DNA of 64,000 nt from Odontocerum albicorne. Lineage: Eukaryota > Arthropoda > Insecta > Trichoptera > Odontoceridae. Numbering within the stretch: the first letter of the stretch is position 1; every line of letters starts with the position of its first letter. Under the pieces are notes generated by a model. That model made no database searches and was not told the origin of the DNA. It worked only from the letters and a program-made list of their open reading frames with translations. The stretch spans positions 21,014,632 through 21,078,631 of the forward strand of contig OX463856.1 in the NCBI GenBank assembly GCA_949825065.1. The letters run 5' to 3'. A program made the translations under genes and the position numbers. This document shows, piece by piece, positions 1 through 64,000 of this stretch.

Positions 1-641
1 AAATAAAATAATTATTTGCTCAAGAAATAAAAAAACCTACATAAGAAAAAAACAGATCCAAATAAAAAGTTTCGTTTTCGAGGAATATTATATATTTCTT
101 ATACCCATAAATATTGTGCAAGATTAAAAAATTGTTCTTAACATAAAATTATGTTAAAATAAACATTTCTATTAAAACATTCAAATAAAGATAAAACCCA
201 TAAAATTTTCTTTTTTTTTTTTTTCAAAACTAAAAGTATTATTTTTCTTTTGTAGGATTTGTAAAAAAAGGAGAGCTTCGATTAACTTAAATGTCGATAG
301 CAGGACTCAAAATGTACGCAGAAATAACTAAAGAGGTTTTTACATGGCGTATTACGTTCTTGAAACCAAGCATAATAAAATGATTTATAAAAAACTTTTT
401 AAAATATGGCCGGATGGCCTAAGCCATATGACTGAACAATGATAGTAACTTAAGTTCAGAATAAAACTATGAGAAGTAACAGAAGGACGTAGGAATAGGA
501 ATAAAAAAGGAAATGGAGAAACTCAAATCATTGGAAATTGAAAAAATCTCATTACCAACTGTTGTTAAAACCCACAAATAATTTAAAAACGGTTTTCTTT
601 TTCATAGTTCTTATAATAAAGGAAAGAAAAGTACAACTCAC
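1..641 (-). other. Intron 3' of the dpr exon
   Basis: AT-rich sequence that follows the splice donor of the dpr exon on the minus strand. It contains short A and T runs. I see no gene, no recognisable transposon and no second exon. The next coding exon, which should complete the first Ig domain, must lie beyond the left edge of the window. Confidence 0.6.
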
Positions 642-856
642 CACTCCTTCTCCAACATTGTGCACGACGCAAGGAAGCAAAGCGGTGGAGCCAGTCTGTG
701 AGGTAACAATGGTGCTGTTGTCAGTCCCGAAGTACATGTGGCTGAAGTCCCCTGCGCTGATCTCATCAGACTCGATCCTATTGATGCTGGAATCTATTTC
801 TGTCGCACTCCGGAGGGACTGGACTCCCACTATGCTTTCGGCAGTTGTGGAAGTGC
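642..856 (-). CDS. dpr: dpr-family Ig-domain protein, internal exon (N-terminal part of Ig domain 1)
   Basis: This is the only host coding exon I recognise. Dpr proteins are neuronal cell-surface proteins with two Ig domains that bind DIP partners during synapse matching. The exon encodes about 71 residues: a polar Ser/Thr/Glu-rich linker, then the start of an Ig V-set domain (HMYFGTDN, later TALLPCVVHNVGEGV), which includes the first disulfide cysteine. The acceptor is a T-rich tract ending CCAG at 857-860, giving phase 1. The donor is G|GTGAGT with the intron starting at 641, phase 0 after GEGV; in dpr proteins the next residues are usually VSW. Translation through the donor loses homology at once, which supports the splice. 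The paralogue looks closest to dpr13 from memory, not checked. Neighbouring exons are outside or unrecognised. An alternative is a related two-Ig (zig-8-like) gene. Confidence 0.88.
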
Positions 857-1780
857 CTGGAATATTTAAAAAATCCGTTGACAAATGTTATATTTGATAG
901 ATTATTTAAAACTTTTAAATAAAAAATACCTTATTATTGGAACGATCAGCGCTGTTAAAGGATTTTTTTTTCACATTATATGGATTTCTCTATCTGATCA
1001 CATAATACGGGTTCTATCATATTTGCTGAAAAGCTCATCTGACGTATGAAAACAGTAACTAAATACTTGTATATTGTTATTCTTACATTGGCAACAATCT
1101 AGAATAAAAATATGTAGATGTTAAGCTCCGATGAAAACGTCAACCCGCCCTTTCGTTAGGCACCCCTTACTTTATGAAAAAGCCTTAATTGTAATCGCAA
1201 ATGCCAATTTCAACAACGACAGTAAATCATTATTAATTTATTTGGTAAATCTGTTTACTTTACAAGCATAATATATTTTGAAATTCGAATAATGTTTCTG
1301 CATATATATCACATAATGTTTTGTTTCACTTTAATTTTCAAAATAACATTTCCGAAAATGTGAGTTCATTGAAGAACTATATTTGTACTGGATAGTTCTG
1401 TTTTGCTCATCGTTTGCATCGTCAATCAAATCAAAACTGAAATGAGGGAGGACTTTTGAAAAAATGTAATACTTCTTACATTATGCAAGAGCTTCCGCAT
1501 ATATGATACACGTATATCTTGTTTCATTTGACTTCGCGGTCACAGTATGTTACATTTATTTTTTGACTTAACGCATAAGATAAGTTATTGAAAAGAAAAG
1601 ATATATTGTTCATATTAAAACCAGTTTAATCAACTGTAGAGGATACAGTTTTTAAATGACATGTAAACCTGAATAACCGTAATATAAACTGAATGATATG
1701 ATATTTTTACTTTTTGAGACATTAACAACGTAGGAGTAAATTTGTATATGAACATTTTTTTAAATAATTTTAGATAATAT
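857..1780. other. AT-rich stretch, nothing recognised
   Basis: Low-GC sequence with A/T runs. I see no protein similarity, no tandem repeat and no transposon end. Confidence 0.5.
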
Positions 1781-1897
1781 AGGCAGGATAAATATGTAGG
1801 CAAGATAAATATGTAGGCAGGATAAATATGTAGGCAGGATAAATATGTAGGCAGGATAAATATGTAGGCAGGATAAATATGTAGGCCGGATAATATT
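1781..1897. repeat. 17-bp tandem repeat, about 7 copies
   Basis: The unit AGGCAGGATAAATATGT is repeated head to tail. The second copy has one G-to-A change and the last copy is diverged and truncated. The short minus-strand reading frame across it is an artefact of the repeat. Confidence 0.95.
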
Positions 1898-1947
1898 GAA
1901 AAATGGGTGAGATAAAGTTATGTGTGAAATTAAAGTAAAAAAAAAAC

Positions 1948-2300
1948 AAACATTTGAAGAAATGTGGTATCATGGAAGCGTATTTGCATGGAATGGCAAA
2001 GTAATGTGCAATATTAAAAGAAGAGTCCAGGAAACAACATATGGATACAAGCGAAACTTGGAAAGGTATGAAAGTAAGATAAATAGGGTAGAAATGAGGA
2101 CGTTCATTAGAATGTTTCGAAAAACAATAAATTATAAAATAAGGAATTAAGGCATTAAGAAAATAATGCTAAGTGAAAGAAGACGCAGTGCTTGAGATTT
2201 GAAGGAAGAAAAACAGAAAGATTGAGATGGTTCAACAACATAAAAAGAATTGTTAGTGAAAGATTTAGAATAATAATTCGAGAAGTTTGCGGGAGACATA
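1948..2300 (+). pseudogene. RTE-like LINE reverse transcriptase, C-terminal relic
   Basis: The frame holds IKRRVQETTYGYKR, then INRVEMRTFIRMFRKT and NYKIRN, followed by stops and a frameshifted remainder. It matches the general layout of the region after the polymerase core in RTE-like LINEs (YG..., VEMR.LR.., ...RVRNE). The catalytic part is absent. It is one of about a dozen relics of the same or a closely related LINE in the window. The family name rests on memory of the motif order, not on a search. Confidence 0.5.
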
Positions 2301-2639
2301 AAAAATGGCTTGCCCAAATAAATTAGTTTTTAAAAAGTGTAAGACAACTCAATTATAGCGGATAACACACAACGACATGAATGGACGGGAAAGAACCGTA
2401 TGTCCACCTTCAGGTCTTGTGGGCTAAGGATCTCTACTTCATTTTATCCTGTCACAAATATTTCGCTACTGCCACGTCCATTATTGAGCTATCTATTATA
2501 ATGACTTTTTCCTCTTCCGCTTTTCAGAATTTTATTAATTTGATTATGATACGTTTTTAAAGGTTTTCTAAAATTTTCGTACTTCTAGAAGCACGAAAAT
2601 TTTGGTACGACTAAAACTTTGCTAATACCAATATAAATT

Positions 2640-2765
2640 ATTTTTGTAAATTTCTCATACATTCTTTCTATGTGGCATTCCAATGATCTTTTCTTCATCT
2701 TAAACACTGCCTACTCTTAATAATCCTAATGACTTCGTTCCTCATATTATAGTCTCGGTTACCCT
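2640..2765 (-). pseudogene. Possible RTE-like LINE fragment
   Basis: Read on the minus strand the sequence gives YNMRNEVIRIIKS, like the RVRNEVIR motif of the RTE relics elsewhere in this window, then a stop and degenerate sequence. It is short, so the call is tentative. Confidence 0.3.
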
Positions 2766-3344
2766 TTTTTATCTTTCCTTTCTTTGAAGTCTGTAATTGA
2801 CTCAAATAATAAATCTACTTTAAAAAAATATGTTTTCTAAATCCTTACATAACAAAGAGGAAATTAAAAAAAATATATAATATTCACCGATGATATAACT
2901 GTTCAAAATAACAATAACCTAAAGTGTTATTTTTAAGTTTGAACTATTAAGTTCATAACAACTCCTTATAATATAGTTACAAAACAAAATTCCTTGTTCT
3001 TAGAAAGTTTATTTTAATTTAACAATGTCTGTGGAAAGTTTAAAGAATCTCAGTCGAAAATTTAAAAAATTTCTTTTTTACGCATACGTTTAGATAACAA
3101 TAACGAAGTTTGCTGAAGTAAATGTAAGATTTTTTTCGTAAATAATTCGTCTTTATATTATATTCTACTTACCGACATTTTTTCATCATTTGGAGAAAAA
3201 CTTAAACGCAAAAACACGTCAAAATAAGTAAAATATTTTATTGTTTTATTCTTCCCGTGGTTACAGCGTGTTCTCGTACGTTATATAAAAACTAGACAGT
3301 AAATATTTTTAAGTCAACAACTTTACTTACTTCATGAATATATA
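2766..3344. other. AT-rich stretch, nothing recognised
   Basis: Low-complexity AT-rich DNA between a weak LINE fragment and the mariner at 3345. I see no coding signal. Confidence 0.5.
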
Positions 3345-3896
3345 AAGGGTCTTACAAATTGAGTGTTTTTTTTTATTCTTAGATAAATACCAGGTGGCGT
3401 CGCGAATTTGCCTGGGTCTTGTGACATTTGAGAAGTGTAATGTATGACATTTATAAAAATGGAGTCGTATACAATACGCGTTCAAATTGTTGAATTATTT
3501 TATGTATTGTAATCTCCGGAAACGGTGATGTTAATTGGCCACCAAGATCATGTGATCTGACACCGTTGGACTATTTTCTCTGGGGTAACGTGAAAAACCA
3601 AGTCTATAAGAATGACCCCCAATCAATTCCTGAGCTAAAGGATGAAATTATTCGCGTTATTGGTGAGCTAGAACCGCAATTATGCCAAAATGTTATCAAA
3701 GATTTAGACAAAAGAGTGGACATCTGTGGAGCTGCAAGATGTAGACATTTGGCGGATTTGGTTTTTTGTGTTTAAATGTCATACGCTATTCTTTAATGAC
3801 GAATAAAAAGTTTTTTGAAATCAAAGCAAATTGCGTGTTTTATTCAAGAATTAAAAAAATTACAATAAAAAAACCCGCTCAATTTGAAAGACCATT
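3345..3896 (+). mobile_element. Internally deleted mariner-like element with TIRs and TA duplication
   Basis: Terminal inverted repeats are visible. The left end starts AAGGGTCTTACAAATTGAGT and the right end, read inward on the other strand, starts AATGGTCTTTCAAATTGAGC. Both sides are flanked by TA (3343-3344 and 3897-3898), the mariner target. At 552 bp it is less than half the usual ~1.3 kb, because the middle of the transposase is missing. With both ends intact it could once have been mobilised in trans. Confidence 0.88.
3459..3775 (+). pseudogene. mariner transposase, deletion derivative
   Basis: The start codon at 3459 opens a 17-residue frame, MESYTIRVQIVELFYVL, which resembles the mariner N-terminus and ends in a stop. 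In another frame, from about 3530, follows the C-terminal part: NWPPRSCDLTPLDYFLWG with the third catalytic aspartate, then a run ending RCRHLADLVFCV with a stop at 3773-3775. The helix-turn-helix region and the first two catalytic aspartates are gone, so it cannot make active enzyme. It lies inside the TIR-bounded element at 3345-3896. Confidence 0.85.
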
Positions 3897-3898
3897 TA

Positions 3899-4117
3899 GT
3901 TGTCGCGTCACTGAGTCCCTTGCGGGGCAGGTAGATAGATCAAATATCCGTGCATCTTTGTCCAAGCAACCATTTTCGCTTCTTCCTCGTTCATGTACCA
4001 GGTCATGCATAATCTTCTATTAATCATATTTCTCACCTTACCTTCTTTCGGAATTAAATATTTTTGATCCAGCCACGTTTTCTTTGGTTTACTTCTTCCA
4101 CGTACACCTTATACTTT
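3899..4117. other. Spacer, nothing recognised
   Basis: About 220 bases between the mariner and the SINE. No feature seen. Confidence 0.4.
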
Positions 4118-4308
4118 CACTTTTTTTAACCTGGCGAGTTTATTGCCATGTGGCGATCTCTTCCAACCAACACGAAAAATGTTTTTATAGGCCCTGAGTG
4201 TTAACCAGACTGGAATCCTATTTAAAAAAATCTGGGTTCCAGCGGGGATCGAACCCGCAACCTCCGGATCGGCAGACAAGTGTCTTACCACCAGGCCACG
4301 GAGGTCAG
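4118..4308 (-). mobile_element. tRNA-derived SINE, near full length
   Basis: On the minus strand it begins GACCTCCGTGGCCTGGTGGT (A-box-like), followed by the B-box-like GGTTCGATCCCCGC, both typical of a tRNA-related head. A body with 'ggttggaagagatcgccaca' leads to the 3' tail CTCGCCAGGTTAAAAAAA. It is the best-preserved member here; other copies start near 13036, 17456, 28273, 38415, 41195 and 56690. The 67-codon minus frame across it is not a gene. Confidence 0.85.
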
Positions 4309-4860
4309 TCACTTTTTATACTCGCTTAATCATTCTTCCATATTGTTTTGTTTCTCTACATATCCAAACTAGCTAAAACAACTAATTTCCTCATCTTGCT
4401 TAAATCTTTAAATGTTCGTTTTATTAATTCACTTCTGATTTCTTCATTCCGCCTTCTTTCATACATTGACACTTCATATTTTTTTTGTAAACACATCACA
4501 ATTAATGATGCGGTTGCTTTTATTATTTTGTTTAGTTTTGAAAAATAATTTCTGTAATATTAATTAAAATATATACTTTTTATAAGATATGCCTGCATAA
4601 CAAGACAACAGAGGTTTGACAATCAGTTTGGGCACAGTGTGGACTTCCGTGTGACTCGACTTACTTACATGAGTAGGGGGAAGAAGTGTTTCTTGGCGGG
4701 ATGAATTAAGTACGTCAACAGCATTAAGCTTACTTTTATCCTTCTTGCGTATTCGAGTTTTACTTCTATACATCAATATAAACCAATTCACTCTTCTTTT
4801 ATTGCCATCACAAAATTCAGGGCGAGATGGATTAATAGTTAATTTTAACCCAGCCATATA
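4309..4860. other. Unrecognised stretch with a 97-codon minus-strand frame
   Basis: A minus-strand frame at 4564-4857 encodes 97 residues rich in Lys, Arg and Ser with no motif I recognise. It sits just downstream of a possible transposon-protein fragment (4880-5110) and may be its degraded continuation. I see no splice or promoter signals that would make it a gene. Confidence 0.3.
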
Positions 4861-4879
4861 AATGCTACTCGTAGGTATG

Positions 4880-5110
4880 TTATATATATTGTTGTATATA
4901 TTATTTCACTCTGTTCACGACAAATTGTCGCCTTACTTTCCAGTTTTCAAATTTTCAAAAGTAAAAATGTTTTTACGTAGAATTTCTGATATTTTTAATG
5001 TGCAGTTGTTTCTGCACGAAATACATGGAGGTTCCATCTTAACTGCTGGCTTCACAGTATTCTTCTGAGATCCATACTCCTTTCCAGCAGCTTTTACTTT
5101 GATGAAAATA
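4880..5110 (-). pseudogene. Possible transposon-encoded Cys-rich protein fragment
   Basis: One minus-strand frame reads VKAAGKEYGSQKN, then PPCISCRNNCTLKISEILR and KNIFTFENLKTGK before a stop. The C-x2-C-x3-C cluster followed by an 'I.E..R..IF' helix recalls a family of uncharacterised proteins that are repetitive in insect genomes and are probably transposon-derived. This is recall of a pattern only. No start codon or element ends are seen. Confidence 0.3.
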
Positions 5111-5755
5111 ACGTATCTGGGACTTCACATGTTTTTTTGCATTAACGTAAATTGGATTTCATATTTTTATTACACATGAAACATCATCTATTTAATAAAT
5201 GAATGACTTCGGTGCTTTATCCACTTATGGAACAGCTTATTACAATAATTTCTGAATTGTTAACTCAAAAACAGCAAAAAGTGGACTCCCATGGTTTATC
5301 CTCTAGGGTACAGATATGTTACTTTTAGATTGAGAAAAAAAACCATCCATGTATATTATACTACATTCACTCACACATCATTATTATTTGTACGAAACCA
5401 CTTAAAAATTGCACAACTGAAAGAATATGGAAGACATAAAAAAAATACTTGTATTGTTTGTTTTTTAAAAATATACACAAAATTAAAGTCAAACGTGTTT
5501 ATCCCCTTTAGTTGAGAGAATTTTTATCAAGCCAGAGTGATATTCAAACTTTCGACCGCTTTACTTACTGCGCGATAGCACGCCTCTTTTCAAGAAAGGC
5601 TCGCAAAATCCTTTACATTTGATAGCACAAAAGATAAATTGGTAGCTGTTTCCAATCTAAAAGTGCGAATTTCAACAGTAATTAATCTCTCCCTTCCAAC
5701 GCATCGGTCTGTTTTGGTTCTCGGCTTCTTAGAAACCATAATACTATCACTAGGG
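5111..5755. other. AT-rich stretch, nothing recognised
   Basis: No gene or repeat seen. Short frames here look random. Confidence 0.4.
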
Positions 5756-5960
5756 ATGTGGCCAAAATTGCTTTTTTTTTAAAAACAACCAATTGTTTAG
5801 AATATTCGGCATTTAGTTATTATTTATATTCAGCATTCGGTTATTTCGAATATTCAGCATTGAGTTATTTGAATATTTGATTATTCCGAATTGACGACAT
5901 GTAATTATTCTACCGAATATTTAGCATTTATTTATGATTTACTGAATATTTTACATTTTT
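5756..5960. repeat. Degenerate AT-rich repeat with ATTCRGCATT motifs
   Basis: Variants of GAATATTCAGCATT..GTTATT recur at irregular 22-30 bp spacing after the sequence CACTAGGGATGTGG. This looks like an old, simple, roughly palindromic repeat. No element ends are visible. Confidence 0.5.
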
Positions 5961-6433
5961 TTCTCCTGAATTCAATTTATCAGAAGATTTAGGTACATAA
6001 TTCATAATTCAATTTAAGATACATAATTCAATTTTAAATCAAATGATTTTTGAATAAATTGTAAAAAAAATCGATACAATTCAACTTTTTTGAAATGGGA
6101 ATACTGAAATAAAATGTGAGAGGATGATCTTCGACAGAATACTGAATTAGGGATTATTTGTGAAATATCATTTCAAACTGATCTGTTAAGAAGATGGAGG
6201 ACAAGTAAATGCATATGATTTAAGCTTGTAGTACGAATTCATTATTAACGCTTCCTTCCCTGTGATGTGTAACTAGTAGACATTGCTTCTAAAAACTTCA
6301 ATATCTTTATAAATATAATAAATACTGAGTTCAGATTTAAGGTATTCCTCCATAATACTCGTACATTTACGCATTGAATTATAAAATAATATAAATAATC
6401 ATTAGCACTTATCGGCCACATCAGAGATATTTT
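5961..6433. other. AT-rich stretch, nothing recognised
   Basis: No feature seen apart from one TACTCGTA octamer at 6356-6363. Confidence 0.4.
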
Positions 6434-6740
6434 GTGAAAATCGGGACTACATTCACCAATACAATCAAACGTGTGTCAGTGCGTGACGTAGGTATATTCA
6501 TTCTAAAATTCGCTATGGGTGAGGAAGCGACGTTATTCACGTCTTCCTCTACTTCGGTATATGGGAACGCAAGAAATAGATTCTCAGTTCGCAGTTGTTT
6601 CTTCCTTCCAGGTATAACATACACAGTGTTAGTGTTCCGAGTCCCGTCTCAGTAGCTCACGGGCATTCATACGATGTGGTCTTGGCGCCTGTTTTATGAA
6701 CGTCGGTTGATGTTTTTTCATGTTTTCAGCAATTAAATTT
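6434..6740. promoter_or_regulatory. CpG-enriched unique segment, candidate regulatory or 5' exon sequence
   Basis: About 17 CpGs in 300 bases stand out from the flanking sequence. There is a CRE-like TGACGTA near 6484 and arthropod initiator-like TCAGT words near 6478 and 6583. Both strands carry an open frame of about 70 codons, neither resembling a known protein, and a TTCCTTCCAGGTATAAC junction could act as a splice site. No similarity to the transposons of this window was seen. Function is unproven. Confidence 0.25.
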
Positions 6741-6999
6741 TAATTATTATCACTTTTGACTTCAAATTTAATTAATTTAAGTGATTGACTATGAATATTC
6801 CTATTTTTCCGATATTAAATCACTCATTTGTACATGTGTATTAATGAGCATTTCATACACAGGACCGGAATACGCGGTTTTTTTTAGCACAAGAAGGGAA
6901 AGGTTAACAAAATATTACCAGTGCAAAAAAAATTGTGTAATTGTAGTGAAGAGTCTAGAAAGATCAAGAAAATAAAATCTGAAAAGTTTATAGTATTTT
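6741..6999. other. AT-rich spacer
   Basis: Nothing recognised except the 12-bp left target duplication of the Penelope-like element at 6988-6999. Confidence 0.4.
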
Positions 7000-7002
7000 T
7001 TG

Positions 7003-7153
7003 TAATTTATTTTTAACAAACACTGTTTATTCCACTTTTTTATGACGGTATAACCCTACCGGTTTCAAGGCTTTCACCTCATCTTCAGGGGAGCGCAAAC
7101 AAGACTAAATGCTGTTCGAACTGGCACCGATATAGACACTTCAACGGTTGGAG
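7003..7153 (-). repeat. Left inverted arm of the Penelope-like element
   Basis: This is the exact reverse complement of 7697-7847, including the sequence CCTACCGGTTTCAAGGCTTT. Identity of both arms suggests a recent insertion or recent arm correction. Confidence 0.95.
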
Positions 7154-7361
7154 ACACTTCAAGTTCAAATGTTAAATTATTATCTTTCAAAGTCTTTTTG
7201 ATGTTCATAGCCGTGGCTAGTTCCTTCCGGGCGATGTTATATGAAATGAAATAACCAAAAATATTCCAAGTCACATAAAGCCAGCTTTTTACACTAACTT
7301 TAATCTCCGGAAACTCTTATTTAATGGGAAAGGCAAAAATGGAATACTTAGCAACAGCGGT

Positions 7362-7709
7362 GTGTATAAACTTTTATGTGCTGACTGTGATAATTTCTAT
7401 ATAGGAAAGACAGAAAGATCTTTTGAAAAGAGATTTCGTGAACACCAATCTGCCTTAACAAATCCTCTAATTTATTCTGAACTGGCTAATCATTGTCACC
7501 GTGAGAATCATACTTTTTCTATCGATGATGCCAAATTCTTACATATTAGCGGCAACGGAAATAAATTGGACAGATTAGAGGCCCTAGAAATTTCTAAGTC
7601 AGTATACCGATCGGAGCATCTGTTGAATAGTTATTTCCCCAAAATCTCCCCGCTCTTGGCCGAAATTATACCTAGCCTTCCCCTCACCCCTCCCGCCTCC
7701 AACCGTTGA
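7362..7709 (+). CDS. Penelope-type GIY-YIG endonuclease domain (transposon-encoded, RT missing)
   Basis: The GIY-YIG domain nicks target DNA during Penelope retrotransposition. The frame reads GVYKLLCADCDNFYIGKTE, giving the GIY-like GVY, a C-x2-C pair and the YIG motif, then KRFREH with the catalytic-type arginine, an NHCHRENH metal-site-like stretch, and a Pro-rich end before the stop at 7707-7709. The frame stays open upstream of the given GTG (GKGKNGILSNSG), so no true start is evident. In full elements this domain is fused behind a reverse transcriptase, absent here. It is uninterrupted, unlike the copies near 28.4 kb and 51.7 kb. It probably makes no functional product alone. Confidence 0.8.
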   Translation: MYKLLCADCDNFYIGKTERSFEKRFREHQSALTNPLIYSELANHCHRENHTFSIDDAKFLHISGNGNKLDRLEALEISKSVYRSEHLLNSYFPKISPLLAEIIPSLPLTPPASNR

Positions 7710-7847
7710 AGTGTCTATATCGGTGCCAGTTCGAACAGCATTTAGTCTTGTTTGCGCTCCCCTGAAGATGAGGTGAAAGCCTTGAAACCGGTAGGGTTAT
7801 ACCGTCATAAAAAAGTGGAATAAACAGTGTTTGTTAAAAATAAATTA
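7697..7847 (+). repeat. Right arm and 3' region of the Penelope-like element
   Basis: Matches the left arm perfectly in inverse orientation. It includes CCTGAAGATGAGGTGAAAGC and AAACCGGTAGGGTTATACCG, words that also occur, diverged, in the copies at 28430 and 52080. Confidence 0.95.
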
Positions 7848-7939
7848 AAATGTCTTTAAACCTCCACAACGTTAATGCCTTAACTATAAACAACATTTTA
7901 TAGTATTTTCATAACAGGAAATAAAGAAACTCAGAAGAG

Positions 7940-8065
7940 CTTTTTCTAAAAGAGTATGGATGTTGATGAGGTCAATACTGTGTGATGGGATTGACAAATC
8001 TGACAGTTTATCTTCTCTGTCTACCCTCATATTAAAACAGTGTGATGACATATTACCTATGTTTC
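7940..8065 (+). pseudogene. 3' end of an RTE-like LINE
   Basis: The sequence 'gacaaatctgacagtttatc...ctaccctcatat...gtgtgatgacat' follows the 3' pattern of the RTE relics at 32.7, 45.7 and 49.6 kb: 'gaaa/gataagtctg..gct', 'ctgcctacccc', 'gtgatggtatgta'. Only the last tens of codons and the 3' tail remain. Confidence 0.4.
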
Positions 8066-8281
8066 TTTCTTCAATTTAATTAATGTATTTAACATTTTCA
8101 TGCAAAAACATCTTGCGGATATCTTACTTTAAAGTGATTTCTTCCAGTTAACCCGTTTTAGTTCCATAATTATTATAGTATCCATGACGGTTTACATAAC
8201 TTAGGAAATGAAAAATATTAAAAAAAAGTAACAGATACTAAGAAAGATTATCATAATAATAATAAGAAGAAAATGACACCT

Positions 8282-8395
8282 AATATATTGACATTTATAG
8301 AGCAGACTCTCCTCAAGGGCGCTCTAACTCGGGATTCGAACCCATTTTTATTGATAAATTAAAAATATTACGAAATAGATATGTAAGTTGAATGT
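8282..8395 (+). repeat. Dispersed repeat, TATAGCGCC family, copy 1
   Basis: Shares 'AGCAGACTCTCCTCAAGGGC' and 'CTCGGGATTCGAACCCA' with copies at 18372, 43922 and 57300 (reverse). The head AATTTATATAGCGCCGC is degraded in this copy. Unclassified short interspersed repeat. Confidence 0.7.
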
Positions 8396-9560
8396 TAAGA
8401 TAGGAAGTGGGTGGCTGTAGCCATTACATTTGACACTATAAAAACATATTTGGTAAAAAAACGTACCAAGGGAAGTCAAACTACTTAAAAATATTTGAAG
8501 ATCTCCCTATATGTAATACGAGTATAAACACATTCTACTTAAGGTGTAGTGAAGTTTTTGTGTGTAATTTTCATATATTATCACAAATGTTGACAAGATC
8601 TCCCAGTAGGGGCTGTCTTCAAGTGCTTTCTAAAGCTGCACACGCAACCCTCACGAATATCTCCAATACTATGATTCAGTCCATTTCCACGCCACTCGTC
8701 CTGCAACATCATACTCATAGTAAGCCATAGGGTTTCCTGGTTTCACAATATTAATCTGTGTCTGGTGTATTTCTTAAATTGTATACTTGTTAAATTTATT
8801 AGTAGGAAAAATATTATTTGAAATGAGCATATCGACTCAGTGAAATTGTGAAATGAGCGCAACCCTAACTTTAGTGTATTTGCTACCGAGGCAAAAACAA
8901 AAGTGTGTAAGTAGTATGCTTTATCTATCGCCGACCGGATTAAGTCCATTAATTTGAAAGAAATCAAGAGTCCTAAGAAATTGAGAGCGAATTCAAAAAT
9001 AATGATTTGTTGGCCTGTGGTAGATAAGGGGTTAATCCAATCGTTTATTACGGCCTTCCTAAATTTATGGCCTCTGAATAAAATTAAAGCACTGCCTTTA
9101 ATTTTTATATATAATACAATATATATTTTTTTTAACGTTTTTTTTTTCTCTTCTTGGATAATTTAATTAATAAAATATGTGTCCCCTATCTCTCTCTTTT
9201 TCTTTTGTTTTCTGCTAGCGTTGTCTCTTTTCTGCCTATCCGGATAAAAAAATAGCGTGATTTACATATATAATTTAATTCATCTTTATTTTATCAGTAA
9301 TATTTTTATAAGTTTATTCATATCTTATCTGGTATTTTATTTGTAAAGTATGGATACAAACAAACCTTGGGAAAAAATTAAAGACTACATTCTCATTGGC
9401 CCCATCAACCAAGAATAAAGTCTTAGAAATTAATACAGCAGTAGTATTCTTAAGAAATAAATAAATTTTCATAATTTTGTCGTATTATTTTTTATACTTT
9501 TATTTAATACTAACGACCGTCGGACCTTTTATACAATTAAACAAATAAAAATAATTAAGT
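8396..9560. other. No recognised gene
   Basis: Mostly AT-rich. The stretch 8580-8720 is less AT-rich (minus frame IFVRVACAALEST) and may be a decayed transposon, but I cannot place it. One TACGAGTA octamer lies at 8517-8524. Confidence 0.4.
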
Positions 9561-9625
9561 GTCCTTAGCGTAGTGGGTAAGATTTGTATTCAATCCAAGG
9601 TTTGATTCTCGTTAATAAATCAACA
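9561..9625 (+). mobile_element. tRNA-like SINE head fragment
   Basis: TCCTTAGCGTAGTGGGTAAG is A-box-like and AAGGTTTGATTCTCG is B-box-like, about 35 bp apart, as in a tRNA-derived SINE. It differs from the main SINE here (AGCGTAGTGG rather than GGCCTGGTGG), so it may be a second subfamily. The acceptor stem does not pair, so this is not a tRNA gene. Confidence 0.5.
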
Positions 9626-9639
9626 TATTTTCCTGATAT

Positions 9640-11340
9640 TTCTAGTTGTTGTAGGTGATTATCACGTGACAGTTTACTAAACTTAGTGTATTTTTTTCAA
9701 TAATATTATATGGTAATTCTCGTTTAATAAAAATAAAGTCATAAAATAATGTTAAAACAACTTGACGAATATTTAATAATCCAACAAACTAGAGTATATT
9801 TATCGAAATATTACAATAAAAATATACTTTTTAAAGTTGATTTGTCTGGATACTAGAGGAGTTAAAATGATCTTTACAGTATTTTTATTGATTTCTCTAT
9901 CTGTGTTTCAAACGTTCAATAAGTTAACTACAATTGTGCTGTTAGCCTATGGGCACAAAGGAGTTTGTAAAGAAATTACGATATCCGTAGTCTAGTTGAC
10001 AATGTTTTACAAAACTGACAAGTGTGTATTTTGCTTCTACGTGAATTCTACAATTTAAAAAAATATCTTAAGTTTATATGTTAAACTATCATAAAGTATT
10101 TGTAGGTTATTATTAGTTGATTGAAAAAATCAATAAATTATCAAAGTTTTAAAATTGGACGCTGTGTAACTCCATATTATAATATGTATTAATAAATTAA
10201 ATTGTTAATTCACTGTTTCTACATGATAAGTCTTGAGATAGGAGGTAGATAAACATTAAGGAGAGTTTATGTAAAAAAATAAGATTGTAATTTATTTTTT
10301 AATATTACTTAAATATAAAATCTCATAACTTCGCAACCAAAAGACAAATTTGATATGCCCGCATATGTTGATATCTTCAACCGCCTCTGAATATCAGTAG
10401 TGGCGTTGGTAAATTTCCAATTTGGATTTCATATCTCGATACTTAATGGAATATATCAAAACGAGCTAATATTTATTTATATTGGAAAACCAATTCCAAT
10501 CAAATATTTGTCAGCTGTAGTGCCAAAGAGGCCAATCACAAGATCCTAAGAGATTAAATCGGTTGGCTTGTGTGTAAATTACAAGTCTTACATAGGGTTT
10601 CTAGTATCTGTATGATTCTGAGCATATTCAAAAAGACATCTAGCAATTAGTTACCAGATTTTGCGCTAGTTAATCTATTAAAATAATATTCACAGAACAA
10701 CATTTACAATTAATATAGTTTTGTTTATGAAAAAGCTATCTGAAGAGTACATAACAATGCGCACGCTCGCCATTTTGTGGATATAGAGAACTTTTTTAAT
10801 AGGCAATCCCTCAGGTGAAGTGATCTCATTTCTTTATCACAAATTTTACACGTTTGTCCTCAATACTAAAACACAAACACAAAATCTGCATTCACCTGCT
10901 TATACACACTTTACTCGTAATTCTTAGTTATCTATTTTACAACTCTTGTCCCATATTAATCTTAACACACCACATTGAAATCATGTTCAACAACTCTACG
11001 TCACTCACTTTTCAAGTACATATGTATGTGGGTACATTTAATAACTCCTGATTTATCTCTCTTTCATGTCAAATATATATTAAATTACCTACCCATTTTT
11101 TTGCATTTGAACATGCAACATTACAAACATTGCCACTTTTCCTCAGATATATGTTTTGTAAGTTCTTTGTGCAAGAAAATGCTCGTTTCTCCTCCCAAAT
11201 AATGTTTGAAAGCGTGACTACCGACCGATCTCTATTACCAAAATCATGGTTGTTGGCCCAGTAGTACTATAAATATTTATTTTATTAATTAATGGTCAAA
11301 TGTACCTTATAACATAAACATCGATAAAAAAAACTGTAGG
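9640..11340. other. AT-rich stretch, nothing recognised
   Basis: No gene, element end or tandem repeat seen. A TACTCGTA octamer is at 10912-10919. The frames near 10854-11202 look random. Confidence 0.4.
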
Positions 11341-11620
11341 GATAGCTTCATGTATTACAAACGACAGAAATTTCAAAAAAAAAACATTCCTATAACACTA
11401 GAATACGGGATCAACACAATTACGGAGCCAACACAATTAGTACGAGTACACACGTCACACTCTTACAACAATTCAACTCAACAACTAGCCAACACAATAC
11501 GAGGTCAGTACAATAAACACAATTTCACCAACACAATTCGGTACCGTCCAAAGGCGAACAGCCCGCATTTCACCAGCCAGGTGAACATTCTTGACATCAA
11601 TGTGAAAGCGGAATAATAGC
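11341..11620 (+). other. Unrecognised 88-codon frame with AACACAAT motif cluster
   Basis: The frame 11350-11616 is rich in Asn, Thr and Gln. AACACAAT occurs five times in 125 bases (11413, 11430, 11491, 11516, 11530). I recognise neither a domain nor a family. The composition suggests repeat-derived rather than true coding sequence. Confidence 0.25.
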
Positions 11621-11799
11621 GCTTAAACAAAAAAATGTCATAAACGAGGATATACCACAAGCAAAATCAAAAGTCGAAATCGTCCCCTCAACATCTCAAG
11701 ATGCAAATTTAAACTTTTAAATAAAAAAATACAATTAGCAAAAAAGTTTTCTTTGACGCTGGACTCGTTAAATGAAGTGGTAGTTTACATGCGAAGCTA

Positions 11800-12320
11800 T
11801 AATTGGAGGAAGTTCTGAAGGCTTTCACAGGATAATATTAAACTCTTCTTTATTATTAGATTCACTAGATTCCGCCACTAATTTTTCTCAGCTGCATCCC
11901 TCCTCCAAAAGGTGAAACCCAAAGTGCGACACTTTTCTGTTACATCATCCAGCCACCCTACGCTTCATCGGATCACTGAGTAAAGCTTTTCATGCAGAGA
12001 AACTATCATGCATATATGACAAGTATCTAATCCAGCGCAGTCTTGCATATTTTATAAGTTTTGCTTAACAAGCTTCGGCATACAGCTTTTGGTTATATCT
12101 CCGTCTCCACGCATCATTTTCATAAATTGGGCCACACTAGTATAATCTGAAGAAAATATCTCAAAGGTATCAAGAACTCTTATGTCTCACTTTGTATGTA
12201 CCCAGGTCTCTGATACAAAACTTAGTACAGGTCTAAGCAGTGCTTTATATAGTTGGCTTTGCCCCAAATCTGCCCCAAACGAAACATAGCATAATGGTTT
12301 GTAAGCTAACAATACGATCT
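11800..12320 (-). pseudogene. LINE reverse transcriptase, C-terminal relic (second lineage)
   Basis: On the minus strand: LYKALLRPVLSFVSETWV, later a stretch ending VGWLDDVTEKCRTLGF then WRRDAAEKN, with stops and frameshifts. These match the post-catalytic part of LINE reverse transcriptases ('K..L.RPVL.YGSETW' and 'RWLDDV.ED.R.LG...W...A.DR..WR'). The motif order differs from the RTE relics with GHVERM, so this is a separate lineage. The catalytic YADD box and endonuclease are absent. Confidence 0.65.
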
Positions 12321-13035
12321 TAATATGTTGCTCAATTCAGAAAACACAAATATTAAAATATTGTGTCAACAAAAGTAACTCCCAATTACGGTATTATCGT
12401 ATCAAATTTAGGCACATATTTTGCACACGCTGCTTAATAGAAAGCTTATGGTAAACAGCGAGAAGCTTCGAAGCTTTATTTACCTACCGAGAAAGTTTAC
12501 ACCCTTAATCCCTGCGAAAGGAAATAATCTCGATGAAGGATTATGATAATTACGCTTTAAGGCCTTCTTCCCAGGTATTGTTAAATATGTAAAGATTGTT
12601 TTTGATCTCTACCTGTTTTCATAGTTACAATCAAATTAATTATTGAAATTTTAAACCTGTGTTGAGAATAATATTCAATTATTTGTAATAGGATTTTAAT
12701 ATATTTTGAGTGTATATATTCTTATCATAAGAATGGTACGAGTATATCTTATATTTGTTAACAACAAAGTAGTTAAGCAATGATCTTTTTCTGATTTCAG
12801 ATTTTTTTAAATCAAGAAGTTTAATATCGTTTTTTTCATGTATTTTGGACGGCAATATTTTGTAGTTTGGGCCGGTATCATCATTTCATATTTTTTTTAT
12901 ATACTCGTACATGTTACGAGTATTTCTATTTCGCAGTTATTTTACTCATCTTTATTTGAGGTTTACTCAGCGCGACTGTTGAATATGTGAATCATTCTTA
13001 TGTACATTCGAGAGAAATTGAAAAAATATTTCATT
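12321..13035. other. AT-rich stretch, nothing recognised
   Basis: No gene seen. It holds TACGAGTA at 12737-12744 and the pair at 12902-12922. Confidence 0.4.
12902..12922. repeat. Pair of TACTCGTA octamers in opposite orientation
   Basis: TACTCGTA at 12902-12909 and TACGAGTA at 12915-12922 lie five bases apart. They belong to the enriched octamer described in the findings. Confidence 0.9.
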
Positions 13036-13260
13036 ATTCGTGGTCTTGTTGGTAACACGCCTGTCTCACAGCCCGAAGGTTCCGAGTTCCAATCCCCTGG
13101 AGCCCAATTTTTTTGTAAAGATTTCCAGTCTGGTTTTCACTTCAGGCGTCTTTAACATATTTTTGGTTGGTTGGGAGAGATTGCCACATGAAAATTAGCC
13201 CACCAGGTTTTTCTGTATACAACGAAAATATTATGCAACATAGTTATCATTTCTTTAATT
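13036..13260 (+). mobile_element. tRNA-derived SINE copy
   Basis: Head GTGGTCTTGTTGGTAACACG with a diverged B box (GAGTTCCAATCCCC), then CCAGTCTGGTTTTCACTTCA and the tail GGTTGGGAGAGATTGCCACA. Same family and order as the copy at 4118-4308, on the opposite strand. Confidence 0.8.
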
Positions 13261-13499
13261 ATCTTTTTTCCCCTTCCTTATCCTTGAATTAATTTCTAAT
13301 TAATTTCTACTATGAATGTTTAGAGATTTTTTTACTTAAGTTAAACAATTTTTATTTGTGAAATTTGTCATAGATCAAAACAACTTAACGAAACCAATAC
13401 GAACTGGCTGGCTGTTAGAAAAAGTTGCTATATAACAATAATTCCGCACAATGTACCATGTATTACTTTGTGCACAAAAACTGAACAAATAAATATTGT

Positions 13500-13810
13500 C
13501 CTCTGCATCAATAATGCTTATTAGATTTTCCTGTTCACCACTCGTAATCTTTTATGTTATCCTATATTATCCATGTAACAGACTCTGAAACCCAGTTACT
13601 CCTAATTTAACAAAAAGTAACTGGAAAAACTCTTTATTACAAGTCAGTTACGTAACGTGCTTCATTCCCGATTTTTCCTCTCTTCAGGAATAACTTCCTT
13701 TTACATTGATTGATGATATCTCGTTTGTATTTTTATTATTATACTGTTTATGAACTTTGTACTGTTCAGTTCGATCCTACTATCACACACGCTGTTATGG
13801 TAGACTGAAT
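13500..13810 (+). pseudogene. LINE 3' end (same family as 25.7 kb)
   Basis: The segment TTCATTCCCGATTTTTCC, then ACATTGATTGATGATATCTC, is shared with 26000-26070, where it directly follows the stop codon of a LINE frame. Upstream, degenerate frames (LKPSYS, NKK.LEKLF) suggest the last codons of the polyprotein. Confidence 0.45.
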
Positions 13811-15710
13811 AAGTACCCATCCAGCGCGAGCTACCCTAGAAGATAAAAATATTCTTCATTTTTTGCAACTCCACGTAGTGACGAAGAAGAAATGGCCTAA
13901 AGAGACTCCTTCTTCAGTAGGGGCACACCTGAATGTGAAAAAATAGTAGTGACGACCGACTTAAGATCCAATATCACGGGAGAATTTTTTTTCTCTTCAA
14001 AAATGGCTTAAGGACTGGAGTTCAAACAGCCTAATAAGTACTTTCATCAATTTTGTACAAAGAAATAATGATTTTGACCATGTAAATTCTTATATTTAAA
14101 TATGTATAGTTGGTCGTTAAAGATTGCCACCTAGAAATATTTCCACCAAATTGTTAAGCAATGAAGTTCTACATAAATAAATCATAATCACCCTCCCCCT
14201 TCCTATTATTCAACTTTGTAAAACAATTGGCTTACAATTTACAATGTGGTAATAAACACGCCATATTGTACAAGAAAGATTATTTAATAAGACAAACCCG
14301 AAAACTTCTAGCAAAAAAGTGATTAAACCACATCACCATAAAAATTAATTTAAATATTTTTGAAAAAAAAAACATGATAAGCTGGAAATATTCATCAAGA
14401 CTGGAAATGTCAGACGACAAAAAGAAAGAAAAATAGTTTGAATTTTAATAGGCTTTTAGTTTAGATAAATCATACACCTGGAATCACTTTGGTCACTCAA
14501 AGGTGATTAAAAACTCGTTTTAATTGAAGAATTCCACACATACATGTATGTGTATATTGTATAAAAGTAACAATAAAGAAATATTTACATATTTTTACTT
14601 AAAATTTTAAATGATTTTTTCAAACCCATAAATTTTCCGAACATTGCGTTCATAAAAAAAAAGAAAACGTAACGAATAAGCCAGTTTGCAAATTAAAAAC
14701 AATTTCAAGCATTTAATGAAGCATGAATTTTTCCATCTACCGAGGGAAGAATTTCGGAGTTAATCTCTTCAAGTTGCTAACAATATCATTAAAATATACA
14801 ACTTCGAAGGTATTTTCTAACGAAGTAAGCTTTTTACCCTACTGAAATTTGAGTATATACTCTAGTACCCGTACATTCGCGGAGTGTCGCAAAATTTCAG
14901 AATCAAGGGGAAGAAATTCCCAAAATATAAGTCTCACCTTTGCCAATCTAGAAAACAAGTGAAAATTTCAACGTTTCTTATTTATTTAAATTTCATAAAA
15001 AATACTTGTAATAGGTGTCCCTCGCTGAGTGTGAGTATTTGGTGTTACGGAATATCGCGTAGCTAGAAAAACGCGTAGAGTTAAATTATTTAAATCTGGA
15101 TGAGATATTGATGGGTTCGAAACGAAAAAAAATAATCTGAAAAATGATAAAAAAAACATCTCTTGTCGTAACACTGTTTAACCACGCGCTTTATTCTTAC
15201 AGTCCTCGACTGTTTATGAGCGAGATTGATATTGTACTATAAATGTTCTCCTAGTCTATCCTTGTGGCCTTTTTCTATTCTATTTTAATCTCGAAGATAA
15301 TTTTGATGATCATTCCTTAAAGAGCTAGGAAAAAGTGTGTATTATTTGTCATCATTGGATGTTAATAATATGATATTGTTTTATTACACATTTTAAGATT
15401 AATATAGAGGTTTTGATCTTTAAAATTGATATACTCGTACATGCAAACAATAAACTGTGACACTTAAAGAAAGTTTAAACATACTTTGAAAAATCTAATA
15501 GACACAAAAAATGTATAAAAATAATAAAATTTGAACTTAAAGTTAATGAGATACTCGTAATAGAAAAATAGGGTTTAAAAATAAGAAGAAATAAATGAAA
15601 GTCACTACGCACTAACGTCCAGCTGGAGGAGTTAGGAGAATTTACCATTTTTCAGTCACCCTCGGTACATAGTGAAAGAAAGCAGTCCGGTCACCTCGTT
15701 TAAGACGTGT
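13811..15710. other. No gene recognised
   Basis: Mostly AT-rich. 14110-14155 resembles the SINE tail (AAAGATTGCCACCTAGAAAT). 13860-14030 is less AT-rich but matches nothing I know. TACTCGTA octamers lie at 15432 and 15552. Confidence 0.4.
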
Positions 15711-15713
15711 GCT

Positions 15714-15770
15714 ATTCTCTCTCTCTCTCTCTCCCTCTCTCTCTTCCTCTCTCTCTCACACACACACATT
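15714..15770. repeat. (CT)n / (CA)n microsatellite
   Basis: About 40 bases of CT repeats with a few interruptions run into (CA)n. Confidence 0.95.
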
Positions 15771-16240
15771 CTTGTCATTTGCAGGATTACAATACATCTC
15801 ATATTATATTTCCCTCACATCATCCATTTTCGTACATTTTTAGCACATCCTTGTATTTCTCCTACACGTAACCTTTTTTATTTCAATATGCTTGTTCTTT
15901 TTTCCATTCGTACTTTTATCGGCCATCTTCTACAGTGTGAACTTGTTAAGTTAGTATTATGTTAACAATTGGTTCGAACCACCACCATTAAAAAATAATC
16001 ATCGGGTTTTAGCTTAGCATTATAATTAAATGTTTTTTTTTATAACTATAGATAATCCACTCGAACTAGGATGTTTTGTGGCACCAAATTAAAATCATTA
16101 TGCAATTATATGAGTTAAAATAACAAAACAATTTTTTTTAAATGATCTAGATAATTTAAAAATTCAATTTATTAAGCTTCAAAATATAACTATCGATCTA
16201 TAAGTGAAAAAGTTTCACGAAAAAATAATAAACACAACAT
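15771..16240. other. AT-rich stretch, nothing recognised
   Basis: A short frame at 15672-15965 is driven by the microsatellite. No other feature seen. Confidence 0.4.
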
Positions 16241-16244
16241 TCAT

Positions 16245-16480
16245 TGGATGTGGTAAAGATATGTTTTTTAGTAAATCAAATATGTCTCGCACAGGACATC
16301 CGAAAAATATATGATCTATAGTTTCATAATCCAGACCACACACACAGCCGGGTTTATCCACACTATATATGGTGACTAGCCACTACACAATAGCCAATAC
16401 GCAAACAATCCATGACAGACACTTTAATTTTGTTTTATCCTATCATATATCGACACACCACATATTCGTTGTTCCATTTA
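16245..16480 (-). pseudogene. LINE ORF2 C-terminal end (CCHC-like)
   Basis: One minus frame reads DKPGCVCGLDYETIDHIFF then GCPVRDIFDL. The C-x-C...E..DH.FF.C spacing is the cysteine-histidine cluster found after the RNase H region at the end of I/R1/Jockey-type LINE polyproteins. Upstream, VMDCLRIGYCVV fits the preceding 'LR.GH' motif after a frameshift. No 5' part is nearby. Confidence 0.6.
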
Positions 16481-16574
16481 CTCGGCTCCTTTCATTAATA
16501 TTCATATATCAATGTTGTTAATAATATACTATTTTGAACCATCATTTTACCGAATCTTTATGTTGCTCGGTATA

Positions 16575-16745
16575 AATTTTTCGGTACATTGCTTTTGTTT
16601 CATATTACAACTCATCATAAATAAATAAGTTGGTACATTGCTTATGTTTCATAATCATAAATAAATAAGTTGGCACATTGCTTTTGTTTCATAATCATAA
16701 ATAAATAAGTTGGCACATTGCTTTTGTTTCACATAACAACTATTC
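16575..16745. repeat. 40-bp tandem repeat, about 4 copies
   Basis: TTGGCACATTGCTTTTGTTT recurs with 40-bp spacing (starts near 16631, 16671, 16711) after a diverged first copy. The units also contain ATAAATAAATAAG. Confidence 0.9.
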
Positions 16746-17455
16746 ATGAATAAACATGTTGACTAATTATAATTAAAATATAAAAGTATTACTCACCGTC
16801 CACATAACTTGAGATCATCACCACCGTCCAGGAACAAACAAATCTCACAAAATTCAACTCCATCATTTAAATTTCTTATTACCGATACATTTTAATTGAG
16901 TTGTTAATTTTATCATATAATTTCACATTTTTATCACTGCACTTATTTCAAATAAAATTCACGCACAATTCAAGTACACATTAACAAAAACACACATAAA
17001 TTTATTTTTTAACGAACACCAATTTTCGTTTGTTATACTGAAATTATAAGAAATTTTGATTTTAAAATAAAAATTTTAAACACAACTTTGCGACATTTTT
17101 ATAAAACCTCCATGATAAAATTTAATTCATGTAAATAATTTGTAGTTATAAAGTGAACCCTTCATTTGATACATACAACCTTATGAATAGGACCTCGAAT
17201 TTTTTACTTTTATGACAATGCTTTTAAGAAAAAATGGTAACTTTGGTTAACATACCTAAGAGATAATTGAAACTTTTAAAAATATGTATTCATATGAGCT
17301 CACTAAAATGGTATCTTCATAAGAAAAACAATTAAATTACAGGAAACTTGGTGATGATTTTAACATTAAAATTTTATTTTTTATTTTTCATGGTTTTGGC
17401 CATTGATTCATTTTTTTAAATGTAGTTTATACTGGAATGGAAGATGTAATAAAAT
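16746..17455. other. AT-rich stretch, nothing recognised
   Basis: No gene or repeat seen. Confidence 0.4.
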
Positions 17456-17600
17456 ATATGGATGACCTCCATGGCAAAGTTGGTTAAAGTCTTGGTTCTT
17501 TCCGGGGGTTTCAGCTTCGATTCCCGATGGTACCCTAAAGGATAATTTAAAAAGGGTACCGGTCTGGTAAACGAGTTCGTCTGTAACAATTCTTGCTCAC
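17456..17600 (+). mobile_element. tRNA-derived SINE copy, diverged
   Basis: GATGACCTCCATGGCAAAGT head, then CAGCTTCGATTCCCGATGG (B-box-like) and GGTACCGGTCTGGTAAACG. Same arrangement as the other SINEs; the tail is not clear. Confidence 0.65.
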
Positions 17601-17759
17601 GCGATAGACTTAAAACGTGTGTGAATATCGTTGCCTCTTCCAAAAAAACGTGAGTCTCGTGTCTACTCCAGTGGTTCTTAACCCGAACCTTAAATAATGG
17701 GATCGAAGACAATATCGTCTCTTAGAGACGCTCTTCAATATGTCAACAAACCACACAAA

Positions 17760-18000
17760 CTTTCGATAAACGGGAAACCAGTTTGATATTAGCATTATTT
17801 TTGTCTGTAACAAATTGGGATCATTCTATCTGAAGAGAGCCTCAAGATTAGAGATTCATTACAATAATAACACGTGTCGCGGTTATAAATGTTTTTTTAT
17901 TGGAATAACAAAGTTATTTATTAGCTAACATTTTACGGGATTCCACAAAGTTAAAACCGAAACCAATGATAAAAATGTTATTATGAGTTGAATCATAAAT
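17760..18000 (+). repeat. Unclassified dispersed repeat, copy A
   Basis: Shares CACAAAGTTAAAACCGAAAC and flanking 'tctgtaacaaattggg...agagcct' with copies at 32925-33105 and 35225-35360. Penelope-type tails sometimes contain similar GCCGAAACC words, but I cannot assign it. Confidence 0.5.
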
Positions 18001-18371
18001 ATTGCATATTTATATCCAAAATTTTACATAAAAAATAAATTGATATTTTTTAAACATTACTTAAAAAAGATTTGTCCACTATACAATAAAAAAAATGAGA
18101 GGACGAAAATGATAAGAAAGTAACGGGAAGTAATAAAGAAAGGATAAAGAAGAAGTTAATCACATGTGAATAAAAAGCGGACAAAAGATCCTTTACAAAT
18201 TGAGCCATGAATAATGTTCAATAAAGGAGATGAATGAATCTAATTGTTAAGGGATGTGAGATATGAGTCTTTTATTTACTCATACAAAGAAAAATATTTT
18301 AAGGAAAGGATTACTTTGGCTTTGAATAAAAATGAGAGTTCGTAATTTTCAATTGAAGCGCACTTGTATTT
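18001..18371. other. AT-rich spacer
   Basis: Purine-rich (18080-18200) but otherwise nothing recognised. Confidence 0.4.
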
Positions 18372-18455
18372 AATAATAATAAAAGGACAATTTATATAGC
18401 GCCGCTTAGGAAGCAGACTCTCCTCTAAGGCGCTTCAACTCGGGTTTATGATTTT
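18372..18455 (+). repeat. Dispersed repeat, TATAGCGCC family, copy 2
   Basis: Starts with AATAATAATAA, then CAATTTATATAGCGCCGCTT and AGCAGACTCTCCTCTAAGGC, as in the copies at 8282, 43922 and 57300. Confidence 0.75.
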
Positions 18456-18983
18456 ATTTCAATGAACTAACTGGACAGACAATAGTCAAGGAACTTTCCA
18501 GCAGCAGACTTGTTTTTTTTTATAATTTTTCATTTTGATGATACCACTATTTGTTAGAAATAAATAAACAGATAGTGAAATACTTAAAAAATGTTGAGAT
18601 TTTTTGTAACCTTGATGAGAGTCTGCTCTTTAAATTGTGTTTCATGAATTGAAGAGTTAAACTTATAAACCACATAAAAACCATGTTTTGATTTTTTTAT
18701 GGAAAATCAGTCTATCAACAAGCGACAATATACCCATAAATGACATTTATGTGAATTCAAACTAAAAGTGATTCTGTTTTACAACCAAAGATGGCACTGG
18801 AAACATATCCACAAGCAATTTACTCAAATACCTTCCAGTGTTTTTCTTATAACTCTTTACATACTTTTTGGCTCTTGAGTGGTTTATGAGTTTAACTATT
18901 CAATTGTCATTTTTATTCATTATAAAAGTATAAAAAAATACAAATTCACTCCGAGGACTAACTGGACTAGTAGTAAGTACGTA
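18456..18983. other. No gene recognised
   Basis: AT-rich flank of the mariner; only its TA target at 18982-18983 is notable. Confidence 0.4.
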
Positions 18984-19193
18984 CTACCTTGATCAAAAAG
19001 TTTTAGGACCGGCCACCGGTGTGGTGCTGTCAGTCACCCGATTGGAATTCTTTTTGTTTTTGTTAGGTTACCACATCTATCATTGACACTTCCCTTTAAA
19101 TTTCAGCGTCATAGCTTGACATTTGTAAAACTTACGCTGTACTGAGTACATCTACCTTTGTCCACGTTTTCGATTTTTTACAAGTTTAAAAAT

Positions 19194-19741
19194 GGCATCA
19201 ACGAGTTTGCATTAAATATTGCGTGAAAAACGGATTTAACGGTCCGCAGACCTTGGAAATGTTGGAGAAGTGTTTTTCGGTGGCACGAACGCTTCAGAAG
19301 TGGTCGTGAGTCGGTCGAGGATGACGAACGCAGTGGCAGTCGAAAACCGATGAAAACATCGATAAAATCAAAGAAACGTTGGCCGAAAACCGTAAATTGA
19401 CCATCAGAGAGCTGGCAGAGGACTTAAACATCGCTCATGGATCAGCTTACGACATTTTGGTTAATGATTTGGGTCTCAGACGTGTCGCTGCAAAACTGGT
19501 GCCGAAAGACCTCAATTTCATGCAAAAAAAGGACCGCGGTGAAATCGCAAAAGACATAATTTCCATGAGTTTTGGACCAAAAATAACACGACTACTATCC
19601 GGCAGTCTTTGAATTCACCTGATCTGGCTCCCTGCGACTTTTTCCTGTTCAACCGACTTAAAAAACCGCTTCACGGAACGCGTTACAGCACCCGAGAGAA
19701 TGTCATGAAAAAATCGAAGAATGATCTGATGGACATGGTGT
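19194..19741 (+). pseudogene. mariner transposase, 5' part with frameshifts and internal deletion
   Basis: A diverged N-terminus starts near ATG 19194 (MASTSLH then stop). The best block is TLAENRKLTIRELAEDLNIA through LGLRRVAAKLVPKDLNF (about 19376-19530), the second DNA-binding helix-turn-helix of a mariner transposase. A few codons later the frame jumps to NSPDLAPCDFFLFNRLKKPL, which carries the third catalytic aspartate, so the segment with the first two aspartates is deleted. Translation then runs into the inserted element at 19743. The C-terminus continues beyond it at 21361. No active enzyme can be made. Confidence 0.85.
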
Positions 19742-20104
19742 TAGGACTATATTTGTTAAATTGCATACTTCACGTCCTCGAAATTGTTAATTCGCGACAT
19801 ATCATAATTTATGAAACTTGTGGTGTCGAGACCATGTGCTTGCCTTGAAAACAGGAAGATTAAAATATTATGAAATACTTGAATATTTTAAAATACTAAA
19901 GACAATAAAGTAAGGGTAGCTACCCTTGCAGTCAGGTACATTTTTATTCAATGACAACATTGTCACGTACGATTTTGGTCGAGGTTGGCACCACTGTTTT
20001 TCGTATTTCCTTGCCAAGGGGAAGCAGGCGCTCGCAGGCTCCTCCTATTCCGTTCGGAACGTGGTGAGGTTTGGACGTAGGTCCGACGCTGCTCTTCCTC
20101 ATAT

Positions 20105-20304
20105 ATCACAGAAGTCCAGGACGCCATCTTAATTACGGGTGAATATTATTCCTTCTATTTTAATGTGGATTTCGTCGCCACGCTAAAAACCCACCGAGTA
20201 AAGTAATTTCAAATTGTTATTGAAATCTCCCTTGCTAAATACAACACATTCTTTCTTGCCAATTTTAACTTTTTTTCTTGACCTTCGTCAAGTTTTTTTT
20301 TATA

Positions 20305-20384
<80 letters not shown>

Positions 20385-20624
20385 GAATGAAACAGTTTAT
20401 TATATTAAAAAAAAAGAAAAAAATAATATATAAAAAAAACTTGAATGTCAAGAAAAAATTTAAAATTGGCAAGAAAGAATGTGTTGTATTTAGCAAGGGA
20501 GATTTCAATAACAATTTGAAATTACTTTACTCGGTGGGTTTTTAGCGTGGCGACGAATATCCACATTAAAATAGGAGGAATAATATTCACCCGTAATTAA
20601 GATGGCGTCCTGGACTTCTGTGAT
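20105..20624. repeat. ~200-bp inverted repeat around a 77-T tract
   Basis: The left arm (from ATCACAGAAGTCCAGGACGC at 20105) and the right arm (ending in its reverse complement at 20624) match almost base for base. Between them T runs without a break from 20307 to 20383. The arms would form a long hairpin. Such a tract between perfect arms is hard to assemble, so its length may be unreliable. Confidence 0.88.
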
Positions 20625-21148
20625 ACACGAAGAAAACTAGTCTGGCTGTCCTCGGTACAAACACTATTCCTGGACAGACGTGCTAACCGTGTCGTATCTG
20701 AGGGCAGAAGGGAGCTCCTCGTGGAAGTTCGGGCCTTTTATAGCCACTTGCGAGAAAGAGATGCTACATGACTTCCTTCTCACTTAAAAAATACTATAGC
20801 CGCCTGTTAGACCCGAGATTATAAGGAAGGACAATTGACTTCGGCATTTCTATACAATTCAGCAAAGCAAAAGAAAAAAGGGTCCATGTCTAGACTCTAC
20901 TTTATCTTTTTAAAAGACAATTGAGATCGGTGTCTCTTAGAATTACTCAAAAGGGTATATCGTCTAGACAGAATTTATTGCTTCCTTGAACAATGGATTT
21001 TTTATGACCCTGCTTTTGTTTTCTCAGTCGTTTACCGATGGCCTTACAATTTCCATCTTTTCAAAACAAAATTACATTTATTATAGGCCCCTTTTCTTAA
21101 ACAAACAATAACCATGGGATTCCTTACAATCCAGGATATAATCCTATA

Positions 21149-21216
21149 CTGCAAGGCGGTGAGCACTTAAAATAACATCCTCTTGTACTGCAAGGCGGTG
21201 AGCACTTAAAATAACC
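21149..21216 (+). repeat. 37-bp tandem duplication
   Basis: TACTGCAAGGCGGTGAGCAC followed by TTAAAATAAC occurs at 21149 and again at 21186. Confidence 0.9.
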
Positions 21217-21360
21217 TTTTCTTTTATTGGTTTAATCCTAGCGACAGTATTAGAAATATACTACATTATTTTGTTTCGAGAAGCCTGTTTCCGGGGCATG
21301 AAAATAGTGGGAATTTAGTCTTGGGGACGTGAACTATGTAATTTATCAAATACAGTCCTG

Positions 21361-21478
21361 ACAATACCGAAAATTGAGTACCAGCGGTGTTTCGAGGATT
21401 GGATCAAGCGCTGGCGTAAGTGCGTTGCAGTCGATAGGGAGTACTTTGGAGGGGACCATATCGATTTTGATGAATAAA
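21361..21478 (+). pseudogene. mariner transposase, C-terminal end
   Basis: IEYQRCFEDWIKRWRKC then VAVDREYFGGDHIDFDE and a stop. This is the usual C-terminus of insect mariner transposases and resumes the frame broken at 19743. It lies just inside the right TIR. Confidence 0.85.
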
Positions 21479-21724
21479 CTTGTATTTTCGATTTTATGAA
21501 TAAAGTCCTAAAACTTTTTGATCAAGGTAGTATATATCGAACATGAGATCATCGAGTTTGGATGGGGAATCAGTATGCACTCTTACTGGACCCATTTAAA
21601 CTCTCCGTAAACCCAGATATATTAGTTTTGAAGATTAATTCTTACAATTACGATCTCACACACGTGAGAGTTAATATAATGAAGTATATATAAACTTACA
21701 CATATACATGCCTACTATCGAGCA

Positions 21725-22065
21725 GTTTCTATGTTAGGGTAGGCAGAGACACAGTACTTTCTTTTTTTTTACTTCTTACATTTCGTTCTTTAAAAATATT
21801 TCCTTGATCTAACAATAACTTCTTTGGTCTACCTCTACCACGTCTTACACTCACAATTTGCACTGCATATTTGTTTATTTCTTCATTCATTCTCAAAGTA
21901 CTATTTTTCATCTTATTCAACACATCACCCTTAAGTTCACATTTATCAGTTATACTTCATTCTGTATTCTGTCATACATTGTCGCTCCATGTATTTTTTC
22001 AGGCACGCATTTCTACAGCATTTATTCGGCTCTTTTCAATATTTTTTTCCGCGTTCAAGTTTGTG
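21725..22065 (-). pseudogene. RTE-like LINE reverse transcriptase C-terminal relic
   Basis: The minus frame begins with degenerate RINAVEMRA and, after stops, gives a 64-codon run VLNKMKNSTLRMNEEINKY, then VSVRRGRGRPKKLLLDQ. This matches the 'RVEKG.LRWFGHVERM...GRGRPRK..ID' tail of RTE-like LINEs, with the GHVERM box deleted. The next element begins at 22066, directly at its edge. Confidence 0.65.
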
Positions 22066-23020
22066 AGGACTATATTTGATAAATTGCATATGTGCGTCCT
22101 CGTTGCTGTAAATTCTCGATATGTCATGTTTTATAAGTCGCGTATCCAGATCGATGAATCACTTTGTTGTTGTTTTAGAGTGTTGAAATGAAATATTATA
22201 ATGCAAAGCAATAAAGGATGGAATAATAGTGCCGTCCCGACTTCGATCCTTCCGCGAAGTACTAAAAAACACCGCTGTTGTTTTTTTTTTGAAATAAAAA
22301 AATAGAATGTTATAATGCAAAGCAATAAAAGATAGAGTAATAATACCGTCTAGACTCCAAACCCTGTCTCGAATTCCTAAAAACACCGATGTCGTTGTTT
22401 TTAAATAAAGCGATGGAATATTTTAAAAATACAAAAAAGGTAAAAGGGTAGGGTAATAAAATCTCCTTGTGCCATTGTCTCAAAACACCGCTTGTTATCT
22501 GGGACACCCAGGTATAATTCCTAGAAACTTCTTTCGATGACGTTATGCTAAAGTACATTTTATCTCCACGTTCTGTACATATTTGTCGCCACGTGTGTTA
22601 CTAAGGGAGATGGAAATAGTTCTCCCCTCTCTCGCGATTGTCTTTAAAAGGGGAGCTGTACGGTCCCCAGCTTTTTTTTTTAGATTCTGACCGCTGAGCT
22701 GGACGGACCTCTCTACGCGCTGACTACGACCTGCGCTCTTCTTCAGGCTGATAGTTACCAGAATTATTCGCTGCGTTTTCCCTGCCGCATATATAGACGC
22801 TTCAGGACTCCATCTTGCAATTTTGGGTGAATATATCGTTTATTTGTGTTTAATGCTGATTTCGTGGACGGGACCTTCTGCCCTGACCTTGCTTAGGAAA
22901 TTGCTATTCTATACCCCTTTGTTTAAATTCTCACAACACAACCTTCGAGCCACTGATTCGGGAACCGAACTATTGAATTAATCACTTTTTTTTTCCTTGA
23001 GCTACGCTCAAGGTTTTTTT
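22066..23020. mobile_element. Second member of the foldback-type family (right end not found)
   Basis: The left end AGGACTATATTTGATAAATT and the next ~100 bases resemble the left end of the element at 19743. 22790-22870 (GACTCCATCTTGCAATTTT, GGGTGAATATA, GATTTCGTGGACG) resembles 20110-20185. Between them lie tandem repeats and a GC-richer, LTR-like stretch (22577-22780). A hairpin between T runs at 22984-23022 corresponds to the one at 20273-20300. I cannot tell whether this is a foldback transposon or LTR-derived. Confidence 0.5.
22186..22510. repeat. ~117-bp diverged tandem repeat, 3 copies
   Basis: Units share TATAATGCAAAGCAATAAA, 'aataataccgtc..actc', and 'ctaaaaacaccg.tgttgttttt'. The third copy is the most diverged. 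The overlapping minus frames at 22131-22558 merely read the repeat. Confidence 0.85.
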
Positions 23021-23937
23021 TAATTAAACCATTTATATTATAATAAACTTCTTTGTTTCTAAACTTATATCTCTTTTTAATTGCCCCCCTTGTCCTGGTA
23101 AAAGATTTGAGAGAGAGTTACTCAGAATTTAAGGAATCCAACGAACCCTGAGATCAAAGAGGACTTGTTCCTTTTTCGACCGCTGAGCCGAGCAGGCGTC
23201 ACACATGGTAAGATTGGAATTTGGTAAAATTGATTTACGTAATTAAATGTGTAAATTAAATTATTCTAAAAAATAGGAAAAGGTGTGACAAGTTTTACTC
23301 TCATACATCAAATTTAGTACGTCAATACTCTTGTGAACCTTCATCTAAAGAAGTTTTAATGCTGTCAGGTTCGATAATAAGTTTTAGAGCCCAATTACCT
23401 TTGTTTTCTATTGCTACCCGCCTTTCGAAATGACTCGTAATTCTTCTATCATTTGATAGAATATAATTCTATCTACGAGTAGATAGCAAAAATATTCTTA
23501 AGCAATTTTTCATTACTCCCCTTTAAACATCGGAGAAAGCAAATATGTACGAGTACATAATAAACTTATTAATTTATAGTTAAGAACAAATATTACACCT
23601 TAAATTGATTGCACTGGAAGGTGATTAAGTATTTAATGTTTTATCCCTGCGGTTATCTCTTTTTGATCTTTAACAAATTACACATTAAATTCAAGGGACT
23701 AGATTTTCAATTCTATTTTGTACCAAAAAAGTGTAAATTTATAAAATATTAGAGTTCAATTATTTTTATTGATTCAAAAGACCTTCGTTCTTGATTTGCC
23801 CTTGGCATACCTGGAGAAAACCTAGGCTAGGTCTACAATGAAACATAATGATAGAGTTGATGCAGTACTGAGCCAGATAGCTGAGCCTTGTTTTGTATTG
23901 TATTACAAAATCATAATACATCATCATCAAACCAGTA
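23021..23937. other. No gene recognised
   Basis: AT-rich, with TACGAGTA octamers at 23474 and 23548. Confidence 0.4.
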
Positions 23938-24010
23938 ACCCCCCCCCCCCCCCCCCGACTTAGAAAACAGGCGTCTTACTAACTATGTAATGGAGATCAC
24001 TTTTTGGCAG
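23938..24010 (-). mobile_element. SINE head fragment next to an 18-C tract
   Basis: On the minus strand GTGATCTCCATTACATAGTT, then AGTAAGACGCCTG is a diverged SINE head. It runs into 18 G (C on the plus strand, 23939-23956). The homopolymer length may be unreliable. Confidence 0.5.
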
Positions 24011-24804
24011 AGAATAGAATTCCAACAATTCAAGATTAAGAAATGATACGGTTAAGCTAAAGAATAAATTGATCACACCATTCCCAGAATGAAAACCCAT
24101 TTTATTTGGTTCCGAAAATGTGTAATTTTTTTTATTTGGAGATGGATAAAATATTGGAAAAATAATAATGTAGGTATAAACGTGTATTTACCTATACACT
24201 CGTATATTTCAATAAACATTCAGAATGGATGTATGAAATCGTTGAGGATTATTATACAACTTTGGTCATTTTACCATACTGGTGCGTTTGTATGCATCAT
24301 ATTATGTATGTATGGATATTATGCATACTATGTGTGTATGTAGCCGACATATTCGTAAATACTTTAAATCTTTGTGTTATTTTATCTAGAACAGAGGTTT
24401 TTATTTATTTATAGTTTCAACTACTGAGACAGTTCTCATAAGTAATAATATTTTTTTATTTTCAGCCTTTTTAACACTACATCTAATGTACCCATAAGGT
24501 AAAAATAGAAACACCCTATGCTGAGAAAAAATAAAAGATATCCTCCAAAGCTCTATGGCACAGTGAAAATTGGGGTAGCCAATACACTTATATTACAAAA
24601 CTAACCTTTACTAATACACCAGGTGTACAAGTGTGAGAATCGCAGTCAAAGAGTGGTTAAAAAAAGTGCAGATTAAAATTAAGAAGAATATATGCATAGG
24701 TATGCACATTTATGTAAAAAGTTATAAATGATTTTCAATTAATTATGTTTTTTTTTACTTCATTGCTAAAACATTTATTTGAATCAATATTATTAAAAAG
24801 AAGC
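24011..24804. other. No gene recognised
   Basis: AT-rich. Overlapping frames at 24089-24414 have no recognisable motif. Confidence 0.4.
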
Positions 24805-25225
24805 CACTCACAGACGTGCCAACTTTTGTTCTGCAGTCAAAAGACGTGGAACCCATCGAGCACACACTTTACGGAATCGTAAGTCCTCTGATTATGGATT
24901 GCGTGCCCCCATAACTTATTCCTATCTCAGAACAAATTTCTGAAACCATCAAACGTCGGTCACCTTCTAGAAGATCACGAATGACATTAATTTTCTATTC
25001 AGTAATGCTCGTCCGTGGGTGACGATCATGGCTCTCGTTTTCGACCCCTTCACGGCCTTTCATGAACTTCTTATGCCAGGCAAATACACGGGGCTTTGAC
25101 AGTGTTTGATCTCCAAACTGTGCCACCAGTCTCCGCAGAATTTAGACCGGTTTTACGTCCTCACGAGTGAGAAACTTGATACTAATGCGTTGCGCAATAG
25201 ACGGGTGCACCTCTTTCTCAGACAT
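24805..25225 (-). pseudogene. mariner transposase N-terminal half (different subfamily)
   Basis: From the start at 25225 the minus strand reads MSEKEVHPSIAQRISIKFL then TREDVKPV, LRRLVAQFGDQTLS, VFAWHKKFMKGREGVENESH, RHPRTSIT, a stop, INVIRDLLEGDRRLMVSEI and FRKVCARWVPRLLTAEQ. These are the paired helix-turn-helix DNA-binding domains and linker of a mariner transposase. All catalytic aspartates are missing. It has at least two frameshifts or stops. The start-codon region is tandemly duplicated (25195-25298). It is unlike the mariners at 3.3 and 19 kb. Confidence 0.85.
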
Positions 25226-25298
25226 CGTGTGACGGAATCAACCGAGACAATAGACGGATGCACCTCTTTCTCAGACTAATGACGGAATCTGCCGAGAC
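25195..25298. repeat. 53-bp tandem duplication over the mariner start codon
   Basis: CAATAGACGGGTGCACCTCT begins at 25195 and again, with one change, at 25248. The second copy has lost the initiator ATG. Confidence 0.9.
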
Positions 25299-25735
25299 CG
25301 GCCGACCGCTATTTCCACTCCTGATATCTTAACCCAACGCTCTTCGAGGCGGCCGCGTGCTCCGTTTAAAATAACGCGCTTTAAAACCAAAGTCTCTTTT
25401 ATATTTGATCTCCCCTCGGATATAACAATCTCTCATGAAGAGATCAAATAAACAAAGTAAGCCAAAGGATCTTCTTTAGCCTCCATTCCCATGAAGTGTT
25501 AAAAAGATTCCTGCTACTGAAATTAAATTTATGATTATGCAATATCTGCTCTTTCCGATTTTGAGCTATGTGGACGTCTGTCATTTGGATATTTATTATG
25601 GAGGAACAGCTGGACAAATTAGTGTAGTGTCTTGTTTGTCAGAGATTTATTTTTAATCCAAGAAAGTATAATCTCATCACTTCTTACCAGAAGAAGCTGA
25701 ACTAGTTGAACTTGAGAAATATACGTAATATTCAT
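25299..25735. other. Flank of the mariner relic, partly GC-rich
   Basis: Contains GGCGGCCGC near 25350 and an 11-bp inverted repeat (TATTTGATCTC ... GAGATCAAATA, about 25403-25448). The mariner's terminal repeat is not obvious. Confidence 0.4.
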
Positions 25736-25739
25736 ATGT

Positions 25740-26070
25740 TATGACTATTGTATAAAACCCTTAACTGTCCCGCCACCCCCTCTTATCTTGCCGAGAATAT
25801 TTAGCGCCTTTCCGACCATTGACTTGTGTTACCCTCAAACATAAATAGTTTATCGGCTTTCCCAAATTCTCGGCTCTTTTTTTTATATCGTCCTTTACTG
25901 CCCGTGCTATGAAACTCTGGAACCAGTTTCAGGGTTATAGTAGACCAGCTCTGTCATTTTACATATTTTAAAAACTCTTAATTTCAAGTTAAAAATTACA
26001 TATTTTTCATTCCTGATTTTTCCTACTTCACAACTCTTCCTTTGATTGATGATATCTCACTTTTATTTTT
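25740..26070 (+). pseudogene. LINE ORF2 C-terminus and 3' UTR
   Basis: A short frame reads FISSFTARAMKLWNQFQGY then SRPALSFYIF and stop at about 25970. The 'S...ARA.KLWNQ/NLP' signature marks the extreme C-terminus of Jockey/CR1-like LINE polyproteins. The 3' UTR (CATTCCTGATTTTTCC, TTGATTGATGATATCTC) recurs near 13.7 kb. Confidence 0.6.
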
Positions 26071-26084
26071 ACTTTTGTTTATTT

Positions 26085-26200
26085 TGGTGAACAAATATTT
26101 GACGTTTTTTGAGACCTTCTTTTATTTACTTTTATCCAGCTGGCTGGAAGATATTGCCATATGCCATATGAATAAGCACACCAGATTGTTTGACATAAGT
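26085..26200 (+). mobile_element. SINE tail fragment
   Basis: GGCTGGAAGATATTGCCATA, then TAAGCACACCAGATTGT, matches the 3' half of the SINE at 4118/13036. The head is missing. Confidence 0.55.
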
Positions 26201-26886
26201 TTCGTTGTTATTTTTTCTAATTGCACTACTCGTTTTATTTGACTTAATTGGATAAAACTTGTATCGAATACAGAAAGAAAAAAATATAAGATATCTGAAA
26301 TTCGATTTGAAATCAAAAATCTACTCTTGTAGTATATTTAAATATAAAAAATACGGAAAGACAAATGCCATTTAAATTTCATGACCACATCAAACGCGAT
26401 ATACTCGTAAGCCCAATTATATCTACAGATGATATTTTGAATCGAATGGCTAACATGACTAAAGCGAAAAAAAATTCAGATGAAATTCGTGAAATCAAAT
26501 TTATCTTATTATTTTCAATCTTCCTATAGTGAGCGATCATGTAAAAAAGAGTTATAGGCAGAGGTCAACGCACCCTTGTCTAGTTTTATGCCTCCTTTGT
26601 TTTTAAACTGATTTTTTTTCTCTGAAATCACGCATAAAATGGTGTGTTTGAACTCTGAATTCGAATAAAGCGTAATAAAACCATTCAAGATATCACGGAA
26701 ATTTAAAGAGAATTGTGACAATATCCCATAAATAGTTAATGTTCGTCCCATACTATCCTGGCAACAGTTCAACTTGTAATAGAAAAAAAAAACTATCACT
26801 GAATAAGAAACGAGAGAAAAAAACCTTCATATAACATAAAAAAGAATGTTTCAGCTTTAAAATTGTAAAACTCTATGTGACAATAA
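26201..26886. other. No gene recognised
   Basis: AT-rich; TACTCGTA at 26402-26409. The minus frame at 26524-26799 lacks recognisable motifs. Confidence 0.4.
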
Positions 26887-27220
26887 ATGGGGGGAAAAAT
26901 ACATGTAATTACAATGTGTAACAGAATACGCAACCAAGTGATTACGGGTGCTTGTGAACTTAAAACTGATGTGTCAAGGATTATGGAAGTTAGCACTTTG
27001 AGATCGTTTGGGTACGTAGAATTAATTAATGAAACAAGACTAAGAAAACAAATATACAGTGTGTATATGAGTGCAAGACGTGGTAGAAGAAGACAACTAA
27101 AAGTATATTTTGAAAGAATAAAGTGCAAAAAGTTAGAAAAATCGTATAAGTTGTACGAGAAAGTGTATGGATGTGGAAGAAGCTAAATAAATGCGCCGAA
27201 AAAATAAAGTCTGGTCCACT
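26887..27220 (+). pseudogene. RTE-like LINE reverse transcriptase C-terminal relic
   Basis: The frame from 26914 reads NRIRNQVITGACELKTDVS, VSTLRSFGYVELINETRLRK, IYSVYMSARRGRRRQLKVYF and KSYKLYEKVYGCGRS. It corresponds to 'RVRNEVIR..CGLK.DV..R.EK..LRWFGHVERMNE.RL.KQIY.A.V.G.RGRGRP', the diagnostic C-terminal tail of these LINEs. The polymerase core is absent. The LINE 3' end (CTTTTTTATGCCTACTCCAA) then runs into a tandem array. Confidence 0.72.
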
Positions 27221-27224
27221 TTTT

Positions 27225-27510
27225 TATGCCTACTCCAACAAGAAATGGTTTAATACTATGTATGTCTACTTCAACAAGGAAATGGTTTGATGGTATGTAC
27301 TCGTATGTCAACCTCAACCAGGAAACGGTTTGATAGTATGTATGTTTATCCCAACAAGGGAACGATTTGATAGTATGTATGTTTACCCCAAAAAGGGAAT
27401 GGTTTGATAGTATGTATGTCTATCCCAACAAGGGAACGGTTTGATAGTATGTTATGTATGTCTACCCTAACAAGGAAACGGTTTGGTGAATGGTATGTAG
27501 GTATATGGCA
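27225..27510. repeat. 37-bp tandem array grown from a LINE 3' end, 7 copies
   Basis: GGTTTGATAGTATGTATGT occurs at 27247, 27284, 27327, 27364, 27401, 27439 and 27480. Spacings are 37, 43, 37, 37, 38 and 41. The 43-bp unit is longer by exactly the 6 bp that create TACTCGTA at 27298-27305. The unit matches the LINE 3' terminus 'ctaccccaac..ggtatgtatg'. Confidence 0.92.
27298..27305 (+). repeat. TACTCGTA insertion in one array unit
   Basis: GTATGTA-CTCGTA-TGTCAACC here versus GTATGTATGTCTACC in sister units: a clean 6-bp insertion equal to CTCG plus one TA. Confidence 0.9.
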
Positions 27511-27823
27511 ATTCAAAATTAAATATTGAATAATCATGTTATTAAACAATTACACTTAATATACTCGTATATACCGTCTCTTTAACTTTTTATTGAATTG
27601 AACCAATTAATGTGATTTACATATTTATTTTAAGACTTTTGTCTACAAAATGCAATGTAAAAGGCACCCAGACCATAAAACCACCAACCATACAATAAAA
27701 ATCCTTTTGGTACGTTTGCCAATTAAATAAGTTACTCTTTTTTTCAAAGAACCATAAATAGCAGAACATTGAAGTATAGAGAAAAATGTGTTATTTCATA
27801 CAATGAAGGTCCTTTTTTCATGG
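27511..27823. other. No gene recognised
   Basis: AT-rich; TACTCGTA at 27562-27569. Confidence 0.4.
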
Positions 27824-28023
27824 NNNNNNNNNNNNNNNNNNNNNNNNNNNNNNNNNNNNNNNNNNNNNNNNNNNNNNNNNNNNNNNNNNNNNNNNNNNNN
27901 NNNNNNNNNNNNNNNNNNNNNNNNNNNNNNNNNNNNNNNNNNNNNNNNNNNNNNNNNNNNNNNNNNNNNNNNNNNNNNNNNNNNNNNNNNNNNNNNNNNN
28001 NNNNNNNNNNNNNNNNNNNNNNN
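27824..28023. other. Assembly gap, 200 N
   Basis: Exactly 200 undetermined bases, probably a fixed-size scaffold gap whose real length is unknown. Frames drawn across it are meaningless. Confidence 0.99.
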
Positions 28024-28272
28024 CATCACTCTTTAGCTGATGTAGTAACTGTCTCGGTTGGATCGAGGCTGAATAATTTTGAGGAATTATTGATTTTTTT
28101 TTTCATATAAATAATTTGTAATTTTTGTTGGCTCGCTAACGGTTAGTATTATTTACATTCGTAAATTGTATGTTTTGTGTGAATGTGTTAAACAATATCC
28201 TGTGTTATTTTTAATTCTAAAACCAAAACGAAATAACAGTTTGCTTTTCAGCCAACATTCAATCCTTATTCA
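28024..28272. other. No gene recognised
   Basis: Short AT-rich stretch after the gap. Confidence 0.4.
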
Positions 28273-28400
28273 TAACCTCCATGGTCACGTTGGTAAGACA
28301 TTTGGCTTCCACCTGAAAAAATTATATTCGATTCCCAATGGCACCCAAAAAATAAAAGACCAAAAGTTAAAGCCTGGTTGAAAATTTGCTAACAAAACTA
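28273..28400 (+). mobile_element. tRNA-derived SINE copy, diverged
   Basis: AACCTCCATGGTCACGTTGG head, TATTCGATTCCCAATGGCAC (B-box-like), and AAAGCCTGGTTGAAAATTTG. Same family as 4118-4308. Confidence 0.65.
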
Positions 28401-28429
28401 CTTGTTCATTTCTACACTGTTCATTTCAC

Positions 28430-28940
28430 TCTATGTAACGGTATCAACCCTACCGGTTTCAAGGTTTTCATCTCATTGTCAGGGGAGCACAAACAATGCT
28501 GAATTATGTTCGAACTGGTACCGATATGCACGCTTCTAAAGGTAAACATTCGAGTTGGGGATTGTGGGAGGAGGGAGACAGGAGACAACTTCAGTGAGCA
28601 GCGGCGAGATCTTGCGTTTACTACATTTTCATCTCGATGCATTGACTTGGATATGTCTAGGGCCTCTAATCTGTCCAATTTATTTTCGTTACTACTGATA
28701 TGTAAGAATTTGGCATCATCGATGAAAAATGTATGATTTTAACGGTGACAATGATTAGCCATTTCAAAATAAATTAAAGGATTTGATAAGGCGGATTTGT
28801 GTTCACGAAATCTCTTTTCAAATAATCTTCCTGTCTTTCCTTCATAGAAATTATCATAGTCAGCACATAAAACGTTATACACACCACTGTGGCTAAGTAT
28901 TCCTTTTTTCCATTCCCGTTAAGTAAGAGTTTCTGAAAAG
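28430..28940 (-). pseudogene. Penelope-like element relic with GIY-YIG remnant
   Basis: Minus-strand copy of the family at 7000-7897. It keeps GVYNVLCADYDNFYEGKTGR, KRFREHKSALSNPLIYFEMA and, after a frameshift, a tail with MDRLEALDISKS. The YIG motif has become YEG and the first C-x2-C pair is broken, so the domain is dead. The 3' region (AAACCGGTAGGGTTGATACC) is recognisable at 28436-28475. No inverted arm is seen. Confidence 0.8.
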
Positions 28941-29600
28941 GTTACATACAAATTAATTAATGTTTTTTTTATAATCAATGTTGAGATGGTCTTGAGGTCC
29001 CTTAAAATATCCAACCAAATCTGAAAAATATATTATCAGCATCATACCAACAAAGCGTTTTAGTTTTACAATTTATTTTACAAAATATAGAGATAAGAAA
29101 CAAAATAATTTGATACGAAAACATTCAAAGAACAACGTATCAACACACCATTTTTTTGCTTAAACGTGAAAGTCATTGTTAGTTTTACGTAGGCTTGTGT
29201 ATTCAAGCGGTTGCTTCGTTTTTTTTTTCGAAAACAATGCCTTCATAAAATAACGCCTTCAATTCATTCACAAAGATGAAACAAAAAGATCGGACTCTTT
29301 GATTATAGTAAAACATTAACCACGATTCTAAAGATAGAGAATTTCGAAAAAGTATTGTTGTTTTGGATGTATCAAAATTTTTTTTTTTTTTTTCGTTTTT
29401 AAACACTCCCTTTAATTTATAAATAAAATCATAATGCAGTGAACGAAAAAAATATACTCTCAATCATAATTTAACTCTTACACATATTTTTTATAAACTC
29501 AAATAGTTTCCTGTTTTATTAATTTCCAACTATTTAATAATCATAATATAACCAAAAAAAAATATTCTATCACACAGATGTCGATTGCAGTTATAAAGCA
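28941..29600. other. AT-rich stretch, nothing recognised
   Basis: The frame at 29203-29463 is Lys/Phe-rich with no motif. Confidence 0.4.
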
Positions 29601-29710
29601 ATAAGAAATGTGTTTTGTAGTTTTTGGTGTATTGAGTTGATTTTAATTACGTTCGACGTTTCTAAGGCGTTGTTGCCTTCATCATCAAGACAATTTCAAG
29701 AAAATTTCGA
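29601..29710 (-). repeat. Penelope-like tail fragment
   Basis: On the minus strand GATGATGAAGGCAACAACGC, then CTTAGAAACGTCGAACG. It has the same form as the 'gatgaaaactgcaacgttttcgaaacgtcgg' word at 30030-30080, which I associate with Penelope-like 3' regions. Confidence 0.4.
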
Positions 29711-29902
29711 CTATCGTTTGAGCCATCTCACGAATATATATTGTATTTAGATAGTGAAAAACAGTCGTGAAAATCTTCTTATATACAGTTATAAAATTAC
29801 GATTTCATGAGATGATATTCGGTTGTAACAGGAGAAAAACTTCTGTCCAAATATATACATTAAAATTTATGGTCGTAAAACTATCCAAATTTCTTTAATA
29901 AA

Positions 29903-30250
29903 TTATAAATTAAGTACTTCTGTTTTGTTTAACACGTTGAATGCTAACAGATAGAATACTTTTGTTTTGAGGCTTTCGTCGTTCTTCGTATCAGTTGTAT
30001 GCAATCTTTCGGAGTGTTGTACCGTTGGGTTTGGCTGACAATGCCGACGTTTCGAAAACGTTGCAGTTTTCATCTTCAAGACTTGTTTGGAGACAACTTT
30101 GCTATAAGGGAATGCATATCTGATACCGTTTGGCCAACAGCGAATATTCAACCGTAACGTGACGCATGAGTCCATACCCGTTCATGATCGTCACGTTAGC
30201 TTATGGAACCGTCGCACCAGGGGATAAAGAGCGCAGCTTCTACAAAAAAT
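29903..30250 (-). repeat. Penelope-like 3' region (second family)
   Basis: A 90-codon minus frame reads SKQVLKMKTATFSKRRHCQP from the DNA GAAAACTGCAACGTTTTCG followed by AAACGTCGGCATTG. This DNA word recurs widely in insect genomes near Penelope-like tails (from memory). A related piece is at 60300-60375. I do not think the frame is a gene. Confidence 0.4.
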
Positions 30251-30560
30251 AAAATTATTGTCCTTTTATTTAGTTGTTGTTTTAATTTAATTATGGGGGA
30301 CCATGCTGATTTGAGGTGGTATCCGTCACTTGTTAATATTGTTTGGATATTTATAGATTTATATGAAATCTTTGATTAATCAAGCGTAATAACTCACACT
30401 CCGAAAGACCTTCTACAACAGGTAAAACACTTTTTCTCTACTTGAAACAAATCCCCAACCTCTGCGCAATGGTCTAAAGATCAACGTTCCCTTCCGACAT
30501 GCCAATTATCATAATTTGTATAGCTCTTCATCTTCTTATTCTTCTTCTTAAACTTTCTAT
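30251..30560. other. No gene recognised
   Basis: AT-rich spacer without visible features. Confidence 0.4.
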
Positions 30561-31150
30561 AGACTCAAGAGTCAGTTACTGCAGTATTGTCCTCCTATGA
30601 TGCTGAGCTCCAGCTATCTCTCCATCGTTTCGGGAGTCTTCCTGGGGGACGCCGTCTATCCGGCACCCCATGCATGCTATGTATGGAATTCTTGTGGAAT
30701 TCATTCTCTGTTCATCGTCGACGCTCTCGTCCCCATATGACCCCATCTTGGACCTCACAGACCTCTCGGATTGTGGTGTATTTTTACACGATCACGCAAA
30801 GTCTTCCCAGCAATATCACGCAGAGTTCTCATTTCCGTTGTCCTTAGCATACTTTTTGTCTTGACAGTGTCCGCCATCGCTTCGATGCCATATGTGAGGA
30901 TAGGTCGCACACAGGTCTTATAAATGCGTACCTTGCTATCCGTTATCATATCTTTATTTATCTTTATTCCTCCATATGACATATCTCAGGCAGCCCGCCA
31001 CAACTGCAGCTTTATCTACCTGAGGCCTTACTTCTCTGGGGAGGTCATGAGAGCTGAGCAGTTCACTGCCAAGATATCTGAACTGGGCTACTTGTTCAAT
31101 TGGCTCGTCACGTACTGAGATTCTGCACTCTAGTGGATCTTTGGAGAATG
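30561..31150 (-). pseudogene. LINE reverse transcriptase C-terminal relic (third lineage)
   Basis: Broken across frames on the minus strand are QFRYLGSELLSSHDL, REVRPQVDKAAVVAGCL, then VRIYKTCVRPILTYGIEAMA, MLRTTEMRTLRDIAGKTLRD and finally PPGRLPKRWRDSW. This is the order seen after the catalytic box in LINE polymerases: thumb, TYG.E, EM.TLR.IAGKTL.DR, and the GRP.KRW.DSW tail. At least four frameshifts or stops are present. The polymerase YADD box would lie right of 31150 and is absent. Confidence 0.75.
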
Positions 31151-31213
31151 TTCTGAAAGCTCTTTATAAGAACACAAAATAAGCGCTGTATAAAAAATGC
31201 CTTTTCTGGTGGA

Positions 31214-31285
31214 TTTTCTTATGTTTTCATTGCATGTTTCTTGTACAATACGATACAAGAAACATGCAATGAAAACATAAGAAAA
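31214..31285. repeat. Perfect 32-bp inverted repeat, 8-nt loop
   Basis: The left arm 31214-31245 and right arm 31254-31285 are exact reverse complements (arm begins TTTTCTTATGTTTTCATTGC); the loop is CAATACGA. Transcribed from either strand this would give a fully paired hairpin. Confidence 0.95.
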
Positions 31286-32189
31286 TACAGCAAAAAGCCT
31301 CAAATGTCAGAAATTTTGCAAATTTTAAGACCAAAATCGGTTAAGATGGGTATAGTGAAAGATTTTGGAGGAAGTTAAGATGAGAATTGAGTTTTATTGT
31401 CAAAGATAATGATAGGGGAAATATTTTAGTCGTTGACCAATTTATTTGCCTTTTGATATTGCTATTATGAGCCAAAGTATAATACATCTACAATCTTGGA
31501 TTGAACTCAATCGCTTATTTCATGGTTTTCGCTATGTTAGCGGTTTGAGTAAATTGTATACAAAATATTAAATTGCTACAATGTACGAGTCCCACTCAAC
31601 CTTAAACTAATGACGCGCAAAACCAATGTAAAGGTCACCTCCAAGAGCACTCAAGGCTCAATTTTGTTCTCTTTATCACATAAAGTAAGTTTTCACAACA
31701 ACCTCTCACAAACTTGACGCTCTTAAGGTATGCGGAAAATTGTGCGAAATTTGTTAAAGTTACTATTTCACTTACACAACATACGTATACTTGGAAATGT
31801 AGCAAAAACGATAATTTGGCATTTATCTTACTTGATATAGGTACTTATTAGGTTCTAAATTTCTCGGATTTTGAAACTTAATAATAACCTGCCTAGCTTA
31901 CTTGATAAAACTCTTAAATCCGACCGGGGTCTCCGTATTTGATTTCCAATGATACCCGAAAAAAAGTTATTGCCTGGTATAATAGGTTGTTTTGGTAACA
32001 TTATACATACTCCATAATATGTGTTAGTTTTGTTGTCTATTCACATACAGGATATTATTCCAAATACGCACGAGTTACGTGTCTATTACAATGGTTGTTA
32101 ATCAGAAGACTAAATCAATAAGGCTGAAGACAATTTAGACAATGCAGAAGAATATTAATTAAATTATAAAACCTAGTATTTTTGTATTT
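31286..32189. other. No gene; weak SINE fragment
   Basis: 31915-32000 (GTATTTGATTTCCAATGATA, then TTATTGCCTGGTATAATAGG) looks like the middle of a SINE. The rest is AT-rich and unrecognised. Confidence 0.4.
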
Positions 32190-32770
32190 ATAAGATATTA
32201 AAGCAGGAAAGAGAAATTGAAAAAGGATTTTCAACAGCTTGTTGCAATTGAAAACAAAGTCAACGGGGCACTAAAATGCATATACTCAAACCAAAAAATA
32301 TCAATATCAAACAAAATGATGGTACAAAATAGAGAATCACTACAAATATTGATGTGGCAAATCGTGGATGTGGAAAATAAATTAAATGAGCCGTTTAAAA
32401 TAGTTAAAAATGTTATTATTAATGATAAATTTAAGCCAAAACTTATGTGTTACGCACTAGTAAAGTTGAAAAGAGACGCTAAGAAAATTTAAATGTTTTT
32501 GTTGAACGATTGGGTGACGAAAGACGTAAAACAAATGTACATTTCAAGCATGACTAAGAGTCGAGATAGAGGAAGACAGAGAAAAGTATAGTTCAACCAA
32601 AATAATTCAATTTCGGAAGGTAAGAAGTAAGAGAAACAAAAGGAAATAAATGAGGAGATGTATAAATGTGGAGGAGGTGAAGAAGTGTGTTGGTATTGAC
32701 AAAGTTTGACACTATTTTCTCTCTACATAACTCAACATGAAAAGTGTGTGATGGCATATACTCGTATGTA
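32190..32770 (+). pseudogene. RTE-like LINE reverse transcriptase relic
   Basis: The 91-codon frame contains NKVNGALKCIYSNQKISIS and NKMMVQNRESLQILMW, fitting 'INRVNGAL...(S)R..K..I..GVL.PTLMYGSE' after the catalytic core; the YGSE box is lost. Degenerate continuations include RDRGRQRKV, and the LINE 3' end reaches GTGTGATGGCATATACTCGT near 32750. An octamer lies at 32759-32766. Confidence 0.6.
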
Positions 32771-32924
32771 TGTTAAACTATTATATATCAACGCCATAAA
32801 GCCATAAGCAAAAAAAAAAACATTTATAAATAACCAAAGAAAAAATTAATTACCCTATATTATTTTTTCCATTAAGTCAATGTATCACATACTTATGATG
32901 AAACATGACTTTAATGCGACCAAA

Positions 32925-33105
32925 GCATTACTTTTGTAACAAACTGGATGATTAAGCCATTAGAGGGAGCCTATAAATATGAGGCAGAAACAATTAACAG
33001 GGATTAATGTTATTAGTTGAATATCAAAATAATTTATTATTAAATATTTTAATTTGGTGATACACAAAATAAAAGCCGAAACCATTGATAAAAAATACAT
33101 AAAAT
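32925..33105 (+). repeat. Unclassified dispersed repeat, copy B
   Basis: Shares TTTTGTAACAAACTGG, 'agagggagcct' and ATAAAAGCCGAAACCATTGA with copy A at 17760-18000. Confidence 0.5.
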
Positions 33106-33984
33106 TGTTTACGTATACTCCAATAAAATTTTTTAAATCATTCGTTGTAGCAAAGAACTAGCAATTAGCTTCAGACAATATTCATCTTGCCACATTAGTA
33201 GATTAGTAAATCTGAATCATTAAATATCTCTCCGAGGACCTCAGCCAGTACTCCCGACTCGAATTGTGTTAAATATAAATCATTTATTATTGAATCTCGA
33301 CATATAAAAAGAAAAATATAATTTATTAATATAGGACATAAACAGCGAATTGGATACAATTTTTTTTGTACAATAAATGAAAGAAAAAAATATCAAACAG
33401 GGATACCCACAATATTTTTTAATTTACCCTAGCTTGGAGTTCCAAAGGGTGAGTGTCCCTTTGTGACGTTGGATATTGTTAGTTTTTGCAACGAACGGAA
33501 GGTAAAACAAATGTTAAATGATACTTAAAATTTGTTTTATTTGTTTTGTTAGAATCATACATTGTGGTAATTTATATACTCTGGAATAAACATTTAAACA
33601 TATTATCATAATAAGTACGAGTATAACATAAGCCTAACAACATGGAACCAAGATATGAATCAACTGTGTTTTTCCTAACTTAGAAACATTGGAATTGATC
33701 AAAAACACACGAAATCGAACATGTTTTCTAATGATTATAAGAATCATAGATTTTATTTTTAGTTATTCATAAGCTAATATTTGTTCCATATATACACAAT
33801 GCTGTACATATATACATACATGCATAGGTCTTAAAACACAACAAGTACAAAAACAAAACGTGTAAGTGCTTTATATGTTTTTTTTGTACTTGTTATGTTT
33901 ATTAGCTTTTGTACGATTTAGGGAAACTTATGTGCAAGGGACCTAAAAAATAAATTATTAAATGGAGTTTAAATGCATGCATCA
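33106..33984. other. AT-rich stretch, nothing recognised
   Basis: TACGAGTA at 33616-33623. No other feature seen. Confidence 0.4.
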
Positions 33985-34710
33985 CCAAATTTCCCTGTCG
34001 CAGTAGGCAGTGAAGACAGAGGCTTAGACTTTCATATCTTGACACACATCTTTCGCCTCTTCTACATACTTCTCATACAACTCTTTCGATTTCTTTGAAT
34101 TTCTATATTTTCTTTTTTCAAAATATCCTTCACTTGATACAACTATACTTTCACATTTGCACTTAATATTAGTTCTAATAGATTTTCTTAATTCATTCGT
34201 TCTACGCGTCCAAAACACCTCATAATGCTATCCTTCATCTTATTCAACCTGATCACTTAATTCCGTATTTTGTCATCAATTATCTGTCCATGTATTGTTC
34301 GGAGTGAATATATTTCTACAGCATTTATTCGGTTCTATTCAGTATTTTTCCACGTCCAAGTTTCCCTCCCATATATCAAAGTTGGTTCTAAAATACTATT
34401 GTGGCTTGTCATCTTAGCATAGTTCTATACTGTACGGCTCGAGTATTTATGTTTTAGCGTTTCATTGACTTTGTTCTACATCCCATGTAACTCATATATA
34501 ATTTGAAAAAATACTACCCAAATATCAGAGTTCCTCGATTTGTTTAAATCTTTCATGTTCGCCCATATATCTTATTTACTTTTCATTTCACGCTTTTCTA
34601 TCCCCGTGGCTTTGGATTGAGCGACATTTATTCTCGTATTTTTCTGTTTCTGTATATCATACAATTTATTTATCAAACTTTGTAATAATGCTGTTGATTT
34701 CAATTGATCA
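33985..34710 (-). pseudogene. RTE-like LINE reverse transcriptase relic, longer copy
   Basis: Reading the minus strand from 34700: LINKLYDIQKQKNTRINVAQ, SKATGIEKREMKSK, then RINAVEIYSLRTIHGQIIDD, KIRN, LNKMKDSIMRCFGRVERMN and ELYEKYVEEAKDVCQDMKV. These follow 'G..LNV.KSKVMVFE', 'INAVEMRSLR...DR.RN', 'LRWFGHVERMN' and 'VEEAKEVC.DR..W' in order, so this copy covers the polymerase end and the full tail. It has several stops and frameshifts. The block YEKYVEEAKDVCQDMKV is the clearest family marker in the window. Confidence 0.7.
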
Positions 34711-35224
34711 AAAAATTCCCATTTTTTGTTTTACGTGACAAATTTTTAGCAGTTGCGAGAAGAATAAAGTTAAAAATTTTGCTATATGTATATATAACTT
34801 GAATATTAAAAGAATATCAAAATAGCCACCTTGTTAGCCCTAGAGCGTCCCTTGAAATATTTTATGCTATCCTAATAATTTAACACACCACAACGCCTCC
34901 TTAAAATTAAAACCACCCTAAGAGGGGCAAAATTACCCCCAGTGGGAATCACCGTCCTAAACCAATTCACTGTGAATCCCGTGACATGCCGGAAAGCGTT
35001 GTTCCCTTATGATGGATCCCACGGTATCACGCTTTCAATACTTGACGTAATACAGCATCATCTATCAACGACAAAACGGTGATATTTTTGACAGTTCTGT
35101 AAGGACATATTCTGACTTGATCAAAAAATAACAGTCGCTTGATATAATTTCTGTTTTACTCTCAATTGACGTATTTTATAATCACCACGCGTTTTCGAAA
35201 AAAAAATCCGACGAGGCGTAGTAA
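34711..35224. other. No gene recognised
   Basis: 34890-35060 is less AT-rich (CCCCAGTGGGAATCACC) but matches nothing I know. Confidence 0.4.
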
Positions 35225-35360
35225 ATTCGATTACATTGTGACACTTAAAACAATATACGAATATTTATTAATTTCTATGTATTAATTGATTTACTATAGA
35301 ATATTTAACAATAAGCACCACAAAGTTAAAGCCGAAACCTTTGTTAAATGTTAAACTTTA
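35225..35360 (+). repeat. Unclassified dispersed repeat, copy C
   Basis: Contains ACCACAAAGTTAAAGCCGAA, the core shared with copies A (17760) and B (32925). Confidence 0.45.
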
Positions 35361-35439
35361 TACATTTAACTACTTTTTATATTTTGTTCAAGTGTTTTTT
35401 TATGTATTATAAATAAAAAAATAAAAACCTTTTTATTTG

Positions 35440-36195
35440 ATAATACGTGTATTTATTTATAAACCGTATTAATTACATTATAACGATAATAATAACAGTG
35501 ATTAAAAAATGAACTGAGTACTTCGTACATTTAAAATACAATATGTAAAAAAGAATTTAAAATAATTGATATTGAACGCAACAAAAAAATTACAAAGAAA
35601 CAGACGTTTTCAAGCGTACAAAACTATATATCACCAATATAATACAGGACCTTTCAAAAGCAGACTGCCCGCACTGCACCTAACCATGCGGACATCAGTG
35701 AGAAAGAGGAATAGAGCTGCATACAATAAATCAAAAACAAAATAAAAGTTACTTTAAAACTCTTTTTTAGCACGGGAAAAAATAAAGCATAGATTGAACT
35801 ATATTGAAAAGCAGTTCAAAACAATTATTTAAAGTCCTCGACAGACACATAGAATTCCATCTTTAGGCTCAGATATTCTAAAGTGCCTATATGTCAACAA
35901 ACTAAGTCCAAATATGTCTAACGCTGCAGCGTACTCATTTCCGATCTCACGGAATCTAGGTAAGAGAGAATTTACAGAATAATTAGTTCTATGATTCTCA
36001 TATAAAAATATATCTCGCAGCCTGAATAATTAATTTCAGGAGTTTCGGGCAGTCGATCCTACCATTGATGACTTTAAAAAAACACAATACAGTCTGCCAT
36101 TTTTCGCTAATTAAAGGTTTATGAAATTTACGTGGAGCAAATCTGTGTTGGATACTCTCCAGTGTACCATGGTAGAATGGATTGTATAAAAAGGA
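35440..36195 (-). pseudogene. Jockey-like LINE ORF2 C-terminus with 3' UTR
   Basis: From 36175 downward the minus strand reads LESIQHRFAPRKFHKPLISE, CFFKVINGRIDCPKLLKLII, a stop, NYSVNSLLPRFREIGNEYA and ALDIFGLSLLTYRHFRI. This matches 'LE.VQRRF.R', 'VLNG.ID...LL..I.F..P', 'N...NSP..R....N......DIF', the C-terminal domain after reverse transcriptase in Jockey-like LINEs. One in-frame stop and one shift are visible. The stretch 35440-35850 is probably its 3' UTR. Confidence 0.7.
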
Positions 36196-36339
36196 ATCTA
36201 TTCACTAGAATTCTATTCTAGTGTACTTCTCACTAAGACGATGTAAATGTGTGGCAATAAAAAAGACTTTTAGTACATACGAGTACTTATTTTTTTCAAA
36301 AATTGCTATCTTCTCCGATTCGCTAAATGATCTTCGTTC

Positions 36340-36800
36340 AATTTCAGGTAATTGTTGGAGTAACTGGAGTACAAATAAATAATTTGCTCAATCAATGCCA
36401 AATTATTCCATTTTATGTCAAAAGATAAATATGTTTCCCTAACTTGGATTTCTTTACATGCTGGTATCACTGGTAATGAATGTGTTGATTCCTTGGCAAA
36501 GGAAGCATGTTCTACTATTTGTCCCCTATCTATTTTTTCTCTGCCAGTAACTGATATTTTGAATAAAATTAAGCATGATGCTTGGCACCGATGGAGTTTC
36601 GATTGGGATGTAACTGGAGTAAATAAGAGCTATAGATATCAATCAACTCAACAATCTATGCCTTTGAAACTATGGTTTAAATAATAATAATCAATTAGAT
36701 AAAAATGTATCTCATGTGTCGTTTGCGGACTAGCCACTGCGTGCTACCTCATTTACCGCGTCCAACGAATCTTGCGTTTCTTCTTTATTTGGGAAACTTC
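36340..36800 (+). pseudogene. LINE RNase H domain fragment
   Basis: The 89-codon frame at 36415 has VSLTWISLHAGITGNECVDS then LAKEACS. This is the C-terminal motif of the RNase H domain in I/R1/Jockey-type LINEs ('V.L.WVP.H.GI.GNE.VD.LAKEA'); the conserved WVPSH is changed to WISLH. After a stop, RLRTSHCVLPHL resembles the next 'LR.GH' motif. The catalytic first half of the domain is missing or too diverged. Confidence 0.72.
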
Positions 36801-37739
36801 CATTTATAGATCGATTGCTAAATTTTTTAAACTTAGTGTTAACTTTGAATTGTCTAGAATCTTAATTTTTTTTTTATTGGAATTTTTATATTGACTCATA
36901 TAATTGCAGAATGACTTTAATTTGGTGGCACAAATCATCCTTGTTTGGGTGGATTGCCTATTTAAAAAAAAGGACGATGTAAAGAAACTTAATCGCTTGT
37001 GTTCCCTTAAAGGTTTTGGAATAAATCCTAACATATTTAGGCAACTACTAATGAGTTTGTCAATATGATTCGAAAAAGTAAACCACTATCAAATATAGCA
37101 CCTAGATTCGGAAAGTTCTAAACTCCTTCCAATCCAGCACAATCAATTCAATAATCAAAACATATGAAGTTCTTTTGAAGAAACTGATGTATCATTTTGT
37201 AATATTCAAATGCAGTCTATTAACCCGACATGAAAACAACTTATCGAGACTTCTTTGGAATACATCAATACGTTGAATTACTTAAAATATCTTAATAATA
37301 TTCGCAAAAATCAAAAGTTTGAGTCCATTGTAACATGCTGATATATCATAATCTTATACTTGTATGAATATAATATGGTAAAAAATATATATCGTATATT
37401 TTCAATATTTTTTAGATAGTAAATGTTACATGATATACTACTTGATCTGGGTTATATTCACAAAGGTATTTATTAACATTATTTGAATATAAATTGCTTA
37501 AATAATGTGTGCTAGTAGAAACATTGTTAGAAACTCTTCTTCTGAGGAACATGAAGCTAATATTGTTGACAGAAAACCACAAGTGTTGTCATCCGTTATA
37601 GTTACGATAGTAAATTTTTTATTTAAGTCGCCTTCGTGTCAGAACTCAAAAACGGCATGTCACGGAACTACAGTATACGAACGACGACGCTCTGATTGCG
37701 CATTTTGTTGAAAATCTACAACAAATACTGAATACCTAT
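36801..37739. other. No gene recognised
   Basis: 36890-37060 and 37100-37260 may be further decayed LINE sequence, but no motif is clear. The frame at 37505-37711 is unrecognised. Confidence 0.35.
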
Positions 37740-37930
37740 AAATGAAGAAAAACTGCCAACACAATTATATAGTACAAATGTGCGTGGAAGAAGAAGATCA
37801 AGGATAGTATGATTGGATCAAGTAAATTATTCCTGATGTGTGCCTAGAGAGGATAATATGGCGCTCTGCATCTTTGCCTACCCCAACCGTAAGATGTCGT
37901 GATGGTATGTATGTACTATATGTGTAAACC
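37740..37930 (+). pseudogene. RTE-like LINE 3' end
   Basis: 'gtacaaatgtgcgtggaagaagaagatcaagg' keeps the codons of the GRGRPR block; TTGGATCAAGTAAATTATTC and GCCTACCCCAACCGTAAGAT, then GTCGTGATGGTATGTATGTA form the standard 3' end of this LINE. Confidence 0.6.
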
Positions 37931-38414
37931 TGCGGTTAACACAATACTGATACCTTTTTATACCAATTTTTTTCGGGGAAATGCGGGGAAGAAACTAGTT
38001 TAATGGCCGCAACCAATACCTATCTGTATTTCTTCTTTTTTTAAGTATATTATAACATACTTAAACATAAGTGTATATGAAATGCTTGGTCAGGCATATG
38101 AACGAGATTAGCTGGAAGACAACATTTTCTTCCTACCCAGTAATCGAGCTTTTGAGCTTTAAACCACTTTAGAAGGCACAGAACTCGCATTTCGTCAGTG
38201 CATCTAATAGCAATGATAATACGTATGAAGAGGTAACAACACTCACACATATACCCGACGCGCTCGAATACTGTTACCAAACAAGCTTTTTCATCGAACT
38301 GCGACCATTTTTTCGTTCAATTGGTAATTGAACCCGAACCCCCAAATAGAAGTCAACGCATTCAAAAAATTCTCTCTTAATACCGCTGTATAAATTTTAT
38401 TTCTTTATTACTAT
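37931..38414. other. Unrecognised stretch with a 76-codon minus frame
   Basis: The minus frame 38050-38280 contains several Cys and hydrophobic residues but no motif I can name. Probably not a gene. Confidence 0.3.
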
Positions 38415-38630
38415 AAAAAAATGGGTACCAAAAGGAACCGAACTCGTTCCGAAAGCGGATCACAAACGTCTTAACAACTAGACCATGATGGTTGTGTTAG
38501 TAATTCCCATATCACTTGGAAGAATATATAATGTTAAAACTTAAAACATATTTAAAATATTTCTGGTTGATTGGAAGAGATCGCCACATGGCAATAAGTT
38601 CGCTAGAGTATACTTTATACAACTAAAATG
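38415..38630. mobile_element. Two SINE halves in opposite orientation
   Basis: 38415-38500 is a minus-strand SINE head (GACCATGATGGTTGTG reads outward; B-box part GGAACCGAACTCGTTCC). 38530-38630 is a plus-strand SINE tail (GGTTGATTGGAAGAGATCGC, CACATGGCAATAAGTTCGCT). They are two insertions or one inverted copy. Confidence 0.65.
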
Positions 38631-40616
38631 GTATATCAGTTTTTATTTTAAAAACTCGACTAAAATGGAAAAAAACGATTAGCAAAATTTATACAATAAA
38701 TAAGGTTATTATCAAAAGACATGAACATAAGTTAACTGTATTCTCTGTTATAAAAAAACACTCGAAAATATCAGCAGCACACGAGTCAATTTATATTAAT
38801 TAAAATGGGCTTATTCATTTTTATAAATGAAAATTAATTTCAATAAATACTTTTATAAAATCCAATTAAAACTCACATTTGTAAACTCGCAAACTCAATC
38901 AGAGCGTTGAACCAGATTAAATTTCACGTAATAGATATATAATATAATATTTGACCTGTTTTCATTAAAAGGGTGTGCAAATTTTTATTCAATATTTGGA
39001 AAAATATGACTGGAAGCCATGCATGAATATTTTATATTCCAAAAGCATTCAGGACTTTTTAACAAAGGCACTTTCCAGAAACATTGAATCGAATTTCAGT
39101 GCCTTGCATCCATCAATACAATCACGTCATGTCAATTTAGGATACGCAGAAAGGATAGATCTCCACACCTTCTTTTCCACACAAACAAAGCGTTGCCTTT
39201 TTCACAATCATACAGCTCATCCTACATGCTGTTCTGTTTTTATAACTTATTACCAATTTTCCGCCTTTATTTGTATTATAAATTTGCACTTTAAATATGT
39301 ATTTGTTTCTTTTTCAAGTCTTTCAGAACTTTTCCTCTCGGTATATCTAAACTTTTTGAGGATTCATTTGTTGGTTTAACTTTAATCATCCAAATCTAAA
39401 AAGCAATCATCCCTTATCCGGTAATTATTCCCTGTAACATCATTATGTTACCAGCTTTTCTTCGTAAATTACACATTTCTACCGAATTTATTTTGTTTTA
39501 TTAATTATTAAGTGTCTGGGCGTTGCTTTCTTTTTAAAAGTGAGTATTTGAAAATCACCATGTACAATACCTTATGAATATTTTGCAATTATCTGAATGG
39601 AAAGTGCATCGTTAACCTTGTTCCTTTTTGCAAAACAGCTTTTAATGTCGTTCTTCAACTTACCATGTCTCAAAAATACGCTTCCTGTAGGGCAAAATTC
39701 TTCAAATTGCTCTAGACTTTACTTGTTCATCAATGAATTCGCAAACACTGATGTAAACGAAATATCTCAAAACGAGGCGTTTATTTAATTTTCCGTGAAT
39801 TTATTTTAAATGCTGTAACTAAAATAAAATTTAGTCAGGCGTAAATAATTTTAGATTTTAAAAATCTTTGATTATATATTTCATCAAAAGGAGGAAATAA
39901 AAAAAACATTTATTTACGTGGTATATCATATATGCGAGTATATTCTCTTTTTTTTTAAAAAAAGATTTCAAAATACGTGTTTTACATGAATAGACTTTGT
40001 TATTTGATAAAAATTTGTTCTAATCATACGTATCCCTGCAATTCTTTTAAATATAATGATGAATGAGTCAAAATGTTCAATTAAAAGTCAATTACAAAGT
40101 TTTTTTAATTATACTCGCTAATGAACTTTTAATCCCCTTAACTTTAAAAAAATATTTTAAGATCCTTCTTTTTTTTAATGAGTACAAGTATAAATATAAA
40201 ACCTTACGATTTTTAAAAAAAATTTAATGAATGTGTAAATTTTCTATTCATTCAGTTTTTTTTTATGAACTCGTTTTTATATTATTTTTTGTTGTTTTTG
40301 CCGAATGTCAAATTAAAAATATTGCTTGTTCGAAGTTTCCTTGATTATGTGTAAAATTAATTTTATTAAAAAAATAATAATTTAACCACTCTTAATTTAA
40401 CCTGTAAATACTTTTTTTATAAACCTATATAAAACATACAAAAGCACAGTTTTTACATTGAGGTTAAGATTCGAAGTAGTTTTTATTCTATTATATGTTT
40501 TTATAAAATTTTAACCTTAACTGTCAAAACCGTTAATATACATTTTGAAACCGTATTCTCGTTTAACTGTCATTCATAATACATCATATTTTATTATTAA
40601 ACATCAAACCGACACT
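38631..40616. other. AT-rich stretch, nothing recognised
   Basis: Frames at 38975-39379 and 39597-39788 have no recognisable motif or homology to the repeats here. The rest is A/T runs. Confidence 0.4.
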
Positions 40617-40870
40617 GTAAGTACTTCTCATGGCGCCCTTGCGAAGAGGAAGCACCGGGACGCAGCGCCAAACCTACCGGCGTCGTTACGCACGCAGAAC
40701 GGAAGAAGGGGCGTGCGCATGCGCGGATACACAAAAGTGCGCTCACGTCCGTTACTGGCGGCGTTCAAGCCGTTACTGAAACGATTTCGCCGTATCGGAC
40801 GTTACTGTGTGTACTTTGTTGTGATTGATGAAACGATGAAGGGATTTTATTTATTTTTACGACAGAAAAT
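40617..40870. promoter_or_regulatory. CpG island with NRF1/ewg-type site, candidate promoter or first exon
   Basis: About 26 CpGs in about 190 bases, in otherwise CpG-poor AT-rich DNA. It contains the perfect palindrome GCGCATGCGC (40715-40724), the consensus for NRF1 and its insect orthologue Ewg, and three copies of CGTTACTG (40750, 40771, 40800). Candidate donors are GTAAGT at 40617 and 40906 on plus and GTAGGT at 40676-40671 on minus. No transposon similarity was seen. It could be an alternative dpr promoter or 5' UTR exon (minus), a nested plus-strand gene, or both. Confidence 0.4.
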
Positions 40871-40905
40871 TTTGCATATAATACTTTATAATTTTTATTT
40901 GTTTG
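40836..40905 (+). CDS. Speculative first coding exon (signal-peptide-like)
   Basis: At the downstream edge of the CpG island, ATG 40836 opens MKGFYLFLRQKILHI then ILYNFYLFG, basic at the start and then strongly hydrophobic, like a signal peptide. It ends at a strong G|GTAAGT donor (40906), phase 1. That phase would fit the dpr exon, but the strand is opposite, so they cannot be joined. The upstream ATG at 40630 opens a separate basic 50-codon frame. AT-rich DNA readily encodes Phe/Ile/Leu/Tyr by chance, so confidence is low. Confidence 0.15.
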
Positions 40906-40911
40906 GTAAGT

Positions 40912-41194
40912 ATTTTATTGTATCGAATTACTGGTTTGGGCTTCTTCTGTATGTCAACCAAGCACATGTGGCAATATTTATGTATTATGCCCGAGCTGTT
41001 ACATTTCAGCAAGCACACAATCTTAACAGATCAAACCCATAATTATGATTTCAATATGATCAGATCAAGACGAAGCGCAGGTTAAATTTGTTGCAGTCTT
41101 ACGTTAGGCAGAGTTTTTTTACATGTTAAAATTTGCCTTATACGCTATACGAATTTATGATAAGCAGCTTTAGAAAAATACAAATTCAGATTTA
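40912..41194. other. No gene recognised
   Basis: Returns to AT-rich composition. No feature seen. Confidence 0.4.
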
Positions 41195-41300
41195 AAATGG
41201 TTCAAGAAAAACCCAGTCTGGAAATTAATCCGTCAGGAATCAAACCTAGGATAACCGCTTGCTTAGCGTGAATGCTAAACATTAAGTCATGACAATCGAT
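41195..41300 (-). mobile_element. SINE copy, diverged
   Basis: The plus strand reads AACCCAGTCTGGAAATTAAT, then GTCAGGAATCAAACCTAGG and a run to GTCATGACAATCG, the reverse of a SINE head plus CCAGACTGG block. Confidence 0.55.
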
Positions 41301-42300
41301 TTATGTTTAGTATAAAAACGTAATATCTAATTGTTTAATTTCATGAAATTTATTGGATATTATGAACTTTTCGTGTACGTTTGTGTATTGGCTACAATGA
41401 AGCAGCTTCAATTGTCTTAAAATTACAACCTTCTATTTGTATTCTAGGTCTTTTCAATCTCTCTTGAATGAGTTTCGTTCATCTATTTCTTTTCAAGCTG
41501 GATTTACCTATTTAAAAATATAAATGATACTTTCAAAACCTCATGGATATATTACAAGCTTGAATGCATGCGGGGCAAATGTATTACCCATAAGATATGA
41601 AAAAACATAACAACGATGAGCTTAGAAACACTAAATGGATAAGAAACGATAATAAGACATTTATTGTCATAATCGTTAGCCGTACAATTCAGGATGAGTC
41701 TAGACTGCCTGCAGGATTCTCTTCCACTTAGCTCTCACAGCAACACTCTTTGTCCAATTGGATATACCGAATATGCGACAGCCACACTATTCATACATCT
41801 AAGATTCAGTTATAATAAAAAATGTGTACATAAATAAATAAACATGACTCAATAAAATAATGAAAGAATTGTTAATATGATTGTTGTAATTGTATACGAA
41901 GCACAATGTTGGGTATCTTTTGAAAAAAATTCTATAGATTAAAAATATAATTATTAAAATTCAATATATTTATATGTTGTTATTAAAAACTGCAAAACTG
42001 GAGAATAAAGACTAAATTTGTCTAGAATAAGTGATCTGCAAATGTTTAAATCTAACTTTAAAAGTCTATTTACTTAGTTGCAAAGCTTTCAAAATTAAAA
42101 AAAAGAGGAAAATTTCAATTATTCTTCCAAATAAAATATTTTTTTTAAATACTGGTAAACTTTAGTTACTCTGAAACTTTGTCGTTTTTATTGTAAAAAT
42201 GTCAATTTGGTAGACGTGTGAATGGTATACGAGTATAATAATTGTTAAAAAAAAATTAAATACACAAATTTATGACGCTTTATGACGCTTGCACTTATTT
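41301..42300. other. AT-rich stretch, nothing recognised
   Basis: TACGAGTA at 42228-42235. No other feature seen. Confidence 0.4.
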
Positions 42301-42392
42301 AAAAAATGTTCGGTTTTAAGGGAAATTAATTTAAAAAATGTAAGGTTTAAAGGGAAATTAATTTAAAATATGTTAGCTTTGAAGGGAAATAA
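42301..42392. repeat. 32-bp tandem repeat, 3 copies
   Basis: AAAAAATGTTCGGTTTTAAG, then GGAAATTAATTT. Units start at 42301, 42333 and 42365. Confidence 0.9.
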
Positions 42393-43544
42393 AAGGTTCA
42401 AAATTAAAAAATACATTTTGTCAGGTATGCTACACAAGTTTAAAGATAAAGGGTACGAGTCTCAAACTACATTTTCTTTATAATCCCCTGGACCATCAAT
42501 TATTAAAGAAACGAGGGAATAAAATATTAAAGAAATTGAACATCGGTATCAAGGGTGAGTTTTTAATATCATAGGAGACTAATGTTGGTTGTTAAAAAGA
42601 GACAATTCTTCAATCCACCAAAAAAATCTTGCATTTGTTCCCAATTAGAGTATGTTGTATGCACTTTTATTTGTTTTGTGTTTTTTTAGGAAAATAAATA
42701 ATTTTATAAGAAAGTTGTACGTATTTAGTAACAATTTAGTTATCCATAAAATATTTTTGTTTTTGTAAGGAAATATTTATTTATAAGTGTACTTTACAAA
42801 GACCGCCCTTCCAAAAAATGAAAAATCTTAATGTTACATATTTTTTTAATTAAGTATTAATAAAAATGAATTTTTTTGTGCATTTAAATCAAAAGCGAGG
42901 ATTTTTCGCAGCCTTATTTTATTTCTCGGTGAATAACGAAAATACCAAATTTTAACTCTGACTTGTATTTTTTTTACATTTATGATGTGGCTGGTTACAA
43001 AAACGTGAAATTTATAAGGTATGTTGAAATAAAATAATGTTTACTATTTGAAATTTTAATATTCAATTTTTTAATAATTAATCTCTGCAAATTATTTGAA
43101 GTATAAGAAAACGTGAATAATTTCAAAACACTGATCGTTTAGACTGCATAGAAAGACTCCTGAACTGAAACTGAATATAGCGCATTTATCCAAAGCAATA
43201 AATATCAATTATAATTTTATTAAATGAACATAAAAAGATAATACTTATTCATTTTCTTTCTTTTTTGCCGCCATTCTTAAATATAAACACCTATGCAATT
43301 CAAGAAACCCCTAATTTCTTAATATACTCGTACCGTACATAACTGATAAAAACTGTAACAAAAACATTATTTTTAATTTTCAAGATAAATGTCAATTATA
43401 ACTCGGTCACCTCCAAAAGGATTGTAATATTAAATATGTCAAATAATGATTTATTTTTCCTATATATTCAAATCGTAATATATTTTTTTAATTTTAATTC
43501 CTAAGCTTCGCTTTATCAGTACGAACGTACTACAATTCCAGGCT
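42393..43544. other. AT-rich stretch, nothing recognised
   Basis: TACTCGTA at 43325-43332. No gene seen. Confidence 0.4.
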
Positions 43545-43680
43545 GTACCACAGTTTCCCAATATAAGACCCTTCCTCCGCCGTGGGTAGTTTCTACCTAA
43601 CGCATATCATGACTAACGGCGGAAGGATGTCACTAGGTGTCAGGCCTTCTCAAACTGTGGCACCATGTACGTAATGATCT
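43545..43680. repeat. GC-richer imperfect foldback
   Basis: ACCACAGTTT (43550) pairs with AAACTGTGG (43653), and CCTTCCTCCGCCG (43570) with CGGCGGAAGG (43617). The loops are unequal, so pairing is interrupted. Could be a decayed foldback element or a structured RNA; nothing else is recognisable. Confidence 0.45.
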
Positions 43681-43921
43681 ATCCATGTGACAGGTATCTC
43701 AGATCTAGGTCACTCTTCTTAATGACGGAACTATGACATTGCAAAGTTGCTAAGTTTCCTGTCCTTTCGCAGTTTGCGAAATTTGTTGTGAGTAATCAAG
43801 GACGTGTTTTGTATGTCATATTGAGCATGTCATCTTATTGTATTTTAATAATATTGAAAAGAATTTTACGTTCTAAATATCTCTAAATTTCATCGAAAAA
43901 GAGGCAATAATATTTACGAGT

Positions 43922-44045
43922 TAATAATAATAATAAACGGGAAATTTATATAGCGCCGTTTAGAAAGCAAACTCTCCTCAGACTATCCTCTTACACGGGA
44001 TTTGGACCTACTTTTATTGACAGAGGAAAAATATTACACAATTAA
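43922..44045 (+). repeat. Dispersed repeat, TATAGCGCC family, copy 3
   Basis: AATAATAATAATAAACGGG, AAATTTATATAGCGCCGTTT and AGCAAACTCTCCTCAGAC, then 'acgggatttggacctacttttattgaca'. The first half is the best-preserved in the window. Confidence 0.75.
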
Positions 44046-45131
44046 TTTATATGAGAGTGTATGGACCGATACCACACCGGTCATATACATTGCATGGTCA
44101 GGCAATTTTACAGTTCAAATTTAATACCTCGACCATTAATAGTATGTCAACTAGAGCCGATATAAGACGCGTTGTTTCGTTATATTCCTAAATTTTAAAA
44201 ACACGATTTCACACTGTTATCAAAATTTATTAAAAAGGGAAGGCTGTTTACAGAGAAAATTTTCAGAAAAGATTCAAGAACGTCTATTCCAATTGCTCTA
44301 GGTGACATACTGCTGAAGGTAGAAGTATTTTAAAGTTACCTGATTGTCCGTTGACGTGGCTGGTGTGGTATCTATCCATAGAATATCTTACTTGTTCAGA
44401 CAGACCGGAAACTTTTGGACTTTAAGTGATATTAATTATATAATTAGTTATTAAATTCTGTCTTAAACAACTGATCAACAAAAAACAGTATTTATTAAAT
44501 ATTTTAATTATTTCAGAACGGTTCAAATATATACTGGATTATTGTTGCATTTATACATCCAAATAAACTAACTTAATTTGCATAATCGTTTTGAAAAATA
44601 AGAGAAAAGATTGAACAGCAGTGTTTTAATTTCGCGTGAATAATATTACTCTTCCGACGTTTACAATACGCACCTTAATTATCTGCCAGCCATTGAACGA
44701 ATATCATATGGTTACTACAGTTATATCATTTCTACTTCTAAGCCTCATATTATTATATATTTATCTTCTGGTAATAAAGCGAGAATTCTAGTCTCTTATT
44801 CCGATATCATATTCATATTAAATTTATAAACCCGACTAAAAAATATACGAGTATATACGAGTATATTTCTGGTAAAGAGTTTTTCAGATGAACTCTTACT
44901 TAAAATGAATCATAAACGTAATAAGATAACGCCACTCAAATAAAACTTAAATAATACATCAACTTAAGAGCATAGCTATTTAACTTTTTTTTTATCTCAA
45001 GTTCCATTTATTTAATGGTTAAAGTATTAAAAAAAAGTCATTGCGGTATTCAAGAAAGGATTTTTAAGATTTTACAACTGTTATGTATTTAAAACTATTT
45101 GCAAGTGGGCTGCAAATCCCCTATCCATTGC
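44046..45131. other. No gene recognised
   Basis: AT-rich. It holds the paired octamers at 44846-44863 (TACGAGTATATACGAGTA). Confidence 0.4.
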
Positions 45132-45188
45132 ATACTAAATCCATGATTATTATCAATTATGTATCGATTATAATCGTGGATTTAGTAT
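45132..45188. repeat. Imperfect hairpin, 22-bp arms
   Basis: ATACTAAATCCATGATTATT (45132) pairs with the reverse complement of 45167-45188, with two mismatches. The loop is about 13 nt. The size and mismatches are within the range of a pre-miRNA or a decayed palindrome. Confidence 0.75.
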
Positions 45189-45279
45189 CCAATTGATGTG
45201 GGTATTTTGATTTTTAATTAAATTTATTTTAAAAAAGTTGTACGTGTTTTTTTTAATATAATAACTAATAAAAATGTGA

Positions 45280-45720
45280 TGACAAAAATGTATGATAGAG
45301 TACGGAATGAAGTGATTATGGATGAATGTATAAGTATTACTGATGTGTTGAGTAAAGCATTAAATGTGTTTTGATATGATTTGGGAGTGTAAAACAAATG
45401 AACAAAGAAAGTGACAAGAACAATGAAGTGAAGAGAGCGATCCGAAATGGTTTAGTCATTAAGAAAGAATGAATGAATGAAGAAAGACTAACAGAACAAA
45501 TATATACGAGTATGGTGCAAATGTGGGTAGAAATAATAAAGAAAGACCAAGGAAAGTATGGTTGGATCAGTTAATTATATTTTGAAGAAAGTAAATATAG
45601 AAAGTCAAGAAATCTTAGATATGTAGGAGGGGATGGATGTGTGTTAGGATAGATAAGTCTGGCGCTCTATCCTCTCTGCCGTCTCCGACAGTGAAATAGC
45701 GTTAAAGTATATATGTGTAA
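45280..45720 (+). pseudogene. RTE-like LINE C-terminal relic and 3' end
   Basis: Fragments in order: YDRVRNEVIMDECISITDVL, 'aatgaatgaagaaagactaacagaacaaatata' (MNE.RLTEQIY), AGACCAAGGAAAGTATGG (RPRKVW), TTGGATCAGTTAATTATATT and the 3' end GATAAGTCTGGCGCTCTATC, CTCTCTGCCGTCTCCGACAG. Frames are broken throughout. A TACGAGTA octamer at 45505-45512 sits inside the 'acaaatata|..gtgcaaatgtg' junction that is uninterrupted in other copies. Confidence 0.65.
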
Positions 45721-47116
45721 TACGAATAAATAATAAAATGTGCCCCAATTTTATTAAATTGTTCGTCTGGTAAAAATACTCAAGTACGCCAGACTATTGT
45801 GTGTCGTGTTTTTATATGCAGTATGGGTATTGCCAACACGTGCAATGACAAACTAAGAGATCCATGCTTTCTCCAGTGCTCCTAAAGCTTAAAGGCTTGA
45901 TTGAAGAGGCCAATAAAATATATTGACATGCTTTTAAATATTCTCAACGCCAATTAGACAATTTTGAGTGACATTGAACGATTGAATCAAATTGAAAAAT
46001 ATTAATTGCAAATGTATTGATAGCTTTATAGTATTCAAATATATGTCTTGTAATAACACATATGAGATATTGTTGTTGGAAAGCCTGAAGCGGCTTTAAA
46101 ATGTGTTTGTTCGGTATATTTTTTTTCTAAAAAAATATGATCATATATCCAAATATTGTACCAGTCTACAATGGCTAAAAATATAACAGTGAATATATCT
46201 CCACTTTCTGTCAATTGTCTTCGGAGTATTGAATAATCCAAGATGTCTTCAGTTTTTGCGACGAAGAAAACATTTTTTTTTTAAAGCATGGACTGTGTCT
46301 CCGATTTAATGACAGCAGACTCATGTGTATACCAACGCATTAAACATCATCACTTGTGGTTCACTTAGTTAAATTTGGAACGATATTCCTGACTCGATCT
46401 GATATGTTACATCCTTATAGATGTTTAAGAATTAACTTAGAAGTATTATTTATCTCAAAATATTCTTCTTTCCTAACTCCCATACAATTCCCATGCTTAT
46501 TTCAATTTTAATTTTGTCATGGATACCAATAATAATTATGAAATAAATACTGATTGATCGGAAGAAACAGCTTTAAAAAAATAATCCATGTGTATTTGCA
46601 TAAAAGTGTTAAATAAATATGTATTAAGGCAATGGAAAAAAATATATCTGAGAGAATAAAAAAATCTGCAACCATCTCATAACTTCTTCACAATTTAGAT
46701 ATACCCCCACCAATAGGAGGACGACAGTCTACATTTCAAACAATTAAAAAATTGAAATTGCTCAACTGCACTGGCTCCGACATTTATATCGCGTGCAGAA
46801 ATGTCTATTGAGTGATTTGATTCTACTTGATCTACTACAACTACTTGATCTATTGAGTGATTAGCAGGAGAGAAGCGAGACTAAATCTAAGAAAGTAGGA
46901 TGCTGTGACAGAACTGTCTGAGTGTAATCAAGTAGAGGAGGGGTGCTACTGACAGATACAAGCGTCAGATTATCATGTTGGTAACCAAGACCCATTCTGA
47001 AATGTAGTGCTGATGATAACAATAACGTCATTTACACGTGTGTATAAAATTTCAATAAAAAATCACACTTTTGCTCATCAGTTATATATCATAATAGGCC
47101 GTCGGTAAACGTAAAC
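45721..47116. other. No gene recognised
   Basis: Contains a 14-bp direct repeat TCTATTGAGTGATT near 46803 and 46850. Otherwise unremarkable. Confidence 0.4.
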
Positions 47117-47407
47117 CTAAATATCGGTAAACCGAAAATGGAACAAAACACAATGTGACAAATTAAACAAAACATACAGTGGAATAACGGCGAGCCCTCG
47201 GCAAAAAACTACGTCTCCACGACAATATCCAAAATCCTTTGTCCGATGCACCAGATAACTTATTCCTGCTGAAACAATAACAACATGCAGTGAGGAAGTA
47301 TAGACAGTGTCTCTATAGAAACAAAAGTCAACAACCCAACACGAAAAAGAGTTCTTCAAAGATTCAACAAAAATTTCATCCTGTCCTACCGATAGGCATC
47401 GCACCAC
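47117..47407 (-). other. Unrecognised 96-codon minus frame
   Basis: Starts MVRCLSVGQDEIFVESLKNS and includes FGYCRGDVVFCRGLAVIPLY. Base composition is less AT-rich than its flanks. I know no family with this pattern. A GTTTCAGCAGG near 47270 could be a splice acceptor on the dpr strand, but frame and homology give no support. Treat as an open frame only. Confidence 0.25.
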
Positions 47408-47610
47408 TCAAGTTTAATAAAAGGCATGGGTGAATTGTCTATTAAAAAAAACTATATGCTACTTCGTCAAAAGTTTGAATGAAATCTGATTCTGGGTCCA
47501 TTAGCAATAAAATTGATGCTGGGGGCAATCAAGTAAAATTACTGGAAAAATCAGATTTGTTTTTTCAACAAAAAGTGTTTTTTTTACGGAAAATTTTCCA
47601 CATTTAAATA

Positions 47611-47795
47611 TTTATACTCCAGATTGTTACCTATATAAGTATAACAATTAATTCGTATTTAGTTACTATTTATACACCAGATTATTACCTATGTATAAAA
47701 GTATTATAATTAATACGCATTAAGTAACTATTTATACTCCAGATTGTTACTTATATACTCGTAAGTATAACAATTAATACGTATTCGTTATACTT
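47611..47795. repeat. 58-62 bp tandem repeat, 3 copies
   Basis: Units begin TTTATACTCCAGATTGTTAC at 47611, 47669 and 47731. The third unit differs from the first by a clean insertion of CTCGTA at 47758-47763. Confidence 0.9.
47756..47763 (+). repeat. TACTCGTA insertion in one tandem unit
   Basis: TATATA-CTCGTA-AGTATAAC here versus TATATAAGTATAAC in the first unit: a 6-bp gain equal to CTCG plus TA. Confidence 0.9.
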
Positions 47796-48319
47796 TCAGT
47801 TAGTATTTCAAACAATTCCAAAACAAATAATTGATTCATTTTTTATTAAAAATTGGGTTAAAAAACTGTCATTTGTATATTTTTATTTATTCTTTTCAAT
47901 GTGCAATAACTTTATTTTATTTTCGTGATTGGTTGCAGCGCGTGATCTGCATGCGTGGCAAATTTAAATTGGTCAGCCAATACACGTTTAATTTAAACTG
48001 TAATCGAATTCGTAGTAACTACGTAAAGCAAACAATTTTAATGAAACATCAGTAAATATATGTAAGCTCTTTTTTCGACTGTCAAGTTGTATTTTTAACA
48101 ATAGACAAGTTAATTTAACTGAGTATCGGGTAATTAAATTTATTTAACTATTGCCAACATTCCAGACCATTACCAAGTTTACTGTTGAATAAGTATTTAT
48201 ACAAAGAGCAATATTTTAAACGAAAGATCCGTATTTGATTAAAATTAATCAAATTGAAGGATTAAATCAACAATTCGGATTAATTAAAAGCCGATTCGCC
48301 CGTAATATGCTTTTTTTAA
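47796..48319. other. No gene recognised
   Basis: AT-rich. No feature seen. Confidence 0.4.
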
Positions 48320-49155
48320 ATGGCCTTAATTCTCGAGATTTTGATTGACCTTTAATACTCGTACTTGTTCAAAGGGAGACAAAAACAATTTAAACAAAAA
48401 ATATTAAGCAATATATCAAACTTCAACATTTCAATACAGAAAAATAGAAACTAAATATATTATTCTCCAATATATACTTGTGAAAAAAAAAAATTATTGG
48501 AATGTGACGAATAATAGCACAGAAATGTAATTAATAATAGCGCCAAAATGTTAACCATTAAAACACTGAAAATGATTATTATTGGAACTGAAATATAATC
48601 AATAAAATACTGAAATATAATCAATAATAGCACTAAAATATTATCAATCATACCACCGAAATATGATCAATAATAACCCTAAAATGTGATTCAAATAGTA
48701 CTCGAATATGTTCAATGTGAGCCCTAAAATGTGATAAAAGTTGACTCCTTAATGTGACAAACAATAGCACGTACATACGTGTGATAAATAATAGCTATTA
48801 AATGCGATCAATTATAACGCTAAAATGTGAGAATAATAGCATTCATTCATTTCAATATCCGAACCCTCTATTATACCACGTGTTTTCAGTAGAAGGAAAC
48901 AGAGATCACCATATCATTCGCAACAATTAGGATGAAAGAGCATGTAGTCCGGACAAACTAGCATGTGCTGTGTATACCATGCTAGTTTGTCCGGACTACA
49001 ATCAGATTAAAAGCTTCTTTTGTTCAATAAACCACATCTTTACATGTTCACCTTGCACCTGTAAGCCCCTACTCGGAGTCTTTTAAACATCAATTATAGT
49101 GTTGAAACGTATTTAACCATAGCTCTGAAATGTGATCAATAATATCCCTAAAATG
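48320..49155. repeat. Dispersed element carrying an ATGTGATCAATAATA minisatellite
   Basis: Begins with CGAGATTTTGATTGACCT, then about 15 diverged units of 'aaaatgtgatcaataatagcac' (48500-48850), a perfect hairpin (48943-49000) and two more units at 49110-49155. A shorter relative with the same leader (TGAGATTTTGATTGACCT) and minisatellite is at 55655-56150. Confidence 0.7.
48943..49000. repeat. Perfect 23-bp hairpin, 12-nt loop
   Basis: The left arm TGTAGTCCGGACAAACTAGC continues to 48965; its exact reverse complement lies at 48978-49000. GC content is higher than the flanks. The size would suit a small-RNA precursor, but perfect pairing also suits a palindromic transposon remnant. Confidence 0.92.
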
Positions 49156-49164
49156 AAAGAAAAA

Positions 49165-49640
49165 AAAAAGAAGAAGACAGACAAAATAGTACTGACAGGT
49201 GACTTGAAAGTAAAAATTGGCGTTAAAAGGAGTTTGCGATAGGGATGGGTTTGTCCATATCGCAAACCAGAGAGCATTTCTTCATCTTACTTAAAACAAA
49301 GAGGTTTTGAGTACGGTGAAGAAATGCACTCGGAGATAGTTTTGACATGTTAAACGAATGAATGAAGAAAATCTAACAATACAAATATACAGTGCGAATG
49401 TGACTGAATAACATGGTAAAGAAAGACCAAAAAGAGTATGCTTAGATCAAGCTAATTGTATTTTAAAATAAATAAAAATAAGAAGTAAGAGAATTCGTAA
49501 AAATGGTATAGAAGGTGTATGGATGTATAAGAGGCTAAGAATGTGTGTTGGAATGGAAAAGTCAGTGGTATGTCTTATCTGCCTACCCCAAAAGATATGC
49601 GGCGTGATGGTATGTATGTATTTTTTACAAAATGTCCAAG
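49165..49640 (+). pseudogene. RTE-like LINE: endonuclease piece joined to 3' end
   Basis: The frame IVLTGDLKVKIGV resembles the AP-endonuclease 'GDFN..IG' motif (the key N is K here). It is followed within 150 bp by the C-terminal/3' part: MNEENLTIQIYSANVTE, 'agaccaaaaagagtatg', GATCAAGCTAATTGTATTTT, GTCTTATCTGCCTACCCC and GGCGTGATGGTATGTATGTA. The whole polymerase between them has been deleted. The order suggests internal deletion of one insertion. Confidence 0.6.
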
Positions 49641-51409
49641 GGTTGTTAAAAAAGTGGTCTGGTAACAACATGATTCACGTTCACTATGTTGTTACCGTAC
49701 AAATAAGATTGCAAACTATGAGTTGCATACTTACTTCAGTTAATTTTAACCTGAAGACTATCTCTCAGTCACACCTTTCAGAATATTTGCACTTTCAATT
49801 TAGATTTATTAAGAGTACCTGACGAATATTTTTTTTAAATCCTCCCGATCACCCTTAACGTTTCATTAGTAACACAGAAATACCATAAATTGCTTAAAAA
49901 ATAAAAACAATGTTCACACTTCGTTGAGAATAAATATTTTTTTCACATAGCTTTGAACAAAATATATATTTTTCTATCCAACCCAAACGTAATAAGGCGA
50001 AGTAAATTTGATCGAGGCAATTTTTCAGGATTTGTTACGATACTGGAAAATATATATAAAGTAATTCCTCTATGTGCGCGGGTAATCGGATCTTGGAAAA
50101 CAACGCGTATATGTAAAATCGCGTAAATTGAGTCATTAAATGTTATTCAAAATGTGTAGACATATTTTACTTATTCAAATACTTTTTTTAATCGTCCCTC
50201 AATTTTGAGAATCATGGTCACCACAGTCATCAATCCTATCCAGTACACGCGATCTTTTACCCAATGTAACGGATCATGAAATGATCGTCCCACTGCTTTT
50301 TTCACATGTTCATTCCATCGAATAGATGCTCAACCTCTGCTCTTTTGACAACCGACTGACTTTGACTTTGACGAAAGCTACCGTCAAACTTCAAAGGCAA
50401 AAAGTCTGTTTAAGTGACTATTGATAATGAAATTAACACATTTATATGAAAGCTTTACGATTTTTTAATTAACTTTGAAAAAAAAAACAGAAAATACAGT
50501 TTTCTGTGTATACATGTATTCTCCTCCAAAAACAATCTTGCTTTATGGATATTCCATTGTTACTGCTGCCACTCATACATTTGTTGCTGTTTCAATTGTC
50601 GATGTTGATGGCATGAAATTTTTTTTAAAACCTTCTGCTTAGTTCTTCATTTTTGTTTCCCTAGAACACATTCAATTTTTTAATTTCCTGAAGAATCAAC
50701 CGCATAAAAGTGAATCCTCCTTATTGAAAACCGGGTAAAGCAATGTATCATTGTACACAGTTTTTTTATCAATTTTTCAGCATTCAATATAAGTTACAAA
50801 TCGACCTCGAATAACTGGGGCGAATTGTGGACACCTCTGGCCTCCTATAGCGTATATTAGAAATATTTTATCAGAATCTCTTTGGTATGATAGTATTGGT
50901 GGAGAAATTTAAAAATTGGCTTATCTTGTAATAACGCCAGCAGCAGAATTTTGAAATAAAAAAGAATTATTACGTTTGAAGAAAACCTTTTTTCCTTTTT
51001 ATAGGAAAAAAAAAACACTGTGTTCTGAACTTTTCCCCATTATTTTATTTTTGTACATTTATTTAGAAATTGCTTGAATGGATTTTCTCTTAAGTGTCGC
51101 AAGGTTTACGATCTACAGATCATACGTCATGTTAATATCTTTTGTTCCATAATTTTAACTGTGATGTGTTTAAGATGAGTTATAAAATGTAAGGGAAGCC
51201 GAAGAATTCTGCTAATAAGATAGTATTTTTTCAGGTGAAGGGAGTTAAGCAAGATAAATTGTAGCGGGGTGTAACGATATGATACAAAATAAATGGGGTC
51301 GCTGGAAAATTAACTTGAACCGCCATCTACTCATATTTGCATTGTATATTTTGTAAGTTCATTTATTCGTTCAACGTGGCCCAAATCATTTCAGAGTGCT
51401 TTATTTCAA
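49641..51409. other. No gene recognised
   Basis: AT-rich with T and A runs. Frames at 49447-49822 mostly read the LINE end and random sequence. Confidence 0.4.
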
Positions 51410-51716
51410 CTTATTTAACACTTAAGTCTTCAATTCACATTCATCCTTTATTATTACATTCCATATTCTGTTATACATTGAATCTCATGTACTCTTGTAC
51501 ATAAATGCATACATTTATTTAGCTCTTTTCTGTATTTTTACACATCCACATGCCCCTAACATACATCAACAATGTATTTTTACACATCCACATGCCCCTA
51601 ACATACATCAACAATGTATTTTTACACATCCACATGCCCCTAACATACATCAACAATGGTACTAGAATACTGATGGGGACTATAAGCATCATCGTATTAG
51701 ATTTAAATACGGTGTA
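51410..51716 (-). pseudogene. RTE-like LINE relic, 3' of a Penelope insertion
   Basis: On the minus strand it continues the LINE of 52246-52600: KNTEKS.INVCI, then VLNKLK.STLK.FG (the 'VL.K...LRWFGH' block). It carries a threefold 42-bp amplification at 51531-51656. The polymerase-tail order is kept across the 517-bp Penelope insertion. Confidence 0.55.
51531..51656. repeat. Perfect 42-bp tandem triplication
   Basis: TGTATTTTTACACATCCACA continues for 42 bases and repeats three times without a mismatch. 42 bp is 14 codons, so the LINE frame is preserved. Confidence 0.95.
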
Positions 51717-52233
51717 TTGTTATTTGCTTCATCAAACACTGTTTATTACAAAAGAGATTTCAAGAACACAAATCCGCCAAACAAATTTTCTAATTTATTC
51801 TGAAATGGCTAATCATTGTCATCGTGAAAATCTTACATTTTCTATCGATGATAGCAAATTGTAACAGATCAGTAGTAACGGAATAAATTGGATAGATTAC
51901 AAAACCTAGAAATATCCAAGTCAATGCATCGGGGGTGAACATCTGGCAAACATATTGTATATATTTCCAAGATCTCACCACTGCACGCTGAAGTTGTCTC
52001 CTGCCTCCCTTCACTTATAATCCCCAACCCGGATTTTTCACCGTTAGAAGCATGTAAGTCAGTACCATTTTGAACATAATTGAGTCTTGTTTGTGCTCCC
52101 TTGATGATGAGGAGAAAACCTTGAAACCAAAAGGGGTATAACGTTAAATAAAATGAAATAAACAGTGTTTGATAAAACAAATTACAATATCGTGAAACCT
52201 CCACAATGTTAATGCCTTAACTGTAAAAAATAT
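51717..52233 (+). mobile_element. Penelope-like element inserted in a LINE
   Basis: Starts with a short inverted piece of its own 3' end (AAACACTGTTTATTAC) and jumps into the GIY-YIG region: RFQEHKSAKQIF, NHCHRENLTFSIDDSKL, stop and frameshifts. It ends with 'gatgatgaggagaaaaccttgaaacc' and CCTCCACAATGTTAATGCC as in 7000-7897. The flanks AAATACGGTGTA (51705) and AAACACGGTATA (52234) look like a diverged 12-bp target duplication. Non-functional. Confidence 0.8.
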
Positions 52234-52245
52234 AAACACGGTATA

Positions 52246-52600
52246 GTTCGAGTGTAAATATTTTAATGATCCATTGACTTTATTTTATATCGCTACACGC
52301 TGTTATATATCCCTGATTCTTCCATCGTCTAAAAAAATACCTTTTATATGCCGAATTCTTCAATTTGCTCCTATCTATCACGATTCACCCATACATCGCA
52401 TTTACTTTTTCTTTCACAGTGAGTAGATTTTGTATCTTTCATCCTCAAATATTTCTCATTACATCTTTTAAATAATTTACTTAACAGAATTCATTAAATT
52501 TTTCTTCTCTCTAGCACTACCATGAAATCAGCATAACACACACATTTCCATTCGAATATCCCCATTGACCTCTGAAGTTTCTTCATTTATGAATCTATGT
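52246..52600 (-). pseudogene. RTE-like LINE polymerase fragment with YAD box
   Basis: The minus frame reads WKCVCYADFMVVLERR: the catalytic F/LLYADDMVL box of reverse transcriptase with the second aspartate replaced by F. Then LLSKLFKRCNEKYLRMKDTK and KSKCDVWVN follow ('G...N..KTKVM.F'). It is the only polymerase catalytic motif I found in the window. Continues at 51716 downward after the Penelope insertion. Confidence 0.6.
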
Positions 52601-53749
52601 CAATATCAAATAACCAGGATGACGTAACTCATCGTTGCTTTACCTTTTTTTTAATATGTATTTAACCACTCAGTCAAGAAATTGTTTAATCTAATAATGC
52701 TACTTTCAACACATAATGACGCAGTACAACGTATGTTACAAGTACTCATTTCAGATAAGGGATTTTTAATTTTTTTTGTCAGACTTTCGAAACAAATTCT
52801 CTAAATGAAGCCAAAGAGTTCGAAAATTTCCCTCAGTTTCACTTGAAACACCCATCTCTTTTCCCTCAGTTTCACTTGAAACACCAATTTCCTTTATTCG
52901 ATCTTTCCTTACTCTACCATACATTTTAATAACAAATATTGTACGCAAGACACGTATTTACACCGCGCTTAATCTGCTATGATCATTAAGTTTCAATGTC
53001 AAGATTTGCCTCCGTACATCAAGGTGAGCGCTGGCACACCACTGTGAACGGTATTTATATATATAACAATAATTAACTTAAAATAAAAAAGACAAGTTTT
53101 ATTTAAAGATAAAATAGATTGAAAGAAAACTTCGTGTTTTTTTAAGGAAGGAAGGTTTTTTTTCCTACATTTCATCTTGATTGTTTTTAGGTCCATTTTA
53201 GTGTTTAAGCATTCTCTTATCGTTATTTTACTTCTCTTTTTACCTTTTCAAATAACCTTCGCTACCCCTTTAATGTTTGTTGATCACACCCTATTTATAC
53301 ATATACTCTTTCCAAACATCTTCATTTATTATCCTTTCATTCAATGACATGTCACATTTTTGTCTGTAGAATCTCTTTTCCTTTTATTTCTATTTTTTTC
53401 ATAATACATTAGTCGATAAGGAATACTTATTCTAAATTTATAATTCATAATTTATATATACTTAAGTGTTTTAGATAAGTTCATTTTGTAATGTATATTT
53501 TTTGTTTAAATTGCTATATTTATGTAATAACATAAAAATAAATAAGCATAAAAACTTCAAAATAGAGAAATACTATTTTAATAGTATAATTTTTTGGTTA
53601 GCGTTTGAAAACCGTTGTTTTCTAAAGTAAGAAAGTCTTCAAACCCCAATAAACAACACCAATGCTTTTCACACTTCATGTATCAGGTAAAGAAATTTGA
53701 ATCAATATAATTCTCTTATTTTTTAACCTTAATTTTTAAAAAAATATTT
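52601..53749. other. No gene; one 33-bp duplication
   Basis: CCCTCAGTTTCACTTGAAAC occurs at 52830 and again 33 bp on, inside an otherwise unrecognised frame. The rest is AT-rich. Confidence 0.4.
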
Positions 53750-53880
53750 ATTGCTGGTTTTCATTTAAGACCTCTTTTACATCTTTCTTATTGTTCGGGA
53801 GAGATTTTCATTAGATAATAAGCCTGCTTGGTTGTACTAAACACAACGAAAATATTATATACCACAATACAATAAAAGAA
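53750..53880 (+). mobile_element. SINE tail fragment
   Basis: GGTTTTCATTTAAGACCTCT, then GGGAGAGATTTTCATTAGAT and 'caacgaaaatattat' match the 3' half of the SINE at 13036-13260. Confidence 0.6.
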
Positions 53881-54274
53881 TGGAATATTTTTTTAAATGC
53901 TCTTCCCCCTATTTAGGTATTCTAAGCCAATTAGCAATGACAAGTTGAATCAACTTATTTAAAATACAGCATTAGTTCTAAAAGGGGTATTACAGTAAAA
54001 TTTAACTATAAAAATTTTGAAAAATACCACATCTATCAAACAAGAATAATTATTTTATATGTTTCATTCATTAGCAGCTTTTTTCTTAACACTTAACATG
54101 GAGAGAGACATATTAGTAATGAGCATTCTTGTATTTTATGGCATTGGGCTGTTCGTCAAAAGAAGATCTTCGTAAACGGTAGGATTATATGAAAATTTAA
54201 ATAAAAATATTAATAAACATCTTAACGAGAAATTAAAATAAGATTTTTTCAAGTGAATCAGTGTTTTTTTCTGT
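53881..54274. other. No gene recognised
   Basis: AT-rich. No feature seen. Confidence 0.4.
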
Positions 54275-54550
54275 AAAGGATGATGAAGTCAAGAATTATG
54301 AGTAGGAAAATAAAAATCTGCATTTTAGAGACAAATAAGTTTTTTTTTCTGCAAAAGATGATGAAGTCTAGAATTGTGACCAGGAAACTAAAAGTCTACA
54401 TTTTGCAAACATTGATAATGCCTGTGTTGATTGAAGGATGGATTATGACGATTAGAGACGAAAACAATATTGATTTATTTGATGCTCAGAAGAATTGTTG
54501 GTGATATGAAAGAGAATGGAGTTTAGCTCAGACGCTGCAATTAAGAGTTA
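54275..54550 (+). pseudogene. LINE reverse transcriptase fragment with in-frame duplication
   Basis: The 74-codon frame reads MMKSRIMSRKIKICIL twice (second time MMKSRIVTRKLKVYIL), then MPVLIEGWIMTIRDENNIDL and LFDAQK. It fits 'L..K.R.Y...I.PVL.YG.E.W.L...D...L..FE.K' of RTE/BovB-like LINEs. The 78-bp duplication (starts 54279 and 54357) keeps the frame. The catalytic core is absent. Confidence 0.6.
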
Positions 54551-55089
54551 TCTAGATGTGCGGAGAACACAATAGTCTTCAGACTGGATCATAACGCAAA
54601 AAATACAATGAATAGATAATAGAAATAATAAAACTATTCCAGGACACAACACACCCCTTTGGTCACCAGCCAGAAAAATCGTGGTTGAAATCCAGGAATA
54701 GTTACATCTGCCGGATAAAGCGCATTTTTTGAAGGGACAATAAAAATACCTGGTGATTAAATGAACTCTCAAAAAATAGAAATCGGGAATGAAATAAGTT
54801 ACATTACCGACATGCAATTAAGTTACTTCGTCTAAGTATTATATACTTTCTTAAGTCTTCCTCTTCTACGATTTCCATTAAATTTTTATTTTCATTCATA
54901 TGGCACCCATCAAAACATCCGATCTGGTGTTGCAGATATGTTTGAAAGCGTGGCCACGAGACATGAGTCAATCCTTTGAAAATAAAAACCACTGAATTAG
55001 TTGTTCGTCATCGCACATGTTAGTACTACCGGACGTGAAAATGTAACAACACTCGTTCACGTCTAACAAACGTAAGTTTTATTACCTGA
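54551..55089. other. Possible LINE 3' remains; no gene
   Basis: 54750-54795, read on minus, has TTCATTCCCGATTTCTATTT, similar to the LINE 3' UTR at 13670 and 26010. The 89-codon minus frame here has no recognisable motif. Confidence 0.35.
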
Positions 55090-55300
55090 CGAGCCCTTAT
55101 ACCGGGAATGGGGCTTTTCTTAACTTTTTACGGGAATCGAACCTAAAAGAAGGATCCTGATAGAAATTCAGCGTCTTTACAAAATTGGCAACAACAAGGC
55201 AACGGAGGTCACTAACATTTGCACTGAGGCTAACTTCACTCATTCGTTCTACATGCCCAAACGATCTCAGAGTGATCTCTTTCATCCTTGTACTTACATT
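55090..55300 (-). pseudogene. LINE fragment fused to a SINE in one open frame
   Basis: The minus frame from 55285 starts MKEITLRSFGHVERMSEVSL (the GHVERM box of the RTE-like LINE) and runs on into a SINE (DNA GACCTCCGTTGCCTTGTTGT, then TTCGATTCCCGTAAAAAG), ending at a stop near 55097. The 62-codon frame is a chimera of two transposons. No sign of use as a gene. Confidence 0.65.
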
Positions 55301-55654
55301 TATAATGAATATTTTTTTACTTTATTTTCCGATAGCAATAAAAAAAAATACTACGATTTTTGTCGAGTTTTGCAGATGATTAATATCATTATGTTTTTAA
55401 TATTAACACTTCTCACAGTATTTTCACAAAAAAGATCATAGAATGTTTTTTTTTCAAGAATAAATTCACACCTTATGTTATATTTTGAGCCTAGAGTAAT
55501 ACTAAATTATCATTTACTCATTGAAAAAAGAATATCACCCCTTATTTGAAATAGGTTTGTGAAAAATAAATTGAATTGGAAGATAAAATCAAGGGCGTGT
55601 AAATTACTTCAAACCTCATTCGTCCAAAATATAAATTACTTAAGAATAACCTTG
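55301..55654. other. No gene recognised
   Basis: AT-rich. No feature seen. Confidence 0.4.
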
Positions 55655-56150
55655 CCCGTTGAGATTTTGATTGACCTAAAAGTTAGACAGAAAAATGTGT
55701 AACGAAAACTAAAAGGACGGCAATATATTTAATTTCTGAATTTTATATATAACGTTAAGAACTAATTTTTAGTATCTTGTGAATTTAGATATCAAATTAG
55801 TATTTATCTTCGATTAAAGTGGTATTATTCGAAATGCTGATAGTAAGAGTTTTTGTGAAAGCTCTTCTAAAATATATTCTGAATTTCCAATGATTATTAA
55901 CTTAGCGTTATATACTGGTTGGTAACACCCAATTTGATTAAAAAGCCATTGAAAATCAATAAAATATTTGCAAGAAAAATACTTCAACCTTTGCATGGGT
56001 TGGACTTACCATTTTAAGTGCTAAAATGTGATCAATAATTCAGCTGAAATGGTGTTTATAATACTGATGAAATGGTGTTTATTATACTGATGAAATGGTG
56101 TTTATATTACTGATGAAATGTGATAAAAAACTACATAAAATGTAACCAAT
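55655..56150. repeat. Relative of the minisatellite element at 48320
   Basis: Leader TGAGATTTTGATTGACCT, then AAAATGTGATCAATAATTCA and three ~30-bp units of TGATGAAATGGTGTTTATAT (56045-56125). The hairpin of the 48-kb copy is absent. Confidence 0.6.
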
Positions 56151-56689
56151 ATGATTGATATGATAATTTATTAAAAACTCATTATCGCCGTCATATCGTG
56201 ACTCTTTTGTGGTAGGTAAAGAAAACAAATCTACCCTTGATCAAACGGGTATATATCTTTGCACACATTTTTCATATTGTGCCACGTCGATATACCTCGC
56301 CATGCATATTTATCTTTTATAAAGGCTCAACACTATTCCCTTACTCAAAATCTGATTGATATGGGTCGGTCGCGTTTTTCTAGATTATTTCACACTTCTC
56401 TTAAGAAATGAGGACATTCTTTCTTAATGTCTTCATTCCTTCTGCGATTGTCGTTTTTCCACACATAATACGCACGCTCTCATTTATACCGCATTTATCT
56501 CACATCACTTTCAAACTACGTCTGAATTTGGCTAGCATGTCCTACAAGAAAATGAAATATTCTTTATAAAAATATGTCGTTTAAAGGGTTCATTCTTTTA
56601 GCAATTGTAAAAAAGATTTCTTAGTTGAAATTAAGATTAATGAAAACCGTTGAAATAAGTCCAGAATTGACTAGGCATGAGGCACATAG
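56151..56689. other. No gene recognised
   Basis: 56270-56530 is less AT-rich (CTCACATCACTTTCAAACTA) but unplaced. Confidence 0.4.
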
Positions 56690-56910
56690 ACTAGATTGCG
56701 TAGATCTAAAATCAGATTTTTTTAAATCATGACTTACATTGCCTTTTTAATAAAATACCTGTTTTAAAATCCGATCTGGGTTCGATTGCCGTTGGAACCC
56801 AGATTTGTTTCAAAATAAATTTCAGTTCTGGTTTTACTTTAGGCTTATTTAACATAAATATTTTCAGGTTTTTTGGATATTTGGAAAGTTATAAAACTAT
56901 TCCCAATGGT
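56690..56910 (+). mobile_element. tRNA-derived SINE copy
   Basis: Degraded head, then the B box and body CTGGGTTCGATTGCCGTTGG, TTCAGTTCTGGTTTTACTTT and AGGCTTATTTAACATAAATA. The tail is diverged. Confidence 0.7.
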
Positions 56911-57299
56911 CCATTTTCTCTCAAGTCCATTTCTTGATTGGTTTTAGCCAATGACAATGTATTTCTCATAATTATAACGTAATTAATTTTTTTTTATTGC
57001 AACTATCTTATTTTTATTGCGAAATGTTTAATGAAACGATAATCTTTATTTTTGGTAAACATTCATTATCTCAAGGAATATTTCAATTGAAATTGAAATG
57101 TGAGTTATTTGTGGAGCATTTATAACAACCCTGTTTGCGAAGTCTAGTCAAATTTTATAATTATATATAAACACTTCATACATACACCTAAAGCAAGAAA
57201 GAACCTTGTTTAATGGACACAACCACCACCTTTTTATCGCTTCACTCAACTTATACACTTTATATTTATTTTGTTATATTTTTAATTTATCGATAACAA
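56911..57299. other. No gene recognised
   Basis: AT-rich. No feature seen. Confidence 0.4.
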
Positions 57300-57395
57300 T
57301 AGCGTTGAATCATAATAGCGTCGAATCCCGAGTTAGAGCGCCCTTGAGGAGAGTCTACTCTATAAACGACTCTTTATAAATTTTTATGTAATTAT
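57300..57395 (-). repeat. Dispersed repeat, TATAGCGCC family, copy 4
   Basis: Reverse orientation: GAATCCCGAGTTAGAGCGCC, then CTTGAGGAGAGTCTACTCT. Confidence 0.7.
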
Positions 57396-57999
57396 CACTA
57401 TTTTAAGTGACGTTGTTGCAAATATTTATATTGGTGTCAAAAAATCTGAGATTTTAATAAAATATTTAATTTAGGTCCCCTTATATAACTTAACAATTTT
57501 TTTGTAGTTAAACTTTCTTTTACTGGAAGCTAGAAAATTCTCAATATAAAACGTGTTATTTTAACGGGTCAGTCAATATCTTATTATAACTCGCAGATAC
57601 GAAAGTACCACTTTATTTCACAATAAAAGATGAATAATAGGAACTAATAACGGGTGCAATATTTTACATTGTATGTTTTCGTTAATTTATGTTTAGATTT
57701 AAGGGTTGCTTAATGTGCGTACCTGTATGTTCCGTAGTAAAACGAAACAAAAATGAACGGGTTGCTTTATCGAATTTGAAAGAATCGGAAACAATAACGA
57801 ATTTTACTGAAATAAATAGGTACTACTGAAAGTAATTTGACTCTTATTGTCAGGGCCAAATGGTCATGTAAGAATATTATTTAATTAATTCTAGAGGATA
57901 TAAAAATACTGGTTGCAACAGGAAATAAATTCAACAGGACACTTATAACTCCATTTGTTAAAAAAATCTTAAAAAATTATAAAATACAGTGTTTTGTTA
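57396..57999. other. No gene recognised
   Basis: AT-rich. No feature seen. Confidence 0.4.
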
Positions 58000-58257
58000 G
58001 TGCCAGAAATCTTGACGTAAGAAGGTGTATTAGGAGCAGAATAAATGTGGTAGAAAAATGGACTTTGTACAGTATATCTGGTATAACAATGTATGATAGC
58101 GCAAGCAATGATCAAATTAGAAATAATTGTTTAATAGAGTTGGGTATTGTTAGAAGAATCAAAAACTAATATTCAAATAGATGATTTGGACATATCGAGA
58201 GAAAAATTTAGAAAAACACGCAAAACTAAAATATTTGGAATAAATGGAGTGTAAGGA
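58000..58257 (+). pseudogene. RTE-like LINE C-terminal relic, split
   Basis: RINVVEKWTLYSISGITMYD, NDQIRNNCLIELGIVRRIKN, then a stop and FGHIERKI. These are the 'N.VE..LLRS..G....DR.RN' and 'FGHVERM' blocks. The relic is cut at 58258 by a minus-strand LINE 3' end and seems to resume near 58900. Confidence 0.6.
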
Positions 58258-58890
58258 AGATATTTATTTATTTATTTAATCAACGACACAACAGTGTCTT
58301 TATATACAAATGAACATGTGACAGGTTTTAAAGTACTTAAAATTATTGACAAATAATACAAAACTTTATCTTAAACTAACATGAAGATACAAAAAGCAGT
58401 AGTAATAATAAATTACAGTCATCGTTTTAAAATTATTTAATAATTATATGTATATTTGAGTTCAATATATGTTATGTATGTATACCACAAAATATTACCA
58501 AACTTCACCAAGCAGACTTACGTAATTGTCGAACACTTATTTTACAGAGGTAAAGAACTCAGATTTGTTTTTAGTGCAATAACGCATACATAGAACAATT
58601 ATTGGATTTTTTTGAGAATTTCGTGGGAAATTTATGGATAGATATTGAGATATAGAAAACACATGGCCTCATTAGCAGAACGAGATACAAGTTGCTTTGC
58701 AGAATAAAATCTTCCTACATGTTGATGCAGGGTTACTCAACTCCAGAGGCAAAGTATTGTCCTAAATGTTTTGTTTATATTACGTTATTTATATTTATAA
58801 AGGAGAGCACAAAGTTAGTAGATATTTCTAAATATTTTTGTGATATTCTGGCGAATACTATATATACTTATTTTAAAAGTATTAACTGAG
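58258..58890 (-). mobile_element. 3' end of another LINE, inserted in the RTE relic
   Basis: On the minus strand the sequence ends in TAAATAAATAAATA; just before it, CCTGTCACATGTTCATTTGT and ATATAAAGACACTG are shared with 63870-64000. The inner part (58650-58890) gives weak minus frames resembling a LINE ORF2 end. The 3' microsatellite-like tail fits a target-primed insertion. Confidence 0.55.
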
Positions 58891-59480
58891 AAAGGAATAG
58901 AAAAATTTTATAGTAAGAAGTACGAGACTGAGATGAGGATAAGCATAGGAACGTGTGGAAATCTGCTCCATCTACCTATCCTGAAATGGGCATATCGTGA
59001 TGGTGTATACCATATGTGTCTAATTGATCCTATATATCAATAATCACTCAAAAAATATCTATTGAACGTGTTTAATATCTTTGGAACCATACCAAATTAT
59101 TCATAACATGTAATAAAACACATGTCGTCAAGTGTTTCTTCATTGATTTCACAACCAAACCAATGCTTATGTATGAAGTAAGATCAAGAAGGACAGTTGT
59201 CTTGTCAACTTTCTGAGATGATTATGGCATGTGAAATAAAACAAATATAAAGTGCAAATAAAAGGTAAAGATGTGGTAAAAGAAGATCAAAAAAAAATAT
59301 GGTTCGAATAAATTAATAATATTTTGAAAAAAGGAAATTTAATAAGTCAAAGAAAGCGTTCGAGTTGTATGAGTAGAAATATAAATATTGAATAGGCGAA
59401 GGATATCTGTCGAGATGGAATAATCTGACGCTCTTTCCTATCTGCCTATCCCATCAAAAAATAACATGATGGTAGGTACA
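58891..59480 (+). pseudogene. RTE-like LINE 3' ends, one or two copies
   Basis: 58905-59040 has 'aggaacgtgtggaaatctgc' (RNVWKSA) and CTACCTATCCTGAAATGGGC ending GTGATGGTGTATA. 59235-59475 repeats the pattern: ACAAATATAAAGTGCAAATA, 'tggttcgaataaattaata', AATCTGACGCTCTTTCCTAT, CTGCCTATCCCATC, 'catgatggtaggta'. Two successive 3' ends imply two insertions or a duplication. Confidence 0.55.
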
Positions 59481-60290
59481 ATCAAATTTATCAAGTATCA
59501 ATTTGGTGAAGGCACAAAAGATATTCAATCACAATAAAATTAATAAATGAAATTTAAAAAATTACCTGATTTTTTAAATTTCTTTTCGAAAAACTATTCA
59601 AGTTTCTAATATTTGTACTGATCCAGTTCGCTCCTCTAGTTTGCTCGTGGAATTTATCCATAATAATTTCAAATGTCGTGTACAAAGTCAAATTACTCGC
59701 AGGCGCCATTGAAAAATTCCAAGCATGTTTTATTGTCAATTCTAAGAAACAAATTTTAAAAACCTTCAATTTCCACTTTAGAATAACTCTTTTCACAAAG
59801 TCAACTTAAGCACAAAGAAAACATTTATTTTTTTCTCATCTCCGACAAGGCCATAGCTTTCTTGGCCTCGATGGTAGAACACTAAACATCAGGTCAATTA
59901 TTTCGGGCTCTTAATAGAAAAGCCGCTTGATAGTAAGATGTATTGACTATACTATATTTATGTATTGATTATAGTAAATTAGATATAGAAAAAGGACTGT
60001 GTATGAAAAATTTTGTCTGGTGAAGTTTTTGATTTTTTTCGTTTGACCTCCGTTTAAGATTGAGCTCAAGATCTTCTGAAGAAAAGAGGCATTTGATCAA
60101 CAAACTGCTTATGTTGGCATATGAATTTGAAATATAGTATGTATAAAATTTTCGTAAGTTATCGCATTTATTACTTGTATTATATTATCGTTAATATAAG
60201 GACTTGCGGAGTTTGTACCACTCATAGTGGTGACGTTTCTCTCACATTCAAGGCTCGTTGGTATTCAACTTTGTTATCTATCATATGTAT
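59481..60290. other. No gene recognised
   Basis: AT-rich. 59850-59930 (CTTGGCCTCGATGGTAGAAC) weakly resembles a SINE head. Nothing else seen. Confidence 0.35.
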
Positions 60291-60380
60291 AGTTATATTG
60301 AAAACTGATAGAAACGTTGATATCCAACGAGTTCTGAAGATGAGAGTTGCAACATTTTCAAAAGCTCGATAGTTGGAGCC
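60291..60380 (+). repeat. Penelope-like tail word
   Basis: TTCTGAAGATGAGAGTTGCA, then ACATTTTCAAAAGCTCG: the plus-strand counterpart of the motif at 29950-30080. Confidence 0.4.
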
Positions 60381-60639
60381 ACAAAATGTGGTATAAACTC
60401 TAGAATACTTAAACTACCATGAAAATAAATACGGTTACATTAATTGCATATTTATCTTAATAGCGTTAGCATCAAAATGAAGTAAAAAGTTTAAACTTGA
60501 GAAACCTTTCTTCAATATAATCGGGAAAACCCATGCCATATATTTTTAAGAACAAGAAATTATCATTTTGAAAAAAAATACATAGTTGAAAGAAATTTTT
60601 ATTGAGGTAAATGAGAAACAAAAAAACATGTAGTAGATC

Positions 60640-60715
60640 TGTGTGTCCATGGATAGAAATGCGGGAAGATTTACCCTATTTATCTATCCCAAGTGGGAGA
60701 TTTTGCTTGTTTATA
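60640..60715 (+). pseudogene. RTE-like LINE 3' end, short
   Basis: GATAGAAATGCGGGAAGATT, then TACCCTATTTATCTATCCCA, a diverged version of the standard 3' end. Confidence 0.35.
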
Positions 60716-60743
60716 TGTTAAAACGTTTATTTTTATACTTAAA

Positions 60744-60770
60744 CTAGCTGTACCCAGCCACGCGTTGCTG
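60744..60770 (-). terminator. Helitron 3' end: hairpin plus CTAG
   Basis: CCACAGCAACGCGTGG can form a stem; CTAG with 3'-flanking T follows, as required for rolling-circle termination. 'Terminator' here means transposition termination, not transcription. Confidence 0.7.
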
Positions 60771-60843
60771 TGGCTCAGTCTGGTTAAATGTAAAAGAAAG
60801 AAAAGAGAAAGCACACGTTTCAATTGTGTTTAATTTCACAATG

Positions 60844-60925
60844 CGTATACAATATTTTTGATATATTGTATACAATATTTTTGATGTCTTGTATACAATC
60901 TGGGTATACAATATTTTTGATGTCT
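60844..60925 (-). repeat. GTATACAATATTTTTGAT repeat, 3 copies
   Basis: On the minus strand it encodes KNIVY three times. KNIVYP...LRN is the usual Helitron helicase C-terminus, so the end of the frame was amplified. Confidence 0.8.
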
Positions 60926-61079
60926 TTCAGGCACTCTCAGTCTGTCGCGTTTATCACCGTGCTTGCAAATGATCGCGTCACTCCAAGAGGTCAATTCACG
61001 ATATGATTTGAATTCAAATCAAAGATCGATTGCACTGAAAAAGAAGAAAAATAGTTATAACAAAAACATATAAAATTGC

Positions 61080-61335
61080 GAAACATTAAAAAACGAACTC
61101 AATAATATTGTTAAGTTCGGATACATCTTTGTTCTTGCCGCCAACAATAGCTCACTTAGCTAATCGTGATTCTTATAATTGATTTGAATATAGGGAAATA
61201 CTTTTTCAAACAATTCCTCTTTTAACGTCACTAAATTGCAGAAGTTCTATTACTGTCATTTACAACTGCATCTCGCAAATCAACGTATACTTCAGAGCGA
61301 AGCTTGGTCCGATTCAAACGGATGAATATCAAATT
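61080..61335 (-). pseudogene. Helitron Rep-region fragment joined to helicase C-terminal part
   Basis: From 61320 the minus strand reads RLNRTKLRSEVYVDLRDAVV, a motif I associate with the region ahead of the Rep domain in Helitron polyproteins. It ends at 61250, exactly where a second copy of the helicase block begins: FCNLVTLKEELFEKVFPYIQ, INYKNHD, stop, LSE, then frameshifted KDVSELNNIIEF. The two parts are normally over a thousand residues apart, so this is a deletion chimera. Confidence 0.6.
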
Positions 61336-61682
61336 TTTTCAACTTTAATATAGGCCTCGATTGTAATAAATAGCAAGTTATTTAGGTAAATACATCACAT
61401 AAAACTAATAATAAATCTTGTTACAAATTAGCAAAAATGGGCAGTTCGTTAAAAATCTAATGTGACATTTGTTAAAAGTTAGTTGCATGAAACTCTTAAT
61501 AATTCAAATGTATAAAACATACACAGATATATACCATTAATTCAAATGAAAATCAATAATAACAAAAATAACAAAAACCGGTTTAAAAAACCCGAATTGA
61601 AAGATATTTAATATTCGGAATTAAAATAAATTGAAATCTATATTGCGTGTGTTGCCGTTACATTCAACAGGGGGCGCTCTTA

Positions 61683-62429
61683 TTATATTGTCTGTTTTAT
61701 ATACAACTGTTTATTAAATTTCACAATGCTTGTGGATAAACAATATTTTTTGTTAAAAAGCAATTCTTCTTTTGACGTCACTAAGTTGCAGAAGTTATGA
61801 GGCAATGAAATTCGTCCTGAGATCAGATCAACTGGTACCTTTCCATTCCCGATTTCCGGCAATTGATGTGAGAATATCTCAGCTGATCGATCGTTTTGCA
61901 ACTGGACATGCATATTTCTAGTTAATTTCCACGTCTTTACGTGTCGCCGCAAAATAGAGTATTTCAGGCAAGCATTTATTTCATCCGCCGGTGTCGATCG
62001 AGGAATTACAGGTAATGTTTGCCTGAAATCTCCTGCAAGCAATATAAATGCGTTCCCAAATGGTCTGATGTTTCCACGCAAATCTCGCAATGATCGATCA
62101 AGAGCTTCGAGCGACTTTTTGTGTGCCATTGTGCATTCATCCCAAACAATAAGTTTGCATTTCTGCAATACTTTTCCCGTGCCGGATGCTTTGGAAACGT
62201 TGCACGTGGGAGTTTCAATGAATCGCATGTTCAATGGCAATTTCAAAGCGGAATGAGCAGTTCTTCCACCTGGTAGAAGTGTCGCAGCTATTCCTGACGA
62301 CGCAAGAGCTAAGGCTATGCCATTTTGGGATCGAATTGCTGCCAGAATCAATCTAATTAGGAACGTTTTACCAGTTCCTCCTGGCGCATCTAAGAAGAAG
62401 ATTTCTCCAACCCCTTTATTGACAGTCAT
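61683..62429 (-). pseudogene. Helitron PIF1-like helicase fragment
   Basis: The uninterrupted 248-codon frame is the best-preserved coding sequence in the window. PIF1-type superfamily 1B helicases unwind DNA during Helitron rolling-circle transposition. Visible motifs: Walker A GGTGKT (residues 17-22), motif Ia SSGIAATLLPGGRTAHS (44-60), Walker B LIVWDE (93-98) and motif III GDFRQTLPV (133-141). The frame follows the family to HNFCNLVTSKEELLF, then enters unrelated sequence and ends QLYIKQTI. Motifs IV-VI are not in this frame; their remains lie at 61080-61250 behind a ~500-bp break with a duplicated edge. No Rep domain or true start is present: ATG 62429 sits where the tandem array begins. 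It cannot be functional. Confidence 0.88.
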
Positions 62430-63824
62430 TAGAAAGTCAGTATAATAAAAATTAGTAATTAAAACGTCAGTTGAGAGAAAACAATTTTTCGATTTATAAA
62501 AAAAATCAACAGCTTACCATTTTACAGTTGACAAATTTGCCCCAATACGATGTGCTGGGCTGAAAAAGCTAGGGTGTGAAAACATCTGGTGTCCCCGTGG
62601 CTGGGTTTGCCCTATATTGGTGGGGTGTATCTTGGCCGAAGGGATGCTATTAGATGAGCCCACACCTTTTGATAGCTTCTGTATATAATGTATTATCTGC
62701 AATTTATGTGTTTTAAAAGTGTTATTTAAATATAATCTGGACACACTATGCTGCTATCAATAAACCTATTATTTATTTATGTAACAACGTTCAGTAAGAA
62801 AAAAGAAAGTTAAAACATATAAAATTGTGAAACATTAAAAAAGGAACTGAGCAGCGTAAAAGTTTGTTTTAATTTTCATTCATACAATACATTAGAAAGT
62901 CAGTATAATAAAAATTAGTAATTAAAACGTCAGTTTAGAGAAAACAATTTTTCGATTTATAAAAAAAATCAACAGCTTACCATTTTACAGTTGACAAATT
63001 TGCCCCAATACGATGTGCTGGGCTGAAAAAGCTAGTGTGTGGGCTGCAAAACATCTGTTGTCCCCGTGGCTGGGTTCGCCCTATATTGGTGGGGTGTATC
63101 TTGGCCGAAGGGATGCTATTAGATGAGCCCAGACCTTTTGATAGCTTCTGTATATAATGTATTATCTGCAATTAATGTGTTTTAAAAGTGTTATTTAAAT
63201 ATAATCTGGACATACTATGCTGCTATCAATAAACCTATTATTTATTTATTTATTTATGTAACAACGTTCAGTAAGAAAAAAGAAAGTTAAAACATATAAA
63301 ATTGTGAAACATTAAAAAAAGAACTGAGCAGCGTAAAAGTTTGTTTTAATTTTCATTCATACAATACATTAGAAAGTCAGTATAATAAAAATTAGTAATT
63401 AAAACGTCAATTTAGAGAAAACAATTTTTCGATTTATAAAAAAAATCAACAGCTTACCATTTTACAGTTGACAAAATTGCCCCAATACGATGTGCTGGGC
63501 TGAAAAAGCTAGGGTGTGGGCTGCAAAACATCTGGTGTCCCCGTGGCTGGGTTCGCCCTATATTGGTGGGGTGTATCTTGGCCGAAGGGATGCTATTAGA
63601 TGAGCCCAGACCTTTTGATAGCTTCTGTATATAATGTATTATCTGCAATTTATGTGTTTTAAAAGTGTTATTTAAATATAATCTGGACATACTATGCTGC
63701 TATCAATAAACCTATAATTTATTTATGTAACAACGTTCAGTAAGAAAAAAGAAAGTTAAAACATATAAAATTGTGAAACATTAAAAAAGGAACTGAGCAG
63801 CGTAAAAGTTTGTTTTAATTTTCT
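62427..63824 (-). repeat. ~0.46-kb tandem array, three units
   Basis: Each unit begins CATTAGAAAGTCAGTATAAT (62427, 62890, 63367), giving unit lengths of 463, 477 and about 458. They are very similar, differing by small indels. Each holds the same 64-78 codon minus frame (GSSNSIPSAKIHPTNIGR), open only because the units are recent copies. That frame ends at AAATG|GTAAGC, a possible splice donor. The first unit abuts the helicase frame. Confidence 0.92.
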
Positions 63825-63869
63825 TTTTTTTTGCGATATTTCTACGGGTACTTCTTTCTAATGTACCAC

Positions 63870-64000
63870 CAAATAATTTATTTATTTAATTAATGACATA
63901 AAAGTGTCTTTATATACAAATGAACATGTGACAGGTTATACAAGTACTTAAAATTATTGACAAATAATACAACTTTATCTTAAATTAACATGTGTACTTT
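63870..64000 (-). repeat. LINE 3' end, same family as 58258
   Basis: TTTATATACAAATGAACATG, then TGACAGGTTATACAAGTACT is about 90% identical by eye to 58293-58400. On the minus strand the tail is (TAAA)n-like. It runs off the window edge. Confidence 0.7.

What the first reader, a model, noticed from the sequence alone, without database searches (positions are those of the whole stretch)
4866..48363. Octamer TACTCGTA/TACGAGTA is about tenfold enriched and behaves like a TA-CTCG-TA footprint
Seen: 25 exact copies, starting at 4866, 6356, 8517, 10912, 11441, 12737, 12902, 12915, 15432, 15552, 23474, 23548, 26402, 27298, 27562, 32759, 33616, 36278, 42228, 43325, 44846, 44856, 45505, 47756 and 48356 (13 in one orientation, 12 in the other). 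My composition estimate is 2-3 by chance. Two tandem arrays give filled/empty pairs: at 27298 the array unit is 43 bp instead of 37, and at 47756 one unit gains CTCGTA within TATATA|AGTATAAC. Each gain equals CTCG plus one TA. Inference: scars of a TA-targeting element (Tc1/mariner type) whose ends read CGAG...CTCG, or a 4-6 bp insertion process not yet described. It lies in LINEs and arrays alike, so it postdates them.
Basis: partly seen in the sequence, partly recalled or inferred. Interest (0 to 1): 0.85.

Follow-up and report, generated by a model that had tools for sequence, protein, structure and literature searches.

The report
Dense scars of a Minos-type transposon
This stretch of what looks like an arthropod genome is dotted with an eight-letter scar that most likely marks places where a jumping gene of the Minos kind landed and later left, at an unusually high density, about one scar every 2.7 thousand letters.

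Summary
In detail: 25 copies at the stated coordinates (13/12 by strand) against about 1.2-1.7 expected, the top non-homopolymer octamer of the window. Of 25 sites, three (27298, 45505, 47756) have a paralogue above the score cut-off, and all three fit better with CTCG+TA removed: exactly 6 bp at two, 8 bp (an extra TA) at 45505. With the 6 bp removed, the targets share a palindromic ATR|TA|YAT preference that none of 4000 random samples reached, as expected of Tc1/mariner integration. The best named match is Minos: its end reads TA|CGAG (primer in PMC3680223) and it leaves a 6-bp footprint (PMC10992017), so TACGAGTA/TACTCGTA is TA + four end bases + TA. The window holds no recognisable Minos element, only a distant Tc1/mariner transposase fragment (31% over 71 aa). 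One-mismatch variants are barely in excess, so the scars look young. The mechanism is known; the density (0.37 per kb) and uniformity are unusual. Genome-wide extent and the source element could not be tested, because the genome search did not complete.

The parts
4866..4873 (+). TACTCGTA footprint
6356..6363 (+). TACTCGTA footprint
8517..8524 (-). TACTCGTA footprint
10912..10919 (+). TACTCGTA footprint
11441..11448 (-). TACTCGTA footprint
12737..12744 (-). TACTCGTA footprint
12902..12909 (+). TACTCGTA footprint, inverted neighbour of 12915
12915..12922 (-). TACTCGTA footprint
15432..15439 (+). TACTCGTA footprint
15552..15559 (+). TACTCGTA footprint
23474..23481 (-). TACTCGTA footprint; collapsed target CTATC-TA-GATAG is a 12-bp palindrome
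23548..23555 (-). TACTCGTA footprint; collapsed target TATG-TA-CATA is a 10-bp palindrome
26402..26409 (+). TACTCGTA footprint
27298..27305 (+). TACTCGTA footprint in the 37-bp array 27225-27485; four other units lack exactly the 6 bp, a fifth has its own 5-base gain
27562..27569 (+). TACTCGTA footprint
32759..32766 (+). TACTCGTA footprint near a LINE-like 3' tail; shares 31 of 38 bases with the filled 27298 site, so perhaps not independent
33616..33623 (-). TACTCGTA footprint
36278..36285 (-). TACTCGTA footprint
42228..42235 (-). TACTCGTA footprint
43325..43332 (+). TACTCGTA footprint
44846..44853 (-). TACTCGTA footprint, 10 bp from 44856 (second hit in the same TA run, or a 10-bp duplication)
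44856..44863 (-). TACTCGTA footprint
45505..45512 (-). TACTCGTA footprint inside a LINE-like repeat; three paralogues lack it (8-bp gain)
47756..47763 (+). TACTCGTA footprint in the tandem array 47605-47785; one other unit lacks exactly 6 bp, the second differs in its own way
48356..48363 (+). TACTCGTA footprint

Best explanation
Most of the octamers are excision footprints of a cut-and-paste DNA transposon of the Tc1/mariner superfamily whose ends begin CGAG, most likely a Minos-type element; one or two of the 25 are expected by chance. The element inserts at a TA, preferably within ATRTAYAT, and duplicates it. On leaving, it is cut four bases inside one strand, so each flank keeps a 4-base 3' tail (CGAG). 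The two tails pair only at their outer C and G. The joined heteroduplex is then repaired to either strand, giving TA-CGAG-TA or TA-CTCG-TA. Shown here: enrichment, exact word, gain at TA at three sites, palindromic target. Taken from passages of papers: Minos end sequence and 6-bp footprint. Inferred: the 4-base overhang and heteroduplex step (by analogy with Sleeping Beauty; recalled for Minos), and that the source element lies elsewhere in the genome or is lost.
For: 25 copies against 1.2-1.7 expected. Among TA-N4-TA words it alone has a large excess. The three sites with a paralogue above the cut-off all align better with CTCG+TA removed, by 17, 17 and 21 points. In 23 of the 25 sites (one of each overlapping pair dropped) flank composition departs from other TA sites: summed chi-square 45.8 over five positions, reached by 0 of 4000 samples of random TA and 0 of 4000 samples of other TA-N4-TA (largest 44.1 and 44.0). 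The signal sits at -3, -2 and -1 (p 0.00075, 0.025, 0.0025 against random TA), not at -4 or -5. ATR half-sites are 18 of 46 against 6.6% background, and both halves match in 5 of 23 against 0.3%; this consensus was read off the same data. Flank symmetry over all 25 has p = 0.0095. The Minos end TACGAGCCCC... is printed as a primer in the methods of PMC3680223 (passage). The Minos 6-bp footprint is stated in the introduction of PMC10992017 (passage). Tc1/mariner footprints of 2-4 bp are stated in PMC7913693 (passage).
Against: No source element is seen. Ends TACGAG...CTCGTA or TACTCG...CGAGTA within 6 kb share at most 12 of 20 inner bases (67 pairs), a value that 10% of random-TA controls reach. 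No match to the first 16 bases of the Minos end at up to 3 mismatches. The ratio is 25 scars to 0 elements. No other TA-bounded word shows a comparable excess, whereas natural excisions in rice were mostly irregular: 86 of 94 had deletions, filler or both, and a 4-base remnant would count as filler there (PMC4423477, passages). 22 of 25 sites have no informative paralogue, and the cut-off used is only the 90% point of the random controls; 45505 (score 66) barely passes their 95% point of 64. One unit of each array does not fit a simple 6-bp difference. Site 32759 aligns better filled (41) than collapsed (29), because it matches the filled 27298 copy. Minos, rather than another element with the same four end bases, rests on literature only.
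Confidence: 0.8

Rival explanations
1. Footprints of a different Tc1/mariner lineage, unrelated to Minos, whose inverted repeats happen to begin CGAG or CTCG and which also leaves four bases.
For: Only four terminal bases are visible in a scar, and no element is in the window to tell lineages apart.
Against: Among the few elements whose ends or footprints I saw in print, only Minos fits: Sleeping Beauty and Frog Prince leave C(A/T)GTA (table passage in PMC3878927). I did not survey all lineages.
Confidence: 0.15
2. A protein-binding site (regulatory or architectural) kept or spread by selection.
For: Highly uniform word with symmetric AT-rich flanks; near-absence of excess one-mismatch variants (41 seen, 36-39 expected) would also fit purifying selection.
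Against: The three sites with a clear paralogue show a gain at TA; these three lie in LINE-like and tandem repeats; the core is asymmetric while the flanks are symmetric around a single TA.
Confidence: 0.03
3. An enzyme that writes CTCG at TA directly, without a longer element ever having been present.
For: 25 scars and no source element in the window; only one word and length with a large excess.
Against: I know of no enzyme that does this (not searched); the word equals the expected Minos scar.
Confidence: 0.03

Closest known systems
Minos transposon of Drosophila hydei (Tc1-like, Tc1/mariner superfamily)
   Same: Ends TA|CGAG (PMC3680223, passage); 6-bp footprint (PMC10992017, passage); TA target. 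The scar word equals TA + 4 end bases + TA.
   Different: No Minos end or element in the window; the only transposase-like stretch similar to the Minos protein is a distant fragment, 31% over 71 aa at 3530-3739. One scar per 2.7 kb in an undisturbed genome was not described in the passages I saw.
Sleeping Beauty / Frog Prince footprints
   Same: Same logic: TA + bases of the element end + TA; table in PMC3878927 gives C(A/T)GTA (passage).
   Different: Three-base core rather than four, different letters.
Natural DNA-transposon excisions in rice (PMC4423477)
   Same: Genome-scale survey of natural excision sites (passages).
   Different: There only 8 of 94 left just the target duplication and the rest had deletions, filler or both; here one uniform scar dominates, though irregular scars would be invisible to a word count.

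Membership tests
Tc1/mariner excision footprint | Insertion at TA with TA on both sides | tested here: met
   6-bp gain TA to TACTCGTA at 27298 and 47756; 8-bp gain at 45505; 22 of 25 sites not assessable
Tc1/mariner excision footprint | Palindromic AT-rich target preference around the TA | tested here: met
   ATR|TA|YAT in 23 sites; 0 of 4000 random samples reach the flank score; palindromic AT repeats as preferred sites stated for ZB and SB (passages)
Tc1/mariner excision footprint | Both strand versions of the end bases occur | tested here: met
   13 and 12 copies; weak by itself, since random insertion orientation gives the same
Minos | Footprint of 6 bp equal to four terminal bases plus TA | tested here: met
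   Word equals TA+CGAG+TA; end and length taken from passages of PMC3680223 and PMC10992017
Minos | Element with inverted repeats starting CGAGCCCCAACC in the same genome | tested here: inconclusive
Minos | Minos-clade transposase in the same genome | tested here: inconclusive
   In the window only a distant Tc1/mariner-like fragment (31% over 71 aa, E 9e-5); genome search did not complete; relatives of the D. hydei protein exist in public data but are not tied to this genome

The most novel reading that the evidence does not exclude
The genome carries, throughout, canonical 4-base scars at about 0.4% of all TA dinucleotides and few or no resident copies, because either a very active Minos-type element has hopped for a long time with almost uniform repair, or a dedicated activity writes CTCG at TA without any longer element.
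Probability: 0.1. Interest if true: 0.85.

Novelty: new variant of a known kind. Interest (0 to 1): 0.55.

Why it matters
If the density holds genome-wide, scars rather than element copies are the main trace of a DNA transposon here, and would amount to hundreds of 6-bp insertions per megabase. A single exact word would then allow past transposition to be counted from raw sequence, even after the element is gone, and each scar would be a presence/absence marker. It would also give a natural sample of how a host repairs very many identical breaks.

Tried and rejected
Longer shared repeat: rejected for the set as a whole; the likely exception is 32759 with 27298. Complete element in the window: none recognised (pairs within 6 kb only). 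Other footprint lengths: no word with a comparable excess among those shown. Old decayed scars: only a slight excess of one-mismatch words (41 against 36-39; transitions 22 against 13.5-15.4). RNA families at gathering threshold and tRNA genes: none. Literature for the octamer itself: 515 papers hold one of the two strings; I saw the 40 listed titles and abstract starts, which gave no lead. Host identity: the Helitron-type helicase ORF points to arthropods (120 of 2267 hits listed; best named hit Nylanderia fulva 86%, several Trichonephila clavipes; nematode names occur too), with no exact match; a Penelope-like ORF gave one unnamed hit. DNA of Minos relatives: no confirmed match in genome contigs or viral contigs, and three distant matches (22-30% identity) in plasmids, one annotated as IS630 family; the Helitron ORF gave none in viral contigs. 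Literature searches on natural footprints: the 20 of 129 listed and the 15 listed named no comparable density in titles or abstract starts; of these I read passages of PMC4423477 and PMC7913693.

Full report
Observation. The octamer occurs 25 times at exactly the listed positions, 13 in one and 12 in the other orientation. Dinucleotide shuffles give 1.44 on average and never more than 5 in 100; Markov models of orders 1-3 with the copies masked give 1.2-1.4. By p-value under an order-3 model it is the most enriched octamer other than a homopolymer run. After subtracting the expectation there are about 0.37 per kb, or 0.38% of the 6151 TA dinucleotides. One or two of the 25 are expected by chance and cannot be told apart.

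Nature of the event. I tested each of the 25 sites for a similar sequence elsewhere in the window, using the site as it stands and with six bases removed. Three sites (27298, 45505, 47756) had a collapsed score of 44 or more. That cut-off is only the 90% point of up to 40 random control positions, some of which evidently lie in repeats. In all three the six-base-shorter version fits better, by 17, 17 and 21 points (first seen). At 27298 four other array units read TA where this one reads TACTCGTA, while a fifth unit has its own five-base gain. At 47756 one other unit is exactly six bases shorter; the second has a different local change and aligns with a two-base gap. At 45505 three paralogues are eight bases shorter, that is six plus one TA of a TA run. 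The other 22 sites had no informative partner. One of them, 32759, scored higher filled (41) than collapsed (29): it matches the filled 27298 copy over 31 of 38 bases, so these two may be one event copied with a repeat, or two hits in the same kind of target.

Target preference. Putting the two flanks together around one TA, the 23 sites left after dropping one of each overlapping pair show A at -3, T at -2 and A or G at -1, read inwards on both sides. The summed departure from other TA sites is 45.8, and neither 4000 samples of random TA sites nor 4000 samples of other TA-N4-TA words reach it, though the largest come close (44.1 and 44.0). The consensus ATR|TA|YAT was chosen from the same data, so its own small p-value is optimistic; the overall test does not depend on that choice. 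Two collapsed sites are longer palindromes (CTATC-TA-GATAG at 23474, TATG-TA-CATA at 23548). Preference for palindromic AT-rich sequence is stated in print for Sleeping Beauty and ZB (passages of PMC3016246 and PMC7913693).

Identity. Minos of Drosophila hydei has ends TACGAGCCCCAACC..., as printed in a primer in the methods of PMC3680223 (passage), and leaves a 6-bp footprint, as stated in the introduction of PMC10992017 (passage). TA + CGAG + TA is then the expected scar and TACTCGTA its other strand. I recall, from no call, that Minos is cut with a four-base stagger and repaired through a heteroduplex; a look-up of what I believed to be the original paper found it not held. The nearly equal numbers of the two forms fit this but also follow from random insertion orientation.

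Source element. No pair of TACGAG/CTCGTA or TACTCG/CGAGTA ends within 6 kb has matching inner repeats: the best shares 12 of 20 bases, a value reached in 10% of control draws. The first 16 bases of the Minos end have no match at up to three mismatches. The D. hydei Minos transposase matches one place in the window beyond chance, 31% over 71 residues at 3530-3739 (E 9e-5); this is a remnant of some Tc1/mariner-type transposase, too distant to be called Minos.

Age and amount. One-mismatch words are 41 against 36-39 expected, with transitions 22 against 13.5-15.4. The point estimate is about one change or fewer per five scars; the upper 95% count (53) would allow about 0.7 change per scar, that is roughly 9% per base. 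I infer that the scars are young, of the order of a few percent divergence. A cut-and-paste element leaves one scar per move, so scars may far outnumber copies; whether that is so here needs the whole genome, which could not be searched.

What remains open. The last 15.6 kb hold no scar although TA density is the same (largest-gap p = 0.023), and scars are mildly clustered (5 gaps under 200 bp against 1.96, p = 0.037); either may be chance. That Minos itself, rather than another lineage with the same end bases, is the source rests on the agreement of letters and length only.

Noticed in passing
61683-62429: ORF on the minus strand matching PF05970 (PIF1-like helicase), probably from a Helitron, next to a 477-bp tandem repeat at 62427-63823.
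   Followed up: partly
7245-7706: ORF with a GIY-YIG match, Penelope-like by eye; by eye a similar fragment lies in the ORF at 28424-28738 (minus strand) and another at the end of the ORF 51523-51861.
   Followed up: partly
3494-3772 and 19325-19845: Fragments that look to me like mariner-type transposase remnants (recalled motifs); no Pfam match. The first matches the Minos transposase at 31% over 71 residues; the second gave no such match.
   Followed up: partly
48364-64000: No octamer in the last 15.6 kb, p = 0.023 for the largest gap.
   Followed up: partly
20095-20634: Inverted-repeat unit of about 540 bp with arms 95-99% complementary around a long T run. The boundaries printed show no TACGAG or TACTCG; TACTCG occurs inside the arms, at 20195 and 20528.
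   Followed up: partly
27000-27485, 32540-32830, 37760-37960, 45440-45730, 49340-49640: Related LINE-like 3' ends (LINE by eye, no Pfam match in the pieces tested) with TATG-rich tails; the 37-bp array at 27225 may be built from such a tail.
   Followed up: partly
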